From assembly GCA_025769875.1 (NCBI GenBank), contig JAGFNK010000198.1:24405-88404 (forward strand): DNA of 64,000 nt, in the 5' to 3' direction. The notes beneath the pieces are model-generated. The model did not search any database and had not been told where the DNA came from. It saw nothing but the letters and a program-made list of their open reading frames with translations. The stretch comes from Russula earlei. Lineage: Eukaryota > Basidiomycota > Agaricomycetes > Russulales > Russulaceae. Numbering within the stretch: position 1 is the stretch's first letter; every line of letters starts with the position of its first letter. Positions 1 to 64,000 of this stretch are shown here, piece by piece. Made by a program: the position numbers and the translations under genes.

Positions 1-327
1 ACTCATTGGCAGACCCTGATAAAGTGCCTTCCCAATATGTAGCCTAGTGATCGCTTCCGCATAGCTGAGCTGTATGTGATAAGCACCCTCTCGGATCTGT
101 GTGTGCAGTCCCTCTGAGACATTCAGAAGTGGACGTGAATAAGACTGAGTTGAGAGTGGACACAGTGGACCAATGTATTGTCCTGACAATGCTAAGTGGT
201 GATGGCATAAACAGTGTGGCGGAGTGTGTGGAACTGGCTGTATAGGTGGGGTAAGGTCAAGTGAGTGTGGTGTGAGGGAATCTAATGGGGTTTCTGGAGG
301 CACGGAATGAAGTGCCGATGATCTGGT

Positions 328-1412
328 TTATGTGAAAGTAAGGCAGAGAATGTCACCGGTCCTGTAGGGACCAAGAGTTGTGCAGGTGGAGCAGTGTCTG
401 TAACATGTCCCCTGGCTATGCAGTATGCGCTTGTTGCGCAATAAGATTATGATGGTCAGGTGTGTAGACATACACCCTACATCTAAAGAAGGCGGAATTG
501 TGAGACGACCGGAGTCAATCCACCCGTTCACAGTGTATGAAGTGTGTGTGCACAGAGAATGTGTGATGGAGTCCAATCATTAGTATGGACGGCAGTGTTA
601 GTACAAAGCTCCAGAACCCAAGAGTGAGACCAGCACTGTGCAACTTTGAGCGCATGTTGTCTTCAAGGGTCCGATTCCATCTATCTGGCCTCCATTCTCC
701 TGTGGTGAATCTAGCATTGTTAATCTATGTTTGATTCCTCCATGAACTGATAAGTATGTGAGCACGCGTTGCCTCAATAGCTAGCGCCTCAAATTGATCT
801 TGTGTGCAGCAGATTGGCTAAGGTGCTGTAGATAATCTGTAGCCGAGAATCCGATTGCTAAGGGGAAGCCCAGAAAAGAAGCATTTGGTTGCCAAGTGTA
901 TACTCCAGACAGGATAACTGATCGCGATCCATAAAGCCAAGTGAGATCCGAGTACTGGAATCACAGTAATAGATTAACACACGTGTGGACCTATGCCTCA
1001 TGCGCTGATGCTGGATGTGGAATGATAGCACACTTCTTTGTGTGTGTAGAGCTGGAGTTATGAAGTCAATAAACAATAGATTGTTTTCCAGATAGCTGTG
1101 CATGATGTTCTGATCTTTGATGTGTAAATTTGAACACCCCTCTTGAGGGTAAGTGATGCATCCCCTGTTCTGAAGTAGTGCATGCACTGTGTAGTCGCAT
1201 GCATCGGCCTTGAGTACATGTAGAATGTCTATGAGGGTTAATTTAGGATATCTCCAAGGCCTTCCGGCTGGCAGGATGGATGCAGATCCAGTCCCAATCT
1301 GTCTGATGACTGTATAACCTCCCAGAGTAATAGATCTGGCGGCCGGAGTGCAAATAATGAAGTTGGGGGTCCAGAACAGACTAATATGATGAGGAGCTCC
1401 ATAGTCAATCAA
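328..1412 (-). pseudogene. Copia-1 protease and integrase remnant
   Basis: The 1412-858 frame begins with a degenerate aspartic-protease motif (MIDYGAPHHIS, where copia has D-S-G-A-T-H-H-I). It continues through the short domain before the integrase (VLHALLQNRGCI-like) towards a GAG-pre-integrase zone. A further fragment at 576-328 and the sequence down to base 1 match the same positions of Copia-2 (16863-17453). Stops and frameshifts interrupt the integrase, and no complete D,D-35-E set can be read. The catalytic D-S-G reads D-Y-G. It is a pseudogene. Confidence 0.75.
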
Positions 1413-1820
1413 GATCTAGCCACCGCATAGAGGGAAACCCAGAATCTCATATTCATCAGACATCCGATACCTCGGTGATAGGAGCAGTACTATATTACCC
1501 TGTACATTCATCACCCCCAGTCATTCATCACTTTTGAAATATCTCACCTCAGAGGCCTTCCAGTGACCTGGTACTGTGAACACCATCTATTATATGATAT
1601 CTAAAGGTATCCAGCCATTTTCTCAATGAGATATTGATTATTGAAGGAGTCCCTTCTGAGGGGGGATTTTGTGCATGATGCCATGCCTGCCAGTTCCTGC
1701 CAAGCGGAGCTTGAAGCCGTACACATTTTTGTCAGTCATACGTCATCAGTATTTACATGCAGGTCACTCCTTGATGCGCCGATGTTATTGATGGAATGTC
1801 TAGAAAAATCCTCTCGTTGC

Positions 1821-3196
1821 TCTCAGGATCCATGTTATGAACAACACATGCAAAAGGCCCTTTGCAGCCTAAATAATGGAACCTACAAGACTCTAGCAGC
1901 TGCTGCCAGAGCTCATGGTGTTTGTGACGCTGCATGTACCATTTTACAATGCATATCCATTATCTTTGTTCTTTAGGTTAGGCGAACCACATTGGGAGAC
2001 AGGTTTCATAACCGTCATCAAAGCTGAAAAACAGCTGCAGCCGACTGCCAACTGGTGGACATCAAACAAGAAAAGGTGTTGCTAGAATGGATTGATCATT
2101 CCGCGATATCTGGCGAGCCTTTCCATGCCGGTGGTCTTTGTGCGCATGCAAGGGATCTTTCAGGAAAACACCCTGGTCGACATTGGCATGAGCACTTCAA
2201 ACAGCGTCATGCTGACATTCTTGTCGCCGTGAAGGCTACCAGTCTTGACCCTGCACGGGGTAAAAACTTCAACAAATTGAATGTCTTGCATCTCACCAGT
2301 TTAATTGTCGAGCTGATCAAGACCTATGGCTTCATCCCTCCCAAGCACCTCTGGAATACAGACAAGAAGGGGGTCCAGATGGGTGGAGGTCGCAAGGCTG
2401 GAAGGTGACTGTATTACTACCTCAGGAAGCGGAGGTATTGATACCGTAAACGTAGTGATAATCTTGAGCTAGTGACTGTTATCGAAGTGGTGAATGCAGC
2501 TGGTAGGGCTGCTCCACCATATTTTGTACTCTCAAAAGGCCCAATGCCCGACATCCGACATGTACCAGGTGAGATAGGCGGGTTTGTTGCCATCCATAAA
2601 TATTCAATTAGAGAAGAGAATGACTTACAAAGCCCTGCAGTATTGCTCGCTCAAGCAGTGGTTGGACAGATTGCGAGATCGGCAAGCACTGGATGTCCAA
2701 GTGCTTTATTCCATTTGTGCTCTCAAAATGTGTTGATCACACAAAGCTGATTGTCTTGTTCCTTGATGGACATGATTCCCATGAAACATCTGGTATCAAG
2801 TCAGCCGTCTGCCAGTTTTATGACCAATGCATGATCATCCTTATTGCACTGCCTTCAAAGACCACCCATAAACTCCAGCCACTTGATGTTGGCATCTTCA
2901 ATCATGTACAGACCACTTGGGCGAAGAATTGTGACGGGCTTCTTGGTCTCAATGAAAGAATCAACTGGTACAATGTTATTGATGAGTACATGAAGGTACA
3001 CAATAAAGTCATGAAGCCAGAACTGATCCAAACGCATTCAAGAATGCTGGCCTCCATCCCTTGAATCCAGACATCTTCACCAAGGAGGACTTTGCCCCCA
3101 GCAACACATACTCAACCCAAGCAAATGTCCCAGCCTCCTATCCCACAGATGTACCCTCTTCAGACCCAATCAAGTTCTCTTCCAACTCAGACTCAG
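1821..3196 (+). pseudogene. Pogo-1 transposase, 5' part (HTH and DDE domains)
   Basis: Family knowledge: pogo transposases carry an HTH_psq/CENP-B-like DNA-binding region followed by a DDE_1 catalytic domain. Visible here are the HTH_psq stretch starting ALCSLNNGTYKTLAAAARAHGV (about 1855-1920), a CENP-B-type second helix region (EKVLLEWIDHSAISG, about 2070-2115), and the three catalytic blocks: NTDKKGVQMGGG (about 2350-2390), FLDGHDSHET (about 2758-2790) and LQPLDVGIF (about 2872-2900). Frameshifts near 1976, 2408 and 2750 break the reading frame. Gypsy-A entered at 3192-3196, and the gene continues at 11113. Confidence 0.8.
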
Positions 3197-3871
3197 TGTT
3201 ACGGCGTCGCGGCCGTAAGAGCGTTAGCTCAGAGTTCAGTGGGGCCAAGTCCCTGTGACTTGATTCAAGGGTTCAGTGGGGCCAGCTCAAAGAGACTGGA
3301 TCAAAGGTTTAGCATCTCAAGGCTGAGTCAGACAATGACTCAGTCCGCAGACAGAGTTGATCTCCTGGTTTCACAGAAGAGGAGGACGATGAGAGAGAGG
3401 CAGAGGAGGAAGAGGAACACAAGGGTTCCTTGAGGTGTGCTGAGATCAAGCAAAGTGTAGGCCAGCACAAGCAAGTTGTGATTGAGAGAGAGTACAGGGC
3501 AAGGGATGCAACAGGAAATGGGACAAAGCTTAGCTTGGGGCATTCCCCAGCTTCTACAGGCGTTTAAATACTGTATGTAGCAAGGCTGTACAGTACCATA
3601 AGCAGAACAATAGATAAAGATGAGCCAGTAGTAAAAGTAACTTGACAATGAATGAAACACAATAAGTGAAACACAATAGGTGAAACACAATAAGCGAAAC
3701 ACAATAGGTGAAACACAATAAGTGAAACACAATAGGTGAAACACAATAAGTGAAACACAATAAGTGGCTATCAGCATCAAGGGATGAAATGATAACCAAG
3801 GGGACAAGGGTGACAAAAGAATAATAACAAAAGGAATTATGGACGGACTGACAAGGGGGTAGATCACAACA
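3197..3871 (-). repeat. Gypsy-A 3' LTR
   Basis: Starts TGTTACGG and ends CACAACA on the plus strand. It differs from the 5' LTR mainly by three extra copies of a 14-bp tandem unit (gaaacacaataagt), with 8 units at about 3654-3766 against 5 in the other LTR. This explains the exact 42-bp length difference. Other differences are mostly CpG to TpG/CpA. Confidence 0.93.
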
Positions 3872-3901
3872 TCATGCCCCCCTCATGCTTGTTTCTCTGA
3901 A

Positions 3902-5468
3902 CTAATCAGTCTTGGGACCTGACTCATGGAGCTCATCGCCTTCAACTTCTGGCCATGCGCTTTGGGACCCTATTGCGCTGGGGCAGAAACCCCTGTAACT
4001 CCAGTAGGTCCTCCTGAGAATGCAATCCACCTGTCTGCTGCAGTTGGTGTGGGGTCTGTTGCAGTCCTTGTTCCAGTGCCCTCTGGTGCTGCAATGTTTG
4101 CAAACATGTTGTCGTTTCTGGAGTTGGTGATGCTGCGCCTTGGTCATACGCATGGGGGTAAGAGGGGTGTTGGGAGTGCTAGCGTCATTGGAATACATCT
4201 GAGGGAAGTGAGAGGGTGCACCCATGGGGGCATCATTTTGAGACTGGTCGACAACATGAGGAAGGTATTCGAGGGGGGGAGTTAAGGAGAGAGGGGGACA
4301 AGTGGGTAGTGGAGGGGAAGGAGGAGAGGATGGTTCTTTCGACTTCTCGATTCTGTCGTAGTTCCCTACCAGTGAGTAATATGGTCCAGTGCTATGAGTG
4401 AGGCCTCCGTCGGTCATGAGGTTGTTGAGCTGGTGACGGACTTGGATGGAAGTGTTGTTAGCACAGAGATGACTGCGGATGGTGGCGGTTTCTTTGGTGT
4501 GAGACTGAATCTCGTGAAGTCGATCAGCAAGTAGTCCTTGAAGGATGCTTAAGGCTCCTTGGATGGAGGCATGCTTGCCCTCCAAGACCTTTTAACTGAA
4601 AAGAGGCGGTGCAGAGGCGGTAGACATTGGCAAGGGCACCAGGGTCATGGAGGTTTTCGAGAGCCTGAGCGACGTCAAAGTGGAAAGAATGGTCCTCAAT
4701 TAAGAGGTGGAGGTCAGAGGCAGTGGTGGCAGGATGGGGGGCAGAGACGACAGGTCAGGCTATGAGCTTTTCTCCGTAAGCGGGTTCTCCTCGACCCATA
4801 GTTCCTAGAAGCATGGGCTCGTCATTATACAAAGCAACATGTAAGTATGGTAATAGGTGTCGTCGCCCATTGAAGTTAATGTAAAAAGGGGGAATATGTG
4901 TATAGGGTTCGTAAACAAACCAAGGGGGACCAGGGTGAGTGGGGTCTGCTTCGGTTGGGGTTGGTGAGGGCGTCCCTTCTCGAATGGCTAGGGGGTTGAG
5001 GGTGGCAGTGAGGTCTTGAAGTTCTGCTTCGTCAGGGACGACGAACGTACGTTGGTCGATGATGTGTTGTATAACCTCAGGTGAGAGACGTTCTTGTTTA
5101 ATAGTGGGGGAAGGGGTAAGGACAGGTAAGGGAGACAAAGAGGGGGTTGGGGAGGACATGGGAGTGTTATAAGCAGAAGTAGCGTGTTCGTGGTGCCAGG
5201 CTGACCACTCGGAAGGAGTGGGGGTATTTATGGGGACTGAGCGTACAATATGGTTCCATACCAAATCTGCAAGTACTGCTCTTTGTATGGATAAATGGAA
5301 CTTGGAAAAACGGGGGTCCATCATGAGAAGTTGAAAGCTGCGGAAGTCGCCAGGAGAGAGAATTCCAGAAAAGAGTTGTTCTCTGGCAGCTAAATTGAAA
5401 ATGGTATATCCACAGTTGAGGATAGCAGGGTCATTAACTGAATAAGAGGGGGGGTTATGTGAGCTCAT
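3902..5468 (-). pseudogene. Gypsy-A C-terminal extension with terminal CCHC knuckle
   Basis: About 500 codons follow the chromodomain: 5468-4755 (MSSHNPPSYSVNDPAIL...), then an in-frame stop near 4755, then on to 4585-3902. The last part carries a CX2CX4HX4C zinc knuckle (CKHCSTRGHWNKDC). Pro/Ser/Thr-rich linkers separate two more ordered blocks. In Gypsy-B the same protein is fused in frame to the chromodomain (CAA where Gypsy-A has TGA at 5469-5471), so in the ancestor it was the C-terminus of Pol, not a separate gene. No known domain other than the knuckle was recognised. The knuckle suggests nucleic-acid binding. Confidence 0.7.
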
Positions 5469-6710
5469 TCAGGGGAGTAATGTACGTTGTTGTATCGTAA
5501 GTGTTTGGAATTGGTGTTCTAAGTCACCCAGACTTTCGTCCGAGTGATGGGATTCTGCGGGGTCAGAGTTAGTGGTGGACATAGTGCAGAGTTTGGTGGG
5601 TTGTTGTAGGTGAAACATGGTGATGGCGTCTTGAGCATTTTTAAGGTTTGAGAGAGGTTCCCAGGTGTCTTCTGCTGCGGAATACCCTTTCCACTGGACC
5701 CTATATTGGAGTCGGTTCCTATGGAGATGTTGGGCGGTAATCTTCTCGACCTCATATTCTCCCGAGAGAAGGTTAGGTGGTGGTTCAGGGAAGTTTGGTC
5801 CATGTTTGGCTGTTTCCGTGACTGGAGATAAGAGGGAGGCATGAAATACGTTGTGGATGTTCCATTGGGGGGTAGTTGGAGCTGGTAAGCGACGTAGGGA
5901 GATTCGCTTGATGATAGTAAAAGGGCCAAACCGTTTGGGTTGGAACTTATGAAACTGATGGGGAGTTTTTAAGTTAATGCCTTCCAGCCAAACCTTCTGT
6001 CCTTCTTCGAAACCTTTGAACTTGGTTTCCTTGATCCAGTTGTTTTGTGCTCTTTTCATTGCTTCTTGTGCCAACTCCCTCATGTCTTTCAATGCCTGGA
6101 GTCACTCTTGGATCCCAGGAAATTTAGATTTGAGCTGGGTGCCAAGTCCTTGTGGGTTAAAGCCCATGAGGAGTTCATACGGGATTTTCTTGGTGGTGGT
6201 GGACTTATGGGCGTTGAAATGGTACTGAGCTATGGGGAGCCAATGCGCCCACTCTTCTTGTTTTTCTCCTGTGTAAATGCAGAGATACATTTCTAGAGTT
6301 TGATTGGTTCGTTCAGATTGTCCATTGGTTTGGGGGTGATAGGCAGTGCTCAGGTTCTGGTTGATCCCTAGAATCCGAGAGACTTCTCTGAACAGGTCGG
6401 AGGTAAATCGAGGGTCACGATCAGAAATGATTTTGGAAGGGACCCCAGTCCAAGGGAAGGCGTGTCGTAAGAACAATTTGGCCATTGCCACGGTCACCAT
6501 ATCTTTATGACATGGTATGAATATTGCTGCCTTGGTAGAGTTGTGGTCGGTGATGGTCATAATAGTGTTGTATTCCTCCAATAATGGAAGGTTGACAATC
6601 CAGTCGATCGCTATGGTTTGAAACGGTTTCAGAAACTCAGGGGGGATCGGGTAAATTGGGGGGCGAGTTGGGTGTGTGGAAGATTTGTTGGCTTGACAGA
6701 TGGCACAGCC
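5469..6710 (-). pseudogene. Gypsy-A integrase core and chromodomain
   Basis: The minus frame 6581-6102 holds the rve core: DRDPRF (second Asp) and TNGQSERTNQTLE (Glu region). The first Asp (IDWI) lies just upstream at about 6600. Frame 6092-5469 continues with the integrase C-terminal GPF-type region (RFGPFTIIKR), then a chromodomain (EVEKITAQHLHRNRLQYRV, WKGY, TWEPLSNL, about 5760-5620). Chromodomains at this place define chromoviruses and are known to bind modified histone H3 and steer insertion. A stop near 6100 and others separate the parts. Confidence 0.85.
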
Positions 6711-8340
6711 TCAAATGTAGTCCCTGATGAAGTAGGCCATTTTTGGCCACCAGAAGGATTCTTGAATTGAATATAGGGTTCGGGCATTTCCTGTGTGTCC
6801 ACCAAGGATACTGTTGTGGTAGGTATGCAAAATTTTCCGTAAGAGGGGTTCTTGATATGGTACCACCAACTTTCCATCTTTGAATAGTGCATCTTCTTCT
6901 TCTTGAAGACTGTGTTTGACCTTCCACATGAGGAGATCTGACCTTCGTTTTCTTTGTTCGGTTAGTACTTGCTCATAGAGGTCCTCAGTGTGAAGCGTGC
7001 AAATAAAAAGTTTGTCAGGTAGTGCCATAATATTCTGGTTATCTCCTGACCCATCATTGTGGTCAGGTTGTCGTGAGAGAGCGTCTGCACGATTGGAGAT
7101 TCCGGGTTTGTGGTGGATTTCGAAGTGGTAATCTGCGAGAGTTGAGATGTATCTGGCAATTCTTCGGTTGATCTTGTGGGGGAGCCGATAGTGAGCCAAG
7201 TTAGCATGGTCTGTAAAAATCTTGATGGGATGTTTAGTCCCGACTAATATGTATCGCCAGTGTTGGAGTGCGAGGATCAGAGCCAGGAACTCCCTATCCC
7301 AAACCAGGTAGTTCCTTTCTGCTTCATTGAACGCATGTGACATATCCCGATCATTTTCCTTTTTCCTCTCTGGTCCTTTTGGAAGAGGATCGCTCCAGTG
7401 GCAAATTGTGAAGCGTCAGTTTCTAATTCATATGGGAGGTCAGGGTTGGCAGTGTACAGTTCAGGGTCATCGCAGACTGCCGATATCAAGATTTCTAGGG
7501 CTGTGGTTGCTTCTGGGGTCCAGAGGAAGGGGGTTCCTTTCTTGATTGTGGAAAAAATGGGGCGAGCTATCTTTGCAAAGTCTCAGATAAATGGTCATTG
7601 GTAATTGAGGGCGCCCATGATCTGTTGTACCTGTTTCAGATTATTGGGGGGTCTTGGCCAGTTCTTGAGACCATCCATTTTGACTGGGTCGATTTTGAGG
7701 GTTCCTTGGTTGATTCGGAAACCCAAGAAATCAATTTCATGTTGTTCAAAGGTGCATTTTGAGGCTTTCAGGGAAATAGGAGTCTCTTTCAAGTAGGTCA
7801 AGGAACACATGTGTGATTTGTTGATGTAGGAGCTCTTCTCCCACACCTGTGGCTATTGCTACATTGTCTAGGTAGTTGCAGGTATTCTCTGGATATTTCA
7901 GAAGCCAGGGTCAGAGGGTATGGTTCATTGCTCGTTGGAAGGCGGCTGGGGCATTGGTAAAGCCGAAGCCCATTACCATGGGGATGAAGGTGCCAAATTG
8001 AGTTTTAAAGGCGCCTTTGTGTCGGTCTTCAGGGTGGATCAAAATGTTATTGTAGCCAGCTCAGACGTCGAATTTACTGAAGGTGGTTTTGCCCCTTAGT
8101 CGGTGCAATTGTTCTTCCATGTTTGGTAAGGCGTGGTAGTCCGGGGACTGTGGCTGTTATTGAGTTTTCGGTAGTCGACTACCATTCGTGGGGCGGTGCC
8201 ATCCTTTTTTTGAACAAAGAAGACAGGGGATACGAAATCCGAAATGCCATCTTTGATGAAACCCTTGGTTATGTCCTCTTGTATTTGTCTTGATAACTCT
8301 TGTTTCTCATTCTGGGGGAGTGGGTAAGTTTGGCAATCAA
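6711..8340 (-). pseudogene. Gypsy-A reverse transcriptase, RNase H and integrase zinc finger
   Basis: RT fingers and palm are spread over 8340-7490 in shifted frames. The catalytic box reads YLDN (7863-7874) because its last Asp codon is AAT. Gypsy-B has YLDD at the same place. RNase H follows (LPYELETDASQFATGAI at about 7440; WRYILVG, FTDHANL, DALSRQ to about 7080). The H2C2 integrase zinc finger precedes 6711 (HNSILGGHTGNARTL, FWWPKM). In-frame TGA codons at NYQ*PFI*D correspond to expected Arg codons. Confidence 0.85.
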
Positions 8341-9261
8341 GGAACTTGGGGGCAGTCAGGTTTCAGGGTGATTCTAAAGTCGAGTTCTCCCCGACTGGGT
8401 GGGAGTCGTTTGGCTGCTTCTTCTGAAAAGACCTTCTGATGTCGTCGATATTCAGGGGGAATGACAGTTGTCCTGATTTGTGCAATCTGTATTCTTGGTG
8501 ATTTAGTTAGGGGTACAGGAGTGAGAAGGACTCCTAGGTGGTTTTTTAGGCAACCAGTGCTCCAGTTGACAAGGGGGTTTAACACCTTTAGGAAGGGATA
8601 GCCGAGGATCATTCTATCTTCTCCCAAGTTTGTGATGTAAAATGTGAGAAGTCGTGTGGTGGGGCCATGACGTACGGCCATATGAGCATAATGGGTTAGT
8701 GCTCCTCCTTGGTTACTGGTGCCATCCACATTGATGACTGGGTCTGGGGGTTCTGAGAGTTTCGAAGTGGAATTTGTAATTTTTCCACAATTCCTTGGCT
8801 AATGAAGTTTTCTGTTGCTCCACTGTCTAGGAGCGCTTGGCCAGTCTTTCCATTTGTTGTGATCATAAAGGGAACTTTCATTGAGTTTTTCTTATGTTGG
8901 ACAATGGTATCTATTTGGGCCTTAGTACCGACTGTTGTACCTTGGCCTAGAGAAAATCCTCTTTGAGGATGAGGTCCCAAAGTTTGGCTCTATCCTCCAC
9001 TGGTAAAGTTTTCATATGGGCCACCATAGTGGAGGCTTCTTCCTCCTTTGGTGGTTCTGGGGTTGGTTCGGTAGTACGTGCCTTGGAGGTAGTGGGGGCA
9101 GTATTTTTGGGGCACTCCCGGCTAAGGTGGCCTTTCTCTCGGCAGCGGAAGCAACGTCCTTCTTTTGCCAATTGTTTCCTTTCTTCTTCAGTGAGCTTCT
9201 TGAAGTTGGACTTGGCGGCGTCCACTTGCATTCGATCAGGATGATGGGACCTGTGTTCCAA
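8337..9261 (-). pseudogene. Gypsy-A nucleocapsid knuckle and aspartic protease
   Basis: Frame 9261-8947 carries one CX2CX4HX4C knuckle (CFRCREKGHLSRECP). Frame 8980-8696 carries the protease active site ALLDSGATENFISQ (about 8840-8800). Frame 8729-8337 carries the flap/second half with DRMILGYPFLK (about 8615-8585). The overlaps between frames show small frameshifts; in life these were one polyprotein. The knuckle packages RNA and the protease matures Gag-Pol. Confidence 0.85.
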
Positions 9262-9318
9262 GGGGGAGTGTGTAGTCTTCCCTTTAAGCTTCTCTCTGAT
9301 GGTGATGAAACGTCGATG

Positions 9319-10417
9319 TTATCTTCTGGCCTCCTCCTTCCAGTATTGAAGAGTGGTGGGCCAGATGTCCCTGTTTAAGATCACACGGTAGAGTCCGACT
9401 TTCAGGCCATTTTTGAAACTTTCAATGGCAATGACGTCCGTTTCTGGCCATCCTGTTTTGTTTAAGAGCTGTTCGAAGGTGGAGATGTAATCGTCTAGGG
9501 ACTCCTTCATCGTGTGTTTGGCAAGAGCTGCTTGGGCATCTTCTTTCTCCGCAGTGTTGGTGAACTTGAATGTAAAGTCTGTGACAAAGTCGTTCCATAA
9601 TGCTTCGCTCATTCTGTTAACGGGGTTTTGAGCCCTGTTTACTTTATCCCTGAGTGCAGTTGCCTGTGAGTTGACCCATTCTTCGACCTTTTCTCCTTGA
9701 ATATAGGAGAGGGCTAGCATTGTTTGTTTGAAAGGGGAAACCATAACTGCTTTATCATCATTGAGGCCCCAGTACAAATTAAATTCCATGATGAATTGTT
9801 TTGTTTTGTTCCTTTCCCCTGTGAAGGCAGTGGGTTCTTTACCACTGAGGGATCCATTAGTGCCTTGTGGTGCTGGAGCTGCTGCTTAGGGGGGTGGAAC
9901 GACAGCTGGGGGGGGGTTGGGTGGCCATCTGAGGGGCCTGAGCGGCGATCTGGGGGGGTTGTACAGCGGCTTGGGGTTGAGCTGCCATACTGGGTTCAGG
10001 GGGGTTCTGTGGTTCAAGTTCTAGGGTTTCAATAGGTTCCTGGTTTCCAAGGGGGTCCTCTGGTTCTAAAGCAGGGGATTCAAAGGGTGTCTGAGTTTCA
10101 ACAGTGTTTTCTGGTTCAGGGGGGTTGCCTTCTGTGGAAGAGGCTTCTGATGCTGATGGTGGTTCGTAGAGAGGGTCATTTTCCCTCCAGTAGCCTAATC
10201 CAAGGCTGTTTCTGAGGAGTTCTAGGTCTAGGTGAGTGTAGAGTTGTCCTCTTCTAAGTCGTAGTTCGAACCAACAATCATTGATGAATTCGACTGGTAG
10301 TTCTTCGTTGTTTTCGACGGTGATGTAGCAAAGGAAGGTGTGAAAACTGTCCCAAGTGGCAGTTCCTACAATGTGTTCGGGAAGGTCTGGGATGGTCTGG
10401 GTTGGACACGGACCCAA
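9319..10417 (-). pseudogene. Gypsy-A gag
   Basis: Frame 10417-9857 is an N-terminal domain (DSFHTFLCYITVENNEELPVEF) followed by a Pro/Glu/Gln-rich linker. Frame 9789-9319 is the capsid-like retrotransposon gag domain (YIQGEKVEEWVNSQ, LDDYISTFEQLL, IESFKNGLK). The break between them at about 9860-9790 is a frameshift. Gypsy-B has the same two blocks at 38846-40016. The start codon of the ancestral gag is not certain. Confidence 0.8.
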
Positions 10418-10462
10418 TGGTTCGATGGTAGTTCAAGGTTGATCTCCAGAATGGAGTAAAAA

Positions 10463-10473
10463 AAGCTTAGCTT
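10463..10473 (-). promoter_or_regulatory. Gypsy-A self-primer binding site candidate
   Basis: One base inside the 5' LTR, the minus strand reads AAGCTAAGCTT. This is the exact reverse complement of AAGCTTAGCTT inside the same LTR (10804-10814), and a TATTTAAA box (10841-10848) starts exactly 34 bp upstream of that 11-mer. Transcription would therefore begin at the 11-mer, and the transcript's own 5' end could fold back as primer, as shown for Tf1/sushi elements. No tRNA match was seen here. Confidence 0.6.
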
Positions 10474-10474
10474 G

Positions 10475-11107
10475 TGTTATGGCATTGCGGCCATAAGAGC
10501 ATTAGCTCAGAGTTCAGTGGGGCCAAGTCCCTGTGACTTGGTTCAAGGGTTCAGTGGGGCCAGCTCAAAGAGACTGGATCAAAGGTTTAGCGTCTCAAGG
10601 CTGAGTCAGACAATGACTCAGTCCACAGACAGAGTTGATCTCCTGGTTTCACAGAAGAGGAGGATGATGAGAGAGAGGCAGAGGAGGAAGAGGAACACAA
10701 GGGTTCCTTGAGGTGTGCTGAGATCAAGCAAAGTGTAGGCCAGCACAAGCAAGTTGTGATTGAGAGAGAGTACAGGGCAAGGGATGCGACAGGAAATGGG
10801 ACAAAGCTAAGCTTGGGGCATTCCCCAGCTTCTACAGGCGTTTAAATACTGTATGTAGCGAGGCTGTACAGTACCATAAGCAGAACAATAGATAAAGATG
10901 AGCCAGTAGTAAAAGTAACTTGACAATGAATGAAACACAATAAGCGAAACACAATAGGTGAAACACAATAAGTGAAACACAATAAGTGAAACACAATAAG
11001 TGGCCATCAGCATCAAGGGATGAAACGATAACCAAGGGGACGAGGGTGACAAGAGAATAATAACAAAAGGAATTATGGACAGACTGACAAGGGGGTAGAT
11101 CACAACA
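10475..11107 (-). repeat. Gypsy-A 5' LTR
   Basis: 633 bp, starting TGTTATGG and ending CACAACA on the plus strand. It holds the TATA box (10841-10848), the presumed start site (10814) and five 14-bp tandem units at about 10928-10998. Compared with the 3' LTR, its first 30 bases show five differences, all at CpG sites of the partner. Confidence 0.93.
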
Positions 11108-11112
11108 CTCAG

Positions 11113-12218
11113 ACTATTGCCCCAATGATGACGACGTGGAGATGGCGGTGGATGATGAATGGGAGGAGGAAGAAATGGAGACCAATAATCACAAGTGGGA
11201 AGAGGATCCAGAATTTAATTGGTGGCAGAACTTGGACTTGACCGGTGCAAGCATCAGTACTGACAGCACACATCAAGGTGACAGTGACAACAACATCCAC
11301 ATGGCTGGTACGAACGCCAACCAATGCTCCCCTCATCCCTCCCACTCCCCATCATCCCCCTCACGTTCAACACCAGCAGCTAACACTAGCCCCATCATAT
11401 GCTGTTTCCCACTGGACACCTCTTCATTGACAACCCATTCCTCTTCCAAACAAGCCCATGCCATCCTTGACAGTCTGTGCACCCAGGCCACACTCATGCA
11501 GGATGAGACAAAGGGCCGAGACAAGCTTCTTGAGGAGCTTCATGGCTTTTGATCACAAACCTTTGTACTGAAGCAAATGATTCAGATGAAAGACTCTGAA
11601 ATTGCTGCTTTGAATGCACACTGCACACTTGCCCAGCATCAGTTGGGAGAAGCACAAACAAATATCGTTAACCTCTCCAAAAAGCGATCTCGTGGTTCAA
11701 CAAAGATCAAGGCTCATTTCATTACCGCGCCAGAGCTTAGGGTGCAATTTGAGACTGAGGAGGTCGAATGGAAAGCACAGGAGAGGGCTGAGGCTGAGTG
11801 AAATGCTCGAAGGATTGCTGATGCAGCTGCACAAAATGCCAGGATTGTTGACAACATGCAATCCCGTATGTTCAATGTACCCATGTCATGGTACAAAAAG
11901 GACGATCTCCTTGCACTTGCTGGAGCACTCCAAATCTCAATGGAGGGGAATATGAAGGATCTCATCATTCACATCAAAGAACACCTTCGTGACCATCCAG
12001 AACTGAAGGAAAATCCACAGTTCATTTCCCTTTTCCCCAGACCCTCTCGACACGGCCAGGCGACAAGTTCTGCCCTGAGTCATCCAACACACACCAACAC
12101 TGCTCACACAACATTCTCCACTCATGAGCTGCCATCCCCAAGCATGCCCAACCACTTCACAGTCCCGCATCCATATTTTCCCTATGGATACCCACTGTAC
12201 AATCCACACACTCCTTAG
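11113..12218 (+). pseudogene. Pogo-1 transposase, 3' part
   Basis: Continues the transposase after Gypsy-A. Block 11136-11552 is acidic (EWEEEEMET) then Ser/Pro-rich and ends in a helical stretch (SKQAHAILDSL). Blocks 11577-11801 and 11856-12218 contain coiled-coil-like sequence (QMKDSEIAALNAHC, EEVEWKAQERAEAE) and a C-terminal motif MSWYKKDDLLALAGAL that recurs in Pogo-2 (about 47590, LIIAGALKLLMEG). Stops near 11552 and 11801 break it. The C-terminal function is unknown. Confidence 0.6.
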
Positions 12219-12438
12219 TGCTGGCTTAGATTCTTCACTTAATGGTTGTGAGTGTGATATTTTAGGTCTATACGTACATAAAACACAGTATGTAGCCTAA
12301 AAGACTTTGCCCACTGCCTCAACCGTCATCACAGATTCACAGGGACGAATCAGACTTTGAAAATGGCACCATGACTGATGTGACCTGAGAGTACCTGACA
12401 AATGACCGGGGGTGATGAGTGTACAGGGTAATATAGTA

Positions 12439-12985
12439 TTGCCCACTATGTATGCGCTGACATTCCTGTCAGTGCCTGTCACTTTTGTGTTCATTGCCTT
12501 CTCCTTCCAGTAGTCCAGACTGCATGCCCAAGTTGATTGCAATAGCAGCATTGTATTTCAGACGTAGCGTTGTGTGTCTTTACCAGAATGACTATAATTT
12601 GTGAGGCGGAGAGGCCAGCCTGACAACCATCTTCATTACTGATCCATACCTGGATTGTGTGGGGAAAGGTCCATCGGAGCGCCAGAGGCTAGAATTTGTT
12701 GACATGACAGCCAAGTGAGCATTGGATAATGTTTAGATAAGAATAGAGGTGAAATGGAGATTCGATATGAATAAATGGTTATATTGGAGAGTGATCCATG
12801 CATTGTTTGATGTTTGCAATTGCAGGAACATCTGATGTATGTTGTCTAATGTCCAGGAATGTGCGTGTAAGGGATACCCATGTGTAGAACGCTTGACATT
12901 GATCTGACACCACCGTATGCACGTTTGAATTCCTCCCACTTGAGCTTGCAAGTATACAATTTGATGTCATTTTTGTTACTGCCAA
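12439..12985 (-). pseudogene. Copia-1 gag remnant
   Basis: Minus-strand sequence 12985-12297 matches the gag of Copia-2 (18865-18436). Visible are a helical segment (IKQCMDHSP, LDIRQHTSDVPAIAN) and, near 12540-12500, a knuckle remnant starting C-Y-C-N-Q-L-G-H whose final Cys is not seen. Several frameshifts are present. 12297-12436 of the same frame is Pogo-1 terminus, not gag. Confidence 0.6.
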
Positions 12986-13423
12986 TGTGACCTTCTGAAT
13001 GTATATTTCAAGAGCACGTGCATCTAAAAGTGTTCTCCCTCAGTGTCCTAAGAAGTACTGCTGGAGGGGCTATCATCTGTAACTGTAATGCAACGCATGA
13101 TAATTATTCATGATATGGGGTAATGGCCAGTAAGCAAGATGACCAAGTGAGTGATTGAGATTGAGGAGGGAACATAAACATTAGGTGAGGGTGCTGTGAG
13201 TAAACTTTAGGTAATTGCAAATTGCCAACCCAGGCTAATGGAGCAGTTGTTGCTGGATTATTGAAGATCAAATCTGTACCCCTGACACGTGATAGATAAC
13301 GTGCGCATCAATCCTTTGGCTCCAGGGACCAAGGGAGTAGGGTGTTGTCTGATAACAGAGGCTTGTAAAGAGGGAAAAAATGATAAGCTTGTGTGTGAAT
13401 CTTCAAATTTGGACTTTAGATAA

Positions 13424-13440
13424 GGTCAGGGCCCGTAACC
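13424..13440 (-). promoter_or_regulatory. Copia-1 primer-binding site (half-tRNA-iMet type)
   Basis: Next to the 5' LTR the minus strand reads GGTTACGGGCCCTGACC. Copia-2 has GGTTATGGGCCCTGACC. This closely resembles the copia primer-binding site of Drosophila, which pairs with an internal half of initiator tRNA-Met rather than its 3' end (recalled from family knowledge). Confidence 0.6.
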
Positions 13441-13961
13441 TGTTGAAGCAGATGGGCGCAGTTCATGATAACAACGATAAGATCCTTAAGATCCATCACA
13501 AGATATTTCAGTATTGTGTAAGACAAGACTATAATTCAGTAATACCTATCACAAGATATCTACAACACATGATTAGATGCAAGAGATAAGATAGGAAACA
13601 GTAAGTACTCACTTCAGTATTGTGTAAGACAAGACTGAAGTGATCTATTGAAATACAATGCTCTTAAGTACTCCAGAGCGTCTCTAAGTACACTGCAAGT
13701 AGCTACCATTGATAAGAAACAAAGATCATACAAGGATCAGTCATTATTAGCTACCAATTGTCATCAATTAACTTATCATTGTAAATAACGCAGATCTCAG
13801 CATATGAGCTGAGCCGGACTGCGTGATCCAACACGTCATGCGCCTGAGCTAAACCAGTGATGCCTGGTCCATGTAACCAATGTGTCAACGTGTCTGAGCT
13901 GTGATTACATCACAATGTCCCAGGGTAGTGGTAACACACCAAATCAATGATAATCTCAACA
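13441..13961 (-). repeat. Copia-1 5' LTR
   Basis: 521 bp, TGTTGAAG...CTCAACA on the plus strand, with short inverted ends TGTTGA/TCAACA. It shares its whole layout with the LTRs of Copia-2 but differs at many sites, so it is an older or different subfamily. The fragment at 62757-63016 is closer to this version. Confidence 0.85.
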
Positions 13962-15120
13962 TCTTATGCTGGCAGTGATTGCTTGATGAGTCAGAGGCAT
14001 CTATCTGATTGCTGCCAAGTTGGCAAGCTGACCAATTTGGGAAGATCACCAGATGGTGAAGTCTGGTGGCCATACCACAGGTGATTCATTTTGGACTCAA
14101 ATCCTTTGAAACTTTGTGTTCTGTGTTTTGTTGGCCTATGTGCTCTTTCTCAGCCATCATTTCTAATGTGATCTCATTTTCCTGGCCCACATTACTCAAT
14201 TCATTTCTACAACCTTTCCTGTTTTGCATTTTGGACAGGCTGCATTCAGCAACTCCTGTTGGGCTCAGATGACAATGTGCATCCAGCACCACCAGGACTT
14301 GACATCAGACTGACCTGACCTCTCCCTCTTAGCCTTCAGAATATTTTTAGTGAATTTATTCATGCCTCAATGTGCTCAGTTACACTTGTAAATGCCTTAT
14401 CAGCATGCCATCCTCTTGAAATTGTTGTGAGACCAGGAGGCAAAGGAGCATGGGAACTACTTTGCAGATGTGTGGATCATGGATTTTTTTTCATCTTCTG
14501 AATGGTACCCATCTTTCCAAGTGTGCGGAACATCATAGCAATGCCACAAACATTCACCCTTTTTCCAACATTTTCCTCCCCTATACCAACACCCCCACAC
14601 CTATTGTAGTGAGCCAATCTGGGGCATGCTGAGTTTTTGGGGCTAGGATAGAGAGCAGAAGGAGTGGAAAGGAACAGAGGAGCAAGCAGTGGTCACACAC
14701 TTGTTTGGGTTCTTGGTTTTGAAGCAAGCCTAATTGGGGCATGCTGAGTTTGTGTGACTGGACAGTGATCTGAAGCAGTTGTCTTGATCCCTAGAGAAAG
14801 CAGAGAGGGAGAAAGGGGATGAGAAGAGAAGGAAAGGAGATGAGAGGGGCAAGATGGCTCATGCATGGTCATTTCAGGCTGACTGGTACTAAGTGATTCA
14901 AAGGTGATTGTATTTCACTATCCTACTACAGAGTGGCTAGGGGATTTTTATATACAAGGAGTACTAAAGATGAAAGGAATGAAGTTGTGAAAGGAGTCAG
15001 AGACCTTGAAAGGGAATTGAGACCAGGTGAGGCAGTCAAGGTGATCAAGAAAGACTTGAGATGCAAGTGTGTCATGTAAGCTGGGGTGTGGCATGTGTGT
15101 GTGGTTGGTGGCAAGGAGTG
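13962..15120. other. Unassigned stretch between copia LTR and gypsy solo LTR
   Basis: No convincing gene. The longest frames are short and low in coding character. A phrase of about 20 bases (ggggcatgctgagttt) recurs at about 14619-14636 and 14737-14752. The last five bases (GAGTG, 15116-15120) are the duplication of the solo LTR that follows. Confidence 0.5.
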
Positions 15121-15143
15121 TGTTATGGCATTGTGGCTGTTGG

Positions 15144-15632
15144 TGTTGAAGCAGATGGGTGCAGGTTATGATAAGAGGGATAAGATCCTTAAGATCTATC
15201 AAAAGATATTTCAGTTTGTGTAAGACAAAACTATAAATCAGTAATACCTATCAAAAGATATCTACAACGTGTGATTAGATGCAATAGATAAGATAGGAAA
15301 CAGTAACTACTCACTTCAGTTTGTGTAAGACAAAACTGAAGCGATCTAGCTAATTGAGTACCTCTTAAATATGCGAAAGCATCTCTAAGCAAAGTAATCA
15401 TAACTACCAACTTGTATCATAAAGGATCAGTCGTTAGTAGCTACCGATTGTCATCAATTAACTTATCATTGTAACATACACAGGCTGCAGCATCTGAGCT
15501 GAGCCGGTCCGGGCTGATCCGACGCGTGAGTGACGCGTGTGAGCCGGGAGTGCCCAGTCCATGGGAGCCAACGCGTTAACGTGACTGGGCTGTGATTACA
15601 TCAGACTGCCCAAAGCAGTGGTAATCTCAACA
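15144..15632 (-). repeat. Copia-2 3' LTR
   Basis: TGTTGAAGC...TCTCAACA. It contains a strong stem-loop (TTCAGTTTTGTCTTACAC against its partner) at about 15318-15344 and a related half-copy about 100 bp earlier. It is nearly identical to 19366-19853. Confidence 0.92.
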
Positions 15633-15656
15633 TCCCCCTGTGATTGATACAGTTGG

Positions 15657-18309
15657 TCAATGTGAGATAAGATCTGATCCAGTGACACAAAAGACTGGAG
15701 TTGCGTGTGGGCATGCAGCAAAGTGGACCATCAATGCGTAGATGTCCTGATAAGATAGGACTGCAAATGAATGAAAAGTGGGTGAGTCCAGAGACTGTGA
15801 GTCAAAAGACTCCAAGAGGAAGGGTGAACGCATGTGGACACGTGTAAACGCACAGTCGAGAGACTGCAAGAGAAAGTGTGTGAACACATGTGGACGTGTG
15901 TAAACACACAGTTGAGAGACTGCAAGAGAAAGTGTGTGAATGCGTGTGAGCATACAGTCGAGAGACTGCAAAGGAAGTGTGTAAATGCATCCAGATGTGC
16001 ACATAGAGGAGGCTTCCAATAGAACGCTGATATTGCCTAATCTTCATAGGCGTTGCTTCTCCGGAGTGCTTGATCAACTGCATTTCCGCGTCGGAACGGA
16101 GTGGAATGCAGAAGCGGAACAGAAGTCTGCCATCCCAAGGTGAGACCTCTGAGATTACAGGAGCGGAGTGGAATCCACCATCCAAAAGTGATCCAAGATG
16201 TACCTTGATTGAGTGATGTCTGTAGCTGAGCGATCGTGTGAAACGTGGATCCCGAGGTATGACGCGATCTTGCCTAGATCTGTCAACTTGTAGCACGTAG
16301 ACAAAGATAGATGTGTGAGGTGAATGCCTGCAGAGGTGGGCGTGGAAACTGTGAGAGTCGCCTAAGATAGTAACATCATCGACATAGAGGATAATGATGA
16401 AATGATAATGCGATCCCCCTGTGTCTTGGCAATGACATATGCCTGCATGAGAATGCGTGCGAGTGAGCACAAGCCACTAAGGACTCCATGAGAGCGTAAA
16501 TCCCATGTACAATAGGTCTGTGTAAGACCAGATAAGTGCCTTCGGTGTGATGAAACCTTGCAGTTGCTCCAAATGAATCTAATCTTCATCACCCAGTGAG
16601 CCGAAGAGGGACACCAACTGGACGTCTTCAGATCTCCCAATCCTATAGCACGATCAATGCTAATAAAGAGTCGCTAAGACTCGGACCTGGCTACTGGTGA
16701 GAAGGTTTCATCAACTACAATGCCTTCGACTTGGGTGAGCCCCTATGCAATTAGAAGGCACACGCAAAATCTCTTGACGGATTTGCGTGCTTAACACACC
16801 TATGCTGATAAGATCAATAAGATCATTGAGATCCCAGGTACCAGTTTACACAAGTGCGCTGATCACATATGGATACATGACTTGCCACCTGTCGGCAGAT
16901 TCCGATAAAGGGGGCCTTCCCAATATGTAGCCTCTAGATCTATTCTGCTGTAGCTGAGCCATATGCGACAAGCACCCTCTCGGATCTGCATGCGCAGTCC
17001 CTCCGAGATATTTTGGATGTGGACGCGATCAAGACCCAGGATGTCTAAGTGAGAGTGGACACGGGGAACAGATGGAGTGTCCTGACGGTGCCGAGTGAGT
17101 TTGGCGTGATGTACAGGCTGTGTGTGGTGAGGCGGAATGAGGGGATCTGGCTGTGTGATGTGGGGTAAGGTGAAGTGAGTGTGGTGTATAGGGAGTCTAA
17201 TGGTGTTTCCGGAGATGCGCAATCAACTGGTTTGTGTGAATTTGGCATTGTGTATCACTGATCCTGTAAGGACCAAGAATTGTGCAGGCGGAGCAGTGTT
17301 AGTAACATGCCCCCTGAGTAGCAGTATGCGCTTGTTGCACAACGATAAGACTATGACAGTCAGGCATGTGCAGATACGCCCTACATCTGAAGACGTGGAA
17401 TGATGAAGCTGGATGAAGTGTGCACCCACTGAGAAATGCGTGATGGAGTCCAATTGTAGATATGGATGGCAGCGTTAGTATTTAGCTCCAGGACCTGAGA
17501 CTGAGACCAGCACCATGCAACTGTGAGCACATGTTGTCTCCAAGGGTCTCAGTCCATCTTTCGGCTCCTCCGTTCTCCTGTGGCGAATCTGGCATTGTCA
17601 ATCTGTGTGTGATTCCTCGCTGATCCAAGACTGATCTGAGCGCATGTTGCCCAATAGCTAGCACCTCGAATTGATCTTGTGTGCAGCAGATCGGCTAAGG
17701 TACCATAGATAATTTGTAGCCGAGGATCCAATCGCTAAGGGGCAGCCAAGAAAAGAAGTCGTGTTCGCTAGCTGAGCTTGCTAGCCGAGTGCATAGCCCC
17801 CCAGACAAGATGACTGATCGTGATCCATAGCACTAAGTGAGATCCGAGTACCAGAATCACTGTAGTAGATTAACGCACAGTGGAAACATATGTCCCATGT
17901 GCTGATGCGAGATGTGGAATAAAAGGGCACTTCTGTGTGTGTGTAGAGCTGGAGTTATGAAATGAATATGATGAACAGCATATTGTGCTCCAGATTTGCA
18001 TGATCTTCCAATCTTTTGATGTGTAAATTTGAACACCCCTTTTGAGTGTATGTGATGCATCCCTTGTTCCAAAGTAGCACACGCACTGAGTAGTCGCATG
18101 CATCAGCCTTCGGTACATGTATGATGTCTATGAGGGTTAATAGAATATCTCCAACTCCTTCCGGCTGGCAGGACAGATACCAATCCAGTCCAGATCTGTC
18201 TGATGACTGCAAGACCTCCCAGAGTAACGCATCTGGAGGCCAGAGCATGATAAATGAAGTCGGGAGTCTGGAATGGACTAATGTAATGGGTAGCTCCGGA
18301 GTCGATCAA
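15657..18309 (-). pseudogene. Copia-2 pol (protease, integrase, RT remnants)
   Basis: The protease active site is at the start (MIDSGATHYISPF, about 18309-18270). Integrase remnants run over 18250-16863 (including QENGGAERW, about 17580-17555, the Glu region). RT follows with the catalytic box YVDDVTILGD (about 16400-16365) and a QYQRSIGSLLY stretch (about 16050-16020). RNase H could not be followed because a tandem repeat occupies 15835-16000. Frames shift repeatedly. The ancestral order PR-IN-RT-RH is that of copia. Confidence 0.8.
15835..16000. repeat. Tandem repeat inside Copia-2
   Basis: About three imperfect copies of a roughly 50-60-bp unit with core cagtcgagagactgcaagag followed by aaagtgtgtgaa. 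The repeat lies in the RT/RNase H part of pol, so it is a later expansion and not part of the protein. Confidence 0.8.
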
Positions 18310-18435
18310 GATCTAGCTGCCGCGTAAAGGGAAACCCAAATCTCATCTTCATCAGATGTCTGACACCTTGGTGATAGTGCAGTAGTCCCCACTATGTACG
18401 CGCTGACGTCCTGTCAGTGCCTGTCACTTTGTCTT

Positions 18436-18865
18436 TCATTGCCTTCTCCCTTCTCTTCCGATAGTCCGGACTGTGTGCCCAAGTTTGTTGCAATAATAGC
18501 ATTGTATTTCGGATGTGGCGTTGTCTATCTTTACTGGAATGTCTGTATTAGGTGAGGGTGGAGAGGTCAGCCCGATGACTGGGGAAAAGTCCATCGGAGT
18601 GCTGGAGGCTAGAATTGTTTGATGCGACAGCCGAGTAGGCGTCGGATAACACTTTAGTGAATATGAAAGTGATGAGGAGATTGGATATGAGTATGTCATC
18701 ATTTAGGAGAGTGATTCTTGCATTGTTTAATTGTTGCAATTGCGGGAACGCCGGATGTATGTCATCTAGGAATGTGCCTGTGAGGGCTACGAATGAATAT
18801 GAATGCTGACATTTGATCCAATGCTGCCATATGTGCGTTTGAGTTCCTCCCACTTGAGCTTGCAA
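18436..18865 (-). pseudogene. Copia-2 gag remnant with knuckle
   Basis: 18865-18548 is a helical capsid-like part (MQAQVGGTQTHIW, LDDIHPAFPQLQQLNNARI). 18702-18436 overlaps in another frame and ends in a CCHC knuckle core CYYCNKLGHTVRT whose fourth ligand is replaced (Ile or Gly). The shift between frames lies near 18560-18700. Homologous to 12439-12985. Confidence 0.7.
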
Positions 18866-19348
18866 GTAAACAATTTGATGTCATTTTTTGTTACTGCCAA
18901 TGTGACCTTTCTGAACATATATTTCAAGAGCGCATGCGTCTAAGGGAGATCTCCCCCAGCGTCCCAAGTGGTATTGCTGGAGAGACTATCATCTGTGATG
19001 TGCGACATGCGATAACTATTCATGATTGTGGGGTAATGGCCAGTAAGCGAGATGACCAAGCAAGTGATCGAGATTTCGGGAGGGAATGTAAACATGGTGC
19101 GAGGGTGCTGTGAGTAAATGTTAGGTAAACGTGGATTGCCAATCTAGGCTAATGGAGCGGTTGTTGCTGGATTAATGAAGATAAATCAGTACCCCTGATG
19201 CGTGATAGCGCGCGTGTCAATCCTTCGGCTCCAGGGACTGAGGGAGTAGGGTGTCGTCTGATTAACAGAGGCTCTTGAATAAGGGAGATGTATATCGAGG
19301 AAAAATGATGAGCTTGTGTGTTGATCTTCGCCTTTGGAATTTAGACAT

Positions 19349-19365
19349 GGTCAGGGCCCATAACC
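19349..19365 (-). promoter_or_regulatory. Copia-2 primer-binding site (half-tRNA-iMet type)
   Basis: Minus strand GGTTATGGGCCCTGACC begins directly after the LTR end ...CTTCAACA. It matches the type described for Drosophila copia, where an initiator tRNA-Met half molecule primes. It is conserved with one difference in Copia-1. Confidence 0.65.
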
Positions 19366-19853
19366 TGTTGAAGCAGATGGGCACAGGTTATGATAAGAGC
19401 GATAAGATCCTTAAGATCTATCAAAAGATATTTCAGTTTGTGTAAGACAAAACTGTAAATCAGTAATACCTATCAAAAGATATCTACAATGCATGATTAG
19501 ATGCGATAGATAAGATAGGAAACAGTAAGTACTCACTTCAGTTTGTGTAAGACAAAACTGAAGCGATCTAGCTAATTGAGTACCTCTTAAATACGCGAAA
19601 GCATCTCTAAGCAAAGTAATTGTAACTACCAGCTTGTATCATAAAGGATCAGTCGTTAGTAGCTACCGATTGTCATCAATTAACTTATCATTGTAACATA
19701 CACAGGCTGCAGCATCTGAGCTGAGCCGGCCGGGCTGATCCGACGCGTGAGCGACGCGCGTGAGCCGGGAGTGCCTGGTCCGTGGGAGCTGACGCGTTAA
19801 CGCGACTGGGCTGTGATTACATCAGACTGCCCAAAGCAGTGGTAATCTCAACA
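19366..19853 (-). repeat. Copia-2 5' LTR
   Basis: 488 bp, partner of 15144-15632. CpG sites are kept here more often (for example gacgcgcgtgagccgg near 19753) than in the 3' LTR, where the same sites read tg or ca. Confidence 0.92.
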
Positions 19854-20422
19854 GTTGGAGCGTTAGCTCAGGGTTCAGTGGGGCCAAGTCCCTGTGACTT
19901 GGTTTAAGGGTTCAGTGGGGCCGGCTCAAAGAGACCAGATCAAGGGTTTAGCATCTCAAGACTTAAGTCAGACAATGACTTGGCCTGCAGACAGAGTTGA
20001 TCTTCTGGTTTCACAGAAGAGGAGGATGATGAGAGAGAGGCAGAGGAGGAAGAGGAACACAAGAGTTCTTTGAGGTGTGCCCAGGTCAAGCAGAGTGTAG
20101 GCCAGCACTAACAAGTTGTGATTGAAAGAGGATACAGGGCAAGGGATGCAACATTAAGTGGGACAAAGCTAAGCTTGGGGCATTCCCCAGCTTTTACAAG
20201 TGCTTAAATACTGTATCTAGCAAGGCTGTACAGTACCATATGTGGAACAATAGATAATAGTGACCAATAGCAAAAAAGGAGCTTAATCAATAGATGAAAC
20301 ACAATAGATGAAACAATGAAAGGTCATCAGCATCAAGGGGTGAAACAGTAACCAAGGAAACAAGGGTTATAGAAAAGAGCAAGAAGACTAGTGATGAACT
20401 GACAGGAGGGTAGATCATAACA

Positions 20423-20995
20423 GAGTGGGCAATGTGGTCAAGGTCTTGATGTCAGGTGTGAGGTTGTGGGCATGCAGTCAGTGGCAAAGGCTGAAAGTCC
20501 ACAAAGGAGGGAGGTGTGGGAGCAGGTGAGGCATCCTGCAACATGTGATTCTGTGGCCAGCAATATGGCTCACCTTACTGTTTTCACAGACAGATGTGAG
20601 AGGCACAAAAGAAAAATCTGAAGGCTTCTATTCCAGAGAGTAAGTAGATAGTTTATGTATAGAGAGTAAGCATGAAGGGTAACATGTGTAGTAACATAGA
20701 ATGACATTAGTGAGAAGCTAAGTGAGATGGGAAGAGACTGCATGAAATATATATCTATATCTAACATATATACAATCAGTACAACTGAGTAGTGTGCATT
20801 GCATGCATTTAGCACTTGCCAAGTGGAGTTACATCTTGGCTTGGTGGAGCTACAAACAAGCCCAGGACATTGTGTGACTGTCTGAACAAGGGTACCTGTC
20901 CAAACAACATGGCAGGTTTAGTAGTATCCTTGCCTCAGCTTTGCTAAATCTGGACCTGGTGGTAGTCACAGTTCAAGGAGCCCGGTGGTTTGAAA
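20423..20995. other. Unassigned intergenic stretch
   Basis: Begins with the GAGTG duplication of the solo LTR. No long frame, no recognised repeat and no RNA gene were seen. 20738-20770 is AT-rich (atatatatctatatctaacatatata). Confidence 0.4.
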
Positions 20996-21003
20996 CCGCC
21001 GTA

Positions 21004-21024
21004 CCTCTCCCCCACTATGACACC
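21004..21024. repeat. Left arm of an inverted repeat (partner 24425-24442)
   Basis: CCTCTCCCCCACTATGACA here is matched in inverted orientation by TGTCATAGTGGGGGAGAGG at 24424-24442. GC-rich motifs of type ccggtcc/accggtc lie just inside both arms (21040-21120 and 24320-24360). This could be the end pair of a DNA transposon with sub-terminal repeats, but no target duplication was found. Confidence 0.45.
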
Positions 21025-21208
21025 ATGTGACCTTCGGGAAACCGGCCCGGCCCGGTTCATAAATTCGATAGACCGGTCTGTTGCGGATGCCCAACGGTCA
21101 CTGGACCAGTTTATAACCGGTCCAGACCATTCATTTATAATAATGATGTAACATTATATCGCGGTGCAGTGTGCTACATACAATAGATATGAACGCGTAG
21201 TTTATTAT

Positions 21209-23402
21209 CTATGTGCTCTGCAGTATGTGACTATGTTCCTTCCGTTGCTGTATCTCCTGTACGGGTACGGAATCCATGTGCGAGGACAATCGAGTGTGAC
21301 ATGTCCTTGTCCGAGTCTGAGCCTTGCGGCATGTTGAGGGTGTTGAACGCGGGTGTGGTGTGTCGAAGCAGGGAGGATGAGGCATGCTCACGGTGTGTCG
21401 AATGCGTTGTCGCGCCTCGTGGTGTTGCCAAGTGCCGGCCATGTTGCTGCTGTTGCTGCTGCTGTCTATGCAGAGGCGATGGCGGCAAGAGCGAGGGCGG
21501 TGGTGAGAGAGGGTGGCGCCGCCGGAGGGTGAGGGTCGTGGAAGACGGAGGCGACGGAGAAGAGGGTGAGGGCGGTGGTGAGATGGCGGGATTGTCTCCA
21601 CAGCAGGTGGCGGTGGGACGTGTTGACGATAGCGCGTGAGTGGGTGACGAGACAAGAGGTGGTGGATGGCGTGGTTCGCCTCGCGAACGTTTGCCATAGT
21701 CGTTGAGCTAGAGATTGTGTGATCAGTGTCCAAAAACAAGACGTGAACGGGTCGCTGGTAATCATCTCGCGGCGCGCGACGAGGTCTTCGCCACTGCAGG
21801 TGGTGGCAGCACGCGTGAATGAGGGTGTACGTGTGGGCGGGGATGCGATGGAAGGGGAGGTGTTGTGCGGCGTGGTGCTTGCGTCGGTGGCTTCTCCTCT
21901 GACGACGGCGTGGTGGCGGGGTCTGATGTTCTTTCTGCAGGGCGGCGTCGTGACATCGGCTCTTCTGAGGCGGTGGCGTGCTCTTTGTTTTCCAGTTATT
22001 TGTGCGTTCTTTCTCGGCGGTGCGAGGCGGCGTAATGGCTAGCGACGGAAGTGAGAGGGTGGCGTGGTCAGGAAGCAGAGCGGTGGCTGGGACTAAACCC
22101 AGAACGGCAGCGGACGAGGCTGAGGGCGTGGTGGCGACGGCCGATTGAGCTGGGCTTGAGGCGGCGGGCGGCGCTAAGACGTCAGTGGGCAAGACTGAGG
22201 CTACGGGTGCGGCGGTGCGCGAGACGAGGACTGGGGCAGCAACAGTAGACGTAGATGCGGTTGGCAATGCTGAGGCTGAGACTGGGAGCGCGGAGGCTGC
22301 GGCTGACGCGGGCGGAGAGGAGACGAGTGAGGGCACGGCGGTGGACGAGACTGGGGCAGCGACAGGAGACGTAGAGGCGGTGGCTGGCAATGCCAGTGAT
22401 ACGACGGTTGACGGGACTGAGGAATCTGGAGTTGGAGCGGCGGAGGGCGAGACTGGAATGGAGACAGGCGACATGGAGGCAGTGACGGTGGCTGGTGATA
22501 CTACTGAGGGCGCGGGCGAGGCGGCGGATAAGACGAAGGTGGGGGTGGCAGACGAGGCTGAGGCAGCTGTTGCTGGTGGAGCTAACAGTGCGGCGGCACC
22601 GGCGGCTGGCGATGCTGGCGATACGACGGTGGACGAGACTGGAATGACAGTTGAAGGAGAAGAGACGGTAGGTGAGGTTGGAGGCGAAGGGACAACAGAA
22701 GCAGGTGACGTGGAGGCGATGACGGGGGACGCTAGCTGTTCGGGGACGGCAGGGACGATGGGAGCGGGAGTAGGCGATGTGGAGGTGATGGTGGGTGAAC
22801 TGTATGTCAAGTTTAAGTCGTCTTCATCGGGAGAACTGAGGTCGCGTTCCCACTGAATGTCACGTGGGTCTTGAGAGAAGATGTCGATTGCCGTATCGAA
22901 CACCTCTCGGAAATCAATATAAATTCTTCATCGCTCATCCATGTGCCAGGGGTCGAGTCATCAGGAAATCATCCTGCGGATGGAGTCCGAGCCAAAACAG
23001 TTCGTTGCAATCTTCATGGGACAGGCGGCATGCACGTACGAAAGGACCGCATACTGCTCTAAATTCTGAGTGATATTGAAAGATGTCTTCCAGGTCGCGT
23101 GAACGAAGTCCTGATGAGGCGGCCACAAAGCCTCGGAGATCCCGGTCATAGTAGTGGTAGGGAATTGGCATGATGGAGGGAGCGCTGCGACTGCGGGTGC
23201 GGGGGAGATGATAGGCGGAATGGAACGGGCAAGATGGGCGACGAGGCTGGCTGGCCGCGACTCCGATCGCACTGGACGCGAGGGCTGGAAACCTGGGCTT
23301 AGGGTTGAATGGACTGAGCTGGACTGAGCTGGACTGGGCCCCAGGCTCGCTAGTGTGATCGGAACATGGCGAGGGTGTGTCGTGTTGGCGGGATGTTGGC
23401 AT
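21209..23402 (-). pseudogene. Gag-like protein followed by long Ala/Ser/Pro-rich region, broken
   Basis: Frame 23402-22935 ends in a stretch like the capsid-type proteins of fungal retroelements (YYDRDLRGFVAASSGL, CRLSHEDCNELFWLGLHPQD). A TGA and a frameshift at about 22935-22905 separate it from frame 22903-21209 (564 codons, FDTAIDIFSQDPRDIQWERD, then hundreds of Ala, Ser, Pro, Thr and Val residues, then a basic His-rich tail). The order resembles a gag with a low-complexity linker. No protease or polymerase follows before 21000. The gag assignment is by pattern only. The opposite strand is also open for 223 codons (22185-22856), which reflects composition. Confidence 0.4.
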
Positions 23403-23404
23403 GC

Positions 23405-24425
23405 GCGATGGGCAAGAGGGAGGAAGTGAGGGATGAAAGTGGGGAGTGAGGATACTACAAGCGGGAGGAAGAAGGATGCAGGGACGATGAGAGAAAAGGA
23501 AGGTGTGATCTTAGATGAAACGCAGGGGGTGGACTGAGCGATGGGGCCACCGGAGGGCTCAACGCCGTTTCGCGTGATTCGCGGGGCTTGCTCGTAGGAC
23601 AGGTTGCCTGAGGCAACTGGGCGAGGGAAATCAATGGGGACAGGGGGGGTCAATTCAACTCGGATCAGCGCCACACTGGGGCAGCCAGTTCGTAGCGCGC
23701 CAGGTCAGGGCATGCAGAGTTCAGTGGGCTTGATCCGAGGGCAGGTAGGAGCAGAAGGGAAACAGGGGGAATAACTCGAAGATGACGCGTGCATGGGGCG
23801 AGTACAAGTCACATGATCCCATGCTCAGCAGGATCACATACCTTACAACATCCTTCGAGGGTTGCGAGAAAATGAGACTATTCAATTGAGTAGGAGGGAG
23901 GGGCTCTGATTCGGATATCAAGTCGTAGAGTAGAGTTGGGGCAGGTGATGACGATGCTGGAGTATGCAAGTAGGCACTCAAGGGCGTCTGTATAGTTGAG
24001 GGTTGGATAGAGGTATAGGGGCCCAAGTGCGCGAGCCACAGGGCACACGGTGGGTAAGCGAATGGGAGACAACTGACATACTGTGGTGGTGTAAAAATTA
24101 AAAAAAAGTAGCCACAGAAACGAAAACAAAATACCGCACGTGCAAATCCATTCCAGCTGAGTCAGGAATGTGGCTTGCTATGGGTAATGAGGTGGAGGCT
24201 TGTCCAGGGAGGTAGTCATGTTGGCCATAGAGAGAGGTTTAGTGGGAAGGAGAGGAGGAGAGGATGAGAGAACGTGGTCAACGAAACAAATGCACCAGGG
24301 ATATCGCTGACACAGCTACAGTCGGTTGCCATCGGTCCGGTCTGGTTCGATCCGCGGTCCATTTTCGGGTCGGCCACACATTTGTCACATGACCACATCT
24401 TTGTAAGCTACTATATATGGAAATG
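23405..24425. other. Non-coding or decayed sequence left of the LINE
   Basis: Only short frames. On the minus strand a Pro/Ser-rich frame at 24129-23721 could belong to the same decayed element as 21209-23402, but it is not recognisable. 24426-24447 once encoded the end of small-gene copy A (see 33002-33410). Confidence 0.35.
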
Positions 24426-25525
24426 TCATAGTGGGGGAGAGGTGTCAGAGCTGTGGTTTTCATGGAGCTCGGTCCGCCACCACCACCACCTCCAAACCCT
24501 AACCCCAATCTGAACACCCAACCCCCCCCGGAAAAGCCACCCGACACAGGGAATACTTACCCACCGGAAGGGAATCACCCCAAAAGCTCCGAGCCTTCCC
24601 TGGCTGAAGAGGCAGACACAGGTAAAACGCCAGACCCTAGACACAGCACCCCAGTCGAGGATAAGGCCAGAAACCACTCACCTCACACCGGGAAGGACAG
24701 AAGCACTAATCAAACCCCAGCTGAGAGGGATACCTCCCTCGGCTTTCTCTCATACACACCTAAATACCTCACCATCATCCAGAAGGGCTTCCTTTCCCAA
24801 CAAACCCCAGGCTTTTTGGATGCCTCGGAATGGGCCCAACTGAGCTGCCATCTAGTAAACACCATTGGTCGGGGCCTCCTCCAAGCAAGCAGCAACGTTG
24901 GAGAGGATGCGATGGAAGAAGTCATTGCAAAATCCCCTGACCCGGACCCATTGAGGCCAAACCTCCCCACATACTTCCACAGGCTAACGGACACATCCAA
25001 CCTCTTAGCCGCCCACCTCACCGGAAACCTCACTAACTACCAGGATGAGCACTCAGACACCCTGGAGGAGTACCGGAGAAAGGCAGCTAAGAAGGCCACG
25101 GTGGAAGTAGAGGAAACATGGAGACTCTGGAAAGAGCAGCAGGTGGAACAAAGAGCAGCGGCGCAGGAATCGGAGATCGCTGCAGCTGCTCGAAACAGAA
25201 ACACCACCTACTTCATACAATCAGCTGAGGAGATGGGATTTACTCTCTCCACAAAATACCCCACTGATCGCTCACAGATGACGCCCAAGACAGGAAACAA
25301 AAGGACCATATCGGGTTCAGTCACGCCCTCTACCTTTACCCAAACCCCCCCGCCAGTCAAACCCTGCTGGAACGAGCAACATGCTCTCCCATTCCCATAC
25401 ACCGAGAGGGCGAGATACGTCTCGCCCCCCCATCACCGACCGCACAACCATCAGACAGACGGAACCCTCCCCAACTCCCAACCCCAAAAGGGGATCCCAC
25501 TCCGGTCCACTGACTGTAGCACAGG

Positions 25526-26487
25526 TGTCAAGACTCACTGTTGAACTATCCAGTTCAAGAGCGAGGGGTAAGCTCAAAGACAAGTCAATAAACGTCCAAG
25601 ACGGCGTGAGCAAGAAGTAAAGTCCAGAGTAGTAACAGGTACCAGAGAGGCACTGTTACTGTGAGAGTCGAACAGTCACGCAGAGAAGAGGCCAGGATAG
25701 TCACAAGGGGATGGTCCTTAAAGGAGTATCCCAGGGATGGAGAGTGCCGTAAACAAATGGACAGTCTGAGGACTGTCCGCTACTTTATTGAGCGCTTATA
25801 TACTACAAGAGAACTGCTAAATAGGGAACAAGTCATAACCTTGTTATCAAGCACAATAGAGTGATGAGTAAGAAGTCAGAGGACGCTTACTGAGCATGCT
25901 CAGTCATGCTCAGTAAGCTGCTGAGTAAGAAGGCTTCTCCTGATGAGTAAGAGCTTTCATTGTCCACGTGTTCACTGCTTTAGAGCATGTGCAACCACCT
26001 GATTCATTTTCTGTTAGTTAGTTTAGGGCCGGTGATTTGAGGACTTGTAGTTTGGTTAGGGAATAGTGTTATCTTATAAGGCCCTTATATAGTTCTATTA
26101 GGGTCCTTAGAGTCGACCCTAATACTTCTATTAAGGTCCTTAGTGTTGCCTTATAGTTCGTTCTATAGTTATTAGAGTTGGTCTAATAACGCGTTGTAGG
26201 GCCTTTGATACTAGGTTAGTACCTATTGTAGAGTTCCTAAGGTCATTCCAAAGGGTCCTTAGGAAGGCCCTAATGCTGTCTTTTGTTGCTAGAAGGGTTG
26301 CCTTTAAGTGGGGCTTGCTGTATGTCGATTGTGCCGAGAATCGCTCGCGCAACAATGCACACGCGATATTGTGGACACCTCTACTCACCCCTTTTGCTCG
26401 TGTGAACAGGGTGACACCATAGAGGCTGGGTTTCCTCCTATAAGGAAGGGTCCTTCAAGGGCCCTCTCCGGGGAATGGTTCATGACA
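25526..26487 (-). repeat. Solo LTR, family S, in LINE ORF1
   Basis: 962 bp with ends TGTCAAGACTC...GGTTCATGACA and an exact 5-bp duplication ACAGG (25521-25525, 26488-26492). Read on the minus strand it matches the LTR at 59879-60841. A TATATAG box lies at about 26092. No internal element sequence remains. Confidence 0.9.
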
Positions 26488-27739
26488 ACAGGCTACTGCG
26501 CACACAGATGCCGATGCAATCACTCAAGCAGTAGTGAGAGCGATGGCTCCTTTTGCGGCACGACTAGAAACACTGGAAAGGCTATCGATGCCCCCCCCGC
26601 AGAACAAAACCACAGGTGAGACCCACTGCGAACCACCCATCAACGCAAACATTAGACACCGGGCGCCGCCTCCGCGCCCACCCCTAGCCCCCACTAATCA
26701 CCCTCCCCTCCCCAATGCCCCGACAATGAGCACAGACAAACCAGAAGCAGGCTACACTCAGGTCTCCCGTCAAAGGAAGACCAGGAGTACAAACAAAGAC
26801 CCACCCACCACCAGTACAGCACCAGTCATGACCATTATCACCCCAGCAACCTATGCCACAATAGCAGCTTCTGCGGCTAGCAACCCAAACAAACCACCCG
26901 GACAAAAACCAAAACACCATAACACACCAACCATAACCAAGGTAACAGTCCTCCGATCAGGAGGATACAGCGACCAACAAGTAGAGAAAAACTTACGTGA
27001 CAGGGCAGCTGACGCCATAGTAAGGGAAGTTCACCTCAACATGAGCAAAGCGGTGGCCAACCCCATACCCCTAAAAGCAGGGAGATGGAGTGTGCACCCC
27101 CGAAGCAAAGGTAACTTCGTCTTCTCTTTTGAAGGAAACATAGCCTTCGACCACATCATGTCGTATGAGCCCTTCCTTCTCAAACCGTTCCTAGGAGTGG
27201 GCCAGCTGTGCCCTTCAATGGGATGGACCTGTTTCCTTGCTCACGGGGTCCCAGTCAAGGACAACGATGACATCCTTTTCCGACCAACCGAGCTTCTCAC
27301 GGAGGTAAGATTACTACCAGGTCTCAGGAAGGCCCATTTCTCCATGCTGCCGAGATGGCTGAAGCCCATCGAGCGCATAAACAGGCCATACTCCACACTC
27401 ACTTTCGCCATCTCCAACCCGGATGGCTCAGCGGCAAACACGCTCCTCAAGGGCCGCACTGCCCTCTTCGGAAAAGAAATTCAAATCTGTAAGTGGATTG
27501 ACAAACCAGCACTTGTACAGTGCTTGAGGTGCCACGCTTTGGGACACACGAAGAAGTCAAAGGCATGCCCCCTGGGGAAAGACTCAGTTAAGTGCTTCAT
27601 ATGCGGCGCAGCGCACACATCTGAGGAGCACGACCAAAAGTGCCCCAAGAAACATACAATCGCAGGTCGCTGCGACTGCTCACACTATAAGTGCCTTAAC
27701 TGCCAACTAAGCGGTCACCACTGCAGAGATGCCAGATGT

Positions 27740-28332
27740 TGTAACGGCGTCGCGGCCGTAAGAGCGTTAGCTCAAGGTTCAGTGGGGCCAAGTCCCTGTG
27801 ACTTGGTTCAAGGGTTCAGTGGGGGCCGGCTCAGGGAGACCGGTTCAATGGTTTAGCGTCTCAAGGCTGAGTCAGACAATGACTCAGTCCGCAGACAGAG
27901 TCGATCTCCTGGTTTCACAGAAGAGGAAGACGATGAGAGAGAGGCAGAGGAGGAAGAGGAACACAAGGGTTCCTTGAGGTGTGCTCAGGTCAAGCAAGGT
28001 GTAGGCCAGCACAAGCAAGTTGTGATTGAGAAAGTGTACAAGGCAAGGGATGCGACAGGAAATGGGACAAAGCTAAGCTTGGGGCATTCCCCAGCTTTTA
28101 CAGGCGCTTAAATACTGTATGTAGCGAGGCTGTACAGTACTATAAGCAGAACAATAAGTGAAAAGGCAGATCAATAGCAAAAGTAGCTCAACAATAGATG
28201 AAACATAATAAGTGAAACACAATAAGGGATCACCATCAAGGGATAAAATGGTAACCACGGAAATGGAGATAATAAAAGGGGCAATGATGGGAAGGGATTA
28301 TGGACGAACCGACAAGGGGGTAAATCATAACA
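27740..28332 (-). repeat. Solo LTR, gypsy A/B family, in LINE ORF1
   Basis: 593 bp, TGTAACGG...CATAACA, with duplication GATGT at 27735-27739 and 28333-28337. It retains the 11-mer and TATA arrangement of the gypsy family (aagctaagctt near 28069) and only two degenerate 14-bp tandem units. It cuts the third CCHC knuckle of ORF1 without changing frame. Confidence 0.9.
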
Positions 28333-28788
28333 GATGTCCCGCCAGAGATAATTTCAGACCAAGGGCAACACGAAAGGCAGTACGCGCAAAGAATAAAGGT
28401 AAGGAGAAGGAGACTAACCCTGAAATGGAGGAAGAAGAATACCTTGCCTGGACGAGAAACCTACCCAACAACGACAATGAGGACGATATGGACACGACAC
28501 CAGATCAGGCAAATGCTGACCCCTTCGCCCTCGACTACGACCCAACTCCAGTCCACCGAACGCAGTCCCAGGCCCTCCCCCCTGATAAGGAAAACACACC
28601 GCAGCTCACACCAAAGAGGAAGACTATCCAGTTCAGCCTGCCCACGCCAGGCCCCTCACGCCACACTTCAGGGAAAGCGAATCCCACAGCACATACCACG
28701 GCTCAATGGCAGGAGCAGGTAGGCCCATCCGCCTCAAAATCAACCCCTCGCGCCTGTAGAGTAGCGCTGCCCAGACCATCTGACCATA

Positions 28789-31700
28789 ATGACTGAACAC
28801 CCAACACTGTGTATAGCATCGGTAAACATGCGAAGGCGCAATGCCATGACCCATGCTCTACTAAATAGCGCCATTGAAACCAACTTACTACTCATACAGG
28901 AACCTTGGTATGATAAAATAGGGATGGCCCGGAAAGATGACGCCCGAGAGGGGGTCGACATTCTAGGCGGTGCAGCCTCCCCAGCGTGGGAACTCCTGTA
29001 CCCAGCCTTCGAAAACAAGCAGAGACCAAAGGTAATGTCCTATGTGCGTAAACCCAACCCAAACAACCGAATAGCACCGGCCTTCACGGCCACGACAAGG
29101 CTAGACGTATGCAAACATCCATGCGTCCAAGTTCTAGATATAATCCTAGACAACGAAACATGGCAAGTGATTAAGTTCTATCATGACATTAAAGACCCCA
29201 CAGCCCTGGCAGCCCTCCTATCAATAGTTATTGACCACAGTACCCCAACACTAGTAATAGGCGACTTCAACGCACACTCCCCAACCTGGTCCCCGCAAGG
29301 GAACCCCAAATCACGCTGGGCCAACCGCATAGAAGATTGGGCGGCGACAAACCTCCTCATCCTAGCCAACACCCCTGGAGAAATAACACACAAAGGAGCG
29401 GAGCATGAAAGGGATTCAACAATAGACCTAGCATGGCTTAACATGGAAGCTGTAAGGGCCGCCACCTTCTCAGACCTGACTATAGACTGGCCTGGTTCTC
29501 TGGGCTCGGACCATGCCATGCTCAGGTTCACAGGTAACACGCGCACACCCAATGCTAACCGTGAAACAGACAACAATGACCCAGGCTTCCTAGTGGACCC
29601 AGAACAAAAGGAAAGCTGGATCAAAAACTTCAGAGAGATCGGTAAAAACTGGTCCCCCACCACAGTCCTGACTGCGGAGAGACTAGATGACGAAGTATCC
29701 ATTTACATGACTGACATACAGCGCACAAATGAAGATATCCTAAAATGGAGACGCCAACATCACCGACATGCCGCGCCATGGTGGAACGCAGAGTGCAGAC
29801 ACGTGGTGCAAATACTCAAAGAAGCCCCAAACAGGGACGAACGGAAAAGAGCACAGAAGAGACTGAAGTCCACCATCCAAGCAGCAAAATGACACTGGGC
29901 CGATGACTATATCGACCGCGCCCAGCTCTGGGAAGTCGCAGCTTGGAGACATGGACGCAAAACAACAAAAATCCCCCCACTCACAAGAGCTGAAGGTGTC
30001 ACCAACTCCCACAACAAAATGGCCAACATCTTCTCAGAACGGTTCTTCGCCAGGGACAGGCCAGTAGTAGACACACATTTCCTGGACGACCCAGTGCCAC
30101 TTTGGCAATGCTCCCTAGCCCGAGTTCTCAAAGATTTAGTAAGTGACCTATTGGGAAAGGTATCCGGGCGATCAGCCCCAGGCCCATCAGGCCACTCCTG
30201 GACGCTGATCAAATGGGCATGGGAAGCGAACCCAGATAGACTCCTGTGGCTACTCGAGAGCTGCCTAAAAGTGGGCCATCACCCCAACACATGGAAAGAA
30301 GCGCTAGTATGTGTCATACCCAAACTGCACCAAGCTGACTACACCCTAGCGAAAAATTTCCGCCCAATAGCGCTGCTAGAATGCCTTGGTAAGTTATTGG
30401 AGAAAATTGTGGCGAAGCTAATCTACCAAGACATGGCCAAGAACGAAATTGCCCCCACCTCTCAGTACGGAGGAAGGAACGCGTCATCAACAATTGATGC
30501 AGGCCTCACCCTTCTACATGACATTCAAGCAGCACACCAAGCAGGACTCAGATGCGGCCTCCTGCTCTTCGACATCCAAGGCTTCTTTGACAACATTAAC
30601 CACGGAAGACTAACACAAGTGGTCGAAAACCTGGGTTTTGCACCGGAGTTGGTAAACTGGTGCCACTCCTTCCTGACCAATAGGAAGGTGTGACTGAAAT
30701 TCAACGGACGCATCTCAGACCCCTTCGACCTGGAATCAGGCACCCCCCAAGGATCACCCGTTTCACCAGTCCTCTCTATCCTATACACCTCCCCCATGCT
30801 GCACAAAGTGAAAGACTGGAACTGAGCCACACTAGCAATGTACATAGACGACGGAGCAATTCTCTCATGCGGTCCCGACTGGGTGTCAATTGAAGAGACG
30901 CTCCGCTCGAAATACACAGAATGTGCTAACTGGCTAACTAAAGCAGGTCTAAACATAGAACTGGAGAAATCAGAGGTGATCTTCTTCAAAAAACAAAGAG
31001 AGACTTCTATCCCTCCCAGCTACATACACCTCCCAATCCCGTCACACAACACCTATTACAGAGTCACAGCATCTAACACGATCAGGTACCTCGGGTTCTA
31101 CTTTGACATGCGACTCAACTGGGCGCAACATGTCAAATATATGTGTAACAGAGCAAGAGCCTCTCTCAAAGCCCTTCAGCTGCTAGGGAACTCTGTCAGA
31201 GGACTAGAACAGGCAAAGTGGAGACATGTATACCTCGCTGTTTGCCTCCCCATGCTGACATACGGACACCAGCTCTGGTACACAGGCAAACAGGTCACTT
31301 TAGTCAGGAAACTGCAAATGGTGCAGAACGAAGCAGTCAAGATCATAACCGGGGCCTTCCGCACAACCCCACAAGAACCCCTACATCACCTACTAACCAT
31401 CTTCCCAATGAAAATACGATTGAACAAACTAACTAATAACGCAGCGGTAAGACTTCATAGAACATCTTGCGACAGCCAACTACGGAAAAGGCTAGGAGGC
31501 GCGTGGTACACTGAAGCAGCACACACTGCCCATCTACCCACACCAAACAGTCAAAGAGCGAAAACCACCGTGAGAGCGCTAGCAAACCGGACACCTGCGA
31601 ACAGCCCCCGCATAGAGGCCTTCCCCAACCTCCCGGCTGGCACCCCAGACTGGAACGGGCAGGTCAAAATAGAAACAGGCGGAGCTGACCTCACTAAAGC

Positions 31701-32809
31701 ACGCGTAAACCAAGCCAAGCAAACCGACCTAATAACAGTACTGTGCCGCACTGGAACAGCCATCAACATATTTTGCAACGGAATCAAAACCAACCAAGGA
31801 TGCACAGACAACAAACAAATCGGTGCTATAGCGGCAGTTCTCTACGAAAATGGGAAGATTTGGGGACACAAAGAGCGTGCGCTTGGAACGGTCGGTGACA
31901 GATGAGAACACCATCACACGCTCCCTCACAGCTGGACTCGAAGTCCTAACTGATTATCTCAACACACTAACGACACCAACAGGCACACTTGTCCATATAT
32001 GTCTGCCTACACGCCATGCAACAGAACAAACCACCAACTCCAAGCCTCATAACGAACAGGAGATGGCCCTGCGCCACCTGAAACAACTAGGTGAGATCAT
32101 AACCACACACCCCCATACGAACATAAAGCTGCTCTGGATACCCAGAAACAAAACAACGACAGGATACTGGAAGGCCAAACAACTGGCCGCCACTACCGCA
32201 TGCACAGCTCATGCTGAACAGGAAGCAGAACCCCCGACACTGTGCGAACAAAAAAGAAGACACGAGAGGGAAGCCATAACGGAATGGGAAAAGAGTTGGC
32301 ATGACATGCCTCGCACCTCCCTCGCCTACCACACGGCCCTCACCAAACCCCCAGACGGAAAACCGCACCCCTCCGCCGTCGCACAGAAAGCAACAAACAA
32401 GACCAATTCAGGTCAACATAACACCGAACTAAACAGGACCCACGGAACAGGACCCAAAGCTAAGTTCCCAAGAACCGTCACATCCACCTTCTACCGCCTC
32501 ATAACAGGTCATGCTTTCACAGGAGAATACACCCAATGCTTCCATCCAAACCACACACCTACCCAAATCGCATGCCAGTGTGGCGAATCCCCCCAAACAG
32601 TTGAGCATGTGCTCCTGTTTTGCCCAATCCATGACGACGCGCACCGCAGACACCTGTCAAGAGGAGGCCGCCCACGAAACATCGCTCAACTTTTCAACCA
32701 CCCCGATCGGGTGCGAAACACGCTGCTTTTCTTAAAAGAAACCAAAGCGTGCCTCAAACCAAGGGAAACCTGGGACCCAGGAGGAACAAGGGAGAGAAGG
32801 GAAATGTAG
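28789..32809 (+). pseudogene. LINE ORF2: endonuclease, reverse transcriptase, RNase H, zinc motif
   Basis: The apurinic-type endonuclease occupies 28789-29540 (LIQEPW, GDFNAHSPTW at about 29262, SDHAMLRF at about 29508). RT follows at 30019-31100 with GRSAPGPSG, NFRPIALLECLGKLLEK, FDIQGFFDNINH, TPQGSPVSP and the catalytic MYIDDG (about 30838). An RNase H-like part lies at 31720-32200, with a frameshift near 31850-31905. The C-terminal zinc motif CQCGESPQTVEHVLLFCP is at about 32574-32630. In-frame TGA codons at 29890, 30691 and 30823 all fit decayed CGA (Arg). The function was target-primed reverse transcription. Confidence 0.9.
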
Positions 32810-33001
32810 ACGTCCCAAACCACCACCCATGACCACCACACCTTACACCCAAATGCTGTCATACCGCCTCAGCGGACTATCTCTACTTAAACTTCATAAC
32901 GCCTAAACATAATACGTCGCTACCCAGCCCGTGACCGCCTCTGTATCACGATATACGCACTGCGGAATACAAATTCAGATTCAAAAAAAAAAAAAAAAAA
33001 G

Positions 33002-33410
33002 GAGCTGTGGTTTGAATCCTTTGGCTTAGGAGTACGAGAAGCCGGACGGTGTCTACTGCCGTAGTATAGTAAGTTGCGGAGTTCATCCCGTCCGGAGAGT
33101 GGCGCACCGTCAGCACCGAGCTCCTTAGGAGGACGAGGAGCCTGCCTCCCTTCTCCCCTCGGCTCACTCGGCTGCGCCGCTTTTCCCTTTGGCGCGCCGC
33201 TTTTCTTTAGCTTGTTATCCAGCCCCTCTTCATCATCTGAAAGCTGCGTCCATTTCTTCTTCCAGAATGACCCACTTCTGCAAGGTAAACTCAATTTTGG
33301 GGATTCGAGAAAACTTGAAAGACATACGGAACAATGTTTGATGGGAGCGCGAACGACGGAGCGATGCCAACGGCGAAGCAGAAAAGGGCAACGATGGGCA
33401 ACGGACGCAT
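33002..33410 (-). pseudogene. Small secreted-protein gene, copy A, last exon cut by the LINE
   Basis: Exon 1 is 33410-33328 and encodes a textbook signal peptide (MRPLPIVALFCFAVG..., then PSFA-LPSN). The intron is 33327-33278 (50 nt, GTATGT...TTGCAG, phase 2). Exon 2 runs from 33277 and encodes a Lys-rich part (SGSFWKKKWTQLSDDEEG, LKKSGAPKGKAAQPSE...). The LINE entered 12 bases before the end of this homology. Reading across the restored target site the frame ends at TGA 24426-24428 after ...HSSDTSPPL, which gives 126 residues and no frame break. A TATAAG box lies at 33549-33554. A conserved upstream unit (to about 34256) is shared with copies B and C. The function is unknown; export is predicted from the signal peptide alone. 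Confidence 0.6.
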
Positions 33411-34260
33411 CTGGTGCGTGGGCGTCGATTCAAAATATGAAAAAGTCTGCAAGGGTGTGAAAATGCCGTAACCAGTACCAAGCCGCGTGGCACGAATGGG
33501 GAGCACAGCTCTCGGGTGTGAGAGTCAAACCCGCCTCCTTTGTTCGTTCTTATACTCCTTGACCCTCGGGATACCGGCGAGGATTGGAAGCCCCCATCAT
33601 CAATCATTATGCGTTTAAGCGTTAAGAGTCCCGAGCGCCTCAAAACTCCCGCGCTGCCTGCCAGAGTGCTCCCACCTCATCAGATGATAGCGAATGCTCA
33701 ATCCACAATTTAAAAAGAAAAGCTCTGCAAGTCCGACTGGGCAATGCGTGCGTTCTTCCCAGTGAATACGGGAGTCGCGTTGATTCTGCCTTCTGGCCCT
33801 CATTTCCTCAATAGTGGATCTACATCCGCTGGGAGGTGGGGCAAACCTGTTCTCGTTATCATGAAAAAGTAAACCTGCCAACGCAGTATATCACGCTCGG
33901 ATGATTATTTTGCCATCAGTCGTCATCATTATGGTCATGATGTTCCCTCAGGGTCAATCACCTAGTGGCCAGTCAGTGGCCGCAAGTGAGCCGTGACAGC
34001 AACAAGCAACACCACCGAGTTGCCCATTGGGCAGTTCTGCGGGGCTGTGGCACTCGATCGACCCCACAAACATCGCAGTGATGGCTATACACAGAATGTA
34101 GCGGCCTCATTCTAGATGACGTGGGTAGCGGTATGAATGCGGGGCACAGACACAAAAATGAGGAGGGCCTAGAGCTGCGAGGGCATGTGGGTGCTCTCGG
34201 AGCTGCTGCGGTGGCTGATTCCTTGCTGGTCGAACGTGGGGCATAAGTCTACACATGTTC
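33411..34260 (-). repeat. Upstream unit of small-gene copy A (shared with copies B and C)
   Basis: About 850 bp repeated, with high identity, at 51124-51940 and in shorter form at 57364-57892. It holds the TATA box and, at 33881-33780 on the minus strand, a short conserved frame NENRFAPPPSGC..STIEEMRA that also occurs in copies B and C. In this copy the frame is shifted by one base after RDS. This is a segmental duplication, not a recognised transposon; no terminal repeats or target duplication were found. Confidence 0.65.
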
Positions 34261-34556
34261 GTGGAATTGGCAAGGACTTGCATCAGGAAAGACCCCCTGT
34301 GCTAGAAGTGTCCTTCAGTTGCATTCTTTTAACAGTGGGTTGAGTTACCATAAAAGGTGATTGTGTTGGCTAGAGAATTGGTGCATCAATCATGCATTTA
34401 AATGACACCAAATCATTTTCTCAATTACATATTCAATGACTTATTTATTAGCTATTAGACAAATAAATTAAAATGATACAAAAAAATATTTGTGTTGTAA
34501 GGAACAGCAGCAGTTGAGGCCATTAGAGGCAGTGGTGCAAGTCCAAAGGGACCTTC
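34261..34556. other. AT-rich unassigned stretch
   Basis: Nothing recognisable. An AT-rich part at 34380-34495 separates the repeat unit from the following LTR. Confidence 0.4.
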
Positions 34557-35130
34557 TGTTACGGCATCGCGGCCGTAAGAGCATTAGCTCAGGGTTCAGT
34601 GGGGCCAAGTCCCTATGACTTGGTTCAAGGGTTCAGTGGGGGCCGGCTCAAGGAGGCCGGTTCAGGGGTTTAGCGTCTCAAGATTAAGTCAAGGGTGACC
34701 TAACCTGTAGACAGAGTTGATCTCCTGGTTTCACAGAAGAGGAGGATGATGATGGAGAAGCAGAGGAGGAAGAGGAACATGAAGGTTCCTTGTGATGAGC
34801 TTAGGTCAAGCAGAGTGTAAGCCAGCACAATGAATGCTTAATTATCTGCAAGCCTACAGTCCTGAAGCAAATTCCAGTGATATTTCACAAGAGAACAAGC
34901 TTAGGGCTTGTTCTCGTTGACTGACAGTCTTATATACATAGGAGACACTATATCAAATGGTGTCTCTAAGGGAACAGTGAGGCAATCAAGACAAGGACAT
35001 GCTGGAACCTGGTGGAATACATGAGTCTGTGGATGAGTCATCAAACATGAGCTAAATGTGAGTTCTGTCTGGGTAGGCTAGCCCAGTTGCCAGTCCAGTC
35101 TGAAACACTGGTTCTGTGACACAACCAGCA
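34557..35130 (-). repeat. Divergent solo LTR related to the gypsy A/B family
   Basis: The first 270 bases (TGTTACGGCATCGCGGCCG...) match the family LTR. After about 34840 the sequence is different, with its own TATATAC box (about 34932-34938). It seems to end near ...GACACAACCA. No target duplication was found, so the right end is approximate. Confidence 0.6.
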
Positions 35131-35370
35131 AGATTTTGAGACAATCCCATAAATCCTTATGTCAGGATACAGAACTCAGGCTCATCCTCAACTTTCCCCT
35201 TCCACCAACCTTCCTTTGCCTCCCCCACCAAATCAAGGACACCATCATCTGCACTGCCACCCCCAGAAGTCACACCCATCCACAATAATGGATCTGTATT
35301 CTACGATTGCAATTCCTTTCATGGAATCCACTCACGATCAGGAAGCTGTAGAGGAGGAAGCATCACTGAA

Positions 35371-35859
35371 TGTTGAGATTACCACTGCCTTGGGCAGTCT
35401 GATGTAATCACAGCCCAGTCGTGTTAATGCATCAGCTCCCACAAACCGGGCACTCTTGGCTCACGCGCATCACTCACACGTCAGATTGGCCTGGACCGGC
35501 TCAGCTCAGATGCTGCAGCCTGTGTATGTTACAATGATAAGTTAATTGATGACAATCGGTAGCTACTAACGACTGATCCTTTATGATACAAGTTGGTAGT
35601 TATGATTACTTTGCTTAGAGACGCTTTTGCATATTTAAGAGGCACTCAATTAGCTAGATCGCTTCAGTTTTGTCTTACACAAACTGAAGTGAGTACTTAC
35701 TGTTTCCTATCTTATCTATTGCATCTAATCATGTGTTGTAGATATCTTTTGATAGGTATTACTGATTTATAGTTTTGTCTTACACAAACTGAAATATCCT
35801 TTGATAGATCTTAAGGATCTTATTGTTGTTATCATAACCTGCGCCCATCTGCTTCAACA
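35371..35859 (+). repeat. Solo copia LTR
   Basis: TGTTGAGATTACC...GCTTCAACA, in the opposite plus-strand direction to the LTRs of Copia-1 and -2. Exact duplication CTGAA at 35366-35370 and 35860-35864. 489 bp, closest to the Copia-2 LTR subtype. Confidence 0.92.
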
Positions 35860-35873
35860 CTGAACATCCCTGA

Positions 35874-36427
35874 GGCCCCTTTTACCAACCAAGAATTCTT
35901 GAATCTTGAACTTGAATTTGGATTTTGGGATTTTCCAGGTGTGACAGGTGTGACAGGTGTGAAGTAAGTGACATAATAAACTAATATGAGTCTATTTCAA
36001 ATATGAGTTATTTTTTGGTGTGATTTGCTGGGTTTACATGTGATACGTAAAATATTTTTTCTAACCCTTCCTTCCACTCCTTCCAAGTGGGGTATTGCAA
36101 GCATGTCATTAAGGCAGAATATGTGTCACCAATGTGTGGGTGCACATCTTTGTGCAAATTTTGTATGTGCAGCTCTGATGAAAATGGGGCTGCAAGCACC
36201 CAGATGTTGAGCTTGAGTTGGACTGCTTGACTCCAAGTTTGACACTGACACATCATGTGTAACCCCATATATGCAAATATGCAAATGACAACAGAAAAAA
36301 ATGCATATTAATTTATTATATACATCATATCAATTACATCACTCCTGTCACTCCTGTCACTCCCAGAAAATCCTGAAATCCAAGTTCAAGTTCAAGATTC
36401 AAGAATTCTCAGTTGGTAAAAGGGGCC
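35874..36427. mobile_element. Harbinger-like MITE with about 85-bp inverted repeats
   Basis: Ends GGCCCCTTTTACCAAC and its inverted copy, about 85 bases long with few differences, flanked by TGA (35871-35873 and 36428-36430). GC-rich ends and a 3-bp duplication are typical of PIF/Harbinger. Inside each arm a short tandem (gtgacaggtgtgacag / actcctgtcactcctgtc) is present. 554 bp, no transposase. Confidence 0.8.
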
Positions 36428-36430
36428 TGA

Positions 36431-37141
36431 TGCCTGTGCACCACATGTTGACTCTTCCATGTCATTTTATACAGCCCATTCACGATCTTCTTCACTTGCT
36501 GCACCATCCCATCATCTTGATTGATCCTCAAGCTCTCATTCATCGCTACAACAACAACAACCTCCACTCTCTCCTCTACACCCTCCATTTCCCAGTCCAT
36601 CATCTTTATCCCCTCCACTATCCCTTACTGGGAGCCCATCAACCACACACCTCTCAATCGAGACCCTGACCAAGGCCAGTGTGACATTGAGGTGATTTGG
36701 AAATTTAACCTGAGACATTTTGCACCTCATTTAGAATGCCAATTTCCAAACTCACCATCTGTAGGCCACAGCAAGCGACACATGTCAAACATGTTTCTCA
36801 AACACCTTGCCCACTCCCATCCCTCCCCCTCCCAGCACAATTCTGAGTGCAGGCTAGTATTGCCCAATTTTCAGCCAGAGGCCTTTGATATCACATTCCC
36901 TGCTGTCAACACCTCATGCTCCAGCCCTCATGTCTCATGCATTCAGTGTAACTATCTGTCCATCCAATCATTCTATGCCTCTCGAGGAATTCCTTACATC
37001 TCATCTTCACAGCAACAAATCAATAGACACAGCCAATTCAGATTGGCACCAACTCTGCTGTTGATGAGTGAGCATGATCCACCCAAGCCAGTGGACTTGC
37101 CTTTGGCTGAGGTGCAAGTTGTACCACCCATGCCACCATCC
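36431..37141. other. Unassigned sequence left of Gypsy-B
   Basis: An open plus-strand frame covers 36521-37141 (Ser/Pro/Thr/His-rich, no domain seen) and runs into Gypsy-B at 37142. The other flank resumes at 45948. It may be a decayed gene or unselected sequence. Confidence 0.3.
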
Positions 37142-38808
37142 TGCTGTGATCTACCCCTCTTTCAGTTCATCCCTGAAACACTTCTTATTGTTCTCTTCTT
37201 TCACCCCCATCCCCTTGGTGTTACAAACCAAGGCCAGGTCCTGGCCATAGATTGTCCTATTTCACTCAAGAGAGACCTCTCTCAATTTGCATTGCCAACT
37301 CCCTTCCGTTTTCTGGGCTATCCCTCCTGCAGTACAAGATATCGCTATTGCAAGGGCACTATAACACAACCAGGCACCCGTTTCCTAATCGGGTAATCAT
37401 TGCGTGGCAGCCACATGGTCACCCAGCCACCAAGAACCCGAAACAGTGGCACCAACTCTTTGTTACGAACCAAGGCCAAGTCCTGGCCGAAGATTGTCCT
37501 ATTTTACTCAAGAAGAACCTCTCTCACTTTGCATTGCCGACTCCCTTCCATTTTCTGGGCTATCCCCCCTGCGGTACAAGATATTGCTATTGCAAAGGCA
37601 CTATAACACGACCAGGCACCAGTTTCCTAATCGGGTAATCATCGCGTGGCAGCCACATGGCCACTCAGCCACCATGGACCCGAAACAGCGGCACAAACTC
37701 TTAGAAACTGTTGCATAAATCATCTGACGTCATCAAGGCTCCAATGACATCATGGCTGACTGAGCGACTCCACAGTGACCTCATAGGCTCACTAAGCGCT
37801 CCACAGTGACATCATAATGATGTCATCGCTCCACAATGATCAGTAATGTGCTCAGTAAGCCTGAAAGTTGACACAAGCAAGTTTATGCCTCTGTAGTCCT
37901 ATTGGATGGTACCAAAGAGTCTAGAATAGTCCCAGTTCTTTGTAATCGACCCTGTACACTGTATATAAGCCCCAATGAAGCATGGCAGTCATCAGACTGT
38001 CCATTTGTGATACTCTCATCTTCCTGGGTACTCCCCTGCAACCGCTCAGTCTAAAGATTCCCCTCGCCTCCAAGGTACTCTTCAACGACCGCCTTGTTTA
38101 AAGCCCTCTCACTACACTGGCCTCCAGCCTTCGCCTCTGTCTCTTGCAACACCTACCAGTCCCCATCTGGTACCTCCTCATCATTTGGCTCGTCCTCTTG
38201 TTCAACGCCACCTTCACCGCATATCATCTGTTCCGACCCTTGCCCACCTGCTCCTGAGTCCTTAGTGATCAGCAGTACGTGTCTTGACACTTGGTTACCA
38301 TTCCATCCCTTGATATTGATGGCCCTTATTGTTTCACTCATTGTGTTTCATCTATTGATAAGTCTCTTTTGCTATTGGCTCACCTTTATCTATTGTTCCG
38401 CATATAGTACTGTACAGCCTCACTCAATACAGTATTTAAGTGCCTGTAGAAGCTGGGGAATGTCCCAAGCTTAGCTTTGTCCCATTTCCTGTCACATCCC
38501 TTGCCCTGTACTCTCTCTTAAATCACAACTTGCTTGTGCTGGCCTATACTCTGCTTGACCTTAGCACACCTCAAGGAACCCTCATGTTCCTCTTCCTCCT
38601 CTGCCTCTCTCTCATCAGTCCTCCTCTTCTGTGAAATCAGGAGATCGACTCTGTCTGTGGACTGAGTCATTGTCTGACTCAGCCTTGAGACACTAAACCC
38701 TTGATCCGGTCTCTTTGAGCCAGCCTCACTGAACCCTTGAACTAAGTCACAGGGACTTGGCCCCATTGAGCCTTGAGCTAACACTCTTATGGCCGCAACG
38801 CCATAACA
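37142..38808 (+). repeat. Gypsy-B 5' LTR, interrupted at 37219-38289
   Basis: Parts 37142-37218 and 38295-38808. TATTTAA box 38433-38439, presumed start site 38467 (AAGCTTAGCTT, 34 bp below the TATA). The end CATAACA is followed after one base by the complementary 11-mer. Confidence 0.9.
37219..38289 (+). repeat. Solo LTR, family T, with internal 242-bp tandem duplication
   Basis: TGTTACAAACC...GTCTTGACA with duplication CTTGG at 37214-37218 and 38290-38294. Two head-to-tail copies of a 242-bp segment occupy 37219-37460 and 37461-about 37702. A TATATAAG box lies near 37971. No coding sequence belongs to it; the frames there are incidental. Confidence 0.88.
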
Positions 38809-38809
38809 C

Positions 38810-38820
38810 AAGCTAAGCTT
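38810..38820 (+). promoter_or_regulatory. Gypsy-B self-primer binding site candidate
   Basis: AAGCTAAGCTT, one base after the LTR, is exactly complementary to 38467-38477 (AAGCTTAGCTT), the presumed first 11 bases of the transcript. The arrangement and spacing are the same as in Gypsy-A. Confidence 0.6.
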
Positions 38821-38845
38821 TCTTACTCCATTCTGGAGATCAACC

Positions 38846-40016
38846 TTGAACTACCACCCAACCGCTGGATCCGTGTCCAACCTAGACCTTCACCAGACCT
38901 CCCCCAACACGTCATTGGAGCTGCCACTTGGGACAGCTTCCACACCTTCCTCTGCTACATCACCACTGAAAACAACGAAGAATTACCAGTTGAATTTATC
39001 AACAACCGCTGGTTCAAGCTACAACTCAGAAGAGGACAGCTCTACACCCATCAGGACCTAGAACTCATCAGGAACAGCCTTGGATTAGGCTACTGGAGGG
39101 AAGACAACCCTCTTTATGAACCCCCATCAGAAACAGAAGCCTCTTCTACAGAAGGCAACCCCCCTGAACCAGAAAATACCACTGAAACTCAGACACCCAT
39201 TTGAATCCCCTGTGTTAGAACCAGAGGACCTCACTGAAACCCAGGAACCCACTGAACCACCAGAACCCGAACACCCTCAGAATCCCCAGAACCCACTATG
39301 GCAGCACAAGCCCCACAAGCTGCTCCAGCCCCTCAAGTTTCTGTGCAACCAGTCATAGCACCACAGGCTGTCCAAGGAACCAACTGGATCCCTTAGCGGC
39401 AAAGAACCCACAGTCTTCACAGGGGAAAGAAACAAAACTAAAAGATTCATCATGGAGTTCAACCTTTACTGGGGACTCAACGATGACAAGGCAGTCATGA
39501 GGGGCCCCTCTAAAAGGGTCATCCTAGCTCTTTCCTACATTCAAGGGGAAAAAGTAGAAGATTGGGTAAACTCACAAGTAACGGCCCTCAGAGAAAAAAT
39601 AACTAGGGCCCAGAATCCCTGTCAACCAAAACGACAAAGTCCTGTGGACCAATTTTGTCACTGACTTCACAGTTCAAATTCACTGAACACAGCAGAAAAG
39701 GAAGATGCCCCAGGCAGCTCTTGTCAAACTAGAAATGAAGGATTCCCTCGATGACTACATCTCCACCTTGAAACAACTTCTCACTAAAACAGGGTGGCCT
39801 GGAGACAGACATAATAGCCATTGAGAGCTTCAAAAATGGGCTCAAAAGTGGCCTCTACCGTGCAATCTTAAACAGGGACACCTGGCCCACCACTCTCCAA
39901 GAATGGAAGGAGGAAGCCAGGAGACAACATCAACAATTTGTCACTATCAGGGAGAAACTCAAAGGAAAGAAGACTACACACTCCCCTTCGGAGCACAAGT
40001 CCCATCACCCTGACTG
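38846..40016 (+). pseudogene. Gypsy-B gag
   Basis: N-terminal part about 38846-39200 (homologous to the Gypsy-A DSFHTFLCYIT block), Glu/Pro linker to 39420, then the gag core beginning MEFNLYWGLNDDKAVM (39452) and continuing in shifted frames to about 39990 (LDDYISTLKQLL, WKEEARRQ). At least four small indels are present. Confidence 0.75.
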
Positions 40017-40017
40017 A

Positions 40018-40919
40018 ATGCAAGTAGATGCTGCCAAGTCCAACTTTAAGAAGCTCACTAGAAGAAGAAAACAATTGGACCAAAGAAGGACTGTTGCTTC
40101 CATTGCAGGGAGAAAGGTCACCTCAGCCAGGAATGCCCCAAAAATATGGTCTCCACCACTTCTAAGGCCTGCATCACTGAATCTACCCCAAAATCATCCA
40201 AGGAAGAAGAAGCCTCCACCTATGGTGGCCCGCATGAAAGCATTACCACAGGAGGATAGAGCCAAACTTTGGGACCTCATCCTCAAAGAGGATTTTCTCT
40301 AGGCCAAGGTACAACAGTCGGTACTGAGGCCCAAATAGATACCATTGTCCAACATAAAGAAAACTCAATGAAAGTTCCCTTTATGATCACAACAAATGGA
40401 AAGACTGGCCAAGCACTCCTAGACAGCGGAGCAACTGGAAAATTTCATTAGCCAAGGAATTGTGGGAAAATTACAAATCCCACTTCAAACCCTCAGAACC
40501 CCCAGACCAATTATTAATGTGGACTGGCACTAACAACCAAGGAGGGAGCGCTAACCCATTACGCCCACATGGCTGTACATCATGGACCCACCACCCAACT
40601 TCTCACCTTCTACGTCACCAATTTGGGAGAAGACAGAATGATCCTCGGATATCCCTTCTTAAAGGCAATAAATCCCCTTATCAATTGGAGTACCGGTCAT
40701 CTCAGAAACCATTTAGGGGTCCTTCTTACCCCCATATCCCAAACAAACCTGCCAAAGATCCAAGTCGCACAAATAAGATCAACAACCATTCCCCCTGAAT
40801 ACTCATGGCATCAGAAAGTTTTCTTGGAAGAAGCAGCCAAACAACTCCCACCCAGTCGAGGAGAACTCGACTTTAGAATCACCTCAAAACCAGATGCCCC
40901 CAAGTTCCTTGATTGCTGA
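40018..40919 (+). pseudogene. Gypsy-B nucleocapsid knuckle and protease
   Basis: The knuckle remnant is at about 40095-40145 (CFHCREKGHLSQECP in a shifted frame). The protease active site LLDSGATG is at about 40420-40445, followed by a one-base insertion. DRMILGYPFLKAINP is at about 40630-40675, and the frame ends at 40919. Same order as Gypsy-A. Confidence 0.8.
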
Positions 40920-42298
40920 ACCTACCCTCTGCCTCAGAATGAAAAACAAGAACTATCAAGATAGATACAAGAAGACCTAGCCAAAGGTTTCATCAAAGAC
41001 AGGATCTCAGACTTCATATCTCCTGTCTTCTTTGTCCTAGAAAAAAGATGGCACCGCCCCATGAAGGGTAGTAGACTACCGAAAGCTTAATAATGCCACA
41101 GTCCCTGACTACCATGCCTTACCAAACATGGAAGGACAATTGCACCGACTAAGGGGCAAAACCACCTTTAGCAAATTTGACATCAGAGCTGGCTACAACA
41201 ACATCCTAATCTACCCAGAAGACTGACACAAGGGCACCTTCAAAACTCAATTTGGCACCTTCGTCCCCATGGTAATGGGCTTCGGCTTTACCAATGCCCC
41301 AGCAACCTTCCAACAGGCAATGAACCACACCCTTCAACCCTGGCTTCTAAAATACCCAGAGAACACCTGCAACTATCTAGATGATGTAGCAATAGCCACA
41401 GGGTTAGGGGAAGAACACCTTCACTGATGACGTCCTTGAAAGAGACTCTTATTTTTTAAAGGCATCCAAATGCGCCTTTGAACAAGAGAAAATCAACTTT
41501 CTGGGCTTCTGAATCAACCAAGGAACCCTCAAAATTGACCCAGTCAAGATGGATGGCCTCAAAAACTGGCCGAGACCCCCCAATAACCTGAAACAAGTAC
41601 AACGAGTCATGGGCGCCCTGAATTACCAATGACCATTTATCCGAGACTTTGCTAAAATAGCTCGCCCCATTTTCTCTACAATCAAGAAAGGAACCCCCTT
41701 CCTCTGGACCCCAGAAGCAACGTCAGCCCTAGAAACCTTGATATCAGCAGTCTGTGATGACCCTGAACTCTACACTGCCAACCCTGACCTCCCATATGAA
41801 TTAGAAACCGACTGCCTCACAATTCACCACCGGAGCAATCTTATTCCAGAAAGATCCAAGAGGAACAAGGAAAATGATTGGCAATATGTCACATGCATTC
41901 AACGAAGCAGAAAGGAACTACCTGGTTTGGGATAGGGAGTTCCTAGCCTTGATCCTTGCACTCCAACACTGGCGCTACCTATTGGTTGGAACAAAACACC
42001 CCATCAAGATTTTTACTGATCATGCCAACCTTGCCCACTATCAACTCCCCCATAAGATCAATCGAAGGATTGCAGGTTATATTTCCACACTGGTGGATTA
42101 TCATTTTGAAATTTACCACAAACCCGGGACTTCTAACCATGCAGATGCTCTCTCACAATGACCCGACCACAATGATGGGTCAGGGATAACCAGAATGTCA
42201 CGGCAGTCCCTGACAAACTCTTTATTTGCACACTCCACACAGAAGATCTGTATGAACAAGTCTTAAGAGAACAAAAAGTCCAACTACCGGACCTACTT
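40920..42298 (+). pseudogene. Gypsy-B reverse transcriptase and RNase H
   Basis: The RT palm has YLDD at 41374-41385. A stop TGA at 41510-41512 stands where Gypsy-A has CGA (GFRINQ), which shows directly that the ancestral codon was Arg. RNase H runs 41738-42161 (YELETD, WRYLLVGTKHPIKIFTDHANL, DALS). The frame is interrupted at about 41820-41870 and 42160-42200. Confidence 0.85.
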
Positions 42299-43620
42299 AT
42301 GTGGAAGAACAAACACAATTTACAAGAAGAAGACAGCGCACTATTCAAAGATGGAAAATTAGCTGTGCCCTATCTAGAACCCCTCTTACAAAGATTTCTG
42401 CACACATATCATGACAGCATCCTTGGTGGACACACGGGAAATGCTCGAACCTTGTACTCAATCCAAGAGTCATTTTGGTGGCCTAAAATGGGTTATTTCA
42501 TCTGGGACTACATTCAGGGTTGCACCACCTGCCAAGCCAACAAATCTTCCACACATCCTACTCACCCCCCGGTTTACCCAATTCCCCCTGAACTCCAAAA
42601 ACCATTCCAAACCATAGCCATTGACTGGATCATCGACCTCCCCCTGTTGGAAGGAAACAATGCTATCATGACCATCACGGATCACAGTTCCACCAAAGCA
42701 GCAATATTCATACCTTGCCATAAAGACATGGGAACTCTAGAAATGGCTAAATTATTTTTATGATATGCCTTCCCTTGGACCGGGGTTCCCTCAAAAATCA
42801 TTTCCGATCGCAACTCCCGCTTCACCTCCAATTTATTCAAAGAAGTTTCTAGAATTTTGGGAGTCAACCAAAACCTAAGTACTGCTTACCACCCTCAAAC
42901 TGACGGACAATCAGAAAGAACTAATCAAACCCTGGAAATGTATCTCCGCATCTACACCAGAGAGAAACAAGAAGAGTGGGCACACTGGCTCCCTATAGCC
43001 CAGTACCACTTCAACGCCCACAAGTCCACAACCACCAAACGAACCCCTTACGAGTTGCTCATCAGTTTTAACCCACAGGGACTTGGCACCCAACTAAAGT
43101 CTAAGTTCCCAGGGATTCAAGAGCGCCTTCAGGCTCTAAAAGACATGTGAGAATCAGCCCAAGAAGCAATGAAAAGGGCGCAAAGCCACTGGATCAAGGA
43201 AACCAAATTCAAAGGGTTTGAAGAAGGGCAGAAGGTTTGGCTGGAGGGGACTGATTTGAAGACCCCCCATCAGTTTCAAAAGTTCTGTCCAAAATGGTTC
43301 GGACCTTTTGTCATCACCAAGAAAATCTCCAATGTTGTCTACCAACTCCACCTTCCCCCTCAATGGAGTATCCATGACGTCTTCCATGCCTCCCTTCTAT
43401 CACCCGTCACTGAAATGGCCGAACATGGTCCTAACTTCCCCGAACCCCCCCCCTGACCTCCTCTCGGGAGAATATGAGGTCGAGAAGATTACCGCCCAAC
43501 ATCTCCATAGGAACCGACTCCAGTACAGAGTCCGGTGGAAAGGGTACTCTGCAGCAGAAGACACCTGGGAACCCCTCTCGAACCTTAAAAATGCTCAAGA
43601 TGCCATCACTACCTTTCATC
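42299..43620 (+). pseudogene. Gypsy-B integrase and chromodomain
   Basis: H2C2 zinc finger (HDSILGGHTGNARTL, CTTCQANK, 42411-42545). Core with IDWIIDLPLL (about 42625), ISDRNSRF (second Asp region, about 42800) and TDGQSERTNQTLE (about 42900). C-terminal GPFVITKK (about 43303). Chromodomain EYEVEKITAQHLHRN to TWEPLSNLK (about 43471-43592). Stops at about 42762 and 43148. Confidence 0.85.
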
Positions 43621-45329
43621 TACAACAACCCACCAAGCTCCACACTATGTCCACCACTAACTCTGATCCCACAGAATCCCACCACTCAGACAAAAGCCTA
43701 GATAATCTGGAACATCAGTTTCAAAGACTTACGATACAACAACGTACTTTACTTCCGCAAATCAATTCACGTAACCCCCCTTCCTATTCTGTTAATGATC
43801 CCTCTATCCCCGACCATGGACACACTATTTTCAACATAGCCACCAGGGAACAACTCTTTTCTGGAATCCTCTCTCCTGGCAACTTCCGTGAATTTCAGTT
43901 ACTTATAATGGACCCCCATTTTTCCAAATTCCATTTATCTATATGAAGAGCAGTACTCACAGATTTGGTATGGAACCATATTGTATGGTCAGCCTCCATA
44001 AATACCCCCACTCCTTCAGAATGGTCAGCTTGGCATCACGAACATGCCACCTCTACTTACAACACTCCCATGTTGTCTCCTGCTCCTAACTTGTCCCCTC
44101 TACCTATCCTCACCCCTTCCCCCACCATCAAACAAGAACCCCTCTCACCTAAAATTATCCAACACATCATCGACCAATGAACCTTTGTTGTCCCAGACGA
44201 GGCCAAACTCCAGGACCTTGCCGCCACCCTTAACCCACTTGCCATCCGAGAAGGAACACCCTCGCCAACTCCAACTGAAACTGATCCCACTCACCCTGGC
44301 CCCCCCTGGTTTGTTTACGAACCTTACACACATATTCCCCCTTTCTATATTAATGTTAGCAGGCGACGACGCCTATAACCATACTTACGTGTCACTTTAT
44401 ACAATGACAAACCCATGCTTCTAGGAACTATGGGTCGAGGAGAACCCGCTTATGGAGAAAAGCTCATAGCTCGACCCGTCATCTCTACCCCCCACCCCGC
44501 CACCACTGCCTCTGACCTCCACCTCTTAATTGAGGACCACCCTTTCCATTTTGATGTTGCTCAGGCTCTTGAGAACCTCCACAACCCTGGCACCCTTGCC
44601 AATGTCTACTGCCTCCACACCAGCTCTTTCCAGTTAAAGGTTTTAGAGGGCAAGCGCGCCTCCATTCAAGGGGCCCTAAGTGTCCTTCAAGGACAGCTCA
44701 CTGATCGACTCCACGAGATCCAGTCCCACACCAAAGAAACCACCGCCATCCACAGCCGCCTTCGAGCCAATAACACTGCTGTCTGAGTCCGTCACCAACT
44801 CGACAACCTGATGACCGATGGGGGCCTCACTTGTAACACTGGACCATTTTATTCATTAGCAGGAAACTATGACAGGATCGAGAGCTCAAAGGAACCATCC
44901 GTTCCCCCTTCCCCTCTGCTACCCACTTGTCCCCCCTCTCTCTTTAACCCCACCCCTTGAATACCTCCCTCGTACTGTCGACCAGTCCCAGAATGACGCT
45001 CCCATGGGGTCACCCTCCCACTTCCCTCAAATGTTCTCTGACAACGCTAGCACCCCCAACACCCCTCTCACCCCTGCACGTATGACCAAGGCGCAGCGTC
45101 ATCAACTCCAAAAGTGACAACATGTTTGCAAACACTGTAACACCAGAGAACACTGGAACAAGGACTGCAACAGACCTCACACCAACTGTAGAGGACAAGT
45201 GGACTGTATCCTCAGGAGGACTCACAGAAGTTATAGAGGTTTCTGTCCCAGAGCAACGGGAGTCCAGAGCACATGGCCAGAAGTCGAAGGCGATGAACTC
45301 CATGAGTTGGGTCCTGAGACCGATTAGTC
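43621..45329 (+). pseudogene. Gypsy-B C-terminal extension with terminal CCHC knuckle
   Basis: Continues in frame from the chromodomain through TIQQRTLLPQINSRNPPSYSV to a TGA at 43944, then 43965-45329 in broken frames. It ends with the knuckle CKHCNTREHWNKDC (about 45126-45170) and WPEVEGDELHELGPETD before TAG at 45327. It aligns over its whole length with Gypsy-A 3902-5468, so about 500 residues were conserved in the ancestor. Confidence 0.75.
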
Positions 45330-45357
45330 TGGAGAACTAAGCATGAAGGGGGCATGA

Positions 45358-45947
45358 TGCTGTGATCTACCCCTCTTTCGGTTCATCCCTGAAACACTTC
45401 TTATTGTTCTCTTCTTTCACCCCCATCCCCTTGGTTACCATTCCATCCCTTGATATTGATGGCCCTTATTGTTTCACTCATTGTGTTTCATCTATTGATA
45501 AGTCTCTTTTGCTATTGGCTCACCTTTATCTATTGTTCTGCATATAGTACTGTACAGCCTCGCTCAATACAGTATTTAAGTGCCTGTAGAAGCTGGGGAA
45601 TGTCCCAAGCTTAGCTTTGTCCCATTTCCTGTCGCATCCCTTGCCCTGTACTCTCTCTTAAATCACAACTTGCTTGTGCTGGCCTATACTCTGCTTGACC
45701 TTAGCACACCTCAAGGAACCCTCGTGTTCCTCTTCCTCCTCTTCCTCTCTCTTATTGTCCTCCTCTTCTGTGAAACCAGGAGATCGACTCTGTCTGTGGA
45801 CTGAGTCATTGTCTGACTCAGCCTTGAGATGCTAAACCCTTGATCCGGTCTCTTTGAGCCAGCCTCACTGAACCCTTGAACTAAGTCACAGGGACTTGGC
45901 CCCATTGAGCCTTGAGCTAACGCTCTTATGGCCACGACACCATAACA
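45358..45947 (+). repeat. Gypsy-B 3' LTR
   Basis: 590 bp, TGCTGTGATC...CATAACA. It lacks the family T insertion, which therefore came after Gypsy-B. Differences from the 5' LTR are mostly CpG versus TpG/CpA (for example cctcgctc/cctcactc, gtcgcatc/gtcacatc). Confidence 0.92.
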
Positions 45948-45951
45948 ATCC

Positions 45952-47080
45952 ACCCTTCCATGCCAGGAGTGACCACTTCCTCCTTTACCCTGAGAAGGCT
46001 ACAAATTTGTTGACCCCTCCACATTGACCAAGTCACTTGTCATCTCACCAGACTGCGGCCCTCAATACTCTTCTACCCCCCCCCCTTCTCTTTGTTTATC
46101 CTGAAATGTCTGTGATCTTGAGATTGCCCTTGCCAAGAGGGTGTCAGGGGCATCATCTGCTGCCTCCTCACAATCTGCCTACAGCTCAGATAGTGAAGTC
46201 GCTTCCACCATCTATTTACCAAAGGCAGTTCAAACACAGATGCCATCACCCTCAATGACTGTGTAATCTACACATCTCTGTGGTGAAGTTGTGCTCCTTT
46301 GAGGATGAGGGAACATCCAGGACACCATGCCCCATTGGATCACCTTGAGATCCCTTCCTCCTTCCAGTAAGATGACCTCCAAAGCTACTGTTGTCATCCA
46401 GACACAGGCACAATCAAGACGGAACTGTTCTGGTTATTCCAGCCAACAGTGGCTTGTCATCTCCACTGTCCCTCCTAACCCTCCCATTCACCCTCAATCC
46501 TGCACATTGTCTGTGACCAAGGCTACAATTACCCATTATCATCAATCCTTATTGGACACCAAGAAAAAGCACCACCCACCCCAAAAGGAAGATTCAGCCA
46601 GATCTTCTTCCATTGACAGAGTCCTGAAGGCATGCCCCATCCCTTTTCACTCAGCCCTCTCAAGTTAACCTTTATGCTTTACAGTTCATTGCAAATGCAC
46701 TGGATGCTGCAAGAGGAGGTAGTTGGTTGTCCCTTGTGTGCAGTGCATTGCAGGGATATTCTTCTCATGAACAGACAGGACAATATGAAGGTGAATCACA
46801 TGAGAGATGGCATGCACAACAAAATGACTGAACAAATCCCATCTGATGACGACCTCATGTGGTTTACTTTTGCAATATTTACAATATTCCAATATTCAGC
46901 AATGTAAATTAGATCACTTGTAGTCAAAGTAGGTTGGTAGAGATAAATAGTGTACAAAAAATTGTTTACACAATCTACACCTTGTCCTAAGTAATACTGG
47001 CCCATCTGGCCCAAAAACCCTGAGATCAGAGATCACACATTCAGATGGGGGGAGAGCTGGGCAGGTATTTTTAATATTTA
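45952..47080. other. Unassigned sequence between Gypsy-B and Pogo-2
   Basis: Frames at 46037-46668 are Pro/His/Ser-rich. Frame 46632-46907 (HRDILLMNRQDNMKVNH) is not recognised. Nothing else was seen. Confidence 0.3.
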
Positions 47081-47233
47081 CTATCACCTATGGGGAACTT
47101 GCTGATTCACTACCATCTTGCCAGTCACAAATGTCATGAAAGTAACAGGCATGTAACACATGCCAAATTAAAGTCCACCCAGAATGAAACATCCCCACAT
47201 CATATTTACATAGGCAATTTGGTTGGGTGGGGA

Positions 47234-50226
47234 CTAGGGAAAACAGTTGTAATGGGCATCTAATTGAGTGAGGTCCAGTTCTTCTTGAGTCTGGAATGAT
47301 GGTACAGTACTATTGTAAGGTGTAGTGCTGTAAGCAAAAACCATGTGGTGTGTTAGTGAGGACAGTTGTGCAAACAGTTGTGCTGTGTTTGAGGGTCCTA
47401 CTGATGACTCAGAGGCCAGGGACAATGAGGAAGGATACTGAATACTACTACATTGTCTGCCATAGAGTCCCATAAACCATTGGTTGATTTCCAACTCTGG
47501 ATGTGCAGCAAGGTGCTCTTTTATTTGTGTGGTGAGCTCAGATGTGGTGCCCTCCATCAAGAGCTTGAGTGCACCTGCAATGATCATGAGGTCTTCCTTG
47601 CGCTTGTATGATGAAAGAGAGTTGTTGAAAACCTTTGAGACAGTACCTTCACTAATTCATATTGCATGGGCAGAATCTTCAGCAGCCTTCTCAGTGCGCT
47701 TTTGTATTTCTTGTCTCTCCTGGGTAATTCGGTTTCATTTTTCTGCTTCCTTCAGCTCAGGATGCATCACAAACCAGGCCTTGATCATTGTTGAAGCTTG
47801 TGTTTTTGTTTTTTTGCTGATTTTAAAGCTTCACACAAATTGTTGGCCCCTCACTGGGTGATCATGCAGTGTGCATTTGCCACACTCAGTTGCAATGCTT
47901 GCATGATTACTGTTTGTGTGAGGACCAAAACTTGTTGATGAAGTATCGTATTTTCACAATCAGCTCTCGATGGCTCCACTTTTGATATTGGAGCAGAGAG
48001 ACAACTTGGTCATCAGAAATGACCTCCTCTGTGGTCTGTGCCAAAGACCATTGTGTGATTATTGAGTTGCACACACACAAGTGTGGGTCAGTGGTTGAGG
48101 ATTCATGAGTGCTAGTCATGTCCCCAGCACCTTCCTCCAAGTCCAAGGCACTGTCATCACTGTCACTAGTGTCAGAACTGAGGTCTGAGCTGATTTCTGG
48201 AGGCAATGTCAGAACCTCTATTGGGTATGAAGACAGGAAGCATGACAAAGATGACAACACCATGCTAGGCACAAAGTCCTCCTCCATGAAGACCAATGGA
48301 TTGAGGGGCCAGATTCCAGACTTGCAGAATGCATTCTGAATGAGGTCTGGGGTGATAACTTTCCAAATCTCCATGTATTCATAGATAACATTATAACATG
48401 TGATCTTGATGCCTTCAGCAAGGTGGCAGTCACAATGTGATGACCATGCACATTGGACTGGTGCAAAAGCCAACACATCAAGTGGCTGAAGCTTGTGTGT
48501 TGTCTTCAAAGGGAAGCAGAACAGGATAACATTATTGTTATATGCAAGTTGCTGCATGGCCCAGGTCTCATGTGAGCTGTGCCCATCAAGGGTCAGTACA
48601 ATTGGCTTGTTGTTAATGCAATGTGTAGTAGCAAATGGAATGAATACAGAAAGGAACCATCACTCACATATTTTGTGATCTGTCCACCCAGAAGGGGACA
48701 TTGCAATGCTGCAAAGACAAATATATCAATTCCTGCTGCCATACTGCTGGATCAAATCTCACCTTCCAACACCTTCCAAATCCTGGCAGTCAGGCAGTGG
48801 GCCATCTGAGAGAACAAAGCCCAATGGCATAATAGATCCCCCTGCTTAAATGCACTCAATGATGGAGACGAGCTCCACGCAGTTGCTCTTGATATGGTAT
48901 CGCTGTTTCTGCTCTTTCATGAATAAGAACTTCCTTCCATTGTTCTTACAGCCACCTCCCATCTGGATTCCCTTCTCATCCATATTCCACTGATGTTCTG
49001 GTGGTATCCCATCATAACTATCCACCAATTCCTGTTGTTTTGCAAAGTAGTCATGGACTACTGCCTTATTGAAATTTTGTGTGCACTTTGGATCCAATGC
49101 TCTTGCTTTTGAGAAAGTCAGACTGGAGTTGCATTTGATGAACTGATAGTGCCAGTTTATTCCAGGGTACTGGCCAGAGATGTCCAGAGCATGAGCGTGC
49201 AGTGCCTTTTGATCCAGAGGCATTGCCTTTGCAGACAATTGGTCACACCAATCTAACAATGCCTTTTCCTGGGCTGTCTTGAGAAGCTGGCCATCCTGGT
49301 GGGCTTCCTGACATGACCTATGTCTCCCAGAAGCTCTGTTACACCATTTTCCTTTTACGTTTACCTCTTACCTTTTGCTATGGACTGCCTGCTTTCGTAC
49401 ATCCCTTTACTTACTGGTCTTGTGATCTCCTACGTCTTGTGATTCCTTCTGTGTTATCATGTGATCCATACACGTCCAGGTAACACTGGATTGCTGTTAC
49501 TTTCCCTTTGTTTGGTTCTCTTTCCATTTATATTCACTTCTTAGTTTTGACTGTGCAATGCTGCGCACCTACTGTGCAGCACAGTTACTTGGTTCTGACT
49601 CATTCGTGGCCTCATTCCTATGACTCCTACTTATTATGACTCCTACTATATTAGTAGCACAGTCAAAGCACAGCTATTGCTGCGCTTCTCCTGTATACAG
49701 TATAAGCTCAGTACTTTGTGACCAAAGCCCTAAGCTGGGTCTCTTGTAGAATCCAACCTACTCTTGTCCAACATATTCTCCTGCAACCCACTTCACTCTC
49801 ACAAACTTAAACCACAACCACCTCTCCATTTCATCAACTCCCAACACACCATCCACCATCTACTTGTCACCTTTCCCTTCCTTCCCTAAGAGTCTCTCTT
49901 CACTCCCCTGAGAAGAGCTCTCCTCCTTTAAGACCTACCTTCCTCTACTCTCTCTGCATTGTTCAAGGTCCCCAACAGACTTGAACGCATATAGCTAGTG
50001 GAACCAGCCCTAGTCTATCCCATTATAAACTTACCCTAGCTTCTCAACGGACCGAGTTGTACTAGGAAGGGTCTATTGGCCATAACCTGTTTAGCATAAA
50101 ACACTTCAACCGCTGCAGGGATCCTTACTCATTATACACAGGAACCAGCCCATTTCTTGAACACCTCTCTATCATCGACTTGTTTTCTGCTTGTGAACTG
50201 ACACGGCTAGTTACCATGACAAGCTC
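47234..50226 (-). pseudogene. Pogo-2 transposase, interrupted by a solo LTR
   Basis: The N-terminal part is right of 50226, followed across the LTR by RASGRHRSCQEAHQDGQLL and KALLDWCDQL (49330-49230). The catalytic blocks are NMDEKGIQMGGG (about 48985-48950), TLDGHSSHETW (about 48600-48565) and KLQPLDVLAF (about 48495-48465). Then LIQNAFCKSGIWPLNP (about 48340), an acidic Ser-rich stretch, and the C-terminal block 47587-47234 (AGALKLLMEGTTSELT). Frames are broken near 48840, 48560, 47900 and 47590. The layout equals Pogo-1. Confidence 0.8.
49337..50221 (+). repeat. Solo LTR, family U, in the Pogo-2 transposase
   Basis: 885 bp, TGTTACACCATTTTCC...TTACCATGACA, duplication AGCTC at 49332-49336 and 50222-50226. 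No other copy is in this window. Orientation is by TATA-like sequence only (about 49697) and is uncertain. Confidence 0.85.
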
Positions 50227-50734
50227 TGTCTCATAGCATCTGGCAGGAAACCTTGGAAATTATTGGATAAGGACTTCACTATGTACAGAATGCAGCACTC
50301 ACATCATGGGCCAGTGCTGCATGAGCAAAAGATCAATGTATACCATTGTTGTAGTCACTCAAAGCAGCCTGTAGCCACTGCTCATATGTGTGGTCTTGTG
50401 CTGGCCGACTGGACCATCTATAACGTGGCATTAAGGGGATAGAACAGCAGTGACCCAGACCCCTCAGAGTTGGCATTCAGTGATCACCCAGTTGGAATCA
50501 AACTCCACACTCCACCATAACAGAAGGCGTGATGCAGGTGTGACCCCCAGCCAAAATAACTACAAGTTTTAAATGTAGTTGTTCAAGCAGTTATAGGGGA
50601 AAATGAAATCAGCAAGATGGTAGTGAATCAGCAAGTTCCTCATAGGTGATAGTATTCTCACACTCAACACATGCATAAGATTTGTAAGAATTCCTTTTAT
50701 GGAAATGTGAGTTTGGGGGGAGAGGAAGGACAGT

Positions 50735-51123
50735 TTATGAGTCCCATTCTTTCCCTGTCACGTGATCCGTGTGGTGTACCGTCAGCACCAGCTCCTCTTC
50801 TTTCGTCGTACCCAAGTTTGGTTTGAAGTTCTTATACTTATGCTCAGGAGGACGTTCTCCCGTCCGCTCACTCGGCTGCGCCCCGTTTCTCTTTGGCGCC
50901 CCGCTTTTCTTTAGCTCACCCAGCCCCAGGTCGGGAGCATAATCAGATTTTACAAGGGTTTTCATCCTATCCCTCATCTTCTTCCCACGTCTGCAAGGTA
51001 AACTCAATTTTGAGGATTCGACGAAACTTGAAAAACATACTGAACAATGCTTGATGGGAGCGCGAACGACGGAGCGATGCCAACGGCGAAGCAGAAAAGG
51101 GCAACGATGGGCAACGGACGCAT
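50735..51123 (-). CDS. Small secreted-protein gene, copy B (112 aa, two exons)
   Basis: Exon 1 is 51123-51041: MRPLPIVALFCFAVG..., PSFA-LPSSIV, a canonical n-, h-, c-region signal peptide with predicted cleavage after PSFA. The intron is 51040-50991 (50 nt, GTATGT...TTGCAG, phase 2). Exon 2 is 50990-50735 (RGKKMRDRMKTLVKSDY, LKKSGAPKRNGAQPSE, ... TGKEWDS, TAA). Total 339 nt including stop, in frame. An in-frame TGA just upstream fixes the start at this Met. TATAAG box 51266-51271. The mature part is basic, Cys-free, and has no recognised domain. A spurious single-exon reading on the same strand exists but lacks the signal peptide. Confidence 0.6.
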
Positions 51124-51940
51124 CTGGTGCGTGGGATCGTCGATTCAAAGATATGAAAAAGTCTGCAAGGGTGTGAAAATGCCGGTAACCAGTACCAAGC
51201 CGCGTAGAACGAATGGGGAGCACAGCTCTCGGGTGTGAGGGTCAAACCCGCCTCCTTTGTCCGTTCTTATACCCCTTGACCCTCGGGATACCATCAATCA
51301 TTTAGGCATTCAAGCGTTAAGAGTCCCGAGCGCCTCAACACTCCCGCACTGCCGGTGCCAGTGCTCCCACCTCATCAGATGTTAGCAAGTACTCAATCCA
51401 CAAACCTTTGCAAGTCCGACTGGGCAATGCGTGCGTTCTTCCCAGTGAATACGGAGTCGCGTTGGTCCCGCCTTTGGGCCCTCATTTCCTCAATAGTGGA
51501 TCCACATCCGCTGGGAGGTGGGGCAAACCTGTTCTCGTTAACATGAAAAAGCAAACCTGCTAACGCCGTATTTTTGCCATCACTCGTCATCATTATGGTC
51601 ATGATGTGCCCTCAGGGCCAATCACCTAGTGGCCAGTCTGTAGCCACAAGTGAGCCGTGACAGCAACACCACCGAGTTGCCCATTGGGCAGTTCTGCGGG
51701 GCTGTGGCACTCGATCGACCGCACAAACACCGCAGTGATGGCTACACACAGAATGAAGCGGCCTCGTTCTAGATGACGTGGGTAGCGGTATGAATGCGGG
51801 GGACATAAACACACAAAAATGAGGGCCTAGAGCTGCGTGTGTGTGCTCTTGGGGTTGCTGCGCCGGCTGATTCCTTGCTGGCCGGACGAGGGGCACGAGT
51901 CTACACACATGTTTGTGGAATTGGCAAGGACTTGGACATG
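51124..51940 (-). repeat. Upstream unit of small-gene copy B
   Basis: Matches 33411-34256 almost throughout. It includes the TATA box and the conserved short frame NENRFAPPPSGCGS..EEMRA (51530-51395), which here continues openly to LQRFVD and stop. Confidence 0.65.
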
Positions 51941-54580
51941 CCTGGCCAGCCAGTTGGTTCACTTCAGCCTATAGACTAGTGACTCGACGACATTGTTGAA
52001 CAGCTCGTTCTATTCCGTGCCTCAACCGCCGCGCTCAAAGGGCAGACAGAGCACACTTTGGAGAATCAATATGTATACAACCTCTCTATCGGAAATAACA
52101 ATGACTGTCCCCGTTGATGTTGAAACTCTTGTGGTCTTGGTCCGAAGAAGGGAGAAGGGGGGGAGGGGAAGCGAAGTGCACAAAGGCAGGCGCAGTACGG
52201 CCGGTGACGAGAGGACACGCGGAAAGGCCAGCAGATGGGGCGGCGGCGGCACGTACAAGACGGACGGACAAGGGCGGATGCGAGGAATCAAGCAATGTAG
52301 GCGCAGAACTGCCTAAGGGAGGGCGAGACGGTGCAAAGGAGTGGGGGAGTCGAACGGCGACAAGAAGGAGAGGAGACGGAAATTTTGGTCGGGAGGAAGA
52401 CTTTGTGCAGAGAGCGGGGGAAGCGCGGCGGCATGCAGGGAATTGGAGCGAGAGACTGGAGTTTAGATCGCGAGGTGCAAGCTGCTCACGGTCAGGAGCC
52501 AAGTTTACACAGCTGGCAGCACCTCCGGTTCATAGCGAGAGGGGGGCATCAGGGCAAAGTCGAAGGACGCGCTATAACGACGATAGGGGAAGGGAAGACG
52601 ATGGGGCAGGTATTGAGGCTAAAGTTAAGGACGGCTACGTACTAGGGGCTGCTCTACGATGAGGTTCGAGCGCGGGGATAAAGGAATGATGTGGTAGCGG
52701 AGGCGGTGAGGCGGGCACCTTGAAGGTGCGATTGTGCACGTCGGGGCGTTTGTGTCAGCGAACTGGGCGATGACGGGGTAAGCTGTCGAGGGGAAGGGGA
52801 AGGAAAAGAAAATGGCTTGTCCGAGAGTCCTTCGACGCGTGGCTGCTGCGCGCTTCAACTCGGGCGTTTGTCCCCCAGTTACCTTGCACGCCTTCTAATA
52901 TACACGCAAACAGCGACTCGGCAGCTTGACAAGTCAGAGCGAGTGGTTGTTTCTTCTCGAGGCTACGTGAGTCACCGCAAGACGAGATGAGGACGCCAAA
53001 ATCACAGCAACGAACAGGCTCATGGTGGCCGCCCAGTACTGGTGGCACTCAAACGCTCTCCCTGGCCCGAGACGGGGGGTCAACGATCAGCACACGTATG
53101 TATCGGTGTCGTGCACATCGAGGCTTGTACAGTTTCCGATCCAATCCAATCCACTGTCTCCTCACATTTCAGTTTCAACCTTTTGCTCCCACTTCACACG
53201 CCCTAGGCCCCGACGTGTTGCCGACGCCGGCGTCTGCGCTTTCTCATGGCGTGACTCGACGACTTTTCATTTTCGAATCACATCCGAGGGCCTTCGATCA
53301 TATCGACCATCCTTGCTTCCTCCTTTTTTTTTTTTTTTGCCTTCTTCTGCCTCGCCCGTCGTCTGCGCCTAGGTGCTCCACCTCGGCATCCTTCTGTCGC
53401 ACCCCCCTTGAAAACGGACTCTGCCTTTGCTTTGCACAGATCGGAGCGGGACGATGGACCTCCCTCGACGCTCTCCTCAAACCCCGATCGTCTCTCGAGC
53501 GCAGGCTGTCTCAAACAGGTTGCCCGTCTGTTGACGGGTGCGGCGGTGGCCGCGATCGTCGGTGGTCTGGGCGCTGCGGAATACTTCCGATTTCTCCACT
53601 CCCTCCCTCCATCACGAGCCGCCCAAACAGGACGGGATTGAGAACGGGACATGGTGTGCGCCTTCTTCTCGCGTCGTATACGGTGACCGATGTGTGTTCA
53701 CTCCCCCCCCCCCCCCCCCCGTCCGAGTCCTTCCTCTCCGGTCCAACAAATGCGTTCGGATAAGTCGCTCTCACGACGCGTCTCGAGGATCGATTATTTT
53801 GGATTGATGGCCGCATGGAGTATATATTTTTTTGGTTGATGTGTCGTTCGGAGGGCGTCCGATGACTTGCTTCGCGTATTTGTTCGAATGACTGCCAGGA
53901 TTACGATGTGGGATGCGCTCCCCTCGGGGACAGGATAACTGGATGCATTTCTCGTGACATACACCATTAACTTCTGTAGTCAACCCCCATGCATCTGACA
54001 GTCTGCCATTCTTGTACTTCTGTCCGGACCATAGGCTATGCACATGTTTGACCCTTGGGTCTGGTCCATTCAATCCGTGAAAGTGTCCAGATAGACCCAT
54101 GGTCCTCCAGAGTTATGGCAGGATGGATGAAAGCAAAGTTGTCGTCCCATGCGGCCACATGATACGGCCACTACGTGAAACATGTGCTTGAGGGGGATGA
54201 ACCACCTCACCAGCTCGGCGCACCCCGTGACGGTGTTAGATGCAAATGGCTGGCAAAATGAAGCGGTGTGGTCTATACATGACCCAAGCAGCGGCAATAC
54301 TGGAACGGAGCAATCCCAATCAGCTTATGCGCAGGGACACTCGATACTCACTAAAGATCGCATGCGATAATATGCGGAAAATCGTGTCATAAAAACCATA
54401 ACGATGATGAGTGGTGGTGATGTATTCTACGATACGAATACGTAACTAAGCATGCATGTAAATTACTTTATAAGGTGCTGGAGGATCAGCATGGGAGGGA
54501 GAGGAAGGTGTGGACGAGTAGCTGGGAGATATTTCCCAACGATCGAGGTGTCGCGAATGTCAGCAGTCTAACGCATGGAG
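51941..54580. other. GC-rich intergenic region before hsp60, no firm gene
   Basis: Frames on both strands at 52086-52858 are composition-driven. At 53454-53641 a frame with a hydrophobic stretch (LLTGAAVAAIVGGLGAAEYF) could be an exon but no partner was found. On the minus strand 54297-53771 two abutting frames look protein-like (GCAELVRWFIPLKHMFHVV; GPDPRVKHVHSLWSGQKYK) with a frame change at about 54080, perhaps a decayed host gene. A run of 18 C lies at 53703-53720. Confidence 0.35.
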
Positions 54581-54625
54581 CAGAGACAATGCGTAACATC
54601 GCAACGAATTAGTCCGGCAACACAT

Positions 54626-56608
54626 TTAGAAGCCACCCATACCACCCATACCACCCATACCAGGACCGCCCGCAGGTTTTTCCTCCTCGCCATCGACGAT
54701 GCTCGCCTCGCTTGTTGTGAGCAAGCTCGCAACACCCGCCGCGTCTACAAGCGCAGTCCGGACGACCTTGAGTGGATCGACGATACCTGCCTTTATCATG
54801 TCGACGTATTCACCCTTGCTCGCGTCGTAGCCCCACGCAAACTTCTCTGGCGTGCCATATTGCGAAGAAAGCGTCCCAACGATCACACTCGATTCTTCGC
54901 CGGCATTGTCGAGGATTGTGCGAGTAGGACGGGTCAGAGCACGACGGATGATAGACACGCCAAGGTCCTGGTCAAAGTTGGCCGTCTGGATCGGTTTCGC
55001 ATCTGGGTTCGGTGTGCTTGAAGCCGAAGACGTATTAACCGCGCCAGGTGCGGAAGAGACGAGAGCAAGTGAAGCCTTGAGCAGTGCAACGCCGCCTCCG
55101 GGAAGTATGCCTTCCTCAACAGCGGCACGCGTTGCATTAAGAGCATCATCGTAGCGGTCCTTCTTCTCACCAACCTCCACCTCGGAAGAACCGCCAACCT
55201 TGATGACGGCAACACCACCAGACAGCTTCGCAAGACGTTCCTGCAATTTAGTGCGATCGTAGTCGCTAGTCGTGGGGTCGGCAACAAGCGAACGGATCTG
55301 CTCGCACCGCGACTGAATTGCATCTTTTGAACCCTCGCCATTAAGGATGATGGTATCCTCTTTGGTGATGGTCACAGAGCCCGTAGATCCAAGAAGGTCT
55401 ACCGTAGCCCGCTCAAGTTTGATATCGAGCTCGTCAGTGAAGACGGTTCCACCAGTCAAAATAGCAAGGTCACCGAGGATGCTCTTGCGATTGTCACCAA
55501 AGCCAGGCGCCTTTACAGCAGCCACCTGAAGCTGACCACGAAGCTTGTTAAGGATGCAAGCAGCAAGGGCCTCGCCATCCACATCCTCCGCAATGATGAG
55601 TAGAGGCCGACGAGCCTGGGCGGCAGCTTCAAGGGACGGAAGGATGTCTTGGAGGAGGGAAATCTTCTTCTCTGACAGAAGGATATAGGGTTTCTCAAAC
55701 TCGACCTTTTGCGCCTTGACGTCGGTAATAAAGTAGGGAGAAATGAAACCACGATCGAAGCGCATGCCCTCAGTGATTTCAATCTCGTCTTCAATGGTGC
55801 GTCCCTCCTTCACTGTGATGACGCCTTCCTTGCCCACCTTTTCCATGGCCTGGGCAATGAGGTTGCCGATGTGGGTGTCGCCATTGGCAGAAATTGTTGC
55901 AACCTGTGCGATCTCGGCGGTGGTGGTGATTGTTTTTGTGTTTTTGGAAAGGAACTCGACGACGCGCTCCACAGCAGCCTGAGACCCACGGCGAAGGTCC
56001 ATGGGGTTGCAGCCTGCAGCAACGTTCTTGACACCCTCAGCGTATATAGCGTGTGCAAGAACTGTCGCCGTTGTGGTACCATCACCGGCAATCTCGTTCG
56101 TTTTTTGTGCGACGTCCTGAACCAATCTGAAGAACAGGGCAAAAAGTCTAATTGAGACATATATTCATGCATTGCGACATTTCAATCTACGTACCGCGCT
56201 CCAAGATTCTCAAACTTGTCCTTCAACGTGATGGCCTTGGCGACTGTGACACCATCTGAAGAACCAAGAATGAGAAAAAATGAGCGGATGCTTCTCGAGA
56301 GAATGGCTTACCCTTGGTGATTTTGGGTCCACCGAACGACTGCTCGATGATAACATTCCGACCTACACACGCGGACACGTCAGCAAAAACGTAAGAGTGG
56401 GAACACGAAAGGGAGGCAACAACGAACCTTTCGGCCCAAGCGTAACACTGACAGCGTTTGCAAGTACGTCGACGCCTTTGAGGATGCTCGCGCGGCCCTC
56501 GTTGGAAAACTTGATTTCTTTATGGGCGCCGCGGGCGAGAACGGCGCGAGTGGCCTTGGCTGAGGCGCGACGGAGAGCGCGGGAAGAAGTGGAGGAGACG
56601 TGGTGCAT
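54626..56608 (-). CDS. hsp60: Mitochondrial chaperonin Hsp60 (GroEL family), four exons
   Basis: Folds imported proteins in the mitochondrial matrix as an ATP-driven ring with Hsp10. Exons 56608-56428, 56362-56312, 56255-56195 and 56126-54626 (1794 nt, 597 aa) are joined by introns of 65, 56 and 68 nt with GT...AG ends. The N-terminus is an Arg/Ser/Ala-rich targeting sequence ([18 protein letters not shown]). Then [28 protein letters not shown], the ATP motif [11 protein letters not shown] and the cpn60 signature [16 protein letters not shown] follow. The tail is GGM-rich ([13 protein letters not shown]), as usual for this family. It looks intact and CpG-rich, unlike the neighbouring repeats. 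A TATA-like atatatag lies about 150 bp upstream. No clear heat-shock element was read. Confidence 0.96.
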
Positions 56609-56935
56609 GGTGTAGGAATGTGGGGAAACAGAGGAGAGAAGGGGAGTGGAAGGGGAGTGGCAAGGGAAGGGTTGAGAAAGAAAATGAAGCAAGGGAAGGA
56701 CGCGGGCTTTGCTTTTGTTTGGCATTTATTTGGCTCATGCTTACGCAGATACAAGCCATATATAGTTGGCCTTAGTAAATGAAGACAGGAGATTCGACTT
56801 GGCCTCTCCAAGCGTAACCTATATACCTAGCCAGAACAGTAGGACAACGAGAGAGCGAACTTGGGGAAGCAACGAGAAAGAGACGAGACAGTTCGACGCG
56901 TGAGAGGAAAAGACAAGTGGCTACTACGCGAAAAA

Positions 56936-57363
56936 TTAAATTATCATGCGGCCTTTCCCTTTCTTGTCGACGGGGACGGGGGTACCCGAAGGTTGAGGAC
57001 CAGGCTTCACTTCTACCTCCCCGTTTCTTATCAGTCTCACTATCTCTCCTGCGCCTTTCACCTTACCATCTTCATCTGTTGGAAGAACAATCTCATCCTT
57101 CCCGAACGTCTCATCCTTTTTCTTCTTCCCGAACTTCAGAAAGTTGTTCTTTTTTTTCGTCCTCCCGAACGTCTCATCCTTTTTCGTATTCCCCAACGTC
57201 TCATCCTTTGCCTTCTTCCCGAACCCACGTCTGCAACGTGATCTTAATTTTGGGGATTCGACAAAACTTGAAAAACATACGGAACAATGTTCGATGGGAA
57301 CGCGAACGACGGAGCTATGCCAACGGCGAAGCAGAAAAGGGCAACGATGGGCAACGGACGCAT
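56936..57363 (-). CDS. Small secreted-protein gene, copy C (125 aa, two exons)
   Basis: Exon 1 is 57363-57281 (same signal peptide, with FPSNIV at the end). The intron is 57280-57231 (50 nt, GTATGT...TTGCAG, phase 2). Exon 2 is 57230-56936: RGFGKKAKDETLG, then imperfect KKDETFG repeats, then DEIVLPTDEDGKVKG and KPGPQPSGTPVPVDKKGKG, stop. Total 378 nt, in frame. The mature part has no similarity to copies A and B apart from being Lys-rich. TATAAG box 57504-57509. It lies 327 bp upstream of the hsp60 ATG, same strand. Function unknown. Confidence 0.6.
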
Positions 57364-57892
57364 CTGGTGCGTGGGATTTGTCGATTCAAAATATGAAAAA
57401 GTCTGCGAGGGTGTGAAAATGCCGGTAACCAGTACCAAGCCGCGTGGAACGAATGGGAGCACAGCTCTTGGGTGTGAGGGTCATACCCGCCTACTTGTCC
57501 GTTCTTATACTCCTTGAACCTCGGCCTCGGGATACCGGCGAGGATTGGAAGCCCCCATCATCAATCATTTAGGCGTGTAAGCGTTAAGAGTCCCGAGCGC
57601 CTCAAAACTCCGCACTGCCGGTGCCAGAGTGCTCCCACCTCATCAGCTGATAGCAAGTACTCAATCGTCGCACAATTTGATCAAAACACCCTCTGCAAGT
57701 CCGACTGGGCAATGCAAGCTTTTTTCCCAGTGAAGACGGAGTCGCGTTGGTCCCGCCTTCGGGCCCTTATTTCCCAGGATCCACATCCGCTAGGAGGCAA
57801 GTCCGACTGGGCAATGGAGTCGCGTTGGTCCCGCCTTCGGGGCCTCATTTCCTCGGATCCACATCCGCTCGGAGGTGGAGCAAACCTGTTAT
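57364..57892 (-). repeat. Upstream unit of small-gene copy C with a partial tandem duplication
   Basis: A shorter version of the unit at 33411 and 51124. A segment starting caagtccgactgggcaatg is present twice, at 57696-57797 and 57798-57881, the second lacking part of the middle. The homology to the other copies stops near 57892, where the TPR/CCCH gene remnant begins. Confidence 0.65.
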
Positions 57893-58953
57893 TGTCTCCT
57901 CAATCTCCGCGTCGAAATCTTCATCAAGGTCGATATTTTGGACAAACCGGCTTCTACCTCTGCCCCTACCGCGACCACCTCGTCGACCACCACGCCGATT
58001 TGCACCCCTGGTCGACCCCATGCTCCTCCTTTCCTGCCTGCCCTCCTCGCAGCTTCAATACCCTCGTAATCCCGGACGCAATCCAAATCGTTCAAAGGCC
58101 CGTCGGCTTCGTCCATCGAAGCTCTGTCACGCCTCTACCAAGGAACACGATCGTTCACGACCCTTGAAAGATGTGGCATTTACACGGAAATTTCACCGGG
58201 ACTCAAAGAGTCAGAAATCTGGCGGAGGGAGATGCATTCATACTCATTTTCCCACCAGCCTCCGACGGCAAGTACTTCTTGTCGTGGGAATATATGCATC
58301 CCAAGTCACCAAATTTGCAGTTGCCGAGTAGGAGGAATACGCAAACATTGCGGCCCCTAGACGATCTAACTCAGTAAATTTGTTACTGGAAGGGGGGCTC
58401 AAGACCCACAATCGATCGCGCACGATCCTATAGTCCGGTGCATGCGAAAGCCTGCATCGAGTACCGCACAGGTAGCCATCGTGATTATAGAACCTGCACG
58501 CGATTCCGTTCACGTCGTGGTTCCAATCACTCGAGTCAGATACCGACTCGAGCTCGAGCTCGGCCTTCGGCTCACTCAGCCGAGGGGTCTCATCATCAAA
58601 GACTGCGACGTCATCCTCATCATTGCGCGCGCGCATAAGGTCGAGCGTCTCGCCAAGCGCGGTTTTTGCCTCTGCCGAGTTGGGTTCCTCTTCAAGACGG
58701 TTCGAAAGTCTGACGTTCGTGTGTACAATACGCGTCGGTCTCGGTGCCACCTTACGACAGGCCGGGTGAGGAGGGTCATATGTAACGACAGCAGCGCGAT
58801 CAAGATCGAGGTTTCCCTTGCGCGCAAGGCCACGACGATAACACGCTTTCGTGAAGCGGGGGTCGAGAACGAGGGCCTCTCCGGCAGAAGCCTCCGCATT
58901 GTCGTACCTTTGAGTAGCATTACGTGTCACTTATCCATTCTTGTATGCAATGA
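57893..58953 (-). pseudogene. TPR, CCCH-finger, RGG-box gene, 5' end removed by a MITE
   Basis: 58930-58760 holds one TPR-like unit (RYDNAEASAGEALVLDPRFTKACYRRGLARKG). About 58480-58430 is a first CCCH-type finger (CRFYNHDGYLCGTRCRLSH, one Cys apparently replaced). About 58345-58290, in another frame, a second finger has good spacing (CVFLLLGNCKFGDLGCIYSH). A possible short intron lies between them. 58010-57893 has an RGG box (RRGGRRGGRGRGRGRSRF). The order TPR, CCCH, RGG points to an RNA-associated protein. The 5' part should lie right of 58953 but the MITE begins there and no continuation was found after 61970. Confidence 0.55.
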
Positions 58954-59348
58954 TACTGTGGGTGATTGGGAACTCACCAATTGAGCACCATCTTGCCAAT
59001 TTCATTTTCCCCTGTATCTGCTTGAACAACTCCATTTAAAACTTTGTATTTATACCATTGAGTGCCATGAATGTCATTCTATCAAAGAACAATGGAGGTT
59101 CATCAAGTTGTTTTCAAGGAATATTTTGGCTGTGGTCACCCCTGCATCATGCCTTCTGTCATAGTGGAGGGTGGAGTTTGATTGTCCAAGAGCATAGACT
59201 TGTAGAAATGATCAACTAGATCTGGTCCATCAGGTGGTCCAGTCAGCCAATAAGACCATACATAGTAGCAATCACTCACTCATCATCACTGGCCTCATCA
59301 GTAGGACCCTCAAATGCAGTGCAACCATTGCACCCACTGCCCTCACAC

Positions 59349-61717
59349 TAGGGCTGCCAACTGTACCCATACACATAAAGCTTATGGCTACTGTAATATG
59401 GTATCCTGTACCATACTGTCTGGGTAGTGGAAGTGTACCCTGACGGTATGGTTGCTGGTATGGTAAGTTACCTGTACCATACTGTATAAGGGATGCCATC
59501 AAGCCATATATACAGGCTGTATATTAGTTGTACTCAATTGCAAGACAAACCCTGCTGATGTCTCAACTGTCTCATGTATCCCAAGTGCCACTCATTCCCA
59601 CCACTCCTGCTTTAGTCTGACCAGTCACTGCCATTGCTCTCATGGCTTTGCCTATGCTTGTCATTTTACTCCAGCCCACTGTATCACAACCATTGTCAGC
59701 CACCCCCCTTATAGTCGCAGCTGCTGTCTCAACACCAGCCCAGTTGTCTCTGCCTCATCCATCAGCATTCTAGCACTGCCCACCTGGTCACCTCACCCTC
59801 AGTCCCAACTCTCTCTCATCACCATTTCTACTCCACCCATCTATACCACCAAGTCTACATTGTCACCATTGCCCCTACTGTCATGAACCATTCTCTGGAG
59901 AGGGCCCTTGAAGGACCCTTCCTTATTAGAGGAAACCCAGCCTCTATGGTGTCACCCTGTTCACATGGACAAAAGGGGTGAGTAGAGGTGTCCACAATAT
60001 CGCACATGCATTGTCGTGTGAGCGATTCTTGGCACAATTGACATACAGCAAGCCCCACTTAGTGGCAACCCTTTTAGCAGTAAAGGACAGTATTATAGCC
60101 TCTCTAAGGACCCTTTATGACAACTCTAAGTGCTCTACAAGAGGAACTAACAAGACACTAACAAGCCTACAAAGTGTTATTAGACTAACTCAAATAACCT
60201 TAGAACGAACTATCAAGCAATACTAAGGACCTTAATATAAGTATTAGGGTCGACTCTAAGGACCCTAATAGAACTATATAAAGGGCCTTATAAGCAACTC
60301 TACTCCCTGAACCAAACTACAAGTCCTCAAATGACTGGCCCTAAACTAACTAACAATAAATGAATCAGGTGTCTTGCACATGTACCAAGGCAGTGAACAC
60401 GTGGACAGTAGTGGCTCTTACTCATCAATAAGAGCCTTCTTACTCAGCAGCTTACTGAGCATGACTGAGCATGCTCAGTAAGCATACTCCGACTTCTTAC
60501 TCATCCAGCAATGGTGCTTGGTAACAAGGTTATGACTTGTTCCCCATTTAGCAGTTCTTCTGTAGTATATAAATGCTCAATAAAGTAGCAGACAGTCTTC
60601 AGACTGTTCATTTGTTTATGGCACTCTCCATCCCTGGGATACTCCTTTAAGGACTGTCCCCTTGTGATCAATCTGGCCTCTTCCCTGCGTAACTTCTCGA
60701 TACTACCAGTAACCGTACCTCTTTGGTACTTGGTACTGCTTTGGACCCTACTTCTTGCTCACGCTGTCTTGGACGTTTATCGACTCATTTTGAGCTTCTC
60801 CCTCGCTCTTGAACTGGATTGTTCAACAGTGAGTTGTCACACCTATATCCTCTGCCCTGCCCACCTGAGCCATCACTTTAGTTCTCATGCCCTCAGTGAA
60901 CATCACCAGCCACTGTCACCACATGTCCAGTATCACTAGTATAACCAGTCACCATGCCCTTAGCCTTGCCAGCCACCTTGGTCCCAACTGACACCCCTCT
61001 GTCTCATCAACTCCTGCACTCTCAGTGTTGCCTGTTGCAGCATCTGTCTCAGCACCAGTGCCAGCCTCAGGCCTGCCATCTGCTTCTGTCACCACCAGCC
61101 TTAGCTCAGCCAGCTGCTGCCACCACACCTCTTAGTCTTGCTAATCACCTCAGTCTCATCACCTGCCCTCATAGGCCTCAGCTTCAGCCTCCAACATCTT
61201 AATGCTATATGCTGCCACCTCCATTGTCATCTTGCACCCTGTCACCTGCTCAGTCTCAGTCTCACTCACCAATGTCTTAGCGCCACTTGTTGTCCCAGGA
61301 CTGGCTCCATCAGCCATGGCAACCACACCCTCCACCCTGTTCACCACCTCGCCCCAAGCTGCTTGTCATTGTCAACCTCTCATGTTGCTCATCATTATGA
61401 AGAGCCAGCCTACATCCAGAGACTATCTAGACATTGATGTGTGTCAAGCAGCACTTATGTGTTACATGATGAGCCATTGATGACCTTATGGTTATAGGTA
61501 ATGAATAATGGATATCATTGTCATTCATTGAGTTTAATCAAAGTTTTCTTGACTGTAATAACCCGTAATGCCATATTACAGCTGTCTTCTACCCTGTACC
61601 ATACCATATAGGCTGCTGAAGTGGAAGCATATGGTACAGGTAACAGTACAGATAGTAGCCATATACATACTGTATCAAGTACAGCCATAGCCATATATGG
61701 TATGGTTGGTGGCCCTA
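59349..61717. mobile_element. hAT-type element inside the MITE, non-autonomous
   Basis: Inverted ends TAGGGCTGCCAAC / GTTGGTGGCCCTA with an exact 8-bp duplication CCTCACAC at 59341-59348 and 61718-61725, the hAT hallmark. Sub-terminal repeats of type cctgtaccat/atggtacagg lie inside both ends. The interior is Ser/Pro/Thr-coding-like low complexity with no transposase, plus a solo LTR. Confidence 0.88.
59879..60841 (+). repeat. Solo LTR, family S, inside the hAT element
   Basis: TGTCATGAACC...GAGTTGTCACA, 963 bp, inverted relative to 25526-26487 and of almost equal length. Flanks CCTAC (59874-59878) and CCTAT (60842-60846) fit a duplication with one later change. Confidence 0.85.
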
Positions 61718-62099
61718 CCTCACACCGCTCACTTTTTACTTACAATACCACACCTTACAATACTACCATACCATCATTCTAGACTTAAGTATTGAAACTG
61801 GATTTCACAACAGTTTTCCTTAGTCCCACCTAATCAAATCACCTTTGTAAATAGGTGGGGATATTTCATCCTGGGCTTTAATTTGGCATGTGTTACATGT
61901 CTATCACTTTTGTGACATTTGTGACTGGTGAGGTGGTGATCAATTGGCAAGTTCCTGATCACCCACAGTAGCTGCAAATGCTGGAATAAAACTTCCAGTT
62001 TAAACCACACTGTGGCCATGTTTGAACCATAGATCATAATAGCAGCATCATATCCTACATTAGCCTTGAGGTATTCACTCACATGGAAGGGAGCATTTC

Positions 62100-62756
62100 T
62101 GTTAGGACTCAATTTGCATTCCTGCCTGTTTGTTTACCTATGCTTGCTTACTCATTCCCACTACTGTTGCTTACTCACTTCACTTACTGATGCTTACTGA
62201 TTTGCTGATTCATGCTTAGTGACTGCTTACTGGATGGATGACAGATACTAGGAGAGAATGACTCACATGTGAGTCATTTCTGATGCTTTCGAATTGCACT
62301 CTACATCTTTGGACACTACTGGGTCTCAGTTATGTGCTCCCCAAGTTTCGTACAAATCAGATCAGCCATTATCGAGATATTGTATACATACTCAGATGTA
62401 CCAAGAGTTGAGCCTTACACTCGACTTACTCTTTTACAAGAAATAATTATCTTGTCAAGCTCTCTAAACAAAGTCATTGCTCTAGTGAAAGAGGCCCTTC
62501 TCATCTCTTACATCTACTCTTCCTGAGATAATATCAAAGGATTTGAAGTCTAGTGCTTGAACTATATCAAGCAACTCTTTCACTAAGAGTCGGTATTAAG
62601 ATCAAGCAGATCTTAACAGCCAGTACCAGTGCCTCTCTGGTACTTGCTACTTATTTGGACTGTGCTCTTCACCAACTTTGTTCTCAAACTCAGTTGACTC
62701 ATCTCCAAGCTTCTATCTCACTCTTGAACTGGATTGTTCAACAGTGAGTCCTGACA
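62100..62756 (+). repeat. LTR related to family S
   Basis: Ends TGTTAGGACTC and GAGTCCTGACA are inverted repeats of each other. The last 250 bases resemble the end of the family S LTR (GAACTGGATTGTTCAACAGTGAGT). No duplication was found; the right side abuts a copia LTR fragment. Confidence 0.7.
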
Positions 62757-63016
62757 GTAGCTACCATCAATCAGCAACAAGGATCATACAAGGATCAGTT
62801 GTTATTAACTACTGATTGTCATCAATTAACTTATCATTATAGCCAATGCAGATCTCAGCATATGAGCTGAGCCAGTCTGCATGATCTGGTGCATCAATGT
62901 GCCTGAGCCCAGTGTTGCCCAATTTGTGTAACCAGCACATTAACATGCCTTGGCTGTGATTACATCACAATGTCCCAGGGTAGTGGTAACACCCCTAATC
63001 AATGATAATCTCAACA
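62757..63016 (-). repeat. Copia LTR fragment
   Basis: Corresponds to the second half of the Copia-1 LTR (from GTAGCTACCAT to ...ATCTCAACA). The first half is missing left of the family S-like LTR. Confidence 0.85.
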
Positions 63017-63064
63017 CTGATCAATTGCTTTACAGTGATTCCTGCATATATCCAAGGTACTAGG

Positions 63065-63235
63065 TGTTGGACGAAGGCTCAGTCTTGTATATGAAAGACT
63101 AATATTAGGTTAGTAAGCTAACCTGTTGGACGAAGGCTATGTACATAATGAGTATATGTAAATGGTAAAGGAATGTGCTACTGACCTCAGTCTTGTATAT
63201 GAAAGACTGAGGAAAAAGGAATGGTGGTATCAACA
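63065..63235 (-). repeat. Candidate 3' LTR of Copia-3
   Basis: TGTTGGACGAAGG...TATCAACA, with a partial internal duplication (the start motif recurs at 63124). A stem-loop (cctcagtcttgtatatgaaagactgagg) lies at 63185-63212. The partner LTR is outside the window, so the limits rest on TG...CA ends only. Confidence 0.45.
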
Positions 63236-64000
63236 CGGCGTTCTAACTATCCGGTCCATTCGGTCCGTTTCTCTGCCACGCGGTGGCTGCGTTTCCAACG
63301 CCCCCTCAGCCCTAGTGGCAATTCCCATCTCCTGCATAAAATGCTCATGTTTCTCTCGACTCAGCCCCTTCGTCAGCACATCCACAAGTTGTTCCCCAGT
63401 AGGGATGTAGGCGAGTTCGACTTCGCAGAGCTCGACTTTCTGGCGCAGGAAGTGGTGTCTCACTTCAATGTGTTTCGTGCGGTCATGGAACTCCGGGTTC
63501 TTCGCGATGGCGATGGCTGACTGGTTGTCGATATGGAGAGTGGTGGGGAGATGTGTGTCTTCACCCAATTCGGTGAGTAGACGTCTCAGCCAAATGGCCT
63601 CTTTAGAGGCATGTGCTCCTGCAATGTATTCTGCCTCGGTGCTCGACAATGCAACCGAGGCTTGTTTCTTTGAGCTCCAACTCACAGCCCCTCCTGCCAA
63701 CATGAAGACGAAGCCCGATGTGGACTTGCGATCATTCACGTCGCTGGCCCAGTCTGCATCCGCATACCCGACTAGGGTTGGCTGAGTCCCGAGACCGCAT
63801 TGGAAGACTAGGCGTTTGTCGCTTGTGCCTCGGATGTATCGGATGGCGCGGTCGAGTGCGCGTTGATGGTCATTTCCGGGGCATGCAGCGTGTCGTCCAA
63901 GGGCTGCGACAGTGAAGGCGAGATCAGGTCGGGTGCCTAGCATGAGGTACATGATGGCTCCGAGTGTGCGTTGGTAGGACTTGACGTCCACATCCGGTGC
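63230..64000 (-). CDS. Copia-3 pol: end of reverse transcriptase and RNase H (partial)
   Basis: Open from the window edge to TGA at 63230-63232. RT connection region: SYQRTLGAIMYLMLGTRPDLAF. RNase H: YADADWASDVNDRKSTSGF, SSKKQASVALSSTEAEYIA, LHIDNQSAIAIAKNPEFHDR, HIEVRHHFLRQ. These are the Asp, Glu, Asp and later His positions expected for copia RNase H. No stop or shift is visible and CpG is abundant, so this copy is younger than Copia-1 and -2 and from another family. The stop codon lies inside the candidate LTR. Confidence 0.88.
   Translation of the reverse strand, partial: APDVDVKSYQRTLGAIMYLMLGTRPDLAFTVAALGRHAACPGNDHQRALDRAIRYIRGTSDKRLVFQCGLGTQPTLVGYADADWASDVNDRKSTSGFVFMLAGGAVSWSSKKQASVALSSTEAEYIAGAHASKEAIWLRRLLTELGEDTHLPTTLHIDNQSAIAIAKNPEFHDRTKHIEVRHHFLRQKVELCEVELAYIPTGEQLVDVLTKGLSREKHEHFMQEMGIATRAEGALETQPPRGRETDRMDRIVRTPC

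Follow-up and report, generated by a model that had tools for sequence, protein, structure and literature searches.

Three minus-strand loci (copies A, B and C) in a 64,000-nucleotide stretch of the genome of Russula earlei, an ectomycorrhizal mushroom and tree-root partner, raise the question of what kind of gene family would keep its promoter, signal-peptide exon and intron constant and let its second exon change beyond recognition. The original prediction, made within this stretch (hereafter the window), was of a three-copy family with an effector-like or toxin-immunity-like pattern. The reading favoured here, with a probability of about 0.5 on the strength of sequence comparisons, is that the three loci may be part of a genome-wide, lineage-restricted, effector-like secreted superfamily, in which a constant 5' module precedes a hypervariable exon 2. 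The family was unreported in the open-licence literature searched, including under Russula earlei; an account may exist elsewhere.

The features of the three loci, in window positions, were the following:

33411..34279, minus strand: copy A upstream block, conserved over 869 nt ahead of the ATG
33549..33554, minus strand: copy A TATA box, TATAAG at -144
33464..33510, minus strand: copy A, AGCTGTGCTCCCCATTC and GGTACTGGTTACGGCA, local forms of both superfamily 5' motifs
33328..33410, minus strand: copy A exon 1, 83-nt leader, signal peptide MRPLPIVALFCFAVGIAPSFA
33278..33327, minus strand: copy A intron 1, 50 nt, GTATGT..TTGCAG, TGA in frame if unspliced
33001..33277, minus strand: copy A exon 2 as far as the LINE insertion, original 3' end displaced
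51124..51933, minus strand: copy B conserved upstream block, TATAAG at 51271-51266
51041..51123, minus strand: copy B exon 1 (leader)
50991..51040, minus strand: copy B intron 1, 50 nt
50735..50990, minus strand: copy B exon 2, whole protein 112 aa
57364..57796, minus strand: copy C conserved upstream block, TATAAG at 57509-57504, motif AGCTGTGCTCCCATTC at 57466-57451
57281..57363, minus strand: copy C exon 1 (leader)
57231..57280, minus strand: copy C intron 1, 50 nt
56936..57230, minus strand: copy C exon 2, KKDETFG repeats, whole protein 125 aa, peak of divergence between haplotypes

The loci were found at the predicted positions, each with an 83-nt exon 1, a phase-2 GTATGT donor, a 50-nt intron and a TTGCAG acceptor. 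In A, B and C alike, unspliced intron 1 led to an in-frame stop and exon 2 was open after splicing, and we infer that the intron is spliced. The predicted TATAAG was present upstream of each ATG, at a distance of 144 (A), 148 (B) and 146 nt (C) rather than 140-145. Upstream conservation over 0.5-0.9 kb held between A and B (869 nt in A, 810 nt in B), whereas A and C shared only about 430 nt and a second, shorter block. The 5' motifs of copy A were read directly from the sequence, as A was not among the listed genome-wide motif matches. An allele of copy B with 98% identity, B', lay on contig C116, and an Hsp60 gene lay between copies B and C. No RNA family reached the gathering threshold in 50600-58500.

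Protein lengths of 112 aa (B) and 125 aa (C) agreed with the prediction, but the 126 aa given for A did not, its frame continuing to 146 aa in the assembly because the poly-A tail of a LINE lies within exon 2. An intact 126-aa gene was thereby ruled out for copy A. The element comprised:

24460..33000, plus strand: LINE-type retroelement inside copy A exon 2, 5' end placed from the 12-bp repeat
26486-27853, plus strand: weak CCHC
28765-29889, plus strand: endonuclease
30826-31902, plus strand: partial reverse transcriptase
32983-33000, plus strand: poly-A, within copy A exon 2
24448-24459 and 33002-33013: 12-bp repeat GAGCTGTGGTTT, candidate target-site duplication

The window also held LTR-type elements with a chromodomain ORF.

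The count of three copies proved true of the window only. In the 66.6-Mb genome, whose proteins of this family carry the annotation Russula earlei, the 152-nt leader and intron unit had 11 near-full-length copies, which form the core subfamily, and two leader patterns gave 75 matches (1 in the control) and 246 matches (0 in the control). A three-copy family was therefore rejected as a window-limited view. The wider superfamily comprised about 222 leader places among the matches listed, a figure that counts allelic copies, draws on the best 100 of 246 matches for one pattern and includes some weak places (E-values up to 0.9). Any of four shared 5' elements occurred at 325 places among the matches listed, allelic copies included, with at least two elements at 124 and a single one at 201. 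Two promoter/5'UTR motifs gave 107 and 83 matches, each against none in the control, and the intron-end motif 82 against 1. Both 5' motifs were often followed by a listed leader within 260 nt on the same strand (49 of 100 listed matches in one case, 51 of 83 in the other), with no wrong-strand co-location for either, and intron motifs stood directly after a listed leader in 44 of 82 cases. What the superfamily has in common is its promoter/5'UTR motifs, its leader and its intron end; the cargos differ. Across 12 representatives the leader had a dN/dS of 0.28 and is under purifying selection.

All 18 annotated homologues belonged to R. earlei, to which the superfamily so far appears restricted. 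The 120 matches listed in a parallel Hsp60 search included further Russulales, Lactifluus subvellereus for one, but a second named Russula was not among them, so the nearest relatives may be missing from the database.

Exon 2 is coding, as its frame-keeping gaps show. Among 12 annotated R. earlei proteins placed on fetched loci, nine used the same intron 1 and three models (P0001, P0002 and P0007) did not. Donor and acceptor were sought in 41 rows, 10 of which had no recognised pair; in the other 31 the sense frame was open for at least 60 codons in 26, compared with 8 of 62 other forward frames, the acceptor pattern having been written after inspection of the sequences and locus C571 counted twice (L042, L059). 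Intron length in some members was 36, 51 or 54 nt, and these introns could be read through in frame; the phase was 1 or 2 depending on the subfamily. All 17 gap runs within exon 2 (six pairs) were multiples of three, compared with 6 of 30 over the 300 nt that follow the stop, and related cargos terminated at matching stops. Copy C possessed open antisense frames; of the 27 members compared only 10 did (row L018 was mis-set by its own frame error), and an antisense gene was rejected for the family as a whole. Accordingly, a transposon with its real ORF on the other strand or in another frame was not encountered among the members examined.

The signal peptide was judged by inspection and hydropathy: in 31 of 31 members, near-duplicates included, the best 8-residue mean was at least 2.61 and P[SL]F[AT] occurred at residues 15-25. 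The 27 proteins compared were 75-157 aa long. Their mature parts contained no cysteine in 23 cases, one in two, two in one and five in one, so that the several cysteines of a cysteine-rich small secreted protein (SSP) were absent from most; 23 of 27 had a pI of at least 8, and 26 of 27 were predicted to be disordered. AlphaFold2 returned a signal helix only (residues 5-14; mean pLDDT 54.7), and solved structures gave no meaningful match to C (best E 0.21). Pfam yielded no known domain, with one weak hit among 14 members and one below the cut-off among 10. The known effector motifs RxLR, [YFW]xC and C-terminal DELD were found in 1, 0 and 0 of 31 members, respectively. In the material examined nothing pointed to the toxin-immunity-like alternative: no partner gene was identified, and the Pfam scans of 24 members gave only those two weak hits. 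The predicted effector-like pattern, in which promoter, leader and intron stay constant and exon 2 changes fast, was upheld by the leader dN/dS, the in-frame gaps and the faster divergence of exon 2 than of the DNA beside it.

Exon 2 diverges faster than adjoining DNA in the pairs compared, strongly in one of five allele-like pairs. That pair was C and its allele C', in which exon 2 had 41 differences in 265 sites (about 15%), the peak among 47 bins of a 9.3-kb block with a median of 1.0%; the deep divergence was confined to exon 2 and the beginning of the adjoining 3' flank. The other allele-like pairs had 14 differences in 978 exon-2 sites against 17 in 2398 upstream. Four paralogue-like pairs, picked for their alike upstream parts, differed by 20.1% in exon 2, compared with 1.9% upstream and 3.2% in the intron. 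In the dN/dS contrast of the two exons proposed in the original prediction, exon 2 lay near 1 in several pairs and the leader at 0.28. As synonymous sites were raised along with non-synonymous ones (dS 0.51 and dN 0.24 for C/C'), the excess carries no clean signal of positive selection, which was rejected as the sole driver; dN exceeded dS in only 7 of 13 pairs, without a significance test. Copy A figures in these comparisons include the LINE-derived tail. Two exon-2 probes matched family loci only (5 of 5 and 6 of 6), and in a search with the C protein its exon-2 portion hit nothing beyond C and C'. The cargos probed in this way gave no sign of a captured source, and cargo capture from other genes was set aside for them.

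The most serious rival, though an unlikely one, holds that duplication copied the 5' module in front of downstream DNA that then supplied chance ORFs (de novo birth), mostly non-functional and under relaxed constraint. It would explain pairs that are 93-99% alike in their upstream blocks yet have unrelated DNA downstream, and the near absence of Pfam hits and the exon-2 dN/dS values near 1 are in keeping with it. Broken copies also fit: several of the 11 core copies look degraded, in that A is LINE-cut, two had frame errors in the leader, one had lost the acceptor AG and another was short from the first acceptor. Against it stand the frame kept in every exon-2 gap run, the matching stops of related cargos and the restriction of probe matches to family loci; moreover, relaxed constraint alone cannot make exon 2 outpace adjacent non-coding DNA. 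A little less probable still is that the targets of the peptides are other fungi or microbes rather than the plant, or that the peptides serve self/non-self recognition within the species, C and C' being recognition types. The cationic mature parts and the deep, localised divergence of C and C' in a block otherwise about 1% different would suit such a role, whereas the pattern is limited to that one allele-like pair and no tie to a recognition locus emerged, the neighbour between B and C being Hsp60. That a transposable element contains the unit, making the small secreted protein a prediction artefact, is very improbable despite the high copy number, the LINE and LTR-type elements nearby and the apparent lack of A and C among annotated proteins (both absent from the homologues returned), given that the members scanned by Pfam (14 and 10) had no transposon domain within the unit, the copies compared had no common 3' boundary, the leader is under purifying selection with frame-keeping indels downstream, and antisense frames are open in so few members.

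Under the favoured reading of an effector-like superfamily, each gene would open with a constant 5' module, made up of a TATA box, two 5' motifs, the signal-peptide exon and a short intron, and continue into a hypervariable exon 2 whose encoded mature peptide is basic, disordered and in most cases cysteine-free. The shared promoter would allow coordinated expression, and the leader would direct entry into the ER and be cut after ..PSFA. The exported peptides may act in an effector-like manner at the root interface, with a role in symbiosis, and be under pressure to change. Exon 2 would diversify without loss of frame as substitutions accumulate, repeats come and go and, probably, segments pass between copies or alleles.

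A bolder version, put forward tentatively and clearly less probable than the favoured reading, is a genome-wide constant export cassette of a couple of hundred or more genes, with one promoter, 5'UTR motif pair, leader and intron kept throughout and an exon 2 that is turned over by a dedicated or strongly favoured process, a fungal counterpart of the conotoxin type built on disordered, cysteine-free peptides. For the cause of the raised exon-2 divergence, which we infer, the candidates are segment exchange between copies, hypermutation acting locally, or balanced alleles maintained over a long time, as at C/C', a ready test locus because both its flanks are known. Were this borne out, much of the rapidly changing secretome of an ectomycorrhizal Russula would be catalogued from a single short 5' signature, down to members apparently absent from the annotated proteins returned, and both fixed-cassette diversification of exported proteins in symbiotic fungi and its driver (host, rivals or self-recognition) would become testable.

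Among known systems, the SSPs and mycorrhiza-induced forms (MiSSPs) of ectomycorrhizal fungi are likewise short, leader-bearing and without known domains, and they are lineage-restricted, as the R. earlei family so far appears to be; in the available part of one account, 31.2% of the symbiosis-induced genes studied were species specific, and these were for the most part MiSSPs or genes whose function is unknown (PMC7550596). The R. earlei family differs from them in being cysteine-poor and in that its leader, promoter and intron recur at a couple of hundred places or more, in front of cargos that do not align. A conserved N-terminus also marks a large fungal SSP group in Marssonina, with 107 members and an IGY motif (PMC4367982); it has a different motif by name, belongs to another phylum and, in the portion of its description available, is given no shared promoter/intron module. 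Promoter motifs are linked to sets of secreted effectors in plant-parasitic nematodes (PMC10946958, PMC11309470), which, compared through partial descriptions, resemble the R. earlei family in shared promoter motifs and hypervariable families and differ in being animal parasites. Conotoxin superfamilies are classed by signal-sequence similarity and, as far as the accessible text goes, combine remarkably variable mature regions with same-phase introns (PMC10437998), whereas the phase in R. earlei is 1 or 2 according to subfamily. The venom snails keep a cysteine framework and a propeptide, while most R. earlei mature parts are cysteine-free; the likeness, a constant leader before a variable mature part, is one of working principle only.

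The three minus-strand loci of the window (A, 33410-33002; B, 51123-50735; C, 57363-56936) possessed the predicted layout, namely an 83-nt exon 1 encoding an identical leader (a 27-residue predicted signal peptide), a 50-nt phase-2 intron with GTATGT and TTGCAG ends, and an open exon 2. In each of them, the unspliced intron led to an in-frame stop. Protein sizes were confirmed for B (112 aa) and C (125 aa); that of A, predicted at 126 aa, had to be corrected, as a plus-strand LINE ends with its poly-A tail inside exon 2, extending the reading frame to 146 aa. The surrounding features were as follows:

24460-33000, plus strand: poly-A-tailed LINE-type retroelement interrupting copy A
54629-56164: Hsp60 (GroL) gene between C and B, the conserved anchor of the haplotype comparison
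3196-11107 and 38290-45947: a pair of related repeat elements, oppositely oriented and bearing terminal-repeat-like copies (D1, D3, D8, D9, I1, I2)
43260-43943: chromodomain ORF within the 38290-45947 element

The LINE encoded an endonuclease domain (E 5e-13), with a weak, partial reverse transcriptase match and a weak zinc knuckle match, and was flanked by a 12-bp repeat (24448 and 33002), a candidate target-site duplication. The two related elements are probably LTR retroelements.

The original prediction of a three-copy family held within the window only, as the genome (66.6 Mb, 1374 contigs) contained 11 near-full copies of the leader and intron unit and at least 222 distinct listed leader places over 173 contigs. 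A protein probe gave 72 matches, a composite leader probe 150 scored matches among 380 candidates (all with E 1.5e-4 or better), and two leader patterns 75 and 246 matches (1 and 0 in controls). The intron-end motif GTTGACTTNACCTYGCAG matched 82 times (control: 1), directly after a listed leader in 44 cases. Upstream, CAGCTGTGCTCCCAYTC and GGTRCTGGTTACCGACAA matched 83 and 107 times (controls: 0), with a listed leader at most 260 nt downstream in 51/83 and, among the matches listed, 49/100 cases, never on the wrong strand among those listed; 18 pairs of these motifs lay 11-19 nt apart. Any of the four elements marked 325 places, and two or more marked 124; the 325 include allelic copies, so that gene number is smaller. 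Single linkage, a method prone to chaining, joined 38 of 39 fetched loci on the basis of their 400-nt upstream stretches.

Several observations indicate that exon 2 is coding. An open stretch of at least 60 codons occurred in 26/31 sense frames versus 8/62 other forward frames. In nucleotide alignments of six pairs (L059 occurring in two), all 17 exon-2 gap runs were divisible by three, compared with 6/30 in the 300 nt past the stop, where part of the stretches are unrelated. Intron 1 was also used by nine of the 12 annotated proteins placed on fetched loci (P0003-P0006, P0008, P0009, P0011-P0013), the exceptions being P0001, P0002 and P0007. At L012 (contig C1289), intron and exon 2 start are tandemly duplicated (61 nt match), and P0001 uses the second acceptor. 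P0007 (L078) reads across a 54-nt intron and ends in CaaX-like CVVV, an end found in 1/31 proteins.

C and its counterpart C' on contig C116 were taken as alleles, given that they lie at matching distances from B (6240) and B' (6241), with Hsp60 in between, in blocks 96.4% and 98.6% identical. The median difference was 1.0% (47 bins of 200 bp), with a 14.8% peak at C exon 2 and up to 4.9% in the next bins, among them its 3' side; differences included a 21-nt gap, the length of one KKDETFG repeat. B and B' differed at 6/256 exon-2 and 2/600 upstream positions. Summed over five allele-like pairs, differences were 55/1243 in exon 2 (41 from C/C' alone) and 29/2993 upstream. Immediately after B', synteny with the window 3' of B (45945-50735) is lost, C116 continuing with sequence 88% like 47072-45945, and the annotation flags the B' protein as partial.

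Four paralogue-like pairs, chosen for alike upstream DNA, differed by 20.1% in exon 2, 1.9% upstream and 3.2% in the intron. The leader was constrained (dN/dS 0.28), and exon-2 dN exceeded dS in 7/13 pairs. As synonymous sites were raised too (C/C': dS 0.51, dN 0.24), explaining the exon-2 peak takes a tract that is older or was exchanged, balancing selection, or a locally higher mutation rate; positive selection may or may not act in addition. L059 and L061 share a nearly identical exon 2 start before diverging, and L059 and L060 part earlier, a pattern in keeping with segment exchange.

Among 27 mature parts, 23 lacked cysteine, 23 had pI ≥8 and 26 fell on the disordered side of a charge-hydropathy line. 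AlphaFold2 modelled only the signal helix of P0006 (seven rows), and Pfam scans of 14 and 10 members gave nothing above a cut-off. Profile and single-sequence searches returned 17 and 4 proteins, all from R. earlei. The 120 listed entries of the Hsp60 control included Lactifluus subvellereus, Auriscalpium and Artomyces, whereas further named Russula species were missing from them; absence outside R. earlei therefore holds at this sensitivity only and does not extend to other Russula.

Alongside the observed gene layout, family size and evolutionary pattern, the best-supported reading is a constant 5' module that would serve expression and export of predicted secreted proteins, with a hypervariable, predicted disordered peptide as cargo in an effector-like role at an interface. 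Splicing, secretion, co-expression and a target of the proteins would be expected. Russula is described as ectomycorrhiza-forming (PMC8417538). The family is not of the conotoxin type, because the cysteine framework is absent; the likeness lies in the working, a constant part joined to a hypervariable one (PMC10437998).
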